From: Diadema setosum
Lineage: Eukaryota; Echinodermata; Echinoidea; Diadematoida; Diadematidae
DNA: 64,000 nucleotides
Assembly: GCF_964275005.1 (NCBI RefSeq)
Contig: NC_092701.1
Location: 33,544,520-33,608,519 of the forward strand
Reading direction: 5' to 3'
Positions 1 to 64,000 of this stretch are shown piece by piece (within the stretch, counting starts at the first letter, position 1; each line of letters starts with the position of its first letter). The position numbers were made by a program, and so were the translations under genes. The notes under the pieces were generated by a model. The model ran no database searches. It worked only from the letters and a program-made list of their open reading frames with translations, and had not been told where the DNA came from.

Positions 1-35
1 AACAACCTTTTCTATTTTCTTCTCCTCTTTAACAG

Positions 36-3000
36 CTGAATGGGCTAAGGACCAGCGTCGAGTGTCAGCTGCGCTGGCAGAACCACCTTCACCCGTCCGT
101 CACGAACGGTCCCTGGTCTGTGGAGGAAGAGAGGAGGCTGGATGAGATTGTGGAGGAGCATCAGGGGCGGGACTGGAAAACCATCGCCGAAAAATTGGGA
201 GTAAGCCAGTCTTCCAAATCAAAACCTATCTTAAAAGGGGAAGTTTTCCCAGACATGCATGTGGTTTGAGTAAATGCAGCAATATTAGTAGAAGGCATCA
301 TTGACAGTTTGAGGAAAATGTGACAATCTGTTGAAAAGTTATGAATTTTGAAAGTTTTGGTGGCAACAATGCTGGATGAGAAGACTGCAGCAGTCTGTGA
401 AGTCAAAGCTTTTAACAGTGATATGAAGGAAGTATAACAAGAATGAAAGAAAATGTCATTTTTCTGGCATAATGAAGAGCAATTGGCATACTTCTTTTTC
501 AGAATACATGGGAAATTATATTACCCTTAACATTTGTCAGGAACAAGGCAAAAACAATGTGCACTTTTTATAAAAATTACATTTTGTGGAATTTTTGTTA
601 TATTTTCTTTACTTCGTTATTCTGCAGTGACATCAAGAAGTGAAGTAGTCTTCTCGTCCAGCGTTGGTGCCTTCAAAACTTAAAAGATTCATTACTTTTT
701 CAACAGATTTGTCAGAATTTCCTCAAACTTCATTTATGTGTTCTACTGATATTGCTGTATTCACTCAGTCCACATGTATGCATGGGGAAACTTCCCCTTT
801 AAATTGATTTTATGAGCAGTCAGCAAGGAACCAGGTGTAGTCCAAGACAAAATCTTGCCCTCTCCCTTCCCAATTCCATCTTATCAAGGCATTGGTGCAA
901 GGCTACAAATCAACAGCAAAAGTATCATCAGCAACAGAGGGTTTGTTTTATCTGAAGAAATAGCAGCATGTTAGAATATTTGCAATAGCTTTAAAAGGTT
1001 AGATAATGCATTGAGTTACTGAATCGCGGGATGCACTGTGCTGCTGTTTTCTTGTCGGCATTTCATAATGCAGCAGTGTAGATATTAGTATGTTTGAAAT
1101 TCAAATATCAATTTGATTGGTTGTATACTTTTCCTTTTGATTTTACAAGATACAGATGCACATCTGTAAGGTTATACTGAATCTCAAAGTTTGTATAGAT
1201 ATAGGATATAGGCCATGAAAGAGGTTGAGAAGGTGCAGTAGAAATTATCACGGTTTGTTGGGGACTACTTAAATGTTTAAATGTGTTGACAAACTGCATA
1301 ATTTCTTCTGTTCACATTCTTTCATGCATTCAGTGACTAGTTCTGTGCCGTTTCCTACCATACGCAGCTGTTGAAATACATATTTCCTTGATAATGTCTA
1401 CTTTTGTGTCAAATATGCATGAGATTGCTCCAAGGAGTACCTGTTTCAAGTCGTATTTGTGTTACTCACTTTCTTTGCCCACTAGAATGTTATATGTTAT
1501 AGCAAGAAAAACAGTTAGAGAATCCTTAATATTTTTTTTATCTTAGTATTGGGTCCATGATCATTTTCTTTTTCCCCCATTTTCATCTTTAGACTAATAG
1601 AGCTGCCTTTCAGTGCTTCACAAAGTACCAGGAGCGTGAAATATTGGCGTACACAAGACGGTAATTATCGTTGATGCCACTTCTATCCATTAAGACTCAG
1701 ATAATCTGTTGTCTTCTTTTGCCTTTAAATGCTCCGGATTTAATAGAATCTTTCAAATGTTCTTTGTGCATCTTGATGAAATGAATTCAGCTTGGCCCCT
1801 TACCATGGACGTGTGATGGCAATTTTTGTACTTGCGCCTGAAGAAGAACAAAAATTGTCATTCAAGTCCATGGTAAGGGGCAAGCAAAATGTAATCCTCT
1901 GAGGGCATGTGTCAGTAGCTGCAGTCACATTGGCAAAAGATTCGTGAAGGTTAAGATTATGCAGTCTTTGCAATCTGTGGTCCTCCATCCACACTGGCAG
2001 CCAAACTTCTCCATCTTGAAGTTCTAGTGCATGTGTGCAAGAAAGAAGAAAGAGTACACCAGCTAATAATTGTGACTTAGCAATGCACACAAGTGCATCC
2101 CATTGAGGCACCACCCAAAAACCATCGATCAGTGCCACAAACAGATGGTGGACTGGTCATGTGACAAACTTTGCAAAATTTCAGTAGTGTTCAATTATCC
2201 CTAGTTTGCCAGTGTGATGGTGGCTACTGTAACCATGTGTCAGATGTGATGTAGATGTGAAAAATATAATTTTCAGTTCTCCCTTTAAATAATTTCTTTG
2301 ACTTCATAGGATGTCTTCTAGTTGCTTTAGGATATGTCTATGTTTATAACCTCATTGCCTTAGGAAACCTCTGGGATCTTGTGCAAAATTTATAGAATTT
2401 TTTTGAAAGTCACAATAGCAGGCTAATTCCATGTTAAAAGTATGCCCATTAGACAAATATTGATAAATCTGTACTGCAATAGAAAGTTATATGGAAATAT
2501 ACCGGTGTGTTTTCTCCCAAATCTCTAGCCATAAGGTCATGATTTCATGTTCAATAACCTTGTCCTACCTTTCATATTAGTCCTTAACCCAAAAATTTGT
2601 TTTACTTTTTGTTTGTTTGCATACAGTTTTAATGTATTTCTTTTTCTTACATACTGCTCATATTCTGGCGTATTAAGACAGTCAAAGTAAAAGATATTTA
2701 TGTGTGTTGATTTTCTTCTGTTTGAGTGTGGAGTTATGGAGTGCAGGAAAGTATGTTGTCTTGAAACTGAATAAATTTTTTTATCATCCAAATCTTTACT
2801 TTCTGCTATGCTGTCCAGACCTTTCACTAGGGAAGAGGATGCCCTTCTCACGGAGCTGGTCAGACGATTCCGGATTGGATCTCAGATTCACTTCAACAAA
2901 GGTACAGTAGGGAGCAGTTTTGTAACTACAAAACTTATGCTGTGTTTACACCATGTTCCCGGCGACCACGGCAGCCCTGTTTGCTCGAAACGTAATGCAC

Positions 3001-6000
3001 CATGGGTAGATTGGATATTCTCCTGTTTTTTCCCTCAGTATTCTAGTCTTGGTTGTTCCAGTCCTCGCTCCGGTGAACATGTAGCTTTCAGATGTCAGAC
3101 AGCGTCTGGTCAGGCTAGACTACATAATATTTCCATTGTGTCCCACTACGAACTGCCTCCAAGTTTTGTTATGACCTGTTATATACTGTCACGCTTTGTT
3201 GCCTTCACTCCATTTTATTACAGCCTACAAGGTTTCTCATAAGCAATGGGACTGCTGTGGCAACTTTTTTGACAGTCGAAAAATCAGACATTTTACATTT
3301 TCATTTTCTTCTTGAGAACCCCATGACCGATTTTCACCAAACTTGGCAGGTAGCATCCCTAGGAAGATACGCTTATCTCAATATGTTCAAATGGGCACCA
3401 TGCCCCACCTGGGGTCCCCCAGGGAGCCCAAACCCCCAAAATTAAGAAATCTTTAAAAATCTTCTCTAGAACCAGAAGTGATAGAGCTCAATTAATACTA
3501 TGAGTTATGACATTGATGACTGTAGTTTCAAGTTTGTTCATGGTGGAATTAGGGGTGCCCCTCTTGGGAACGAGGGGAGGGGTGGTGAAGATTCTGTACA
3601 TAATGGCCTATGGTTCCCTGAAAGGTACAGCAATATTGCTCTCATTTCAATAAACAACTTTCTAAATAATGTAAGATTGCCCACTGCATGTTAATTTTTT
3701 GTCTATTATAAGTTATGTTTATTTAATAGCCTATTCACCTGTTGAAGACGAGTCCCGAGTATACTCGGTCAGTTGTCTTTGGGAAACGTATGTTGTCGCA
3801 AAATCAGAGAGAATGGTGTAAGAGAATGGTGTATCACAGAAGTACTTCTGGCATGCTTCTGTTGACCTTTGACCTCTTTCAAATTACATAATCATATATC
3901 CTATATGGATACAAGAAAATATTTAACTGTGAAAATAAAATGGACAGGCGGTTTTAGGCATTTTATGGAGTAATTAGACGGGTGGTTTCCAGCATTTCGG
4001 TGACTATAGGGTGAAGTCGGGACTAATGTATGTAATGCTGATGTGTATCAAGAACTTGCCATCTCTTTGAATGTTCTTTTGACCACAGTGGCCTATTTCA
4101 TGGATCAGAGAGACAGAAGAAAGATTCATGAACGATGGATCAAGAAGTTGGACCCGAGGTGCAGGTCGGGATTCTGGACAAGAGAAGAGGACGAGGTAAA
4201 GTCTGACCGTTGACTTGCAGCAAATAGTAAAGGCCATGGTAGGACCCTCTGTTTTGAGTCAGTCAGTGTCACAATAAATTTTGAAAGTGCTGTTTTACTA
4301 GTGGTTTCACCAATCATGCCCTGAAGCGAGACTGGCTAGGGGGAATCATGGAAGATACTCCAGTCTCATGAATGGACTTGATTGAAGCATTGGAGACCTT
4401 CCCTTATATGTTAGGTATTGTTGGTCCTTCTTTACTTTGAGAAGAAATGCAAAGCAGCAGTCATGTACGTTTGTGCCTCCATATATTATCATGTACTGGA
4501 TGAGAAATTCATGTTAGGATATACTGGGTGTTTTGCTCTGGCAGTGTCTGCGGAAAGGCTTGGAGCAGCATGGACTCAAGTGGTACAAGGTGGCACAAGA
4601 AGTGGAAGGCAGATCGTCAGCACAGTGCCGTGACAGGTGGGAGACCACAGCCGCATTACAGGGGCATTCCACATGATTTTCATAATTTCACATCATGTAG
4701 TACATAAATCAGGGAGGTGTTACACAGATGGAGTGGCAACTCTTCATAATTCATGCAAACACATGTTTTTTTTTTGGGGGGGGGGGGGAGGGGGGTTGAA
4801 TCAACTCCCCCTCAACATTTTTGGTGACTATTCCGCCACGCAAAATTTTTTGACCGTGCCGTTTGCTGACTTTTTACTTTTAAGTCTCGCGCATATTTTG
4901 ACACCATTTTTGCGAAAATCGTGCATACCGTTGCGACGCTGCATGACCTTTTATATATGCCTGTCAGACTGAAAATGGCTCAAAAACGTGATTTTGTGTG
5001 TAAAGTCTATGCAAATGGAGGTTTCTCACCTTATTCATAAAGGCTGAAATCAATTGATTTTAGCATAATTATGCTTGGAAAAGGTTCTGTCATAAATTTT
5101 GCAGAAAAAAAAATGATAAAAGAAAAGTTTGAAAAACAAAGAACTACATAAGAAATTCATAAAATAATAAAATACATAAGAAATTAAGTTTGATACCGGA
5201 TTTTTTTTTCAAGTACACTGTTAGGAATACTACAAAGAATGTTATCACCAAAAATTAGGATTCTAGGAGCTTTACTTTCTGATTTAGAGCAAAATGTATG
5301 ATTTTATGCATATATTAGCATAATTGATTAGTATAATGAAAATTTTCATTTCTTTTTGTATAATGTGGTAGATTACACCACAGGTAATGCATGTGCAAAT
5401 TTTCATGGCGATTGCGCGATCGACGGCCAAGATCTTGGGGGGGGGGGGGTTGAATCAACCCCCCAAAGATTTGTCTATCTAAAAATGAAATAAGGTTTGT
5501 AATTCTGAGGGTTCATTAGTATGCACTTTCTGTGCATTTTCAAATTATCAAAATGAACCTTATTTGATTTTGAATGAACAACCCTTATTTCACTTTTGGA
5601 TTAACAAACCTTTGGAATAGTTAATCTTCAGAATAAGAAATTTTTGGAATAACGCCACAAATGTTCAGATTTATGAACCCTATTTCATTTTTCGAATAAT
5701 TAACTTGTAGGTATAGGGAGATTCTATGTTTTGGGGTATTGAACTTTTGAAATAATGATCATCACACATTTTATCAACTCAGGTCTACATCCTTCTTCTG
5801 TGTTTTGTCATTTCTGTGTGTTCATCTACTTAAGCTAATGATTGAAATGGGTGTTGTGTACAAAGAAAATTCGGTGTTGATTTTAAAAAAAATCTTTCTT
5901 GATGCTCTTGTCCAGGTGGCTGTACACCCTGAACCCAGGGAACAGAAAAGGACGGTACACCCTTAAAGAAGATCTCATCCTTCTCGAATCGGTGAAGCAG

Positions 6001-9000
6001 TATGGTGTTGGTAAGTGAAAGCCCTTCAATTTGCCTTCCCCATTTAATCTTAATTTTTTTTTTTTTAAGGAAGTTTTTACCTCATAGACACAATTTAACC
6101 ATCCTTTAATTATATACAACCTCATTTTAGACAATTAGCTGCCATGAGCTGTTCATCCACTTTGCTGATTTCCTCTTGAATCAGTGTATCCTTGCTTTAC
6201 TATCTAACTTTCGACTTGGCTTTGGAATCCATGCTGTCACTCTTCCCTCATATTAAGAATTGACTTGTGTTAAAGCTTAAGTAGTTATTCTAGAGCAGGT
6301 CAAGAAAATGTTGTGATTTCGTTGGTCAAGACCTCTATGTTGGTTTTTGCTGGCTGCACATTGCAGCCACTATTAACAAGTTATCATGCAAGAGCTTGCA
6401 TACTTAAGCGAGCATTCACAAGTTCAGTTAAAAGAGATGCCTAGTGGCTAGCTAACCGTGCATCTAGTAAATTTATGTTGCGTCCAGTTATTACTGGATG
6501 TATGTCTGGAAGTTAAGGATACACGGCATGCATCCATGGCTAACCAAGAGGAAGTGCATCCAGTAAATTTGCTATTGGGCTACATGATAAAAAAATGGAT
6601 TTCTGGTGAAAAATCTGTCCCCTGTTCTGTAAAACAGATGATGCACATGTCTTTACATATGACAGTAGGAATAGTGTGCATATGGTTACTATGAACTCTA
6701 GCCTAAACTCACTCAGCTTTGCCTCATAGTTACCTTACATACACAATTCTTACTGACACGCTCAGACCTGAGCATTATTTCTATATTATGGTATGGCCCC
6801 CTGAAGTAACTACACTTTATAAGTAAAGAAGCTCTCCTAGTTTGGTCACTCATCTGGAGATGTTTTCAGTGTAAGTTTTATCAAAATTCTTTGAACGTTT
6901 TTGCAGTGTGAACATTTTGATGCCTACAAGGCAATCAAAGAGACGGTGACATAGCTTGATCTTGTAATTAATCTAGCCACCGTACATGCATGGACATAAT
7001 ATGCCTAGTCCTGCATGTAAATGGTTATTCATTTGTGCTTGACATAAAATTGAGTTTATATCACAACTATTCAATAGAATGTTGTTTGCACTGAATGGTC
7101 AGTGCCTGGATGTTTGGTCTCACAGAACACTTTGGAGACGTGATCACCGAGGAGTTCTTTTGTCAGTTTGAATCTCCATCAGCAACATGTTATTGTTGCT
7201 TTTTCACCTGTCTCAATTAGGTTGCTGGGTGCAGGCAGCTAGAGCACTTAGCCAGTTCTGCACAAGGACACCAAATTCAGTTCTACATCGATTCAACAAC
7301 ATGGTAAGCCTGAACATTAAAATAAAAAGAGGATAATGAAAAGGAGGATAATGAAATAGATGGTGAATAGGATATTTCAATTTATTCATTCTCCTCCTGT
7401 CTGATGTGTCACATGGATCATTTTAGTGCTACATAATCATTATGTTGTGAAGCTAATGCCCTAGAAGATAATTTATATAAAGGCTGTGGTGCACATTGAT
7501 TTATGGAGTTCATGATGTATGCTGGAGCTGAAGTCCAAACTTTAGATGCCCTATTTTCTTTGTGTAAGTGTGAGTGCCAAGTTTCTGTGTGTTTACTTAC
7601 TTAGGATTCATGTGTTGCATTTACAAAGACACAAGTAAACATGATTCTTTATTGAGCCCTTGGTGCATCATGATGGATAAATGTAATGGTAATTGTATAA
7701 AAGGCTGTTGGTGATTTATGCACACACTTTTTGTTCTGAGAAAAGGCTGATGTTGCCAAAGCAGAATTGTTTATATTTCAGACGTGTCTGTGTTTTTCCA
7801 TACATTGTATGCAAGTTGAAGATGTAACGACTGATTGCTGTTCCCATTCAATGCCCAAAACAAAGTATCAACAACAACAACAACACGGATTGAATTTATT
7901 GTGTTTTTTTTCCCCCCTTCCAAATAAGTGATTGTGTCTGTAATTTCTCTTTTTGTTCCCAGTTCCAAAACTTCTTCAAGAATGTGAAAGGCATCAGTCT
8001 GAGGGAGGGGACATCCTTTGACCTGCTGCGGGAGATGCCGTTGGAGAAAATCTTGGATGAGATGCTGGAATATCGGAAGAGCCAAGGAGAAAGGAAGGTA
8101 AAATCTCTTTTGGTATCATATCTCTGTAAAAGAGGACATAGGCAATGTTATGTGTCTTCTTTTGGTACATTTGTTATGTTATTCTATTTCTTCTTCAAAA
8201 TTTGGTTTAATGTTGTTGTAGAGAATACCAGAAAAAAAGATAAGGATTTTATATCATTTTCATGATGTACATCCTTGTTGGAAGCAGTACGAAATTTGTC
8301 CTTGTAGCAATTAATATATCTCTCCAGAATGGTGTAAAGACAACAGTGTCGGTGCATCATTCCAGTACATTGTTAAGTGTGACATGTTCTGATAGAGAAC
8401 ACTTGGTAGGTCCCTGTCACATACACATATGCATGTTAAAGCTTGAGAAAAGTAACAAATAAACAAACAAACAAACAAACAAACAAACAAACAATGAGCC
8501 CTGAACATGTGAGCTTACTTTTCACCTTGTTAGTTTTGGCGCTCAAAGGGAAACGTACCCTCACCCTTCCAACTTGTCTTGTACTTGTCTCTCCTTGGCC
8601 TCGTCAGAACTCAGAAAAGGTGGATAAGAAATACCAAGAGCTGTACAAGAGCCGGCGTGCCCGTACCCTGCCCAGCCCCATGGGGAGAAAGAATGATGGT
8701 AGGAGGTGTGTGCAGAATGTGGATGAGAAGCTGCTTGCTGCCCTCAAGCCAATCGGATGGGCCAATCCAACTCCTGGTGCCTGCAAAAAATATGCTGGTA
8801 ATTTAAAGAGGAAGAAGTCGTTGTTGGTTCAAGGGGACAGGGGAGTTCGAGCGCTCTAAAGTGAACCAAAGCGAACTGAATCACAGCGTACCGTACGTAA
8901 TTGTACCAGATTTAGAGCGTTCGATCGCTCTGTGGAGAAAGCGTACCTCATGAGTTATTTTTAGGGGAGGCATGCATTTTGTAGCAACATGTTCATTCAT

Positions 9001-12000
9001 CTGGAACACTTAACTAATTACAGATGTCCCAAACAAAGAGAATAAACTCTTTGTATTATGACGTATGTGCATGTTGTGCGCATTCTCACATACAAACTTT
9101 TGGTACACGTTTGGTACCATTTTGGAGCACATAGGGAAGTGGTCCACTTCTGACTCAGTTTCGCTCAGTACGATACACTTTAGGAGCATTCAAGCGCTCA
9201 TCTGGCGCAGTTACCGTATGTTACAGTTTGCTTTAGGAGAGCGCTCGAACGCACCTTTTGTTAATATTATGTAACTTCTTACTCTAAGGAGTTTGAGCTT
9301 GGTCCCATTACTATCAAATTCTGCTATACCTGGATGTGGTATGTTCTGGTAACAAGTTCTGATACATGATGTCATATGTTATAAGCATTTATCAGCAAGT
9401 GAATATGCAGAGGTAACAATATAGAAAACAGTGATCATCACGTGGCGAAATTCTACAAGAAACATTGTGACCTTAAATTTACTTTGTTGACCAGCCATTG
9501 CAAGATAAATGGGTTCATGGTCAGTAAGGCAGCAGAAATGTCACCAATGCCATAGGGATATTTCATTAAGAATTGTGTCAGTGATTTTCACTGGCAAATT
9601 TGCTCTCAGCCAATCAGATGTAAGGATTTCAGTAGCTTAAAACAGTCATCTGTTAGCTGACAAGTTCCCTCAAGCGCTGCCCAGATTGTTAACGGTACAA
9701 TAATCGAGCAATGCATTGCTGTCAGTTTGAAGTGTGAGTGTGGCCATTGAGGCCACTTATTCAGCAAAATAAGACTTAAAATTATATCACATTGGCATTT
9801 ACTATAACAGTCAGACAGCCCTTAATTTCAAAAAGTGATATTTAGTAAAGATTTATGTACATGAATTTGAGATTTTCTCAACACCTCATCTTATTAGCAT
9901 TTGTTGCTGTATGATAATGTCTTTTGAAAGTGTACAAACGGTAAAGATCCACATACTCCCTATTCATGTTATGTTCTAATGAACCTGCTACCAGTCTCTT
10001 TTTTACTCTATGACTGAAACGTGAAGTTTCAACGGCTAGAGTCTGGTGCATGCTATTAGTATGTTCTGAACACAAACTGTTTGAATTCTGACCTGAGACT
10101 TGTCTCCTTTTCATGATTCTTTCATCCATCTTTGTTTTGCAGCAAGCAAAAAGAAGCAGCGACAGGAACTTCGGGAGCGAATCCTAGAGATCATCATGAA
10201 GGTGAGACATCCAACTCTTTCAGGAAAACTCATCAAAAAATAACATTAAAGAACAAAACCATGTTCGAATCTTCAAGGGGTCTCTGGAAATATTCTGCCA
10301 ACCTTACCTTGCCATACAGTGCACTCCCATTTTAACGAACATGGTAATAACGAAATTTCAGACATAGTGAAGTAAAATTCAGGGCCATATATATTTGTCT
10401 ACATATTTTTATACACTCTATTTGTTCAGGTATAACAAAATTTTGTTATAACAAAAGAAAACTGCCAGTCTTGAGGACTTTGTTACAGCTGTAGTGTGGC
10501 CAAATGCTACCAGGGATGTATTACTTTCAAGTTTAGAATCAAATGTAGCTAGATTTGTTCGTGATCAGATGCTTTTATTTGGCCAATCAGGTGGTCATCA
10601 TGAAATTTATATCATATCATTTCTCAGGATCGCAACTGATTGACAAAAATAATTGCCTTTCATCGACATATGTAAATAAGCACCTGTTAGCCAGTGTTTT
10701 AGTAGTAGTCATTAAAAAAAAAATAATAATAATGATTATGGGCATACACTCTCGGGTCGGACTATAACCAACAATCTCCTGATAACTGCACAGGCGAAAT
10801 ATCCACTAGACTACAGAGCTTTTGCCCAACAGATATTGCTGGTTCTGATCCTTAATAGCAGCAGGTATTGTTTGTTTATTCAAATTAATGAATTCTTGCA
10901 TGGAGTTATGAATTGCTGCTTTGAGGTGTTTTCATTGCAACTGATTGACAAATTGCCCTTCATCGACGTAAATGAGCACCTTTGTTGAATAGATAAGCAG
11001 TACCAACTGCTATGGATGACCAGAACCAGCACTAGCTGTCAGGCGGAAGCTCAGTAGTCTATTTGATATGATGCATTTCTCATCAGGACAACCTGTGTAT
11101 GTGTACCATTTTCGTGGCTACATTCGTGGCTACTTCTAAAATATTGAATAATTAGTGCCTATTCATGTAGATGAAAAGGAGTTTGTTAATCAATTGACGT
11201 AAAAATGCAAGAATTAATTGATTTCAGCATTTGTCAGGATTTCCAATGATCTCATCCGATTGTGCCATCCTCCAATTAAGCATCAAAATGTTCAGACAAA
11301 GTATGCATATACAAAAGAGATGTTAGCCAATTTGGAATTGTGATGTTGATTGCTGTCAAAATTAATTTTGGTGGTTTTCCCTGCCAGGCTTTGGCTATCA
11401 ACATGGAGGGCAGAGATGATGTCATTGCATCCATGGCCAATCGTGAAGGGGTCTCACTGAAGTCAAAGAGTAAAGCAAAATCAGCTTCCTCATCTAAGGG
11501 CAAGTCGTCATCCGGAACTAAATCAGCTGTTGTGCACTGTAAAGAAGAAGAGGAAGATGACGATGAGGGCGATGATGAGTGCACAATCTTGGATCAGCTG
11601 ATGAACAATGATAATCTGTTTTCTGATGTATGGAAGAACCAGAGTGATGAATCCAAAAAGCAAACCGAGAAGGGTCCTTTAGAATCAGGTCCGGCAGAAT
11701 CAGGTCCACCTACCAGGTCTGCCCCAAAGCTTGAGAAAGTGGATTGCATGCCTACAGTGTCTGCGGTGATAAACAGGCCAAAGACAGTCAGAATGAAACT
11801 GGAGCACAGACGCACAGAGAGAGCATTCGGTAAAGGCGCCATATCAGTTCCAGGACAGGGATACCTTGTACCCTTAAACAATTACCTCAATCAATTCGGT
11901 GTTCCAAGATCTCCCTTCTTATCAACCATGCATGCGCCCACTTCAACTTCAGTGCAAGCGCCTCTTGTTCAAGGACTTACCCAAACTGAAGGTCTCACTG

Positions 12001-14012
12001 GGAAGACAGTGCTGCAGAACATTGCTCCTTCTCAGATTCATTCAGGACTTGCAGGACTGGGTGCCCAGGTTGGCCCCCAGATGTCAGCAAGGAATGTTCT
12101 CAATCAGCCAGGAGTCATTCACTTACCAGGGAAGGGATACCTGATTCCAATCTCCAAAGTTTCCCAACTTGCAGGAAGTGTGACGGGAGATGCAGTGCCA
12201 CCAAGTGTCATGCTGGGACAGACCTTTCAGGGAGTAGCTCCGGCTACAAATGTGACAAACCCCATCTCTGTGACTTCACAAGCCTCAATCCATGCAAGCT
12301 TAGAGCAGACCAACCTCAGCCTGGCAAGCAATGTCCCTGGAAACGATCCAGTTGTTACTCAAACAGCAGTAAGTGAGGCTGTTTCTGATATTCCCTCTTC
12401 ACCAGCAAAAGGAGTTGTGCATGTCACTGTTTTGAGGGACAAGGACACCATGAAATTTTGTGTTGAAGAACAAGGAAGAGCAGGTAAGCACTCAATCACC
12501 AAAGCAGCTACTTCTTCTACTACCACTGCCACAGAGAGCTCAGGCAACTCTTCAAAGTCAGCCGCCTTTTCTGAAAGTTCCAGTGATGCACCATTATCAA
12601 TGGATCAGCAGTCACTCTGTGCAGAGCAAGAGGTAGAAACTCAGTCTGGACAGAATGTTCCTCTATGTAAACCTGGCAGTGCGCCATTGGCCACTGGAAG
12701 GACTCTGTTGTCAGAATCTGAAACCACGAGTAATTCTCGGCAGAGAGAATGTGACTCAAATTCCGAAAGCAAGATTCAATTACTTCCACCAAATGCTGCT
12801 ACCACTGCCGCGTTCATGACCATGCTTCTGGAGAGAAAGCGGCTGGAATCAAACGCAAAGAGGACCCAAAGCTTCCAGTCTGTTCGTAGAAAACCTTTCC
12901 AGGCAGGCGACAAGGGAGTACTGAGAGGGCCAGGTGGCCTTCTGCAGGAGTTGTCTTCCATGCATTCAGAACAGCAGTCTAATCATGCCACTCCAAATGG
13001 CAGTGGTATGATACAGAACTCTTCTGAAGTAACTGAGTCCAGCCAGTCTATTGAGGGTTCAAATTTACCTGCAGTGCTAGATAGTAACAGCTTGGAGCCA
13101 GATGCATCAATATGCTCAGAAGAGTTAGAAGTGGACGGAACAAGAGAGCAAGGATCTCAGAATCATCAAGAGCAGAATAACACCAAAGCAGCCAGAAAGA
13201 AAGGTGGTCGTACGCACTCAGGGCGCAACACAGAGAAATGCGTCTTAAAGTTTGAGAGAACATCTGCAGAGCATTCACAAGCTTTGGAAGTGATTCATCA
13301 GAGCGAATGGTTCCACGTTTTCAGAGAGCGCTTCCTTTCTCTATTCTTGTGGCCAGCTATGCTTTCCATTGTAGGACCACACAGGAAGCGGGCTTTCATA
13401 CCCAAGGCCAAGCCAGCAGAATCCAGGGGAGAGTCTGGTGAGCCAGCTGCTGCACCTACTGCTGGTGACATTGAATGTGATGTTGGTAACCAGTCAGAGT
13501 CTTCTCCTGCTGTGAAACATGGACGACGAAAGAAAAGAAAAAGGAATAATCCTAATAGGCCAAGTCTTGTCAAGAGTGAGGGAAAAAGTGCAAAGAGGAA
13601 ATTGAAGAGCATTCATCCAGTGCTTGAAGCATGTGTAGCGAGGAGAACACGCAGTAGTGCAAGAGATGATGGAGCAACTGGAAACAGAGATGTCAGTGCA
13701 GCATCGTCCTCTAAGAAGGTCGACCCAAAAGGATGCAATCCAAGTCCAGTACGGGAGATGTGTGAAGGTGTGGACAGCGCTGGATATGTTCACCTGGAAG
13801 GTAGTGCTGTTGGCGATAGTGTCAGTCAGACAGGAGTGCATGGAGATCAAGAGAAGGGAGGTACTGTTGACCAATCATTCTCTGTGCCTGGATCTCTTGA
13901 GTCAAGTACCGAAACAACAGAAGATGAACTGTGCATTGTGAAGCGCCCTCTGGATGGGGCTGACAGCATAGAATCAATGCCAAAGAGAATGAGGTTAAAT
14001 CCAAATGAATGA
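36..14012 (+). CDS. SNAPC4: SNAPC4-like snRNA-activating protein complex subunit (5' partial, 11 exons in window)
   Basis: This gene encodes the large Myb-type DNA-binding subunit of SNAPc, the nuclear complex that binds the proximal sequence element of snRNA genes for Pol II and Pol III. Exons read by splice site and phase are 36-200, 1593-1660, 2819-2901, 4089-4195, 4545-4636, 5916-6010, 7221-7303, 7963-8097, 8608-8797, 10143-10201 and 11388-14012. They join in frame into 1233 residues ending at a TGA, and the start lies left of the window. Myb-type repeats follow one another: the tail of one repeat (RWQNHLHP), then NGPWSVEEE, RPFTREEDALL, SGFWTREEDE with EGRSSAQCRDR, and KGRYTLKEDLILL. Four repeats plus a partial one is the SNAPC4 arrangement. 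After residue 360 the protein is one 2.6 kb exon, low in complexity, serine-rich and basic. All internal exons have GT-AG borders. The Myb part is certain; the orthology rests on repeat number, order and spacing. Confidence 0.9.
231..802. mobile_element. Non-autonomous inverted-repeat element with TTAA ends (MITE), SNAPC4 intron
   Basis: Both ends read TTAA followed by an AAGGGGAAGTTT-type start in inverted orientation, and the arms match for roughly 190 bases with scattered changes. The middle has no coding capacity. The TTAA ends suggest piggyBac-type mobilisation. A second, interrupted copy of the same family lies at about 44207-45840. Confidence 0.7.
1791..1884. repeat. Short hairpin, about 94 bases
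   Basis: The outer arms CCCCTTACCATGGAC and GTCCATGGTAAGGGG are inverted and perfect, and a second pairing (CAATTTTTGT with ACAAAAATTG) lies inside. It sits in the intron after exon 2 of the SNAPC4-like gene. It may be the end of a larger decayed element. Confidence 0.65.
1915..2210. mobile_element. Diverged relative of the MITE at 44217-44477
   Basis: The left part reads CACATTGGCAAAAGATTCG and the right part contains TTTGCCAGTGTGATGG in inverted orientation. The middle shares order and wording with the element near 44.3 kb (GTGAC, AGCAATGCACA, AGGCACC, ACAGAT). The open frame on the minus strand here has no protein resemblance and is explained by this repeat. Confidence 0.4.
3240..3720. 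repeat. Probable dispersed repeat in SNAPC4 intron
   Basis: The segment has wording common in invertebrate interspersed repeats (CACCAAACTTGGCAGGTAGC) followed by proline/glycine-coding GC-rich sequence unlike the surrounding AT-rich intron. Open frames here show no domain. Family assignment is not possible by eye. Confidence 0.3.
4655..5465. mobile_element. Composite repeat with homopolymer G tracts in SNAPC4 intron
   Basis: The first 110 bases match, in inverted orientation, the segment at about 18235-18310 (CAGGGAGGTGTTAC, GAGTGGCAACTC, GCAAACACATG). At about 4772 a T and G homopolymer starts a second element that ends near 5465. Both ends of that element carry GGGGTTGAATCAAC-type palindromes. 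No gene is present. Confidence 0.45.
5480..5715. repeat. Decayed copy of the TTCGGAATAACGAAC-type palindromic repeat
   Basis: AACCTTATTTCATTTT and related words alternate in both orientations, as in the clearer array at 33040-33765. It lies in the SNAPC4 intron before the exon at 5916. Confidence 0.4.
8457..8492. repeat. (AAAC)n microsatellite
   Basis: About nine AAAC units stand in the intron before the exon at 8608. Confidence 0.9.
8838..9260. mobile_element. MITE with GTTCGAGCGCTC ends in SNAPC4 intron
   Basis: The left end reads AGTTCGAGCGCTCTAAAG, and the right end reads the inverse, CTTTAGGAGAGCGCTCGAAC. The subterminal sequence repeats related GAGCGCT words. There is no coding capacity. 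The end sequence suggests a hAT-like family, which is inference. Confidence 0.6.
10318..10500. mobile_element. pogo/Tigger-like short element
   Basis: It starts CAGTGCACTCCCATTTTAACGAA. Its right part, inverted, reads AGTCCTCAAGACTGGCAGTT, matching the word order of the element at 16929. Ends beginning CAGT and GTTATAACGA words are typical of pogo-type elements. Confidence 0.5.
10708..10832 (-). mobile_element. tRNA-derived SINE
   Basis: On the minus strand a tRNA-like head is visible: an A-box region TGTAGTCTAGTGGATA, then about 35 bases later a B-box-like GGTTATAGTCCGACCC. An ATTATT/T-rich tail follows. The order and spacing of the two Pol III promoter boxes fit a tRNA-Glu- or tRNA-Asp-like head. 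It lies in the last intron of the SNAPC4-like gene. Confidence 0.6.
11388..14012 (+). CDS. SNAPC4: Terminal exon of SNAPC4-like gene: long disordered C-terminal region
   Basis: This 2625-base exon encodes 874 residues and the stop codon and holds 70 percent of the visible protein. It begins at a TGCCAG acceptor in phase 0. It has an acidic patch (EEEEDDDEGDDE), then two matching motifs, VPGQGYLVP near residue 513 and LPGKGYLIP near residue 605 of the visible chain. A hydrophobic segment FLSLFLWPAMLSIVG near residue 1010 stands out from the surrounding polar sequence and could be a partner-binding helix. A basic stretch GRRKKRKR near residue 1071 looks like a nuclear localisation signal. The rest is Ser, Gln and Glu rich and probably disordered. 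Opposite-strand open frames in this exon are shadows. Confidence 0.85.
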   Translation, partial: ALAINMEGRDDVIASMANREGVSLKSKSKAKSASSSKGKSSSGTKSAVVHCKEEEEDDDEGDDECTILDQLMNNDNLFSDVWKNQSDESKKQTEKGPLESGPAESGPPTRSAPKLEKVDCMPTVSAVINRPKTVRMKLEHRRTERAFGKGAISVPGQGYLVPLNNYLNQFGVPRSPFLSTMHAPTSTSVQAPLVQGLTQTEGLTGKTVLQNIAPSQIHSGLAGLGAQVGPQMSARNVLNQPGVIHLPGKGYLIPISKVSQLAGSVTGDAVPPSVMLGQTFQGVAPATNVTNPISVTSQASIHASLEQTNLSLASNVPGNDPVVTQTAVSEAVSDIPSSPAKGVVHVTVLRDKDTMKFCVEEQGRAGKHSITKAATSSTTTATESSGNSSKSAAFSESSSDAPLSMDQQSLCAEQEVETQSGQNVPLCKPGSAPLATGRTLLSESETTSNSRQRECDSNSESKIQLLPPNAATTAAFMTMLLERKRLESNAKRTQSFQSVRRKPFQAGDKGVLRGPGGLLQELSSMHSEQQSNHATPNGSGMIQNSSEVTESSQSIEGSNLPAVLDSNSLEPDASICSEELEVDGTREQGSQNHQEQNNTKAARKKGGRTHSGRNTEKCVLKFERTSAEHSQALEVIHQSEWFHVFRERFLSLFLWPAMLSIVGPHRKRAFIPKAKPAESRGESGEPAAAPTAGDIECDVGNQSESSPAVKHGRRKKRKRNNPNRPSLVKSEGKSAKRKLKSIHPVLEACVARRTRSSARDDGATGNRDVSAASSSKKVDPKGCNPSPVREMCEGVDSAGYVHLEGSAVGDSVSQTGVHGDQEKGGTVDQSFSVPGSLESSTETTEDELCIVKRPLDGADSIESMPKRMRLNPNE

Positions 14013-14174
14013 AGTCTCCATTGTTGCATTTTCTTGCTCCCGTTTAGAGTGCATTGCACTTTGAAGTGACAGTTGTTTTAGTGTGCAGTAGAGATGCTGC
14101 GAGGGCTGTCTTGTTTTCCCCCTCACCAGCAATAATCCCAAAGTTAATTTTGTTGACTCACTTGTGGCACTACC
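14013..14174 (+). other. Start of 3' flank / 3' UTR of the SNAPC4-like gene
   Basis: The sequence follows the stop codon directly and has no AATAAA within it. The true polyadenylation site cannot be fixed by eye, since transposon-derived DNA begins at 14175. Confidence 0.4.
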
Positions 14175-14696
14175 TTAACCACTTGGCTGCGGACCACGTA
14201 ATATTACGTCCTTGGTGACTTTCCATTGTGTGCTGACCACATAATATTACGTCTTCGTGCTATATTGTGTAATTTGAAGCCTCAGCACTGTGCTGCCCCT
14301 ACCCCTACAGTGCAAACAGCACCTGAATACCAAAATTGAATTCATGGGCAACAGGTGCCCCAAAAAATCTGTGATTTAGCTGTGATTTGTGAGGATTTTG
14401 ATTGATCTCCAAGGTGGAAGTTTCTATAGAGTCTCAATTCGAAATGGCAACCTACAGTGGGAGAAAGGGTTTTGATGAAACTTTTGATGATAGAAGTGAG
14501 GCTGCCCTCGGTGAAGGATCTGTGGAGGTATCAGAAGGAGAGGATGATACCTCACTATTTCATATTTTTAGCAATATAATCTTGGCCAAACTTTTTCCTT
14601 TTGAAAGGCATGATATGGTGTAATATACATGTATTATTATGCATCAGCACCCAGGGGTTCAGTGTGCATGATAGCCTGCAGCAGTCAAGTGGTTAA
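14175..14696 (+). mobile_element. piggyBac-derived short element with transposase N-terminal remnant
   Basis: Both ends are TTAA followed by an inverted CCACTTGRCTGC repeat, the target and end structure of piggyBac transposons. A reading frame at about 14444-14623 begins MATYSGRKGFDETFDD and continues into an acidic stretch (EVSEGEDD), like the acidic N-terminus of piggyBac transposases, then stops before any catalytic domain. The element also holds two copies of the palindrome ACGTAATATTACGT or its near form. At 522 bases it is an internally deleted, non-autonomous copy. Confidence 0.65.
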
Positions 14697-14848
14697 ACAT
14701 ATGTGAAGATGTACACTTAAACTTGGTGCTTTGAGAGTGCTTTTACATTGTACTGCCTAGATGTTGAAGTAAAATAACATGGTTTTCATGAAATCATACC
14801 CCAGGTAGAACATGTAACAGATCCACTTGCTGCCTAGCCCAGGACATC

Positions 14849-15221
14849 TTAAAGGGGATGGCTAGTAACCGATCAGTGGGAATCAGTGGGAATGCTGAGG
14901 GATGATTGTTCCAATCCTTGTGGGATTTATTTAAGAGTACATTATATATCTACTGTTGTGTGAAAATTATTTGCTTCAGAACGGTCTCATATTCAAGTAA
15001 TGTGCAGATTAATGCCCCGTCACTGACCAGGGACGCTTACCTGGAAACATTAAACTACACATTACTTGAATATGAGACCATTCTGAAGCAAATAATTTTC
15101 ACACAAGAATAGATAATATAGTATATAGTGTACTTTTAAATGAATCACACAAGGATTGGAACAATCATCCCCCAGTATTCCCACTGATTCCCACTGATCA
15201 CTTACTAGCCATCCCCTTTAA
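14849..15221. mobile_element. Near-palindromic MITE with TTAA ends
   Basis: The ends are TTAAAGGGGATGGCTAGTAA and its inverse. The arms match closely over about 165 bases around a short centre, so the whole element can fold into one long hairpin. It has no coding capacity. Confidence 0.85.
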
Positions 15222-16590
15222 CCTCAAACATTGGGCAGCTGTTATGAAAGGAGACTTGCTTATCTGAAGTATAGAACATGTGCTTAAATGTTCATTCAGG
15301 TAAATGGACAACATATCTTCTTTGATACAGTATCTTGTAACAAATGATTGTATTAAGGATTGCTTCATGATCTAGTTTAGTATGTAGTTATGTGTAGAAC
15401 CTGTGTGAAACCCTGATAGAATTAATTCTCACAGATAATGTCAGTATCTCTAATAGTGCTCAGAGAGAGTCGAAAGTACACTTGTACATGTAAAGCGGAA
15501 ACTTGTTGAAAAAGAGATCTGATAGAACAAAATACCTTGTATACAAGACTGATTTCTCTGGTCCCAATTAATTTATTTCCTCTTATGTCTTGTTTATTGA
15601 CTACTGATACACTGTATTACAAAATATCTGACATAAAGAACAAATTGTCTTGGTCCCAAGGATTTTGTTATACTGAGTTTCAGCTGTACTTGCACCTTTC
15701 ATACAGTGCTGCAATCTCTAAACTCATAGATACATAATGTGTTTTAGGGTCAGAGCTAAAGGTCAAAGTTTGGTTTATTTTGAGTTTTTCCACATGAGGA
15801 CATTGCGGATTTCATGGGTAGAGACTTGTTAAGACCAATACAAAAAGAAATGGTGACAAGTGTTGTTGATTATGCAACAACCTTGGTACATTATGATGAT
15901 GCAACTGATGTTCACCATAGTGATGACACTATGTTCCAAAACTGATAATACAAGTAATAATGGTAACCATTTTTGGTCCCTGAGATGCATCAAGTTTAAC
16001 ATTATTTCAGAGAGTCAGACAGCAGTTGTTTTACATTTCACTTGATGATTAATCAGATTCCACCAAATACCACTGAAGTTTTTTGAAAACGTACATGCTC
16101 ACGTGTAAGATTTCAGATTCTTTCCCTTACCTTTAAACGTTGCCACACCTTATTTGAAAACATAACCAGTCAACTGTTCTGGCAGTGAAAAGTTGTACTA
16201 AGAGTGATTAGATTTTGATGACATTGTATTCTTGAATCACATGAAATCCTGACAACAGAGTGGCAGAAATATCCTTTGCCTTTTACAGGATCTTTACAAT
16301 GTTATGTTCTTGATAAAAAGTGAAAATTTGATTTCCCTGGAATAAAACCCAGAGAGTTTTATGCCTTTCTGAAACTGGTCTTGATACAGTTAATTGTTTC
16401 AGTTATTTTTTTAAATCTATTTGTATTTTCTGCTATATTTTTTGTTACCACATGTGAATGTTTGCTGCTTTCATATGCATGATCAAGAGCTTTTTTTATT
16501 TGTTTACACCACATTATGGTGTGAAAATCTTTAACTTCATTTCCAAAAGCAATGCACATAATTTGCAATTAAGTTCCACATTTCACAACC
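15222..16590. other. AT-rich intergenic stretch without recognised feature
   Basis: Only short open frames without domain resemblance are present. No inverted-repeat element or RNA gene was recognised. Confidence 0.5.
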
Positions 16591-16619
16591 GGGGCAGGGG
16601 CTGCAGAACATTTTGCAGG

Positions 16620-16685
16620 ATGTGTCTGTGTGTGTGTCCGTGTGTGTCTGTGTGTGGGGCAAGGGGGGGGGGGGGGGGAAGGGGG
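16620..16685. repeat. (GT)n and poly-G simple repeat
   Basis: TGTGTG runs pass into a G homopolymer. Confidence 0.85.
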
Positions 16686-16928
16686 CTGCTGTCCTGGAGT
16701 CAAGATCAAGGGTACAATGGTTACTCCCTAATAAATGCCCCTCCCCATGATCGTCTAGTATGGAGGGATGCAATGTACTTGTACATTTGTACAAGATTGC
16801 AGAGATCAGATTTAAAAAAAGACCAAGAAAACAAAATCAACAAGAAAATAATAAGAATAAATAAGAACAGAAGATAACCACAAGTGCAATATACATACAC
16901 AACATACAATTTTGTACTTGCACTGACA

Positions 16929-17165
16929 ATGCACTCCCGTTATAACGAAGTCCTCGGGACTGGCGGTTTTCTTTCGGTATGTCAAATTCTCGTTATAGCT
17001 GAGCAGTAAAGTACATACAGTAGATACACATGTACTGTATATTTGTATATGTGTACATGTATGCTAATTTTGGACGTAAATTTTTATTTTGTTGTACTGT
17101 ATTAACGAGAGTTTTGTTGTAACCATGTTTGTTACAACTCAAATACAGTACATTGTTATGAATTT
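16929..17165. mobile_element. pogo/Tigger-like remnant
   Basis: It begins ATGCACTCCCGTTATAACGA and continues with GTCCTCGGGACTGGCGG and CTCGTTATAGCTGAG, the same word order as the element at 10318 (there partly inverted). GTATTAACGAGAG occurs near the other side. Confidence 0.5.
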
Positions 17166-17497
17166 CTAGTACAGTTGAATACAAGTGCATTGACATTCCT
17201 GTCAGTGATCTCACTTACCGTGGTATGCTATGATTCCGTCAAACGTGCATGGGAAACCGGGAGGAGAAAATAGAAAATGTCAATTCAAACATTGTAGCAA
17301 TATGATTGTACAGTGTATTACAAACAAAAAGCCAAACACTCAAAAGAAAATGTGGCTCATTGACATTATTTCAAAACATTCTCTGACTGTAACATTTAGA
17401 CAAGTTGGATCTAATACATGTACATGGTATAACATTTTCGATTCTTCATTTGAACTTCATGCAGGGAGGTGCTAGAGAGAGGCAACTAAAGCTCTCC

Positions 17498-18205
17498 TTT
17501 GAAGTCATGCGCGGCACCGCCGAGAAGTTATGCGTTCAACTACAGGTGTTACCCATGTGCTTTGACAAAAGAGAGCATCAATAATCGGGACTAGCGCTCT
17601 CACATCTAGAAATATTTGCTCCTACTGCAATTCGCTCTCTCTTTCAATGTGATGGCAACAATGAATTAGTGTACCTTGAATTGGAGCAGCGAATCAAAAT
17701 GCAGTGTAAAACTCACAATTTTAACAGCAAATAATTTAGAAACACGCTGGAACACGCTTTAACGGAGTACTTTATTTGAAAGATCAAAATATCCCCTTAT
17801 TAACAGATAGAAAATTGACATGCGGAAATGTGCGCATTATAGAAAAAAGTAGTTTTTTCATTTCCTTTCGATTTGCGAATTACGAACACGCTTTAACGGA
17901 GTACTTTATTTGAAAGATCAAAATATCCCCTTATAACAGATAGAAAATTGACATGCGGAAATGTGCGCATTATAGAAAAAATAGGTTTTTTTTTTCATTT
18001 CCTTTCTATTTGCGAATAACGAAGTAACTAGAAATACATGTTAATAATATTGAATTCTTTCCTAAACTATTCTAAATCAATTCGAGTATTTCATTTAAAA
18101 TTTTGCGGTTAAATAAAGCTTGTAATTCAACGAAAGGTGAAATGCGTTCTTCGTCTCCGAACTTCGTCTTGCAACTAGAGCGGTGCCGAGCATGACTTCA
18201 AAGCG
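17498..18205. mobile_element. Inverted-repeat element with internal tandem duplication
   Basis: The ends read TTTGAAGTCATGCGCGGCACCG and its inverse CGGTGCCGAGCATGACTTCAAA. Inside, a unit of about 130 bases starting AACACGCTTTAACGGAGTAC occurs twice in tandem (about 17755-17880 and 17885-18018). Confidence 0.6.
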
Positions 18206-18340
18206 TATATTTAAATGGAATGCTAGACATCCCATTGTAACGCCTTGAACCCAAACATGTGTTTGCATAAATTACGAGGAGTTGCCACTCCATCTCTGTA
18301 ACACCTCCCTGATCTGAAGAAAGTCGCGTGCTTTATGCAT

Positions 18341-18342
<2 letters not shown>

Positions 18343-18385
<43 letters not shown>
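18343..18385. repeat. (GT)n microsatellite
   Basis: About 21 GT units. Confidence 0.95.
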
Positions 18386-18387
<2 letters not shown>

Positions 18388-20213
18388 GCCTATGTATATG
18401 TATGTACAATGTATGCATTTACAGCGGAGGGGGGGGGGGTGTAGAGCCCACTAATGTCAAAACAACTAATGTCATAACACGTCGACGACAAATGTCAAAA
18501 CAACCACTAATGTCATAACACGTCAATGACAAATGTCAAAATCGGATTTACCACTAATGTCATAACATGTCGACGACAAATGTCAAAATTTCCAAACGTA
18601 CTGCAAATGTCATAACCCGCCACAGGGGCGGATCCAGGAGTTTCGTAAAGGGGCGGCGCCTTTACAAAATTGGAACTGCCGCACCCCACCCCCATTTTAT
18701 TATCTCTTTCTATTGTTTTAAGTAAAGAAAAAAAAACAAAAGAGAGGGAGCACCAGAAGGGGGATGCGCCCCCTCCTCGATCTGCGATTGCGTCAACCAC
18801 AAATGTCAAAACTCATTGCTTGCATTATAGGGGCGGATACAGGTATTCCGTAAAGGGGAGGCGCCTTTACAAAATCGAAGGCTGGCGAGACCCCCCCCCC
18901 CCCCCATTTTTTAAATTTTTATTTCTATTGCGGTAACAAAATATAGAGAGGGGGCACCAGAGGGGGATGCGCCCCCTCTCGATCCGCGATTGCGTCAACC
19001 GCAAATGTCAAAATTGGATTAACGACAAATGTTATAAGACGTCGACCACAGTTAATGTCAAAATTTCCAAACGTACTGCAAATGTCATAACGCGTCAGAG
19101 GGGCGGATCCAGCAGTTTTGTAAAGGGGAGGCGCCTTGACAAAATTAGAACTGCCGCACCCCCTATTTTTTTTATTTCTGCTGTTAAAAAAAAAACAAAA
19201 ACAAAAACATGAAAGGAGGCACCTGAGAGGGATGCGCCCCTCTCGATCTGCGATTGCCTTAACAGCAAATCTCAAAATTGGATTAATCACAAATGTCATA
19301 ACACGTCGACCACAACTGTCATAACGCGTCACAGGGGCTTCTCCAGGAATTCCGTAAAGGGGAGGCGCCTTTACAAATTCAAAGGCCAGCGAAACCCCCC
19401 TCTCCTTTCTTTTTCTTTTTTCTTTGTTTTGTTTTAACAAAAACAGAGACGGGGAAGGGCCGCCGCCCCCCCCCCCCCTAGATCCGCTACTGCGTCAACT
19501 ACAAGTTAATGTAAAAACCCATTGTTTGCATTACAGAGGCGGATCCAGGAATTCCGTAAAAGGGAGGCGCCTTTACAAAGTCAAATTCTTCCACACCCCT
19601 ACCCGTTTTTTCTTTTTATTTCTGATGTTTAAAAAAAAAATAGAAGGGAAGGGGGAGCACCATAGAGGGATGCGTGCCCTCTCCATCCATGATTGCGTTA
19701 ACCACAAATGTCAAAACTCATTGATTGCATTACAGGGGCGGATCCAGGAATTCCCTAAAGGGGAGGCGCCTTTACAAAATTAAAGCTACCGCACCCCCAA
19801 TTTTTTCCTTTTTAGTTTTATTGTTTAAGTAAAAGAAAGTGAGAGAGAGAGAGAGAAAGCGTGGGGGGGGGGGGATGCGCCCCTTTCTCGATCCGCGACT
19901 GCGTCAACCACAAAATATCAAAACTCATTGCTTGCATTACAGGGGCGGATCCAGGAATTCCGTAAAGGGAAGGCGCCTTTACAAAATCAAAACCTACCGC
20001 ACCCCCTTTTTTATACCCCCGCCACACGTAGTGTGAAGGGGGTATATAGGAATCACCGTGATGTTGGTCGGTCGGTCGGTCGTTCGGTCTGTTGCAAAAT
20101 CTTGCGTCGCGAACTCCTCCTACAGTTTTAAAGCAATTTAAATGAAACTTAGGGTAAATGATGATATTGAGGTATAGATGTGCAAGACGTGTTTTTTGTG
20201 TTTGTCGGACAAT

Positions 20214-20708
20214 TTGTTTGTTTGTTTGTTTGTTTGTTGTACATTGTACAGTGAACGAGGAGTCTTTCTATTTCTCTCTCTCTCTCTCTCCTGTTCTTTC
20301 TCACCATCTTTCATTATCGCTGTCCCCTTCTTCTTTGTTTTTCTTTCTTAGCATCACCTGCGTACATGTCCGTGTATGTTTTGTTGTGTAACTGTTTTTG
20401 TTGTGTAAAACTAGTTTGTCTTGTTGTAGTTAAGTAAACCGACAGCTGGTTGAAACTGTTTATTCATTTATCTGTGTATGAGGCCCCAATATCAAGCTCG
20501 GCTTACTGGGGATCCTCCTGTATGGTACCTTGACTTTTTGTTTATTATCATTATGTCTTCGCTCTTTGTCACTAAGATCTGATTACCTGTCATGTGCAAA
20601 ATCAGCCATGAATTATTATGAATCATATGTTCATTTCTGAAAGTGATCAGAGTTGATTATATTGTGCCATACAGAAACAATAAAATGAAAATGAAATGAA
20701 AATGAAAT
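20214..20708 (+). mobile_element. 5'-truncated LINE 3' end
   Basis: The insertion is flanked by a six-base target duplication GACAAT (20208-20213 and 20709-20714) and ends in an AAAATGAAATG-type short tandem tail. Its 3' UTR words (GAGGCCCCAATATCAAGCTC) resemble the 3' UTR of the LINE at 53745-54622. No coding sequence remains. Confidence 0.7.
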
Positions 20709-21154
20709 GACAATGCGTTGCCATGGTAACCATAGTTTTACCAAAACCTTGTGGATCGAATAACTTCAATAGTATTTAAGCAATCAATTTCAAAATTGGT
20801 ATCTATGATGATCATAGGTGTAGTTATGCAAGACACTTTTTGTGTTTGTACTTGACAAAGCGTTGCCATGGTAACCGCATGTTTTCTTCGAAATCTTGTG
20901 GAGTGAACAACTTCCACAGTTTTGAAGCAATTGAAATCAAATTTGGTAGGCATTATGGCCTTGAGGCATACATGTGGAACACATAATTGTTGTGTTTGTC
21001 GGACAAAGCGTTGCCATGCTAACCATAATTCTACCAAAACCTTGTGGAATGAATAACTTCCACATCGTTCAAGCAATTAAGGTCAAATTTAGTATGTATG
21101 ATAATCGGGAGGTGTAGTTATGCAAGACACCAATGTTTTAATATAAGAAAAATA

Positions 21155-22199
21155 TGTTCAGTTCATTTCAGTTCAGTTCAGTTTTTATTTCTGCATTTCA
21201 AAATCAATACAAATCAACAAATCAACAAAATACTTACATAGTCATTTACAGAGCTAATATTTGTAACGTTTGGATCATACATACATTTTTTTTTTTTCAA
21301 GAACGAATATTATATATAAAAGGAAGCAATAGGAAATGATAAAAATGAAATGCAGGGGACCATCATGGCCCCAGGTAAAGAGATACATAAAGAAAATCTT
21401 GCCACTCACTGAGTGGGGGGTAATTGTGCGAAGGGCACAATAAAGAGATACATAAAGAAAATCTTGCCACTCACTGAGTGGGGAGTAATTGTGCGAAGGG
21501 CGTGCGGTGCAGTGCGGTGTGCATTGTGCTGGGGTGAATCTTGGTTTGTACTTTGAGTGTTATTTTGTGTATCAGTGTGATGAGGTGAATGTTACTTCAG
21601 TTATGGCCGTGAACTCATTGTATAGGGTGTTTGTTGACCAGGTGGTATGAATATTTATGTATCAGAAGTATAATGGATTATGAGGGTGTTTTTTAGTTCT
21701 CGTTTGAAAATGTTCAACGACGTACATTGTTTTAAATTAGGGGGTAAAGAATTCCAAATATCTGGTCCATTATGTTTTAATGATTTTTGAGCTAAAATGA
21801 TTCTGGGGTTTTCGAGATGGTAATCGGACGACTGACGTGTTGGATATGAATGAACGGTGGAATTTGGAGTGAAGAAGCCATCAAAAATTTTTGAAAGACA
21901 ATTAAATGTATACTTATACATAAAAACAGCAGTTTGAAAGGTGTGAAAATCCTCAATTAATAATGTTTTTAGTTGACGAAATAGGGGATTGGATGGGGAT
22001 AAGTATCGGGAATTGGTAATTAAACGTACAGCACGTTTTTGGAGAGTAAGAATTGGATTAATTTTAGTTGAGCCACAGTTTCCCCAAACGATATTGCAGT
22101 ATGTGATATGTGGTAAGATCAATGCATTATAGTCAGGGAATTTTGAGAAATGAAGTTTTTCAGTCGATATAAAATTCCTACAGTTCTTGAGACAGTTTT
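21155..22199 (-). mobile_element. 5'-truncated CR1/L2-like LINE with reverse transcriptase C-terminus
   Basis: On the minus strand an open frame at 21655-22242 has the C-terminal wording of non-LTR reverse transcriptases: LILPHITYCNIVWGNCG, LQKRAVRLITNS, VHSYPTRQSSDYH and WNSLPPNLK. The stop at 21655 is followed by a 3' UTR and a CTGAACTGAACTGAA tail at 21160-21185. It interrupts one of the X-box array units. CR1/L2 is assigned from the C-terminal motif set and the short tandem 3' tail. Confidence 0.8.
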
Positions 22200-24600
22200 T
22201 GTTGCCATAGTAACCACTCATTTTTGTATCAAATTGAACCATTTAATCTATAAAGGTGAAATTTGGTGTGTATGATGCTCTTTAAGTGTAGTTTTGCAAA
22301 ATGTCATTTGTATTTGCATCGGACAATGCGTTGCCATGGTAACCGCATTTTTTTAAAAAATCCTGTGGAGTGAACTTCTTCCACAGTTTTCAAGCAATTG
22401 AAACCAAATTTGGTAGGCATTATGGCCCTGAGGTATAGATGTGGAACACATAATTTTTGTGTTTGTCACACAAACCGTTGCCAAGGTAACCACAATTTTA
22501 CCAAAACCTTGCAGATTGAATAACTTTTCCATCATTCAAGCAATTAAAGTCAAATTTAGTATGTACCATGATCTAGAAGTGTAGTTTTGCAAGACATCAA
22601 TGTGTTAGTTTAAGGAAAATGTGTTGCCATGGTAACCACTCATTTTGTATCAAAATTAAACCATTCAAGCTATGAAGGTCAAATTTGGTGTGTGTGATGG
22701 TCTTTAAGTGTAGTTATGCAAAATGTCCCTTGTGTTTGTATCAGACAATGCATTGCCATGGTAACCACACTTTTTACCCAAACCTTGTGGAACTCAGTGT
22801 CAACTCTGTAATTGTACAGTAAACTAAAATTATTCTGTCTCCAATTCGACAAGTGCACAAACTTGGTATTAACATCATTGCCCTCATGACATCACATACT
22901 ATAAAGCAGCACTAGGGGCGGGGTATTAATCACCTTCAGTGATAATTCTAGTTTCATTTCTGTTGTTTTAACAACAACCAAAAAAAAAAAAAAAAAAATA
23001 GAAAGGCAGCACCAGAGGGGGATGCGCCCCCTCTCGATCGGCGATTGCGTCAACCACTAAATGTCAAAACTCATTGCTTGCATTACAGGGGCGGGTCCAG
23101 GAATTCCGTAAAGCGTAAAGGGGAGACGTCTTTCTTTTGTTTAAACGAAAAAAAAGAGAAAAAAATGTGGGGGGGGGGGGTGCGGCAGTCTTTAATTTTG
23201 TAAAGGGGCCCCCCTTTACGGAATTCCTGGTTCCGCCCCCTGTAATGCAAACAATGGGTTTTGACATTAACTTGTGGTTGACGCAGTCGCGGATCGAGAG
23301 GGGGGGGGGGCGGTACCCCCTCCTCGTCTCTATTTTTGTTAACACAAAAGAGATTAAATGAAAAAAAGGCGAGGCGGTTTGCGCAAGCTTTTGATTTTTA
23401 TAAAGGCGTCTCCTCTTTGCGGAATTCCTGGACCCGCCCCTATATTGCAATCAATGTGTTTTTACATTGTGGTTGACGCAATTGCGGATCGAGAGGGGGC
23501 GCATCCCTCTGTGGTGCCTCCTTTCATTTTTTTTTTTAATAACCAAAATAAAAAGAAAAAATAGGGGGGGGGGGAGGGGCGGCAGGTTATAATTTTGTAA
23601 AGGCGCCTCCCCTTTACGGAATTCCTGGATTCACCCCTGTAAGGCAAGCAATTAGTTTTGATATTATGGTTGACGCAATCGTGGATCGAGAAGGAGGCAC
23701 ATCCCCATCTGGTGCCCCCGCTTTTTTAAAATTAAAACAATAACAATTAAAACGAAAAATGGTTTTGACATTTGTGGTTGACGCAATCATGGATGGAGAG
23801 GGGACTCATATATCTCTGGTGCCCCTGATGCGGCAGCCCTAATAATTATTTTGTAAAGGCGCCTCCCCTTTACTGAATTCCTGGATGCGCCCCTGTAATG
23901 CAAACGATGGGTTTTGATATTAACTTGTGGTTGACGCAATCAAGGATCGGGGGGGGGGGGCACATCCCCCTCTGGTGCTCCCTCTCTTTTTTCTTTACTT
24001 AAAACAATAGAAAAAAAATAATAAAATGGGGGTGGGGTGCGGCAGTTCCAATTTTGTAAAGGCGCCTCCCCTTTACGAAACTCCTGGATCCGCCCTTGTG
24101 ACGCGTTACGACATTTGCAGTACGTTTGGAAATTTTGACATTTGTGGTCGACGTCTTATGACATTTGTGGTTAATCCAATTTTGCCATTTGTGGTTGACG
24201 CAATCGCGGATTGAGAGGGGGCGCATCCCCTCTGGTGCCCCCTCTCTATATTTAACGCAACAAGAATAAAAATTGGGGGGGGGGGGGGGAGGATCTCGCC
24301 AGCCTTTGATTTTGGAAAGGCGACTCCTCTTTACGGAATTCCTGGATCCGCCCCTGTGACGCGGTATGACATTTGCAGTAAATTTGGAAATTTTGACGTT
24401 TGTCGTCGACGTGTTACGACATTAGTGGTTAATCCGATTTTGACATTTGTCGTCGACGTGCTATGACATTAGTGGTTGTTTTGACATTTGTCGTCGACGT
24501 GTTATGACATTAGTGGTAGTTATGACATTTGTCGTCGACGTGTTATGACATTAGTGGTTGTTTTGACATTAGTGGTCGATTTTGACATTAGTGGGCTCTA

Positions 24601-25190
24601 CAGGGGGGCTCAAAATGTTCGAAATTTTGGAAATCAACGTGTACAACATACTTTTACAGAATTGAAACATGAAAAAAGTGACCGGGATAGTGCGTCAGTG
24701 TTGATACCTGCATTTGCCACGGTTCCTTGCAGTTCGTGATGATCCTCCTCTAAAGGGCTCATTTCCCCATAGAGACGTGTGTTAAAATTCAAAATTCAAA
24801 AAATTCTTTAAAATAGCTGGGAGAAATGAGGTGTTTCATCTTCACTGCCGTGAAAAAGTGAGATATACCCTTTCATCCATCAAATTTCCAAGGGGATTTC
24901 TTCGGCTCAAACTCTGTCCAAGGGTTCGCAAAGCCAGACTACGAGTTATATTTACTCAAAACATCACATATTTTCTGTACATGCACCAAATCAAATACAT
25001 AGTCCCTTCAAATTTTATTAGAAAAGCTTTCATCTTCCAACCAAAATGCAGTTTGTAGAGAAAATTCCTACTCAGTATCTACAGCTATTCAGTTTCTTTT
25101 TTCTTTGCCAAAATGTAATTTTAATTTTTAATAAATTTTTTATTTATTTATTTTAGTGTCTTTGGTATGATTCAGGGACATTCCATTGTG
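24601..25190. other. Intergenic sequence without recognised feature
   Basis: Between the foldback element and the first lectin promoter only short frames without resemblance are present, ending in an AT-rich tract near 25110-25160. Confidence 0.45.
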
Positions 25191-25194
25191 AGCC

Positions 25195-25532
25195 CTAAAC
25201 GGGAGACTCTAGTCCTCCAGTGATAGCGGTTGATACTTTCTGAAAAGGACGTCGCCTGGAAATACTGTAGTCACCAGTTTACTTGATCAGTGTGCTCGCA
25301 CAACGATCAGATTGTTTTCCAGTCCGGCTCGCGGATGTTTCCCTTCCTGATCGTGCTGATGAACACATATCATTGAAACTGATCAATCATCAGTCCGATT
25401 TCAGCGGGGCGCATTGCATGGTTTTTGTTTTAGAAGGGATGCTTGAATGACTTCGTTCTTCTTATTCGCGCCTTCAAAGTGAAGTATTCGAGAGAGAGGA
25501 AGTAAGGCTAAATTTCTACAAAGAGACGGAAG
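25195..25532 (+). promoter_or_regulatory. Upstream region of lectin copy 1, conserved among three copies
   Basis: Blocks aligned by eye with the other two copies include CTCCAGTGATAGCGGTTGAT, CAGTCCGGCTCGCGGATGTTT, TGATCAATCATCAG and TTCAAAGTGAAGTATT. AGAGGAAGT, an ETS/PU.1-type core, lies at 25495-25503, 30 bases before the ATG. Promoter versus 5' UTR cannot be separated without a transcript start. Confidence 0.55.
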
Positions 25533-26524
25533 ATGAGAAGGTGGAATTCACATCGTTTCGCTGTGTCGGTATATCTATTGTTTGCTCTGCTTCATGGCAA
25601 GATGCTTGTAGACGGCAGATGTGAGTTTCCGATTCCGATCAAGCCTACGTGTGATATATGTTTATACAAATATACATTGGCTCATACAATATACGATTAT
25701 AATTATACGGTGTGATTTTTCTAACTCTTCTTTTGTCTTTTTTCCAAGTTGAAAGGGAAATCCACCTCCAAAATCAATAAACTTCAAAAGAAAATGAAAA
25801 ACAACAAAACATTCCCTACAGAACGATACGAAAATGTCAAAAATCGGATAAGAAATAAGGAAGATATAACATTTCGGAATTTCACTTTTTTTTTTTTGCC
25901 CGGAAAACACTTCTTGACCAGTTGTTATGACTTTTCAAATCAGCAAGTTGACGATATCATGCTCTGAAACTTTCCTATTCACTTCGTTTACGGAAATGAC
26001 AAAAATCTCATATTTCAGCTTTTGGAATATAAAACTTGCCTAAAAACCACGGGAAATAAAAAAGAACAGATGTTAACTCTGATATATCTTGGTACGGGAA
26101 CATGCTTTTATTTGTATGAACTAAAAATAACACACTTCCGAATTTCATATAAAACATACATGAAAAGTTTTGATGGTAAAAAAGACATCGCTTATTTGAA
26201 TATTCATAAGCACTGGTCAAGAAATATTTTCCGAAAAAAAAGGTGAAATTTCAAACTGTGATATCTTCCTTATTTCTAATCCAATTTTTGTATCGTTCTG
26301 TAGGGAATATTTTCTCTTTCATTTAAAGCTTATTTAATTTTCGGGTGGATTTCCTCTTTAATCTGTCAGTGTGTTAAAAATCTTGTTCCGAGTTAAACTT
26401 CTAGGTGATTAGATATCAATTCGGAAATCAGATCAGACGATAGGCTTGAGAACGAAGGTCAAGAATACCTTACTTTCTTTATCAAGTATAAAATAAACTT
26501 ACGCACGCACACACACACACGCAC

Positions 26525-26582
<58 letters not shown>

Positions 26583-28727
26583 GCGTGTGTGTGTGTGTGC
26601 GTGTGCGTGTGTGTGTGTTCTACTTTTTTCTCCACGTTTTCAAGGAATCGGTATGCAAAGAAATTAGAAATTTCACAGGTAATGAGGCAATATGTGGATA
26701 ATCTGGAACGCTAGCTTAGAAAGCTATGCAGCCTGGTATTACTCTGGGGTCGGAGTACAGTCCAGTAGGCACAATTAATGCTTTCTCACTGGGTCCCACT
26801 CTATATTTAGCACCTTTGGAACATGTCAAAGTCACAGGTGTGTGATGTGCTTTACACCACAAGAAAGAGATTTTTCGCTTTCAAAATATATCTTTGTTGT
26901 TATATACTTTAGCGGAGAAGTTGTAGAATTTTATCTCTGACAAATGGCCAATTTTGGGAAAAAAGTTAACCCCAAATTGTAAAATCTGCTTTAAAAAGAT
27001 AAACATTAGGACTTCTACCATTCTAATTGTATTAGAATGACATCATAATATGAAATACTATAAACCCCATATTCTTGAAATATAATGTGTAATAGAAATT
27101 TTCTCCATATGTGCGTATTTTGTGTAATATTCCATATTCTAACGATATGTCACGCCGTTACGCGTCATGCCGTTACGTTATGAGAACATTTTTTTTTTTT
27201 TTTTTTTGGGGGGGGGGGGGGAATTTTAACTTCTTGTGTGGTTTTTGTGTAAAGCAGTTTTCAGTTCATTTTCATCATCATCTTCATTGATGAGCTATTT
27301 AGAGTTAATTACATCATCTCAGCGGTAGATTTTTTTCGTATATGATTTTGCGTGTGACATTTGTCCTCCATTGCAATTCAACAGAAAATTCTACATGGGC
27401 GTGACAGACGACCTATTTCATTTCACCTCATCAGACTTTTTAACCAATTACATTATAGTGCATCTTTTCCTTAACTCCAAACCCACTAAAAATCACTAGG
27501 TTGAAAACATCAAGTATTATGCCGATAACACTCAACTTTATCCACTTATTAGGGTAGGAAATAGTAATCTTTACCTATTCAAATGTCAGCCATATTGTTT
27601 ACAATATTTATGTGCATGTGATGTCATATTTTCAAAGTTTACTATACTTCATTGAAATTGAAATACCTGTAGATTTTTTAGCTTTAAAAAGTGTGTTAGT
27701 CGCATTGTCAAACTGACCTTTCAAAGTTAGATTTCAGCTGTTCAAGAAAAAAAAAAAGTGACATCAAATCTGTACACGTTGAACTGCACATGTTTTTTCC
27801 TACTTTTTTTTTTTTTGCTGTTAAAATTGAAAAAGAAAGTGATACTGATTTTCTTTTTTTCTTCAATGTGAATACTAACACAGTTGAATTGTAAAAATAT
27901 ATTACAGGGATTTAACTAGATAACTAATGTACAGAAATACTATTGATACCAAAAGTGAAAATGTTTCCATAAATCTATTTGAACTCTATGCATGGCATTA
28001 AATAGATTTTATTGAAACAGTATTTTGTAGATCATTTTCTTGCTATTGCTGTAAAACAGACGTTCGTTACAACGTTATATTATTGACGTTACAACATCGA
28101 TATTACAATGAAAATTTAGAGACACACTTACTGTACAGGTAGTTGCCACGGAAATAAACAAAAAGTTTATATAATAGCTTGTTTTGACAAAACAAATGTC
28201 AGCCGATACAATATGGAATTGCCCATATATTCATATATTACTGTGTGAACATATATCACTTCTTGTTTTCGTGTGAGTCGTTTTAGACCGATGTCAGGAT
28301 GGATGGAGGCAGTACAAAGATCGCTGCTATCTCCTGGTACTGAAGACTACATCACAGGCAAAAGCGAAGGAGCTCTGCTTACAAGAGGATGCGGCTTTAC
28401 CGGAGATCTTGTCGGAATTAGAGGCCAAGTTTGTCGCATCACTCCTGGAACCCGTCACCGTCACATCCACGAGAAGAGCCTGGCTTGATTGCTACAGGGA
28501 AGCTAGTGGCAGCAGTGTCTGGGTGTGTGGCGATGATCGACATCCGGCTCAATATCTCCGTAAGTAAGAAAAAAACAACAACAAAAAACAAAAAACAAAC
28601 AAACAAACAAACAAAGGCCACACTAAACAACGTTGTACTACCCTTTCTTTTCCTCCCGTTCCTGCCTCTTTCTCTTCTTTTTCTTTGGGAGGGGGGGGGG
28701 GGATAAAAAGGCGAAAGTATGTTTTTG

Positions 28728-28784
<57 letters not shown>

Positions 28785-30724
28785 CATGAATTATACATAT
28801 ACATATATGATCCCGATGAAATCCCATTTTCTTTGCTCAATTTCTCACTACTAAATCATATTCTTTTCTGGCCAATTTCCTTTTGTTTGCGTTTAGGCCT
28901 ATATGATATCCATACCCTTTGTTGTTGTAAGGAAATAGGTCTATTCTACATCATTAATCGAAATTATTGTATGCCTGTAGCTAAAGTTGTAAACCCAGAT
29001 AAATGTCGTTTACAATTCTTTTTTTTTTCATAAACGCTGCATGAAAATTGGCTCCACCTTGCAAGACTGAGGTAGCCAAGGAGGGTATAGCAGTGTATAG
29101 CATTTCTACCATCCTCTACCTAGCGAATGGAATGAATGCAACGCTGAAAGTCACTTAACCCTTTGTATGCTTCCAGTGCTGATTGGCACAGAAAATCCCT
29201 GGGTGTACAAGCTTCGTTGTCCACAGTATTCAATGTCGGCCCTGGCACAGAAAGGGGTTAAAGGGCCTGTACAGTACTGGTTGAGGTGGGGATTCATGTT
29301 TTGAACATTCCTAAGTGAGATAATGAGAAAACTCTTATGAAATATGAAAGAGCATGTAATTTTAAGAATGATTCAACGTTTATTTGATGAAACTTGGTTT
29401 TCAAATGGCTGAGATATCCAAAAAAGTGATAATAATAAAAGGCGACAGGCCACGTTTTTATTAGGATCTCTTTGTTTCACCTTGTTTTTAGATATCTGAG
29501 CCATTTCAAAACCGATTTTCATCAAGTAAACTTTTGATACCCCTTAGAATTGCATGCTCTTTGACATCTTATAGAGTGGTTTCTGAATATCTCGCAAAAC
29601 GTTAAAAGCTAAATCCTCACCTCGACCAGAACTGTACACACCCTTTAATGGTGACGACATGAGCATACATTATTGAAGTGATGTGCACTTAGTAACTATA
29701 ACTACAAACTTCTGCCTACATAGCTGTCAGATCTCTTATAAGGCATTGGATACATTGTGCATCCTTTATTAGCATAGAAAGGATTTTCCTTTTAATCAGA
29801 AACTGCCTTTGAGAGTTAATGATCAAAGCGCATTGTGTGATTCGATGACTCTATTGTTTGTCTCGCTGAGCATTACCTGAACTTCAGCAAGGCTGATTTG
29901 CTAAGTGTGTTCAGTTGATTCCCCCCCCCCCTTCATAGTTTGTTCGGCTATGAACTCATAAATAAATCTTATACGTTCATTATTGCCACGATATTCAGTC
30001 AGAGTCCATCGGAGGCCAGCTAGGCTTTGACATTATTTTCACTTATTCACGTGCAAGCCAAGGTAGTTAGTTTAACCTTCAATGGATCAATCAATTATTC
30101 AGTGAGAGGCGATGGTGGATCCATTATCGCCTCATTTTGTTTATATAACAATAGTATAAAACTCTGGAGAAAAGACAAGTAGTTCCATAGGGTGCTGCGT
30201 CTGAAGGTCACTCAAAAAACAAAGAAAATTAGAAAGTAATGAATACGGATCATTACGCGTGTGTCACTGCTTGCGCCGATTCGAACTGTCCATTTTCTGC
30301 TGTTGTAGTTGTTTGATGTATCAAGAACTACCAGTATTCTGGTGTTTAAAAATTTAGGAGATTGACATTCATAAAATATAAATATAAACAGATAAATAAA
30401 AGAGATGACCTCACCATAATCGAGGGCGCCTTTCAGGTTCTTCAATCGCTTTCCCCCCGTCCGTCATCCGTTTTCGCTTGTCGTCCGTATACTGTTTATT
30501 ATCATATAAACTTTAAATGACGTGGTCAGTTTCTCAAGCAAGCTCAAAAGAAAAAAAAAATAAGGAAAGATTCCAAGCTGGTAAAGCTAGATGACCTTAC
30601 GAAGGACTCAGGTTGGGCCTGCAAGGCAAGCGCGCCGGAACACTTCTGTTTTATTTATTTATTTTTTTAGTTATTTATTCTTATTCTTATTTTTATTTAT
30701 TTATTTATTTATTTATGTATGTAT

Positions 30725-30779
<55 letters not shown>

Positions 30780-30784
30780 TGTAG

Positions 30785-30815
<31 letters not shown>

Positions 30816-33800
30816 TGTATGTATGTATTTATTTATTTATTTATTTATTTATTTGTTTAATTTTTTTTTTTTGGGGGGGGGGCAAAATCTCGACGGGGGC
30901 ACATTTGTGACGATATGAGATCCTCGGCGAGGGTGTAGAAGGGGATACCCCCCCCCCCCCACGGGAGGGACCTTTTGTAAAACAGAGTACAAAAGTCGCT
31001 TTTCGAGCATTTAAAAGCAAATTACTATAAGGAATTACACATAGTGAAAAGAATCAGTGCGAAAGACTATGGTTATTACATACGGGGGCACATCAATGTG
31101 ACGGCGTGAGATCCTCGGCGAGGGAGGGTTTGAAAGGGGGGATATCCCCCTCTCACGGTAGGGACTTTTTGTAAAAACAGAGTACAATTGTCACGTTTTT
31201 AGAGCATTTAAAAGCAAATTTCTAGGGAATTAACACGTTGAAAAAATCTGTTAGAAAGACTATGATCAAAACATACGGGGGTACCTTTGTGACGGTGTGA
31301 GATCTTCGGCGAGGGAGCGAAGGGACCGAGCGGGGGAAGGTATGGGAGGGGGATACCCCTCTCCCATAGGGACATTTTGTAAAAACAGTATAAAAGTCGC
31401 ATTTATAGAGCATTTAAAAACAAATTTCTAGGGGGTTAAACATAGGGAAAAAATTCATTGCGAAGGACTATGATTACAACATATGGGCGTACATTATGTG
31501 ACGGTATGAGATCCTCGGCGAGGGAGCGAGGCGACCGAGCGGGGGAGGGTGTGGGAGGGGGATATCCCCCTCCCAGGGTAGGGACTTTTTGTAAAAACAG
31601 AGTATAAAAGTCGCGTTTATAGAGCATTTTAAATCAAATTTCTAGGGAATTAAAGATAAAAGAAATCACTGCGAAGGACTATGATCATATCTTATGAAAA
31701 CTATTCATTTTGCTTTAAGTACGGGCAGAGCTAGCGAGCCACTTTCACTTTGCCATTCGTCTGAAATGTATTCATTAAAAGCTTAAACTTGATCGCATTG
31801 TTCGAGCAATAAAAGATATTTCTATACTACTAGAAAGCAGAGAAGAAAAGGAAAAATGTAAGGCTTACTAAAGGTATGTTTCAGCGGGCACACTCGAGGA
31901 CGCAAGGCTACCATGTATCCACTAAATTTACTCAAGTTGATATTAGCGTATAGATACAATAATGTATATTGTTAGTGTATTATAATTTTCGCGGCGAAAA
32001 TTTCGCATTTTCAGTTATGAAATTGACAACTTTTAGACAAAAAATGTCTTTATTGTTCATTTTGGTCTTTAAATAATTGATTATTATTTTGTGAAGGGGG
32101 GGGGGCGCTTTTTTTTTGGGGGGGGGGGGCAAAAACTCGTTTCGCCCCCAACATTTTATTGGGGGGGGGGGGGGGGGGCAAGTGCCCCCCTCCTCGCCCC
32201 CCCCCCCCCCCGCTTCCGACGCCCTTGCTGAAAGGTATACATTGTGTGATAACAGGTTTCACTATTATAAGCGGCGAATGTTTGCGAATGTTTGGAATTA
32301 TGGGCTTCGTCAGGGCTCGTAAAATGTCGCAATAAAATAAGTTCTATTTCTAATATTTTATCTATAGGGTTAGCCTTCGTTTGGTCAATAGCTAGTTTTG
32401 CTTACATAATGTCTAAGCATATTACACATGTTTACATGAACGTTCTCATATCAAGGTTTGCATGGTTTTAATGGCTCTAACCATCTCTGTTAGTTCGCGG
32501 TGTCTTGGCTGAAGAAGTTCTTTTCAGGAGCACATTCATTCCAGAAAGGAAGAAGACTTGTGGAGCACCACGAACCACCTGAGCTGCAACATTTGTTGTT
32601 CTTAACAGATTACCGTGCTCTAACGCAGCAAAATATAATGAATGCTAGCTTCAAGCAATGACACGTAGTTAACATTAGTATGTAAGCTGAATATTTGTTA
32701 CCAAGGCCGTCGAGAAAATGAAATGTCTCCGTGGCCTAGCGGCTTGCAGTTGTCTTGTAAATGATGAACATTCTCCCCTTCCTCCCCCCCCCCCCCGTAG
32801 GTTGGATCAGCAATCAACCAAATAACGCTGGTGGAAACGAGGATTGCTCGGAGATATCACAGTTTGGGAAATTCAACGATTTAAGCTGCACTCACGAGAG
32901 AATTCCACTCTGTGTAAAACCTGGTAGGAGAAATACACGCACACACGCACGGACGCATGCACTTAAGCACAACATGCACGCTTGCTCGGTTATGTACCGT
33001 CGTTCATATGTATTTCCTGCTCTTCTCGGTTACAGTTCATTATTCCGAAGGTTTGTTATTCCGAAGGTTCTTTAGTCCGAAGGTTCGTTATTTCGAAGAC
33101 TCGTTATTCCGAAGGTTCGTTAATCCGAAAATGTGATAAGGTTTGTTATTCCGAAGGTTCATTAATCCGAAAATGAAACAAAGCTCGTTACGGACCCTAT
33201 TTCATTTTCGGATCAACGAACCTTCGGAATAACCGAGCCCTATTTCGTTTGCGGGTTAATGAAACTTCGGAATATCGAACCCTATTTCATTTTCGAATAA
33301 ACGAGCCTTCGGAATAGCTTCGGAATATTATATATTATTATTATTATTATTATTATATAACCCTATTTTATTTTCGGAGTAACGAACCTTCGGAATAACG
33401 AACCTTCGGAATAACGCCACAAATGTTCGGATTAACGAACCTTCGGCCTAACGAACAGCATCCATCTTCCCAGTTGGGTACAGCTCGTTATTCCGAAGGT
33501 TCGTTATTCCGAAGCCTCTTTATTCCTAAGATTCGTTATTGCGAAGGTTCATTGTTCCGCATTTCATTTTCGGATTGACCAATCTTCGGAATAACGAACC
33601 TTCGGAATAACGCCACAAATTTTCGGATTAACGAACCCTTTTTCATTAAATCGGATTAACGAACCTCTAGGTATAGGGAATTTGCATGTTTGGGATGAAC
33701 GACCCTTCGGAATAACGAACCTTCGGAATAGCGAACCTTCGGAATAACGAACAGCACCCCTCTGTATTACATTGCACAGGAATGAAATCAGTGCAACACT

Positions 33801-35869
33801 CCCATTAATTGAGTGGATTGATGGAACTATAGATATTTTTTTTTGCCAGTTGCAAATTGCACATATTTTAATTTCAAATGTGCTTGTTCTATTCCAGTCT
33901 GAGTACCCATGCCAATTGAGTTGGTTTTATGGCACGTTTTTATACGATTGTTCTTTTTAGTTTGATTTGCATGCATGTTAAGTTATTTATTGATTTATTA
34001 ATTTATTTATTTATTTATCATATACTATGTCGTGTTCACTCTCTGTGTATAATATATGTTTGTATATTGCATTTGTTATGCTTCGTCGTTATGTAAAAAA
34101 TATGTAAAAATCCCGCACTGAATTTCCTGTAATGTTTTTATTGGACGATTAAAATGAATTGAATTGAATTGAATTGGTGAGTTTCGGAGTATACATACTA
34201 TTCATGCAGGGGCGCACAAACTTGCACATCTCCTCGTCAATCAGTAAAGCAGCATCACGAGGCTTATAGATATTCATAAAAACAAAATCAAGGCTATCGA
34301 GCTGCTGGTGATATTTCCGTCCCAGCTATCGTGGACCTACTACACATGGATATTCATCTTTCGTTAATTAATTCGTGCACCTGTTTCTGTCAAAAACGTC
34401 AAAAAACATTTTGAACATGCTTTCCTGCTTTGATCCAGTGTTGTCCACCGACAGCCAGCTTGGATAAAAACAAGACGGCGCTTTGAGAAATCTAAAGACT
34501 ACATGGGCAGAAGACAATAACTCTCTTAAATAAAAAAAAAATGCATGTGCAGTTGTAGTGTATATTGGGAAATCATCGCTAAAGCAATTTCATTTGCGAA
34601 ATACAAGTGCTTACAAGAAAAAGCAAATAATTAGACAGGTTGACTGTGATTTGCAATCTATTTTTCTCTCTTTGTCGCACATTGTTAGAGTGAACACGGA
34701 CAGTAATAGTAGACGACATGCTTGTCTCGCCATTCAGGAACATTACGTGCGTGGCCACAAGTGTCCGCTTCAGTAATTACCAATTTTGTGACGCCAAATT
34801 TGTCCTTGTTTGAGGTTTGCTGCTCCCCATCATTGGTGTTTATTCAAAGGCAGTTGAGTCTGAAAAGGCACCTCAGCCAAATATGACCGATACATATGAG
34901 GGAAACGGTTCTTTTGTCAGTGGCGATGCACGATTACACAACCGTCATTGTCCAAACGTCTGAATGTACTCATTAAGATGCACAGAATCAGGTGGCTGTG
35001 GTGAACACTGGATCAAAGAAAGACCTCCGTTCATAGTCCATATGTGTAGTAGGTCCATGATAATATCGATAATCATTCCTATCAAATCTACCAAGCACAA
35101 AATAGGCCTAATGATCTCATATGACTTACTCTTCCTACCCCTCTACTCCTCTCTCTCTCTCATCGTTACTAGGCCTTTGTCACTAAATAATTGATGGTGG
35201 CAAACATGATTTTCTTGCACTATGAACCAGTTCACATTTCCAATCTGAGCATGTACAGATAAAGGTCATTTGGGACCTTCTCTTGAAATGGATTTGCAAC
35301 TGAGATATTCAAAACCTAGATAGGGCTTCATGATAACTGTGTTATAAACGAATAAGGTGCAACACGCAGATTGGTATTTACAGGTGAATGTGCATTCTTT
35401 TCAGCAACATTTATCCAAAACCATTCATGCAGTACTGGCATGTAAATTCCCACTTCCTGCATGATTGTTTTCAAGTGCTCTTCTTGAAGACTATTCCATG
35501 TTTTACAAAGTCTATGGTTTGAGAGGTCATTGTGTGAACTGTGAACTGACTTAATAAGGAGATGAGGGTACAAAGTGCTTGAAAAGACCCCATTTTAACA
35601 ATAATGTCTCTGTTTTGACAGCTCGCATTCGAGGATTCCTCGTTCGGCGGATGCTGTCACCTCATCAAGGTGTTTGTCTACCTGACCACGTGATCGAAAG
35701 CATCCAATCATCTTCGCGGATTAGATGTGTCGCTGCATGTCTAGCTATGCCAGAGTGCGTGTCCATGAACATACATCCAATGGATGGAACATGTCAGCTG
35801 AACAACGCCACCAGAACTTCAGCACTTTCAGCTGAACCGTCTGGAAACTGTGAATATTTAGAGCTTTGA
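25533..35869 (+). CDS. Secreted C-type lectin with PAN/apple domain, copy 1 (four exons, 243 aa)
   Basis: Exons are 25533-25620, 28287-28559, 32801-32923 and 35622-35869, all GT-AG and all phase 1. Exon 1 gives a signal peptide with core VSVYLLFALLHG. Exons 2 and 3 form a long-form C-type lectin domain: CQDGWRQYKDRCYLL at the start, the first canonical half-cystine in ELCLQEDAA, an extra Cys pair in DCYR and WVCGDD, then QPNN, a FND tripeptide where WND is usual, and SC and LC as the last cysteines. QPN sits where EPN or QPD sets sugar specificity in known Ca2+-dependent lectins. Exon 4 is a PAN/apple-like module with GVC, RCVAACL, ECVSMN, TCQLNN and NCEYLEL. The protein ends four residues before its sister copies. 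The introns total 9.6 kb and are full of repeats. It is likely an extracellular glycan-recognition protein; the ligand is unknown. Confidence 0.85.
25749..26361. mobile_element. Inverted-repeat MITE in intron 1 of lectin copy 1
   Basis: The left end GAAAGGGAAATCCACC matches the inverted right end GGTGGATTTCCTCTTTAA. Arms also share CCCTACAGAACGATAC and AAATAAGGAAGATAT. No coding capacity. Confidence 0.65.
26503..26617. repeat. (AC)n (AT)n (GT)n compound microsatellite
   Basis: The CA, TA and TG runs are arranged so that the whole tract is itself nearly palindromic. Confidence 0.95.
26620..28286. other. Intron 1 of lectin copy 1, remaining part
   Basis: AT-rich intron sequence with a poly-T/poly-G tract at about 27190-27222. 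No further element was recognised. Confidence 0.4.
28730..28780. repeat. (AT)n microsatellite
   Basis: About 25 AT units in intron 2 of lectin copy 1. Confidence 0.95.
29258..29648. mobile_element. TTAA-ended MITE, family A, intact copy
   Basis: Ends are TTAAAGGGCCTGTACAGTAC and its inverse (ACTGTACACACCCTTTAA). Arms share GATAATGAGAAA, GAGATATCCAAAAA and TTTATTTGATGAAA words with the copies at 37016 and 42231. Length 391 bases, no coding capacity. Confidence 0.8.
30653..30857. repeat. (TTTA)n microsatellite
   Basis: About 50 TTTA units with rare variants. Both long frames over it are repeat translations. Confidence 0.95.
30885..31690. repeat. Four-unit tandem satellite, period about 190-215 bases
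   Basis: Each unit contains GAGATCCTCGGCGAGGG (or GAGATCTTCGGCGAGGG), a CCCC-rich inverted centre, GGGAC followed by TTTTGTAAAA, then AAAGTCGC-type words and GAGCATTT. Units start near 30890, 31084, 31275 and 31490. It follows directly on the (TTTA)n and poly-G tract in intron 2 of lectin copy 1. Confidence 0.8.
32090..32222. repeat. Poly-G/poly-C rich hairpin-forming tracts
   Basis: Several G runs of more than ten bases are followed by C runs, able to pair with one another. Confidence 0.8.
33040..33765. repeat. Palindromic array of CGTTATTCCGAAGGTT-type words
   Basis: GTTCGTTATTCCGAAGG and its inverse alternate many times, broken by TTTCATTTTCGGATTAACGAAC-like spacers and a (TTA)n tract at about 33335-33355. 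It lies in intron 3 of lectin copy 1. Related sequence occurs at 5480-5715, 39220-39480, 40060-40550, 41880-42060 and 42925-42975. Confidence 0.8.
33960..34176 (+). mobile_element. LINE 3' UTR fragment with (TTGAA)n tail
   Basis: The tail AATTGAATTGAATTGAATTG at 34156-34175 has the same form as the tail of the LINE at 53745-54622. The sequence before it is a non-coding 3' UTR-like stretch. The 5' limit is uncertain. Confidence 0.5.
34180..35621. other. Intron 3 of lectin copy 1, remaining part
   Basis: No gene or clear element was recognised. Small open frames lack resemblance to known domains. Confidence 0.45.
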
Positions 35870-36414
35870 CGAACTTGTGATATACGACTTATCAGCAACA
35901 AGCGATGATCCTCTACAGTGTCGCTGACGTGTGAAACTGGTAAACTGGTGAAAGCCTATAGGCATGATAGGCATGAAGATGTAAACACGCCTTGAGAAGA
36001 CAACGCTTCTTGCAGTTCATAAGCCAACAAAGAGACTAAACTAATAAACTCATAAACGTATGATAATCCTTATTGGGATGAGGAAGCAACTTACCGTTAC
36101 TGCGCCTTGTTCTAAACACGGCACATTGGCGAGGTTCAGCAGTTTGCCTTCTTTCCGTAGAAGTAGTTATGTAATCTTTAATATTTTGTAACAATCCAAG
36201 ATAGAGAGTTTTAGCAGCTTCTGCGATGATGCCATTTCCTTGTAATATGCAGCTTCCGCATGTTTATAGCTATTTCAGGACACAATATTTATGCAACCAC
36301 TACATTGAATATAGAATTCATTAAATTCATGTCATTGGCATACCTCATTCCCCCAACGAAAACCATATTAATTTTTGTGAATTTGAGACAGATATATACG
36401 GCCTATTCATGCAC

Positions 36415-36888
36415 TTAAAGGGGCATTCCAGACGATTCTTAAAATTTCACATCATGTAGTATATAAATCAATAGCTCCATGTATAGATTCGCGGAATTTA
36501 TTGTGGTCCTCGAGCAGAGAAATCAATAAATTCAAAATCTTAAACAAATTACACTGAACAGTGTTGATGACATCATAGCCTCACATATTTTAGAAATGTA
36601 GTAGTGTTATTCCATTACAATACCGCTTGCTCAACAAGTTCACCTGTGTAGAATCTATGCATGCCTTCTTCTTTTATTCTGCTTCCTGGAGCCCCGACTC
36701 ATGCATTCCAATGGTGAGGCTGCCATGCCATCATCCTTGTTCATTGCAATTTGTTATAAATTTTGAGAACATTCCCATTCCTCATCCCAAATACTATAAA
36801 TTCTGCAACTCTGTACTCAGTTCAACTAATTTATAGTTTGAAAATAGTCTGAATATAGTCTGAAAATCATGCGGAGGTCCCCTTTAGA
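36415..36888. mobile_element. MITE with TTAAAGGGG ends, family B
   Basis: The left end reads TTAAAGGGGCATTCCAGAC and the right end GAGGTCCCCTTTA, imperfectly inverted. The internal words TTTCACATCATGTAGTA are shared with the repeat at 4655. Confidence 0.5.
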
Positions 36889-37015
36889 TCTTCTAAAAAT
36901 TAATACACTAACACGTATGTTGTTAGTGTAAGTATCAGATGCACATTCAGCAAAGTAAAAGGTTTGAATAATTCGTTAAAAAGAAGTCGCAATGATGCTG
37001 TTTTTCTTTCCCTAA

Positions 37016-38009
37016 TTAAAGGGATCGTATAGTTTTGGTTGAGACCTAATTTCAGGTTTCTAACATTTTGGGTGAGATAATGAGAAACCTCTCATGAAAC
37101 ATGAAAGAGCATGTAATTCTATAAGAAATTCAATGTTTATTTGATGAAAATTGGTTTTGAAATTCAATTCAATTCAATTCATTTATTTTTTCATTTCTCG
37201 TACATGAATGTCACATCAGAAATAATACAGGTTCTTTTACCTTATAAACAATGTGCAAAAACGAACAATATACATGCTAATATCACATCAATTGAAATGA
37301 TAACTGGTCGAAATCGAATGGGGTTGAACAAAAAGAAGTATGATGGGACATACATGAAAGCAAGCTTATTTTGCTGTAGGCCCCGAGTAGTCAGTGTTTG
37401 TGAAAAAGAAACGGAGAACGGATAGAAGATAAGACCAGGCGAGTGAATGGTGCCCGAAGAAAAGCGGGGTATGCCTATGTGATTGAATAGAAGAAGAAGA
37501 AGAAGAAGAAAAAAAAAAGAGAAAACTATCCTAAAATGTGAACCATGATTGTGGCCGAGCTATCATTTGTTTACGGGGTAAGGCATGATTTGCTTATGGA
37601 ACCTCCTTTGGTATACATTATAAAACTGTTGGTGCATTAAAACTATCACAAGGTCATATTCAGTTAGACACAAAAGTAACATGTACAGCTATTAAGCCAT
37701 TTGGTGCCTGCCGTCAAGCTGTAGGTAAGAAGCTCTAGGTAAGAAATGGATGAGATATCCAAAAAAGAGCGATTCTAATAAAGTGTGGGACCCACACTTT
37801 ATTACAATCGTTTTGTTTTACTTTGTTTTTGGATGTTTCAGTATGATTTCAAACCCGATTTTGAATTTTTGAATTTTGAATTTTGAAACTTTGAATTCCT
37901 CTTAAAATGGTATGCTCTGTACTATAATTATCACGAGTGTTTTCTTGTCATCTCGCAAAAAGTTAAAAGCCCAATTCTTATCTCCACCAATACTGTACCA
38001 TCCCTTTAA
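37016..38009. mobile_element. TTAA-ended MITE, family A, split by a retroelement fragment
   Basis: The ends TTAAAGGGATCGTATAG and its inverse, and the inner words, match the copy at 29258. About 585 bases at 37161-37745 interrupt it. It lies between lectin copies 1 and 2. Confidence 0.7.
37161..37745 (-). mobile_element. LINE-like 3' fragment inserted in a MITE
   Basis: On the minus strand it ends with GAATTGAATTGAATTGAATT at 37161-37182, the short tandem tail seen on other LINE ends here. A GAAAT duplication flanks it. No reverse transcriptase residues are visible. Confidence 0.5.
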
Positions 38010-38017
38010 ACACACAC

Positions 38018-38055
<38 letters not shown>
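38006..38055. repeat. (AC)n microsatellite
   Basis: About 23 AC units at the right end of the family A element. Confidence 0.9.
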
Positions 38056-38057
<2 letters not shown>

Positions 38058-38679
38058 CGAACAATGTTACTTCAGACAACTAAAAGTGACACACCAGCGT
38101 ACCACAGAAATGACGCTTCTTCGACTCGCTGAGTTGATAAAGACTATACAACATTGTCATGAGCAAAACAAAGAAAGAAATAAGGAACCACCTTATTGTG
38201 TAGGCCATACATTGTAAAAGTGAAGCGTAATCATCGTAACCCAACATAAGATAACGAAAATAGGCCAACTCATGGTTAGGAAAACGACTTTCCATTCAAA
38301 TCAAGATGATTCATGATTATATGAATCATCGAGCACCCGTCCTAAGTGGACATTGTTTACCCTTTTCTGTATTTTGATGCTAAATGATGTTTAGTGACAG
38401 TGAGATGGTTGTTGTAGAATTTTAAATGAGAAATTACGAGTCGGTAAAAAAAAAAGACATCCTTACCCAAGAACATGTCGTTTTGAGAGAATAAGAGTGC
38501 AATTTGGACCGAGAATCATGGCCCGTGCGTTTTTCGTCGTTTTATGAATTTGCACTGCAAATGATGTTGGCATGCAGACGAGTAAACAGTAAGACCGAGC
38601 TCGGCGTGAGACCATAATGGTCGGTCTTGGGGGGAAACGAAGACCTCGGGGGTCGTCTCGCTCTCACAGCACCTCTAAG

Positions 38680-39018
38680 TATATCCCTCCACTGATGGTG
38701 GTTCACACTATTCGAAAACAGCGTCTCCTGTGTACTGTAGTCGCTAGGTTATTTAATTAAAATTTACCTCACAATGACCAAATTGATTTGCAGTCCGAGT
38801 GGCGGGTGTTTACTTTCATGATGAACGTGTAATTGACATTGATCAATCATCAGCCAGATTTCATCAGGGGACTGCACGATTTGTTTGACATGGAGACATG
38901 GCAGACTTGAATGTCTTCGTTCGTCTCTCATTCACCTTCAAAGTGAAGAATGGGAGAGGAAGTGTTACCTTTGAAACCTTACCACAATTGAGACCGGATT
39001 TCCACAGACAGGAGGAAG
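38680..39018 (+). promoter_or_regulatory. Upstream region of lectin copy 2
   Basis: It shares block order with copies 1 and 3: CTCCACTGATGGTGGTTCAC, AAACAGCGTC, TTGATTTGCAGTCCGA, TTGATCAATCATCAG and TTCAAAGTGAAGAATGG. AGAGGAAGTG, a full PU.1-type ETS word, lies at 38955-38964, 55 bases before the ATG. Confidence 0.55.
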
Positions 39019-40978
39019 ATGAGGACGCGGAAATTATATGGTTTCGTCGTTTCGATATATTTATTGCTTGCTCTTCTTGATGGCAAGGTGCGGGTAGAAA
39101 GCGTAGGTGAGTTCCATTCCGATTAGGCCTACATAGCTACTAGGCCTACCCATTTGGTGCAATGTATGTTTATATGTATTCCAGGATTTGGGGGAAATTT
39201 TGTCATTTTGCCTGGCCGGTCAATTAATTCCAAAGGACTATTTCGAAGTTTCGTAATTCCGAAAATATAGCAGGGTCTGTTGTTCCTAAGGTTTGTTGAT
39301 CTGAAAATGGAATAACGTTCGACATAGTCCGAAACTAAAAAAGGGTTTCTTATTTCAAAGAAAGGTTGATCTGCAAGAAAATGAAATAAGGTTAGTTCTT
39401 TCGAAGATCCGTAAATTAGAAAATGAGACAGGGTTCTTAATTCCGACATTCCTATGGTTCGTTGGTCCGAAGATGAAATAAGATTTATAATTACAAAAGT
39501 GAATTACTCTTCTTCAAGTGTTGCAATTAAAACAAAAATGTTATGAACTGCACAATAAAAGATGAATAAAAACATGTACACACATGACTGCACGTCTCAG
39601 TCAAGCTTTTCATAGCTTATTACGATCCACACAGGACCTATATGGCATATTCTATGTACAAACTGTGTGTATATTTTTGTATAAGGCATCTATAATATAT
39701 GCATTTTGTAAATAAACTTAACACCAAAACACACGGTATATACGATATTTGGTGGACTGGAATACAGTCAATGTAATCACATTATTGATGATAAAAGAAG
39801 TAGGGCCTAGAGGTATTTTCTGCTCCGCAGTAGTAAACACACCCTTCATCCTGTGCATTATCATTACTATGAGCCATGCATGATGTAGAAATAAATATTG
39901 TAAGAGCCCTCTAAACTACTCATACATGCGTGTACTCATCTGCTTTGGAAGAATCCTGCCTACGTCGCTGGTAATAATGGATCAGCCCTTACCACCCTCT
40001 TTACTACTCGACACGAACGGAGATCCCCGTCGCCCCCCCCCCCCCCCCCGATTCCTCACAGATTCCCTTTTCGGATTAACTAAAATTGTTTCATTTTCGA
40101 ACTATTGAACCTTATTTCATTTTCGGACTAACGAAACATATTTCATTATGCAATTGTTTACGGGTTAACCAACCTTCGGAACATTAAAACGAACCTTATT
40201 TGTGATATTCGAAGTAAGAAACGAATTTTTAAAACAAAGAACCCTATGTCACTCCTGAATTAACAAACCCTTGGAATAGCGAACCTTATTTCATTTTCAG
40301 ACTATGGAATCTGTGTGAAGTAATAAACCTTATTTCGTTTCCGGATAAACGAATCCTCTTTTTTTTCAGATTTACGAACCTGATTCCATTTTCGGTACAC
40401 CGAACCTCTAAAATACCAAATCTTACTTCATTTTCGGATTAAAGACAGTTTGGAATAACGAACTCTATTTCATTTCCGGTCTAAAGTATATCAAGCTATA
40501 CGGAATGTATATGTTCCTGTATGACAAATCTTCGGGATAATGAACATCGTATGTGTTCCAGGCGTACTGTATTTTCTTTTTTCGCAGTTGTCACTTTCGT
40601 ACATCCAAAATGTGTATAAGATTTAAACTCCTTGGTAACAAGATATTACTTGGCTAAGTTACGAAGACAAAGACGTATATTCGCCCTATGGACCTTTATA
40701 TATATAAAATGTATGTACATGTATATATATATATGAAGTGTTTGTTCGCAAAAACCGGTAAGTCCATATTTGCCAAATGGAGATATTTGCGATTAAAGGT
40801 CAAGAAAAATAAAGAAAATAATAAGAAATTTTTGGCTTCTTTTGACCATAACTTTAAAAATGTACCTTTATATGTAGTGACCAATATATCATTTAAAAGG
40901 TATTATTCTGTACTTTATGACAGAGACGGTACTTCAAAATCTTCAAAAATGGACTTATCGGTTTTTGCAAACAAACTC

Positions 40979-41015
<37 letters not shown>

Positions 41016-43959
41016 TCTCTCTCTCTCTTTTGGGTTGTGGTTAAGAACCATGTCAGGACGGATGGAGGCAGTTCACGGATCGCTGCTATCTCCTGGTGCA
41101 GAAGACTACGTCACAGGCAAAAGCAAAGGAGATCTGTCTGGAGGTGGATGCGGCTGTACCGGAAATCTTGTCGGAGTTCGAGAGCGAGTTCGTCGCATCA
41201 CTCCTGGAACCCGTCACCTTCACGTCCGGGAGAAAAGCCTGGATTGATTGCTATCGAGCGGAGAGTGGTAGCAAGGACTGGGTGTGTGGCGATGATCGAC
41301 ATCCGGCTCAGTATCTCCGTAAGTGAAAAAAAAATGCCGACATTAAACGCCATGAATACCTCTAAACCTCATTCCTCACACCTCCCCCCGTTCCTACCTT
41401 TTCTATTCTCTGGATCCCAGAGTGAGTATACAAATACGTACATACATACAATATCTATGAACCTATGCTAATATCAAACTGTTCTTACTATGTTATTATA
41501 GGCCTATATATAAGACTATGGCAGATGTCGCCAGTCACCAAATGATAACACATCAAAATTGTATAGGGTCCAGAAGATAGAGAGAGTGAAAAAAAAAATC
41601 CGCAAAATATCCCACTAACGATTACATTTACAATAACAATAGAAGTACTATGAATGGAAATAAGACCTATAATGAAGTTCTGTTGTGTATTTATGTCATC
41701 TTTAATAACATGTAGGGACCTTTCTGTTTTGAGTGTTTTCTATAAAAGTCCCTCTTTAGCCTCGGCATATAATATGCAGTACTGTAAAACCTGTCTATAG
41801 CGGCCACCTAAGGGAGATGAAACTAGTACCCGTTATAGACACGTAATGAACCATCCAAATAGCAATACTTAAAAACTCATTTTCGAAACATCGAACATTC
41901 AGAATAACGAAACTTACATGTATTTTATTTTGGAATTAAAAACCTTCTGGAAAACCACCAGAAATGCGCGCTTTAGCGAACCCATGATTAAGGAATATTG
42001 GTTCAAGGAATTGCAAGTTTCGGAATAACGAACCTTCGAAATAACGAACATTACTCTCGTAAAACGAACAACATTCTTATCCCTTTTCTTTTCGAAGCTT
42101 GGGGTGGTGGTCAACCTGATAACACTGGTGGAGTCGAGGATTGCTCAGAGATATTGCATTCTGGGAAATTCAACGATGTACGCTGCACACAGAAGAGAAT
42201 TCCTCTCTGCGTTAAACCTGGTGAGAAATCTAAAGGGATGGTACAGTTGCCGCTGTGATGGGGTTCGAAGTGTTTCCAACTTTTTTTTAATTTTTTTTTC
42301 AGATAATGAGAAACCTCCTATGAAATATGAAATAGCATATGAAGAGTTTGTTCGCAAAAACCGATGTCCATTTTTGAAGATTTTGAAGTACGGTCTCTGT
42401 CATAAAGTACAATATAATACCTTTTAAATGATATATTGGTCACTACATACAAAGGTACATTTTTGAAGTTATGGTCAAAAGAAGCAAACTTTTTTTATTA
42501 TTCTCTTTATTTTTCTTGACCTTTAATCGCAAATTCAATCCATTTGGCAAATATGGACTTATCGGTTTTTGCAAACAAACTCTTCATATAATTCTAAGAG
42601 GAATTCAAAGTTTATTTGATGAAAATTAGTTTTGAAATGACTTAGATATCCAAAACAAGCGATCCTGATAAAAAGTGGCACCCACCTTTTATTAGGCTCA
42701 CTTTGTTTTACTTTGTTTTTGGATAACTCAGCCATTTCAAGACCGATTTTCATCAACAACAAAAAACAAAACAAAACATCGAATGCCTCTTAGAATTGTA
42801 TGCTATGTCATATTTCATAAAGTCATTTCTAAGTATCTCGCCAAAAATTAAAGTGTGAATCATCACCTCAATGAATTGTTCAGTGCATGATTAGCCATCT
42901 ACTTGTTCTTCTAACTCTTTTCCTGAAGGTTTGTAATTCCAAAATAAAATGAGTTTCGTTATTCCGAAGGTTCGATGAACTTGCTCCTAGGGCAATTGCT
43001 CCGGTCTTATTTCCTCCAAGGGCTTATAGGGTTAGGGTTAGGGTTAGGGTTAGGGTTAGGGTTGGGGTTGTGATAGTTTAGTTTGATGTGAGGATTAGGA
43101 TTAGTTGTGGGTAGGTTTTATGTTTGGCTTAGCACATTATGTAGCACGCAGATATTTCATGGGACAACTGCCTCAGGTGCAAATGTCATGGAACCTTTTC
43201 CAATATTACTGCCGTGAAATACAATAGTTGCTAAATTGCGATTATTGCAAATTGCAAATTTATGGAAACAAGTTGCACTCTCATATAAAATCTTAGACAT
43301 GCAAGACGTGCTGTTTGTTTCCAATCCGAACAATGTGATACAAGTTGATATATGATTTTCAGAGTATTGCTGGGGAAAATAAATCTCAGATCACATCGAC
43401 AAAAGTAAGGCAATAGCATAAGGCTGAGACGTTAATAAGATTGATGACAACAGTCAATGTGATCGTACTGCTGGCGATTTATTAGCCCCAGGTATATTTA
43501 CAATGACAATATCGATATAATTCCTATAAAATTTCTATCTTTGATCTCACTATGATATGACTTTATTCTTACTTTCTCTCCCTGTCTCTGCCTCTCTTTA
43601 TTAGTATAAGTGCTGCCTAAAAATGGCTCTCAAGCACTATCGAGTAAATGCGTGTGCAAGGTGCCTGAAAAGATCCATTCATTGTCTATATTTTGACAGC
43701 TCGCATCCGAAGATTCCTCATTCGGCGGATACTGTCACCTAATCAAGGTGTATGTATAGCTGACCACGTGATCGGAAGCATCCAATCATCCTCGCGGATT
43801 AGATGTGTCGCTGCATGTCTTGCTACACCACAGTGCGTATCCATTAACATTCATCCAATGGATAGAACATGTCAGCTGAACAACGCCACCAGAACTTCAT
43901 CCCTTTCAGCAAAACCGTCTGGAAACTGTGAATATTTAGAGCTCTTGACGAACTTGTGA
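39019..43959 (+). CDS. Secreted C-type lectin with PAN/apple domain, copy 2 (four exons, 247 aa)
   Basis: Exons are 39019-39106, 41046-41318, 42098-42220 and 43700-43959, with the same lengths as copy 1 except the last. The signal peptide core is VVSIYLLLALLDG. The lectin domain starts CQDGWRQFTDRCYLL. The sugar-site loop on exon 3 reads GGQPDNTGG, the QPD triplet tied to galactose-type binding in vertebrate lectins, followed by EDC, FND and LC. The PAN/apple-like exon has the same cysteines as copy 1 and ends CEYLELLTNL. Exon 3 lies only ten bases from a family A MITE. The 5' splice sites GTGAG, GTAAG and GTGAG are strong. The reading is open throughout and looks functional; sugar specificity is inference from the motif. 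Confidence 0.87.
39220..40550. repeat. Decayed palindromic TTCGGAATAACGAAC repeats in intron 1 of copy 2
   Basis: Related words occur in one orientation at 39220-39480 and in the opposite one at 40060-40550, with about 580 bases of other intron sequence between, so they may be two ends of one element. Confidence 0.5.
40731..40986. mobile_element. MITE with GTTTGTTCGCAAAAACCG ends, copy 1
   Basis: The left end GTTTGTTCGCAAAAACCGGT matches the inverted right end CGGTTTTTGCAAACAAACTC. AT repeats flank both sides, so the target was probably TA-rich. The same element, inverted, is nested at 42338-42592. Confidence 0.8.
40981..41013. repeat. (AT)n microsatellite
   Basis: About 16 AT units just upstream of exon 2 of lectin copy 2. 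Confidence 0.9.
41775..42060. repeat. Mixed remnant: pogo-like end and palindromic TTCGGAATAACGAAC repeat
   Basis: AGTACTGTAAAACCTGTCTATAGCGG looks like a decayed pogo-type end, described here only by its first bases CTGTAAAACC. From 41880 on GAATAACGAA words follow up to exon 3 of copy 2. Confidence 0.4.
42231..42890. mobile_element. MITE family A, third copy, interrupted
   Basis: It starts TAAAGGGATGGTACAG ten bases after exon 3 of lectin copy 2 and shares GATAATGAGAAACCTC, GATATCCAAAACAAG and TCTCGCCAAAAATTAAA with the other copies. The element at 42338-42592 is inserted in it. The right end is worn. Confidence 0.65.
42338..42592. mobile_element. MITE with GTTTGTTCGCAAAAACCG ends, copy 2 (nested)
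   Basis: It is an inverted copy of 40731-40986, with ends GAGTTTGTTCGCAAAAACCG and CGGTTTTTGCAAACAAACTC. It sits inside the family A element, so it jumped later. Confidence 0.8.
43026..43070. repeat. Interstitial telomere-like (TTAGGG)n
   Basis: Six to seven GGGTTA units end in GGGGTTG variants. CAATTGCTCC before and CAACTGCCTC after suggest it belongs to a dispersed repeat rather than a chromosome end. Confidence 0.9.
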
Positions 43960-44216
43960 TTTACGACTAATCAACAACTACGGTGAACGATTCTCTGTCG
44001 GTTATGTGTGAATCTGTACATAGGCATTCGACTCGTTTTAATCGAATAACACGAAAACGTAGGCCGTGAGGAGGCAACGCTTTACGGAGCTCACCAAGAA
44101 GCCTTGGTTTGGGACGAGTAAGAGTCTTCACACGATGCTTTCTTGTCCTGTCCTACACACGGTGCCTTGGCAAGTTTCAGCAGTAAAAATTCTTGTTGCA
44201 CGTTAAAGGGAAGTGT

Positions 44217-44477
44217 AAGGCGCGGTCAGACTGGCAAAAGATAATTATTGGTACGCTCGCAAGCAAGAGTGCGCCGTCTGATGGCTAGTGATTGTGACGT
44301 AACAATGCACATGTGTACATGACAATGGCCTCGCGCTTCGTAGGCACCGCCCGCAAACAGATCGAGAAGTTTCGCGGGAAGTTTCGCGGGAAGTTTGCGG
44401 TCACACTGGCAAAACTTCGAGATCTTAAAGATCGCGATCTTAAACTTCGCGATCTTTTGCCAATCTGACCGCGCCTT
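44217..44477. mobile_element. GC-rich MITE with AAGGCGCGGTCAGACTGGC ends
   Basis: The left end AAGGCGCGGTCAGACTGGC is inverted at the right end (GCCAATCTGACCGCGCCTT). The centre is rich in TCGCGGGAAGTT and GATCTTAAA repeats. The minus-strand frame with repeated Arg-Ser is only this repeat. Confidence 0.8.
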
Positions 44478-44924
44478 AAATGTACTTTTGGATTAAGTGA
44501 ATGTTCCAATATTAGTAGAATATATCAGTGTAGAAATTGAGAAAATCGTACAGTCTGTTCAAAAGTTATAGATTTTTTTTTTTTTTTTTTTTTTTAAAGT
44601 GTCGGTAACGAGACGGCTGGATCAGAAAAATACTACAAACCATGACATCACATATGCACTATACGATATAACGAAAATATAAAGAAAATTCAACATTTCG
44701 TCACTTTCCAGCGTGATGAAAGAGCAATAGGCTTGTCTCTGTCAGAAAGCAGGGGAATAATAACACCCTTAACATGTCAGTAACGACTTCAGGAAATGTG
44801 TATTTTTTCTGCCTTTTTCTTCCTAGTAATGCATAAAATGACATCATGACCTGTAGCAGTCTTCTGAACCAATGGTCTCGTCACCAAAATTTCAGATATA
44901 CATAACTTTTGAACGGAGTGTCCG

Positions 44925-45785
44925 CTTTTTCATTCATTCATTTTATTTAACCACGGTACTAACATCAGCCACGGCTGTTTTTCAGTCAGTCCGTGCAATA
45001 AAAACAAGTATGCATAACGTGATTCATCATCATCATAGATACAAAGCAAATAAAAACTACATAAAACTACACAAATCCATTAACATAACATCGTAGGCAA
45101 GACACAAAACAGGCAAGACTATCAAATTACAAAACAAAATAACATTTCATTAAAATCATATATATCTTAAAATAATTGATTAAATAATTACTTGATTAAT
45201 AAAACAATAGAATAAGATAAAACACAAAATTTCCGAAATAATATCTAACACACACGAAAAACACATTTAAGACTATTGATAACAGATTGCTGTAAAACGA
45301 ACACTGCACATCCCCTCTAACTACCCTAACCTACGCGTACACACACACACACACACACACAACTGCAACCCACCCGCCCCTGCATATAAATTCAAAACAA
45401 ACTCTTTAATAAAATAAAACATATAATCACAAATATTATCTGGACATTAAAAATTCCTTTGCTCTAACTAAAACACTTTCATCCTCATTTACTCGCCTTT
45501 TGAACTCACCCCAATTTGCTACCTTAATATCATCTCTCAAATTATTCCACAGTTTTGTCCCATAATAAGAAATACTCCTTCGTTTCAACTCCGTGCGAAT
45601 CGGCGGTAATATAAAATTCTTTATCGTTTGTCTTAGACTGTAATTATAACTCTTAAAAACAAAATGACGTCGCAAACATAAAGGCACTAAAGCATGAACT
45701 ACTTTATACATAAAACAAAAAACACGTTTAATCTTTCGATCTTGTAATCTATCTAATTTCCTCAAACTTTCACTTTTCCTCAAAC
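44925..45785 (-). mobile_element. 5'-truncated LINE with reverse transcriptase C-terminus
   Basis: The minus-strand frame at 45436-45783 contains KIKRVFCFMYKVVHALVP and RSISYYGTKLWNNLRDD, the usual C-terminal wording of CR1/L2/Rex-type LINEs. A 3' UTR with an (AC)n tract at 45342-45361 and an ATGAATGAATG tail (44930-44942) follow. Confidence 0.7.
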
Positions 45786-46208
45786 TTTCACTGGTGTATT
45801 CTACTATATAATATTGTCACACTCAATTTAAATGCATATTTATTTTTGTTTCATTCCCCGTCATGTAGAGCACAATGATTTCCGTCCGATAGCATTAACA
45901 TCTGATATGAAACGGGCCCCGTCGGAATGAATTTTGATGGGTACGGTTACAGTGCCGTATCATAGACGAATAAAGATACAAAATAAAGAATACAAAATTA
46001 AAAGCAGCTTTTTCAGTAATGCCATCTTCTTGTAAATTACAACCAATTGCTCCACGATGCGTTTATAGCTATGGTATAATTTATAAGGGACACAATATAC
46101 TGCAATTTTCATGAAATCATTGGATAGAGAATACAAGTAGAACTCATCAGTAAATCTGTTTAATTCGTAATCCCTAAACCCCCTCCCAAAAACAAATATT
46201 TGATATAT

Positions 46209-46212
46209 ATGT

Positions 46213-46262
<50 letters not shown>
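46209..46262. repeat. (AT)n microsatellite
   Basis: About 25 AT units. Confidence 0.9.
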
Positions 46263-46264
<2 letters not shown>

Positions 46265-46624
46265 TATTAATACTGTACAAGTATTTGCAAATCTGAGACA
46301 GTCATACACAACATCTTCTAAAACGTGATGCCAAGTCAAAGGGATCAGATGCAAATTCAGCAACGTACAGGTGTGTGATAACTTCGTAACCGAGATGACC
46401 AATGACATAATATGACCAAAATATAGGACAAGCTTCATGTGCTAATCATACATTTGAGTAAATCGAAATAGAAGGAATTTCTCCTGGATTCGACTTTAAT
46501 AGGCAAGGTTGACTGCAACTGTGTTTGATCATGTTTGAGACTGAGTACGAATGACATTCCTTATACAAGCTTATGCTTATATTTGAACAATGTTTATCAA
46601 GACTAGTTATACTGGAAGTAGTAG

Positions 46625-46626
<2 letters not shown>

Positions 46627-46660
<34 letters not shown>
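46627..46660. repeat. (GA)n microsatellite
   Basis: About 16 GA units. Confidence 0.9.
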
Positions 46661-46661
<1 letters not shown>

Positions 46662-46884
46662 TCTAAAAACAGATCTCCAGCAGGTATTATTATTCCAACC
46701 CCACCCACCCAAACCAAGATTCATGACTGTTTTGTAATTAGGATGGTGTTTGATTAAGACTGATTGATGAAGGGAGTATATTTCGCTATGCACTTCAAAT
46801 TATTACGTTGGGAAAAACAAATCCCCATGGAATGTGGCGTGCTGTTGGTATAAATGTGCTGTGTGTATGTGTGTGTCTCTATTT

Positions 46885-47945
46885 CCAGCAGGGGTATTAA
46901 AACGTTCTAAATTTTGGAAATGATTGTAGTGGGGCAGATATGTGAAAAAGATGCTCACATCCGGCGGAAAGTATGAAATTTTGCATAAAGGGGTATTTTG
47001 AGGCGCTGATTTCAAAAATTGCCGGATCCAAGAGATCTGACCACGGGGTCGGCCGCCATTTTGAATTCCAATATGGCCGCCGTCAAAGATCCCTATCTTC
47101 AGTTCTGAATGACATTAGCCATTGGAATTTGATATAAAAAAGCATGGTGATATGATGACTTCAATAACATACTTATTTGATATGTCTGACAAGCTGCACG
47201 GCAGCCAATTTGAATTTTTATACATATTTGCCATGTTGGAGTGTTGAAAATCTCTATCTCGGGTTTGTAAATTAGGCTACTCAGTACCTGATTGAGCGCG
47301 CGTTTGTAACTGATAGAGTGCGCGCTGATGTATTTACATTGTGACGTCAGTGAAAGGTGCATTATGCTTCCTTTTTGCTGCACTTTTTGACATGCCCGTG
47401 AATGTTAGTCGTGATGTTTGTCTTCGTAGCCACATTGGAATTCAAAATAGCAGACATTGGGGTTTGTCAGACACATCACATCAGTTAATATTTTAACTCA
47501 GTATATTAAGATACTTGTTTACACCTAATTTCAGGGTCACTCACCACTTAGAAATCGAGATAGGAATTTTGAATATTTCGTCGAGGCGGCCATATTGGAA
47601 TTCAAAATGGCAGCCATTCGATGTTTGTCAGACACTCCGAATCAATCTTTCATCAAATTCAATGTGTCAAAACGCTCACGTGTACCAAATTTTGGTGCCA
47701 CAGGTCATTCAGAACTGAAGATAGGGATCTTTGAATTTGTTTTGTGATGGCGGCCATATTGGACTTCAAAATGGCGGCCGACCCCGTGGTCAGATCTCTT
47801 GGATCCGGCAATATTTGAAATCAGCGCCCCAAAATACCCCTATGTGCAAAATGTCATACTTTCCGCCGGATGTGAGCATTTCGACCAATTTTTGTTACAT
47901 ATCTGCCCTACTATTGTAATCTTTGCGAGATTGGAGAATCCGAAA
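46885..47945. mobile_element. 1.06 kb long-inverted-repeat element
   Basis: Arms of about 230 bases match in inverted orientation: GGGCAGATATGTG, GCTCACATCCGGCGGAAAGT, GCCGGATCCAAGAGATCTGA, CCACGGGGTCGGCCGCCATT and GATCCCTATCTTCAGTTCTG. The centre repeats GGCCATATTGGAATTCAAAA. No coding frame is recognisable. It lies between lectin copies 2 and 3. Confidence 0.8.
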
Positions 47946-48019
47946 AACAGACATTGAGTAATAATTTACAGTAGTCCCTTAAAGTCTTTAAATGCACGCA
48001 TGCAGTATTCAAACAGACT

Positions 48020-48366
48020 CCCCGAGCCGTCCACCGATGGCGGTTCATACTACACAGTGTATTCCGAAAACAGCGTCGCCTTTTAAATCGGGTTATTGTT
48101 TCGAATTTGCTAACACAATGACTAGATTGATTTGCAGTCCGACAGAGGGATGTTTACCTTCCTAATGAACACGTAATTGATATCGACCAATCATCAGTTG
48201 ATTTCAGGAGGGAATTGCCTGCATTAAATTGTGTGACAAGGTAAAAATGCAGACTTAAATGCCTTTGTTTGTCTCATTCGCCCTAAAATTGAAGTATGAG
48301 AGAGGAAGTATTACCGCTGAAACCTTAACGAGAACTAAGGCTGAAATTTCTACAGAGAGGCAGAAG
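48020..48366 (+). promoter_or_regulatory. Upstream region of lectin copy 3
   Basis: Shared blocks are GTCCACCGATGGCGGTTCAT, AAACAGCGTCGCC, TTGATTTGCAGTCCGA, CGACCAATCATCAG and TTGAAGTATGAG. AGAGGAAGT lies at 48301-48309, 57 bases before the ATG. Confidence 0.55.
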
Positions 48367-51300
48367 ATGAGGACGTGGAATTTCCATCGTTTCGGCGCGT
48401 TTTTATATACATTAGCTCTACTCAATGGCAAGATGGGTGTAGAAGGCGTAGGTGAGTTTCATTCTAATTAGGCCTATAGACATAATCCATGTGAATTACC
48501 TACAACATACATGCCGACAGGGTATGTTTTTACATGTTCGTGATGTCAGGTTTGGAGAATTTCTATCATCGTACCTTTGGACTTCTGGCCATTATTGTGT
48601 TCCAGCGGTACATTTTTTTCCCCGTCTTTTTGCCGGGTTTCCAAGATCTCGCTAATTACTCAAATATCAAAGTTATCTGGCCCAGGTGGGACCTATATGG
48701 GTTTAATGTAATGTCGCACGTTTGCAAAATCAACATTCGATCCATTGGCTACACCCACTTATAGAACCATAATGAAACCATATGGGTCCTAAATCAGAGA
48801 CATTATTAGGGCAATTTTAAGATTTTATGTCGTAGGTGATAATGACGTAGGTCTATAGGTCTATCAGATGGTAATGTAAGATAATAAATATTACAGTACA
48901 GCTCTTCATATAATGGAAATTGGGAATGGAAAGATTTGTTTTGAGAACATTGCACTTTTGTGATTTTCTTTTAGTGATTCCCTTATCGAGGCTATTGTGT
49001 TCAGTGATGTTTTGATTTGCATATTAACAAAGATCTGAACAAAACATCGAAATTAAGTCTAAATCATAAAGACTTCGGGGCATTTTTTATAACATTCAGA
49101 GATATATTATATGAATGTTATTCCGCTATATCCACTCCCCCCCCCCTCTCTCTCTCTCTCTACCCACTTTTTTTGGGTTGTGGTTAAGATCTATGCCAGG
49201 ACGGATGGAGGGAATACAAAGATCGCTGCTATCTCCTGGTGCAGGAGAAAACGACGCAGGAAGAAGCGACGGAGATCTGTCTAGAGGCGGATGCAGCTGT
49301 CCCGATAATATCGTCGGAGTTAGAGGCCAAGTTTGTCGCATCACTCCTGGACCCCGTCACCTTCACGCCCACGAGAAAAGCCTGGCTTGATTGCTACCGA
49401 GCAGAGAGTGGTAGCAAGGATTGGGTGTGTGGCGGTGATCGGCATCCGGCACCGTATATCCGTAAGTGGAAAACGGGCCGCCTCCAGCTTCACCTCCTTT
49501 AAACCTCCCCCTTCTCAGCTCTCTTCCTCCCCTTTAATTTCCTTGGATACCAGCGAGATAATAATCCCGCACCCCAAACACACACCCACGTGTGCATGTG
49601 TAGATATACATGTCTATTCAGTTGTAATGATGCACATGTGATACATGATGGTAAAGGATGTCGCAGGAGGCAATATCTTTTTTTTTTAAGTTTGTGACTT
49701 TCTTTTTTTTTTTTACTTCCTCAGCTTTGTCTGAACGAACTGTGACAGATGGAGTAGGCCTATAATAAAGAACAGCGGTGCATGTGAAAGGAATCCAAAA
49801 CAGTAGAAGTTTTTGAGCGAGATTTTGCAATGAAAATACCTAAAAACATTACAAAAAAAAAATGTCAACCAGTTGACGTCCGGATAATAAAGAATCCGGA
49901 TAATCGATGGCCGGATAATCAAGATTCTACTGTACAGTGAAACCCCGTTATGATGAGGTCCGTGGGTCCGCCGATATTGCCTCGTTATTACCGGTTCCTC
50001 GTTTATAATATAAACGTACGCACTAAAAACAAAGAAAAACATAAGCATGGAATTACATACCAAGCAATCAAACTTATGAGCAGTCTTTGCGTTGTTATTA
50101 GACAAGTAAATGGATCCATATTATTGAGAAAGAATAAAAAGGAATCATTTGTGAATTAATACGAAAAGAACAGAAAAAATAGCGGTTGAAAACGCGTTCT
50201 TTGTTTTTCTTCCGAAAATCTCTTCGCGTGTGTTGTACATGCGTTCTTGAAAAGTGCACGGGAGGGTTGAATTTGTGATCTTTCCTATCTCTTCCTCGTG
50301 TATTGAACCATTCTGAAAGAATGAAAATATTGTTTGTGAAATACAGTATAAAATTTTAATAAACAAAATCACACTGTACTATATGCGATTGTTACTTTTT
50401 TTCTGACCATGAACGCAAGCAGACTAACATGCAATTTTCAATTTATTTTACGCTGTGTGCACCTAGCAGGATCGCGATGATCTCATGAATTATTTAAGCT
50501 GTATTCCATGTTGTTTGCACCAGCAGGGGTTGATAATGCGTTTTTTATTTTTCTCCCCAAAATCTCTTCGCATTTTGTACATGCGTTCTTCAAAGGCACA
50601 CGACATGGTTGAATTCGTGATCCTTTGTACACCTATCTCTTCCTCATTATAACGGACCATTCTGAAAGAATTAGATTTTTCATTTGTGAAATACAGTGTG
50701 AAATAGTAATGAACATCACGATGATTTCATTAATTATTTCGGCTGTAATCTTTCACGTAGTAGACACGTCAATGTTTCCTAACCAGCAAAACAATTGGAA
50801 GTCGGAACTAACATGGAAAGGATTATGATAAGCTGCATATGCATTCCAAAAACATATTTTCCATGTTCTGCCATCAGCTTGTTTCATTGGATGGAACGTT
50901 TTTGAATGAACATTTTTTTTTCACGTTACAAACTTGTTTGAGCTAATATCAAATAGGCCTATGCGTATCTCGAAAAAAATCAAATGATTATGTTCAAAGA
51001 CTGAAGAACATCGGACGGTATCCGTGTGTCTTATCGCGTGGTTTATAAGAAAACATGCAAAGAACGGTACTCGGCATTTGTCACCGATAATGGAGGATTA
51101 AAGAGGTAAAAGTAAAAACAAAGGGATAAAGTGACATTATCTTCAAATGTGTGTGATATGTATGGCCGATGTGTGTGTGTGTGTGTGTGTGTGTAGGCCT
51201 ACTATCATACTCGGGCTCATTAGACGAATAGTACTAATACTGAAGAGGCTACCTGGCTAAAGAAGACCATACCATTGTCTAACCTGGGCAAATAGACTGC

Positions 51301-51593
51301 GTACATGTTTAGAAGGCTTTCTAAACAACAAGAACAAGAAGAACAAGAACAAGAACAAGAACAAGAACAAGAACAACTACAACAACAACAACAACAAAAA
51401 CTCCCCAACAATAAACATAACCTCCCTTTTCTTCTTTTTTTAAATATATTATATTTATAGACTGGAGTGACAATCAGCCAGATGACTGGCATGGAGTCGA
51501 GGACTGCTTGGAGATATTGTATTCTGGGAAGTTCAACGATCTACGCTGCACTGAGACAAGAATTCCTGTGTGCGTAAAACCTGGTGAGAAATT

Positions 51594-51660
<67 letters not shown>

Positions 51661-52451
51661 GAACACGCACTATTGCGCATTAGCCTTACTGTTCTTCCCA
51701 ATCTGTGTCCGATATCATCGCAGTATTATAATCGCAGTAATCACTATGGCATTTCGTTTAATATTGACCATTGAATGAAAACAATTTTTTTTTTTCGGTG
51801 CAAGCTATCAGATATACTGGTCTACTCTGATCATAACAGCCTTTTGTGATTTTCAGAGTATTCTAGCATGGGGTAAACAATCTCACGTTATCGATCCACG
51901 TTGATTAGGAAAACAACAACACGGTGCCGAGATATTCATAAAGAATAGCATGCCAGCTACCAAGGTAATCTTCCTGATGATAGTTTGTCTCCATCTATAT
52001 CACTTATATGAAATGTGCATAACGATATACACTGTATAGTGATCTTGCATGAGTATGCTCTTTCCCTCTCTTTCTCTTTCAATATTCATTTGTAAATGCT
52101 GGCAAAATTGTGGGGTTTTGTTTATTTTGCATGAACAAATGAGGGTTAAAGGTAATTGAAAAGACCGTACTTATTTTCTCTGTTTCGTCAGCTCGCATGC
52201 GAAAATTCCTCTTTCGCCGGATACCGTCACCTAATCAAGACTTTTGTCTACCGGACCACGTGATCGGAAGCATCCAATCATCCTCGCGGATTAGATGCGT
52301 TGCTGCATGTCTCGCTACTCCAGAGTGTGTGTCCATGAACATACTGCCAATGGATGGAACGTGTCAGCTGAACAACGCCACCAGAACTCCAACAATTTCA
52401 GCTGGACCGTCTGGAAATTGTGAATATTTAGAGCTTTTGACGAACTTGTGA
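48367..52451 (+). CDS. Secreted C-type lectin with PAN/apple domain, copy 3 (four exons, 246 aa)
   Basis: Exons are 48367-48451, 49189-49461, 51461-51583 and 52192-52451. The signal peptide is one residue shorter (core FGAFLYTLALLNG). The lectin half-domain on exon 2 starts CQDGWREYKDRCYLL and differs most from the others in the PIISSELEA and DRHPAPYI regions. Exon 3 reads SDNQPDDWHGVEDC, a QPD loop with a WH insertion-like change where copies 1 and 2 have Gly-rich residues; FND, RC and VC follow. The PAN/apple-like exon keeps all six cysteines and ends LELLTNL. Exon 3 is followed within ten bases by a long (AAC)n tract. It is the most compact of the three genes at 4.1 kb. Confidence 0.87.
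49861..49932. mobile_element. pogo/Tigger-like element end
   Basis: The right end, inverted, reads CAGTAGAATCTTGATTATCC, a typical pogo-type terminus. GGCCGGATAATC and CCGGATAATAA words repeat inside. It abuts another element across a single TA. Confidence 0.55.
49935..50376. mobile_element. Second pogo/Tigger-like element
   Basis: It starts CAGTGAAACCCCGTTATGAT just after a TA and may end CACTG at 50372-50376, also followed by TA. Inverted similarity between the ends is short, so the right limit is tentative. No transposase remains. Confidence 0.45.
50188..50716 (+). repeat. Two direct copies of a roughly 180-base unit
   Basis: AAATCTCTTCGC, GTACATGCGTTCTT, CCTATCTCTTCCTC, CCATTCTGAAAGAAT and TTTGTGAAATACAGT occur in the same order at 50188-50370 and 50534-50716. 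It lies in intron 2 of lectin copy 3. Confidence 0.7.
51329..51400. repeat. (AAC/AAG)n trinucleotide repeat
   Basis: GAACAA and CAACAA units run for about 70 bases, just upstream of exon 3 of copy 3. Confidence 0.9.
51594..51661. repeat. (AAC)n trinucleotide repeat
   Basis: About 22 AAC units begin ten bases after exon 3 of lectin copy 3. Confidence 0.95.
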
Positions 52452-52459
52452 TTTACAAC

Positions 52460-53690
52460 TTATCAGCAACTATCAACGACCCTCTATTGTTGATGTGTGA
52501 CTCCCTGTTGATTGGCTTTGTTTCATGCGACTTATAAAAAATTAATAAACACAGGCCGTGAGGAGGCTACTCTTCGGACGGAGCTCGCCAAAAAGCCTTT
52601 AACTTGTCAGGGCGCTTTCCCGTCCTAAACGGGGCGCTTCGGCGAGTTTCAGCAGTAAAACTTCGTGTCGTACGTAAACACTTGATAAGCGAGAGTTAAC
52701 TATTTAACATTTACATTAAAAACTAAATGTTCTGGAGCAATCCAAGACATGAATCTGTCAGCAGCTTCTTCAGTAATGTCATCTCCTTGCAATACACAAT
52801 TGATGCTGTGTAATAACTATATTGCTATGATATGGACACATTTTATGTTTTTTTTTTTTTCGTGCAGTCTTTCGACTGAAATACATAACTACTTAGGTTC
52901 ATTTTACTATTATACAGAAATCCACAGTTTATGCAATTAGCTAGATTTGATAGAACGATTCATGTCATTATTAAAAAAAAATAATTAACAAATATTTGTC
53001 AATATGAGAATGAAGATAATGCGTTTGATCATTTCGCAGCAAAGAAGAACAGCAGTATAATAATTATGACGTCACTATCAACGAACGAGTGGTATCCAAA
53101 AGGATACACCGAATGAAATCACATAAAGCAAAGGTTTGGGACGTATTGAAGACACACAACAAAATTCACAACACTTTGAGACATTTAAAAGGATATTTGT
53201 ACGAAATTACGAAAGTGAATTATTCAAACGTAAACATTACTGTTCTAAATTATGATATTGTATTGTTAGCACAATGATAAAACTAAAAAAAAAAATCGTC
53301 GTGTCAAACGTGAAACTTTATGCACCTAGCGTATTTGCATCTTTCACAGGAGGCAATTCATTACCAATCAATGTAGTCTATGTAGTCAATCTTTAAGCAT
53401 CATATTATTGTGAACAGATATTGATGTAACGGGGAGTTCACACATTTGTAAATTACACTTCATAATTTCCTCATAAAAACGTTCGACATGCTTTTGTCAA
53501 TCATATCAATGTGATTTATTTTCCTCTTGCATGGATCTGGCTAATAATATATAGATGAAAATTGTCCACCTTTCTACATCATTCACTATTCTTTTTTTTT
53601 TTTAAAGCACAAACATTGTTTAAAGTCATTTGACATTAGGAAATATTCAAGGAATTTGCTTATACAGCACACGATCTTATCTTTTTTTTT
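52460..53690. other. 3' flank of lectin copy 3 and intergenic sequence
   Basis: A frame at 53089-53277 (starting MVSKRIHRMKSHKAKVWDVL) is basic and has no recognised domain. Otherwise AT-rich sequence without recognised feature. Confidence 0.4.
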
Positions 53691-53744
53691 TGGGGGGGGG
53701 GGGGAGGGGCAAGGATAAAAACAAGTAGAGCAACCCATTCTTCA

Positions 53745-54622
53745 ACCCATGTTTCAAAGAAATCAATCCGTTCATAATTATCCAACACGGCGATCAAATG
53801 ATTTCCATTTGCCATTTCTGAGAACTTTGTTGGCTCAAAACACATTCATCTACGATGGGCCAAAGTATTGGAATTCACTTCCCAACAATATTACAACAGC
53901 TCAATCTCTGAATTCCTTCAAGAATAAATTAAAATCATTTTTATTGAAATTTTATATCCAACCGAGTTAGTTTCCCTTTATCATCTCAGTTAAGTCATCA
54001 TTCTTTTTTACATAAGTCCTCCTTCTAATTAAGTCCCTGCCTGTGTTCTAAATATAACGATGTGTTTATTCTCTCTTTCTCCTGCATTCTTACCAACATA
54101 ATTACGTATAAAAAATGTTTTGCATTACATTCAATCCAGCTTGTATTTCATCACTTATTTTACATCATGGAATCTAGATTGCTTGCGTCCACGATGGCAC
54201 GTGCTGTAGTTTTTTCCCCCTTTTCTCCTCTTTTTTCTCTCTTTTTTCCTTTTCTTTCTTTTTCCCTTCCCAATCATCTTGATGTCAGTTGACATCGGTT
54301 CGTTTATTTTGTTTTATATTGCTGTTTTGTGTATTTTCTGAGGGTCCCATATCGTACAAGCTCTGCTTCTTAGTGGGACCCTCCACTTCCATCCTCATCC
54401 TTAGTTGACTTGTATTATACGCTTCATGTATATATTAACAAAGATGTAATCGCATCTACTTCTCATTTTCATATTTATGTACCTTGTCAAATTATGTTCT
54501 GCAAGTATTACAAATATCCTGTACATAATTATGCAATGTATATAATTTCTTTGTTTATTTGTTTGATGGAAGTGAAAATAAAGTTGAACTGAACTGAATT
54601 GAATTGAATTGAATTGAATTCT
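53745..54622 (+). mobile_element. 5'-truncated CR1/L2-like LINE end
   Basis: The frame ending at 53970 reads SVHNYPTRRSNDFHLPF and GPKYWNSLPNNITTAQSLN, closely parallel to the LINE C-terminus at 21655-22242. A 650-base 3' UTR and a GAATTGAATTGAATT tail follow. Confidence 0.75.
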
Positions 54623-54813
54623 AGACTGACAACAGGCAACCGATGGTCTTTAAGTTTTGCCCTCGACTCTATGTGTTCTTATCACAGTATGTTCCCATGA
54701 TTTTTAATCTAAACAATTACAGCCGATTTTCAACTCTCTTTGCAAGACTCGAGCTCCAAAATGGTAAGAAAATTAGCTGACATTAGTCTGCGCATCGCCA
54801 CCCGTGTCCACTT

Positions 54814-55915
54814 ACCCCATCTCACTAGACGGCTACATGTATTCCGCTACGATCATCAAAAATCGACAAAGCGCGGCGAATCGCGGCTTGATCGCTTTAA
54901 TTCTTCTCCATCGTATCTTGAGCGGTTCAGAAGCCCGGAGGCGTCGCCACCATCGCCATGGTCGGCGACGTATCTATACGGAAGTTCTGGACATGTTCAA
55001 AACTTCCGTAGCCGTGGTTTTAGAGCGTATCACAATCGCCTCACGAGCGCATTAAAAGCGCCACTTTCGTATATCTGACGGGGTAGCAACGCGTTAGGCG
55101 TAACGCAAGCGCATCGAAAGCGGCCCCCATCGCTCATGAAAATGATACCACTTTTAAAGTATTACATAACAGGAACCAACCATGAACATGGACATGGAGA
55201 AAAACGTATAACATTCTTTTTCCACGTACACTCAGTAGGCCTACGAATCTACTCTGTTTATTGAATTGTTTGTTTGTCATATTCCATTGCAAGTCAATGA
55301 AAGTAATTTAAGTTGTAATCTTTTCAAATATGTCTTCATGAAATTGTGTCATCGTAGGATACGATCTATAGTTTGCTCGTAAGCCGGTTCTTTAATATTC
55401 ATACACATTTTACCCTTTTCATTGAATGAATGACTTAACTTATCGTGCAATTTCACATCGGGTTCTAACTGGTGTGTTCTAGAATGCTAAGATCTAAGGG
55501 TAAAACCATATTCTGCATATCCATGTTGGTTTGACACTGACATCTGCCTGAAGAAATTCAATCATGAAACCCATTATATACCCCGATCGCTTGAGATCGT
55601 AGCATGAGCCCGGCGTAAACGTATCACTGTCGCTCCGGTCGCATCACTGTTGTAGCGAGGTCTTGATAAGCGTACGAATATCACAACACAGTCGGTTCGA
55701 TCGCAGAAGCAGCCCGTCTCGTCGGACTTGAAATGCGGCAACAACGTGGCAAAGTTGTATTGACATCGTGGCGCTATCGTCTACAGCGCAGGTTGAGCGT
55801 GGAGAAACCGTCGTGTAATCGCTTCGAAGGCCAATAATGGAGATTTATGGCGATCGCGCCACGATTGGTTAAATCGTCACAAATCGCCATGGTCGCCTTC
55901 CTAGTGAGATGGGGC
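54814..55915. mobile_element. 1.1 kb terminal-inverted-repeat element rich in CGATCGC-type words
   Basis: The left end CCCCATCTCACTAGACGGC is inverted at the right end (CCTTCCTAGTGAGATGGGG). Subterminal regions are GC-rich with many short GCGATCG palindromes, while the centre (55150-55550) is AT-rich. Two overlapping frames at 54740-55078 carry no domain. Confidence 0.65.
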
Positions 55916-55930
55916 CATATTTTTCCATAC

Positions 55931-55931
<1 letters not shown>

Positions 55932-55970
<39 letters not shown>
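55932..55970. repeat. (AC)n microsatellite
   Basis: About 18 AC units directly after the element at 54814-55915. Confidence 0.95.
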
Positions 55971-55973
<3 letters not shown>

Positions 55974-56494
55974 AGAGTTATCTGTCTTAAATTTGCAGTG
56001 GCCTTTGATTTCTATTAAGTGTACCGTGTACATAGACAATCAGAATAAAAAACAACAGACAAACACACACACACACAATCCCAAAATATATTTACTTTGT
56101 ACAACTACATGCACAAAGGATGTAAGCTGTCCATGTCATGCAACTTTATCTTGACTATTCACAAAAGTGGTATTTTGAAAAATTACCCGATATATCTAAA
56201 GCTTTCCTTCCATCTGTCCATTGCAGCATAGATTAACTGATAACATACACCATTATATCATCTTCTGTTTCAAATGATGGGACAGCCTCCTTTTGAAATA
56301 ATAGGTCTTCACCACCTGTCGAACAATTCAAACACAGCTGAGGACATCAATGTATTCAATAACCGTGGTGGAGAGTTGTGAAAGCAATGGCCATCCACTT
56401 TCAACACATTTTTTTTTTCTCATTTCACCCCTCATCCCCACTCCTCGGCCACACCCCCTTTGGGTATAGACAGTCACACACATGACCCATCCTA

Positions 56495-58707
56495 TTATAG
56501 AACAAACATAAAACGCCTGGTGAAGGTGCAGACAAAGCAGGGCATCTGCTTGGCCCGCCCCTCCGAGGACTCCCTCCACACCATCCTGTTGTTGACCCGG
56601 ACGAGGATGTCGAGGATGTGCTCCTTGTCCTTGAACTCGGCGATGACGTCGCACAGGTCCTTGACAAACCAGGAGCCCTCTAAAGAATCGCGCCATGCCT
56701 TCGTTCCTGCAGATTGGAAGAGTCAAGTTTATGGTGTTGTTGTTGTTGTTTTAAAGAAAGAAAGAAGAGAGAGAGAGAAGACTACGGTGCATGCATCCTG
56801 TAGGCGTACTCTTGCAAGGAAAGTTATGAGTTAAGTGTTGAGTTCCAGTGAGAAAGTAAGCACATAACGTATCTTGCATTCTATTGCACATTTCATATTC
56901 GGCTGAACAGCAAAATGGATATACAATGTAATACCATCTGATGCGTATTGAAATGGAGGAGCTTGCAATATGAATATTACTGCACCTTAGGTCTATGGCA
57001 TGTTTGTTAATACTGACTTAGCTCCGATACTTTTCCCCCTACTTTTAGATGTCAATACTAGTATTTCGTTTAAATAAGGACTTAAGGCTATACTGTTGTC
57101 AACATGGTTATTTACCGCTAAAATTGGTTAAAAGCACAGAAAAGAAAGTTTGATCCATTTCAGGAGGGAATTTCCAAACATCCAGAGGACTATTATATGC
57201 AAGAGATGAATACTACTACTCATGTTTTCCCCCAATTAATCCCAGTTTCAAGTAATAATTTAACCTACTTTTGGTGAAGATGCCACTAGGTCTTCATGGC
57301 CTACAAAAAAAGGGATTTTACCATCATGACGCACAAAATATTTTCGTATACTTAACTTTATTGTGTCTTTTTAATTGGAATGTCACGTCATCTATCCTTT
57401 TGACACTGTATAGAGAACAAACAACGTTCATATATTTCTTCCCATCTTGTTTGAAAAGCTTCACGCACACATGCAGCCTACTGAATCCGAAAAAGCCCTA
57501 AACCTCTTACCTTCCGTTGTCGCATAAGCTATCAGGACGTCTGAGTTGACTGGTCTCGTCAGGAAGCCAGGAATTTCAAAACTATCAAAAACTTGTTTTG
57601 ACGATGACCCCGGTATGCTATCGGCGTAGCAAACTCCTCTCACATGCTCTTTGCCACGACAAGACTGGATAATGAATATCTTTGGCATGTCTGGAAAGAA
57701 AATGAATTAATGTTTTAAATTGACGGATTGATAAGAAAGAAAAGAAAAACAGCGCTTTATAATCTTCAGAATCGTCGGAAAATTAAGGAAGACAAAGTTT
57801 GAAGCCATATATACGCAAAGTCGCTGCAATTTTTTTTTTATACACACTCTTAAAGTAGTTGGGCAAAAATGCCCAACTTTTAACCGAAACCGGGCAACAT
57901 ACTGTCCACACAACTATTGGTTAAAATTTGCCCATCTGATGTTGGGTACTGAGTTTGCTATGTGGTTGGGCAAATTAAATTGCCCATCAGCTGTTGACCA
58001 ATCAGACTTTACCCAACTTCGCAATTTCCCAACTGTTGGTTATATTTTGAGTTGGGTAATCATTTGCCCAACCAATTTTACCCAATTTGATATTGTTGAC
58101 AAAATTAAGTTTGTGTTGAATTATTTGATGTATGGGTTTTTACCAGAACATGTGCATGTCAAGTCATTGTTCATATTTAACCTATCATAATCCTACAGCT
58201 AGTCATAAAGCCCATAACTACAAGTACATCTGGGTCTAGACTACGTCCTTCACCTAGTAAGTACCAGGGATGTTTTATTTAGTTGTAATGCTTTAAGACA
58301 TGGTTACCATGTAGATTACACTTTTATTATAAAAATATGTAAATACCTCATAAAAGGTACAAGTTGAAATTGTGAATATCACGGCAATAATATTTGATAA
58401 ATTTCTAATACATTTCAGACATTACAAAGTTTATTGGAGTCATAAAAAATCATTAAATCTAACAATATTTTATCCTTTTCACGAAGAGAATTTGAATAGC
58501 TTATGAATATCCATGAGCAAAAAAAAAAACAAAAAACAAAAAACCAGACAGTAGAAAACAATAGAAACCAACTGGTATCAACTGGTTACAAAATTTTTAG
58601 TTACTGGGTTTTAATCTGGAATGAAGTGGTAAGCAAGTTCAGTCAGCAATATGGGTTTCAAATTGTGTCATCTATTAAACTATTTGCACACCGACACACA
58701 CACGCAC

Positions 58708-58742
<35 letters not shown>

Positions 58743-58907
58743 AACACTCACAAAACACAAACTAGCAATATTGTAGGAATATTCTGAAGTTTGCTCCCAC
58801 AGACAGATACTCTCACAATGTTGATTTTTTTTAACCTCTCCGGTGTTGACGGAATAAAGGGAAACGTAAGAAAATTATGTCAAAATACGTCCACAATGTA
58901 GCTCTTG

Positions 58908-58940
<33 letters not shown>

Positions 58941-61900
58941 TGTTTAGATATATATAGACAATACAGTGCGTGTGTGTGTGTGTGTGCGTGTGTTTTGTCC
59001 CCCTCCCATTCCTAAAACAGAGAACACCCTATAATTCTTGGTACCCCCTACAAAATCGTAAGGTTCGGCCATCCTTCTATATGGAGGCCTATACCACAAA
59101 CACACACACACACATACACACACCGTCACATACATACACACATACACGCGTACACGCACAGACTTTTTTTACTTGTCCATGAAAACTTTTACCAACTTGA
59201 AAGGACCAATTCTGTTGGGAAATATTCGCCCAATATTTAAGTAAGAATAATTGTCCATATGTTGGTTTAATCACCTTAAAGCTCAATTGGGCGATAATTG
59301 CCCAGAATGATGATGTTTTTGTTTGTTTGTTTGTTTTTTTTTTAACCAACCAATGATTAATTACCCAACTAAATTTACCTAATATTTTAAGAGTGCACAG
59401 TGTCATTTCAACTGAGGTCATTTGAACAGATTGCGTTCTGTACATATACACTGTACATTGAATGAGACAAACAACTAACTTCATCCAAAACGCGACGCTA
59501 ACATCCACTGTAATGGATGTAAGTGTGTGTTGCATAATTATGATAGTACAATGTAATATGATTACAGTATGCAAACATTGGACATATCTTTCTGGTGTAC
59601 TGTATAGTACTTAGCAAATTATGACTTGCAACACAAGTTTGCGAGTGGCTGATTTTGTGATCGCGAAATGCATTAATAGAATGAGAAAGATATGTTTATC
59701 CTTCTCAAGAGATATTTAGCGATTTCTTACCTCGGAGATGTATAATTATATACATTGCATTCTCAATACATGGTCAGCTATCCATTAGGCATTACCTTTC
59801 ATTGCTGGTATCTTGTCGCCATGGAAATAATTTATGATGTCATCAACCAACATCCACTTTTCATCAGCCATCAATACTCCATCCTATTTGTTCAAAGTGT
59901 GATGCATAAAACGAGAGAACTGAATAGAGACAGTAATTTTGAATCGTTACCAATTCACAATTTCTATTTCAAAACAAAAAGTGCACTCCTTGCAACTGAT
60001 TGACAAATTGCTCTGCATGGACGTAAAAGAGCACAGAAAAACAAACAAACAACCAAAAAACAAAAACACAGAATAGAGAGTGTGCTACCGGCCTAACAAG
60101 ATGGGTTGACATTAAATACTCAAGTGCTTAAGGTATGTCATTCCGAGGTATGGGGGAGTACCGGCCGTCGTTTGGCTAAGTCGGTACAGTGCCTGCCGCC
60201 AAATCCAAGTGACCATGGTTCGATTCGTCCCCTCCAGCGAGGAATGAATCTTATTTTTTTTTTCTTCAAGATTAACGAACCTTTGGAACAACGATTAACA
60301 TCATGATTCAACTTCACGTGCCACCAGTATGTGTCTGGGTATATCCTATTTTGAGAATATCTACATAGATCCTAAAATATTGTATTATGCACAATACGAT
60401 ACGATATCCTGTGTTTCCATGAAATCATTTCTGTGAAATGCAAAACTACAAGCTGATACTGATAAAAATATAATATTATTCCTGTTACCTTTTCTGGTCC
60501 ATCGGTCTTTGTTCTCTGTGGTTGCCCGTGCGTCCCAATGATGAAAATAAAACTTTTGTATTCTCCCTTTCTCAGAGTGCTTTGTGAAGTACGAAGGTGG
60601 TTTTCCAGCTCTCCCTTGGTCACATCCTTTTTATATGTCAGGTCGGAATAATTGTCTCCAAGGTCTCTGAAGAGACCTCGAACGTTCTCTTCATCCGTCT
60701 CAGCTCCTGTAAAGACACAGCATAAGAAAAAAAGAGATAAAAAATCTCAATATGACAAGAAATGGTAGAAAGGCAAGTGCTCGAGATATCTACCTTAATA
60801 GTCTGTGTGCCAGAAGCTGAACCTTGTCTAACCGTGAAAATGATTTTTTTTTTTTTCCTTTTGGAGGGTGCTGAATCTGGATCTGAAAGATGAAATTTTT
60901 GCATCCTTGAGGGTTTTTAGATATCAAAGATCAAAAGATGGCCACCAAGACGGCCGCCAAAATCTTAATAATTATTTCCTTATAAAAGGGTGAAAAAAAA
61001 AAATGTTTCACCCCATTTCGAGGGTGCTGGATTCGAATATTGATGATGCCTTTTTGCGCCCCTGAGGGTTTTGAAATATCCAAGCTGGCGCCAGAATGGC
61101 AGTCAAAAATTGAAATTCTAATTGAAGAAATTCTAATTGAGGCATTTCCTTTCAAATTGCGATAAATTGGAAATCAGTATTTGTTTTAAACAGTATCAGC
61201 TATGTCAACGATGCTAAGTCAAAATCTGGTTGATGCAACACTTGCATCCACCAGGGTTTTGCGATATATTGAAAAAGGGCCTCTGAAAACTGATATTCAT
61301 ATTTCCTCATAGAGGGTGGAATGTTGTCTAACGTTATTAGGGGGATGGAACCCACGATTGAAAAAAGAAAACCCAATTTTTTCTATGTACCTTTAAATTT
61401 AGCAAATAGTTATAATCAGGGATATCTAAAATGACCGCTACTGGCAACAACGGTACACTATACAGGAAAGTCATATAGTGCATGTCTCATAAGATGTTCT
61501 ACGCACACTGAAAAGGTTGATTGACACCCCCCTAAGCCGTTAAGAGATCTGAGACTGACACTTACGAACAAAAAAGACTGAATGCCCATGGAACACCATG
61601 TAAGACAAATTCCAAAGGTCATCGGATTCTTATTTTCTCTCAGTTCTACCTCCTGTCATTTTAACGACTTTAAATAAAAAAAAAATACATATTTCTCTCT
61701 GTAAATTTGCCTGTTACCCTTTATATTTTTTTATTGACTTATTATATATATATTTTTTTGCTATACTAATTTTCCTGTTTCTGAAGCGATCGCTCTCCAT
61801 TTCCTTCTCTTCCCTTCTTTAATGAGCATATCATTAAACAACTCGGTGTTCTGGGCCCCATTTCATAAAAGATGTTAGGATAGCAACTCTTGCTGGAATG

Positions 61901-64000
61901 TCATCTTCCAATAGCAAAAGCCAATGAGGAAGCTTGATTTTTGTCGTTACCATGACAACTGCCATTCCAGCATGGGTTGCTATCATATCAACTTTTTATG
62001 AAATGGGGCCCTGACTGGTGGGCACCAATCTTATAATCAGTAATGGAAAGCTGCCACGTTCACACATCAAAATAAGAAATATTCCAAACAGCTCAGGAGG
62101 GAGGGAGAAACTTGTGTGTTATACGTGCAATCAATGAGCAAATAATTAACTATTCTAATGTTTTCATAAAGCATCCTGTAGAATCAAGAAGGAAAAGGCT
62201 TGTTTTCTTCCCCTTCTAGGTAATGGTATCTCTACAGCAATACACACCTAAACGACGGTTTGATCTGCCAGTAAAAATATTGTTGATGAAAAGGACGTGG
62301 CACTTTCCTGGCTCGTAGAATAAACGGTGATTAAACCCTTTATTCCCAGAGGCGCTATCGGATGTACCTCGGGGAAGACTATCCGCTAGATATCCATTTA
62401 AATTATAAGAAGATATAAAGTATTGTTAATCATATGTAATCACAACCATAATGACAAGTTAATGCCATGCAAGATTGAAGTATTTGAATGAATGATAAAA
62501 AATTTGAACAAGATCATGCATTGCTTTTGAACAAAATCATGGATGTAAGGACACGTAAAACTTTTAAAACTACAATATAAAGCTATCAATAGAGGATTTC
62601 CATGAGGTAAGCCTATATTACCGAGGTGTCAGCAACTTTCCACATTTTCATTTCATATCGATTCATTTTCATATTTCTCACATAAAGCACAAAAAGTATG
62701 TAAATACGAAAATTACCAAAATAAATACATAAATTAAATGAAACTTCACAGGAGTATACAACATTTGTCTTGTAATAAACACAACGTCTGTACACATGAG
62801 AGTTTGAGTATGGTTAAAATGCGAGCAATATGATGGGGCCTGAAAAAACGCAGACAAAGAATGAGGAAGTTTTATCTTTCCTTTGATTAAAAAAATCAAT
62901 GAAGAAAATAACCAAATCAGGTAGAAAGATTTGGACAATTTTCACTTCATTCTTTTTTTTCAAGTATATCTATACTTATGATCGTCGACATACTTTTGAC
63001 GATTCAATAAGGTGATGTTTAATAAATATAGCATAATCACTGAAGTGAATTCATGTTTGGTAATTCTGATAGACCTTTCGAGTTCTTTCCATATATAATC
63101 ATGCCACGTGTGTCATATATTTTGTGTACTTATCTGCTTTCATTCCTTCCTTTGTGTGTCAAAACAATCAAAATGATATGACTGCATTAGTTTAATTCAC
63201 TAAAATGATGACATTACCCTATATGAGCCTAATGATACGAGTAATTCTGAATCTTATAGTAAACGAATATGATATCAGTATTCATTTTATTCATTTCCGA
63301 ACCTTATTGTCTTTTACCAATCAGATGCGCTATTGATGTTAAAAGTCAACAAAATAATAATGACATTAACTCTATAGATCCTTTTGAGTGTTTAATGTTG
63401 TCTGTAATTTTTCTCAGAAGTGATAGAATAGATGAGAAACTAGTGGTTATCGGAATTGGGATAATGATGGAGAGGGAAATTAGCTGCTGCTTACACATTG
63501 GAACCTGGAAACTTTGAGGCTGGCGAAGGTCATGGCGGCTTGCACTGGATGGCTGAGGATGGGCAACATTTGGCTGCATGACAGCAGGGTCTCTTGGTTC
63601 GGCAAATTGCTGACTGTTGTACTGAGAGCCACCCATGTGTTGCGGCTGGGGAGGGTAGTGGGGTGGAGCAGCGTACGACATGTACGTAGTTCCTCCTGGT
63701 GGAATGTAACCCCAAGGATGCAATGCCGCGGGGTGATAACCTTGTTGGGGCACTTGTTGGGTTGAATCAGAAATGTCTTCTCCCTCCACTGGGTAGTCTA
63801 TGACCAGAAAATCAAAAGGAAGTAAGATAAGTAGAAAAACAGAGAGACAGAAGAAGCAGGTATGGATGTCAGACATGGAGATACAGAGAAACGAACATCG
63901 ATATGCCACTGACCAAGGAATAAAGGAAGAAAAAAATTACCCAGGAGTGACCACCGGGAAATGTTGAGGTGAATACCAAAAAGGAATGCACTAAGCAGTC
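56495..64000 (-). CDS. Caspase (peptidase C14), 5' partial, at least six exons on the minus strand
   Basis: Exons in transcript order are 63797-63495, 62385-62248, 60706-60489, 59883-59796, 57690-57511 and 56706-56495, with a likely further one at 64000-63941. All join in frame with GT-AG borders. The large subunit runs from KCHVLFINNIF through RRLGAETDEENVRGLF, the catalytic His in FIFIIGTHG and the catalytic Cys in FIIQSCRG. The small subunit has LIAYATTEG, WRDSLEGSWFV and ILVRVNNRM and ends TFTRRFMFVL. Substrate-pocket residues that bind the P1 Asp in family members are present: Arg before the LGAETD, Gln of QSCRG, Arg of WRD. THG replaces the usual SHG, and QSCRG replaces QACRG. About 100 residues upstream are Pro, Gln, Tyr and Gly rich. 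Initiator or executioner status cannot be told because the prodomain start lies outside the window. Confidence 0.88.
57842..59398. mobile_element. 1.56 kb element with CACTCTTAAA ends and TTGGGCAA palindromes, caspase intron
   Basis: ACACTCTTAAAGTAGTTGGG at the left is matched by the inverse TTTTAAGAGTGCACAG at the right. Subterminal zones repeat TTGGGCAAA, TGCCCAAC and TACCCAA in both orientations. The centre holds AT and AC/GT microsatellites. No transposase frame. Confidence 0.55.
58705..58990. repeat. Cluster of (AT)n and (AC/GT)n microsatellites
   Basis: Runs at about 58708-58742, 58912-58938 and 58968-58990 lie inside the element at 57842-59398. Confidence 0.9.
59796..59883 (-). CDS. 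Short caspase exon between catalytic His and Cys exons
   Basis: This 88-base exon encodes 29 residues, including DGVLMADEKWMLVDDIINYF, which fill the gap between the THG and QSCRG exons exactly as in the family (a strand, then a helix before the KPK/MPK). The acceptor AAATAG and donor GTAATG are in the right phase on both sides. Confidence 0.85.
60165..60270 (+). mobile_element. tRNA-derived SINE
   Basis: TGGCTAAGTCGG fits the Pol III A box exactly, and GGTTCGATTCG fits the B box about 50 bases later, giving a tRNA-like head. A T-rich run ends it at about 60250-60265. It lies in a caspase intron between the exons at 59796-59883 and 60489-60706. Confidence 0.65.
60840..61330. repeat. Diverged tandem repeat, period about 165 bases, caspase intron
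   Basis: GAGGGTGCTG, TTTTTGCATCC or TTTTTGCGCCC, CTGAGGGTTTT and GATATC or AATATC words recur in the same order about three times. Confidence 0.5.
61853..62011. mobile_element. Short hairpin MITE with GGGCCCCATTTCATAAA ends
   Basis: GGGCCCCATTTCATAAAAG and its inverse TTTTTATGAAATGGGGCCC bound 160 bases. AGCAACTCTTGCTGGAATG and CATTCCAGCATGGGTTGCT also pair. Confidence 0.85.
62248..62385 (-). CDS. Caspase exon with start of the large subunit
   Basis: This 138-base exon encodes the linker end and GKCHVLFINNIFTGRSNRR, matching the first beta-strand and following loop of caspase p20. The acceptor TATCTAG and donor GTGTGT fit the phases of both neighbours. It has no ATG and is easily missed in open-frame scans. 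Confidence 0.8.
   Translation of the reverse strand, partial: RIVFPEVHPIAPLGIKGLITVYSTSQESATSFSSTIFLLADQTVV
63941..64000 (-). CDS. Probable upstream caspase exon (partial, window edge)
   Basis: The minus strand reads in frame to a GTAATT donor at 63940-63939, in the phase needed by the acceptor at 63798. The 19 residues, starting LLSAFLFG and ending ISRWSLL, could be the end of a death-fold helix bundle. The exon is supported only by phase and open frame. Confidence 0.4.

Follow-up and report, generated by a model that had tools for sequence, protein, structure and literature searches.

A tandem array of three C-type lectin genes with PAN-like domains and a predicted sugar site on a separate exon in Diadema setosum

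The 64-kb stretch of DNA analysed (hereafter the window) contains three intact four-exon genes in one transcription direction (25533-35869, 39019-43959, and 48367-52451; Table 1), a tandem array that very probably consists of three separately expressed and likely secreted C-type lectins whose sugar sites diverged after whole-gene duplication. The splicing, secretion, sugar binding, and separate expression of the three genes are predicted from the sequence. The three-gene array would have arisen by duplication of entire genes along with the sequence upstream of each, and each gene would probably use its own promoter and splice exons 1-2-3-4 in order. The lectin domain would bind glycans via calcium through a predicted site encoded by exon 3, and the PAN-like domain would probably serve protein contact. 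Diversity would arise by divergence between the copies (QPN, QPD, and QPDDW), and the phase-1 borders would be inherited from the construction of animal extracellular modules.

Gene models were fixed by eye from the sequence and verified by exon joining and translation, and splicing is predicted from consensus splice sites, the open frames, similarity between the copies, and matches to the family. In the joined models of the three copies, all nine introns were GT..AG and all nine were in phase 1, in agreement with the original prediction, which had also placed the array at 25533-52451, exactly the span recovered here. Exons 2 and 3, proposed to be symmetric, had the same lengths in all three copies (273 and 123 bases, respectively) and were flanked by phase-1 introns. 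Each frame ran uninterrupted from the ATG to one terminal stop, encoding 243, 247, and 246 amino acids in copies 1, 2, and 3, and copy 1 terminated four codons before copies 2 and 3. The genes are arranged head to tail; 3149 bases separate the stop of copy 1 from the start of copy 2, and 4407 bases separate copy 2 from copy 3.

Table 1. Features of the three-copy array. Positions are those of the window; the intron column gives the length of the intron that follows the exon.
Feature	Position	Strand	Length (bases)	Intron (bases)	Content
Copy 1 upstream region	25214..25532	+			Probable promoter and 5' UTR; resembles 38686-39018 of copy 2
Copy 1 exon 1	25533..25620	+	88	2666	ATG and hydrophobic leader, probably a signal peptide; phase-1 end
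Copy 1 exon 2	28287..28559	+	273	4241
Copy 1 exon 3	32801..32923	+	123	2698	C-terminal part of lectin domain; loop QPNNAGGNEDC, FND
Copy 1 exon 4	35622..35869	+	248		PAN-like domain, stop; PAN_1 26.3 bits (cut-off 21.4)
Copy 2 exon 1	39019..39106	+	88	1939	Start codon, leader
Copy 2 exon 2	41046..41318	+	273	779
Copy 2 exon 3	42098..42220	+	123	1479	Loop QPDNTGGVEDC, FND
Copy 2 exon 4	43700..43959	+	260		PAN-like domain, stop; PAN_1 24.7 bits
Copy 3 exon 1	48367..48451	+	85	737	Start codon, leader; shorter by one codon
Copy 3 exon 2	49189..49461	+	273	1999
Copy 3 exon 3	51461..51583	+	123	608	Loop QPDDWHGVEDC, FND
Copy 3 exon 4	52192..52451	+	260		PAN-like domain, stop; PAN_1 20.4 bits (slightly below cut-off of 21.4)

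The regions ahead of the genes resemble one another as well. Upstream sequence and exon 1 shared pairwise identities of 66.8, 66.9, and 72.9% (over 473, 390, and 465 columns), and approximately 240 to 340 bases 5' of the start codon were similar in all copy pairs, including copy 1 from 25293 onward with copy 3 (48108-48366). Because these regions are alike, each gene duplication probably carried the promoter along, and the possession by each gene of its own upstream region and its own stop is as expected for three separate transcription units. An AATAAA hexamer follows the stop of copy 1 (+174) and copy 3 (+93). Neither AATAAA nor ATTAAA occurs in the 1,000 bases past the stop of copy 2, so its separate 3' end is less clear, and the variants AATAAC (+86) and AGTAAA (+223) are located downstream of it.

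All three copies possess a leader that is hydrophobic (mean of the best ten residues, 1.9 to 2.8) and a whole Lectin_C domain (PF00059; 55.8, 49.7, and 43.8 bits compared to a Pfam cut-off of 22.6). The proposed lectin-PAN identity was borne out for the lectin in every copy; matches to PAN_1 (PF00024) exceeded the cut-off in copies 1 and 2 and fell one bit short of it in copy 3. Copy 3 matched 97 distinct solved sequences (E ≤ 0.01), with a scavenger receptor with C-type lectin and the asialoglycoprotein receptor among the matches listed. A profile built from exon 4 of all three copies, compared to solved structures at E ≤ 1, recovered only two non-significant chains, from microneme proteins (E = 0.41 and 0.95), which hold PAN/apple domains, and structure models of exon 4 were of low confidence (mean pLDDT 47.6 alone and 56.8 with the three-copy alignment). 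The exon 4 domain is likely a PAN domain, an assignment of moderate strength based on these sequence matches. Five cysteines are encoded by exon 2 and three by exon 3 in every copy; two of the five in exon 2 (DCYR and WVCG) lie outside the usual set of the C-type lectin domain. Viral lectin-like Pfam matches (UL45 in copies 2 and 3, A33R in copy 3) were below their cut-offs and were read as a shared fold. RNA families and tRNAs were not found in the 64-kb window (the tRNA search used the bacterial code).

Exon 3 begins just ahead of the tryptophan that precedes the loop and ends past the last cysteine of the fold. As proposed, the translations of all three copies have the QPN/QPD loop on this exon, each loop being followed by FND. 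The predicted calcium and sugar ligands (Q/E, N/D, E, N, and D) are present in all three copies, copy 1 having the non-standard QPN, and an alignment of copy 3 to 2ox9 placed the site residues Q, D, E, N, and D together at five positions. The loop of copy 3, QPD followed by Asp-Trp, has the form of the asialoglycoprotein receptor, and in mutant studies of mannose-binding protein a tryptophan after QPD is said to raise the affinity for galactose. The loop of copy 2 has QPD and lacks the tryptophan. As summarised in PMC6422238, EPN occurs in nearly all binders of mannose/GlcNAc and QPD in binders of galactose/GalNAc. The QPN of copy 1 is a hybrid of these and, since it fits neither standard motif, sugar binding by copy 1 is uncertain.

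Overall, dN/dS for exons 2-4 was low in all copy pairs (0.27 to 0.46), which is consistent with purifying constraint; values for the leader exon were higher (0.67 to 0.82). Amino acids varied between copies at 32 of the 89 positions encoded by exon 2, at 18 of 41 for exon 3, and at 20 of 80 for exon 4, and the densest variable stretches (10 of 15 positions) fall at the loop. Special diversification of the loop was considered and rejected: an equal maximum was reached in 40.5% of 5000 shuffles of the variable positions, and dN/dS for exon 3 (0.30-0.38) was not above that of exons 2 and 4 (0.27-0.46).

The same phase-1 layout would permit other uses of the exons, and several alternatives to three collinear, separately expressed genes were weighed. 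Skipping exon 2, exon 3, or both left the frame open in all three copies, and the exon 2/exon 3 junctions were open in every pairing of copies, so that the claim that these exons could be skipped or joined in frame was upheld. Nevertheless, exon 3 is very unlikely to be a true cassette whose skipped transcripts encode either an inactive decoy or a secreted protein that has PAN but no lectin. Beyond the preserved frame, the donor of exon 3 in copy 1 (gtagga) deviates from the usual consensus. Set against this, the loss of exon 3 would strip the sugar and calcium ligands and three of the eight cysteines of the lectin domain. From their roles in the family, the last cysteine of exon 3 should pair with a cysteine of exon 2; the skipped product would probably misfold because the latter would be left without a partner, and a broken fold is the most likely result. 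In human CLEC4F, as described in PMC6422238, the last CRD exon is left out during splicing and the gene reportedly yields no functional receptor, which also speaks against a working skipped form. The same account reports that the sugar site of human CLEC4F carries a missense change (PMC6422238), and the parallel is only partial because of that change and because the CLEC4F exon is terminal and not a cassette. Mutually exclusive exon systems, of the Dscam type, carry at least two alternatives for a given exon within a single gene. A tblastn search of the 64-kb window with the 12 exon peptides (E ≤ 1) placed each exon in just the three expected positions, the remaining rows having E ≥ 0.15 and three of them containing stops (badly decayed copies could escape this search). 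As this search of the window gave every gene a single version of its exons, a Dscam-type arrangement was rejected. The cassette status claimed for exon 3 was not supported, there being no alternative exon in the window by tblastn, and further copies, for which a search next to the locus had been suggested, were absent from the 64-kb window at the same threshold (E ≤ 1).

Combinatorial recognition, in which read-through or trans-splicing joins exon 2 and exon 3 of different copies, is highly improbable. The copies are arranged head to tail with all of the exon 2/exon 3 junctions in frame and open, and the 1 kb after copy 2 has no canonical polyadenylation hexamer, which could favour read-through into copy 3; hints of mixing in the sequence go no further than these open frames and this hexamer. 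Variant polyadenylation signals are common, however, and the argument from the missing hexamer, the strongest that remains for read-through, is therefore weak. Every gene also retains a separate upstream region and a separate leader exon, and joining exon 2 to the exon 3 of a later copy would require skipping 10 to 23 kb as well as the gene's own exon 3. The frame was preserved in all four-exon combinations across copies and 72 of 81 were open; all nine that were broken pair exon 1 of copy 1 (which ends in T) with exon 2 of copy 2 (which begins with AA), where the split codon 30 becomes a stop. Since a stop arises at one of the nine junctions between exons 1 and 2, the array has not been kept clean for free mixing. 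This stop is an exception that the original prediction had overlooked. Copy-to-copy read-through, easiest from copy 2 to copy 3, would yield a small combinatorial set of chimeric secreted lectins, an outcome to which we attach very little credence; if true, inter-copy splicing would be an unusual route to a widened set of animal lectins. It is similarly hard to regard one or more of the copies as dying pseudogenes. The stop of copy 1, four codons early, could be read in this way, but an internal stop was not present in any copy, all introns retain GT/AG, and dN/dS was well below 1 outside of the leader.

Exchange between the copies was explored using odd-one-out counts, the numbers of sites at which copy 1, 2, or 3 differs from the other two (given as copy 1 : 2 : 3). 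Exon 2 (25:15:25) and exon 3 (15:8:17) did not differ (p = 0.90, 105 sites) in a test that is blind to ancient exchange and to joint exchange of both exons. Because the two exons share one pattern between the copies, exchange between exon 2 and exon 3 is without support, and the suggestion that unequal exchange had mixed them was not sustained. It is possible, though we consider it unlikely, that gene conversion or unequal crossing-over between the copies affected the block around exon 4 (PAN) and not exon 3. Across the upstream region plus exon 1, copy 1 is most often the odd one out (46:27:29), which it is not in the block formed by the end of intron 3, exon 4, and the 3' flank (13:24:27). 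Among the five partitions compared, which were picked post hoc and have uncorrected p values, upstream through exon 3 (86:50:71) differed from this block (p = 0.0065), as did upstream and exon 1 from exon 4 (p = 0.011), but exons 2 and 3 compared to exon 4 had p = 0.062; for upstream and exon 1 compared to exons 2 and 3, p = 0.21. Relative to exons 2 and 3, exon 4 had fewer synonymous differences of copy 1 from copy 2 and from copy 3 (p = 0.023 and 0.010, respectively), but those between copies 2 and 3 were not reduced in exon 4 (p = 0.58), and the lower divergence of exon 4 could reflect constraint. A search over all breakpoints located the best break at the final informative site within exon 3 (p = 0.086, 2000 permutations). 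If exchange did occur, these patterns hint weakly that it moved the PAN exon rather than the sugar loop.

A possible substrate for exchange is located in the introns. The 18-base form of a 16-base repeat, TTCGGAATAACGAACC, had 35 matches in the window in both orientations (≤3 mismatches; 0.08 expected), of which 34 are in introns of copy 1 (n = 23) and copy 2 (n = 11) and none in copy 3. One lies 109 bases 3' of exon 3 in copy 1 and another 46 bases 5' of exon 3 in copy 2. Such repeats can serve unequal exchange, though the exon comparison was without a sign of it around exon 3.

For three genes that very probably arose by duplication of the whole unit, the phase-1 layout is itself mostly ordinary and appears to resemble that of known lectin genes. 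As the copies are paralogues, the nine phase-1 introns are three introns that were duplicated with the genes, and any argument from chance rests on three events. Two of the three sit at the borders of the leader and the modules (phase 1 on both sides of the lectin module). According to PMC8001218, every type of domain that takes part in exon shuffling in animals belongs to class 1-1, and phase 1 introns are in excess near signal-peptide cleavage sites; that paper mentions neither lectin nor PAN/apple modules, its two occurrences of 'pan' both being in the reference list. Like these class 1-1 modules (PMC8001218), the array has phase-1 introns where leader meets module and where one module meets the next; it differs in having an extra phase-1 intron inside the lectin module, such that the half-fold is also symmetric. 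Since phase 1 is expected at the two borders, the intron within the lectin domain is the sole free observation.

Separate exons for the sugar motif have been described elsewhere. In CLEC4F, three exons encode the CRD and QPD falls early in the last of them (PMC6422238), and by that description the CLEC4F and asialoglycoprotein-receptor type is like the array in having its sugar motif on a separate exon. In contrast, CLEC4F is a membrane protein that has a neck and whose CRD takes up three exons, and a PAN domain is not mentioned in the part of PMC6422238 used here; the array has a leader, two lectin exons, and a PAN-like exon. Soluble fish C-type lectins and antifreeze proteins also have intradomain introns, one of them 3' of the WIGL motif, but differ in additional intron positions, as far as their description in PMC514892 extends. 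Among sea urchin genes, the Sp185/333 (SpTransformer) genes similarly form one family of small clustered genes, but with approximately 50 members estimated and repeats in the second of two exons, in the account of PMC5491942, compared to three lectin genes here. A narrow literature search for a C-type lectin with a PAN domain in sea urchin or sea cucumber returned none, and the combination may be described; in the part of PMC3269628 used here, a PAN module appears in an abbreviation list, in a section on rhamnose-binding lectins.

Taken as three separately expressed lectin genes, the array provides a clean, small example of a sugar-site exon that occurs in three forms (QPN, QPD, and QPDDW) on a similar scaffold, and it would be useful for testing whether galactose specificity originated stepwise.

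Nearly all matches to a 16-base repeat (TTCGGAATAACGAACC) in the window, counted in both orientations with an 18-base form and at most three mismatches, are intronic and belong to copy 1 or copy 2 of the tandem four-exon lectin-PAN genes (34 of 35), and the repeat lies close by exon 3, which carries the sugar-site loop, in each of these two copies. The same whole-window search gave no match in copy 3. Other intronic repeats of the array include a 209-base unit in tandem (2.6 copies; copy 1 intron 2, 31137–31687) and approximately seven telomere-like TTAGGG units (copy 2 intron 3, 43027–43069).

Repeat matches and retrotransposon-like ORFs in the window
Feature	Position	Strand or orientation	Basis
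16-base repeat	33032–33755, 39246–40466, 41898–42052, 42926–42968	both	window matches
ORF	45436–45816	−	apparent resemblance to retrotransposon reverse transcriptase end
ORF	21655–22242	−	as above
ORF	53719–53970	+	as above

Unlike copies 1 and 3, copy 2 has neither AATAAA nor ATTAAA over ~1 kb past its stop codon (43959–44997); AATAAC occurs at +86.

The three tabulated ORFs, which resemble reverse transcriptase ends, had no Pfam matches at E up to 0.1. A further ORF (60372–60746, − strand) matched Peptidase_C14 (caspase domain) weakly, at 15.5 bits, below the 21.4 cut-off. A 910 aa open frame (11280–14012, + strand), with no Pfam matches at E up to 1, is perhaps a large coding exon belonging to another gene.
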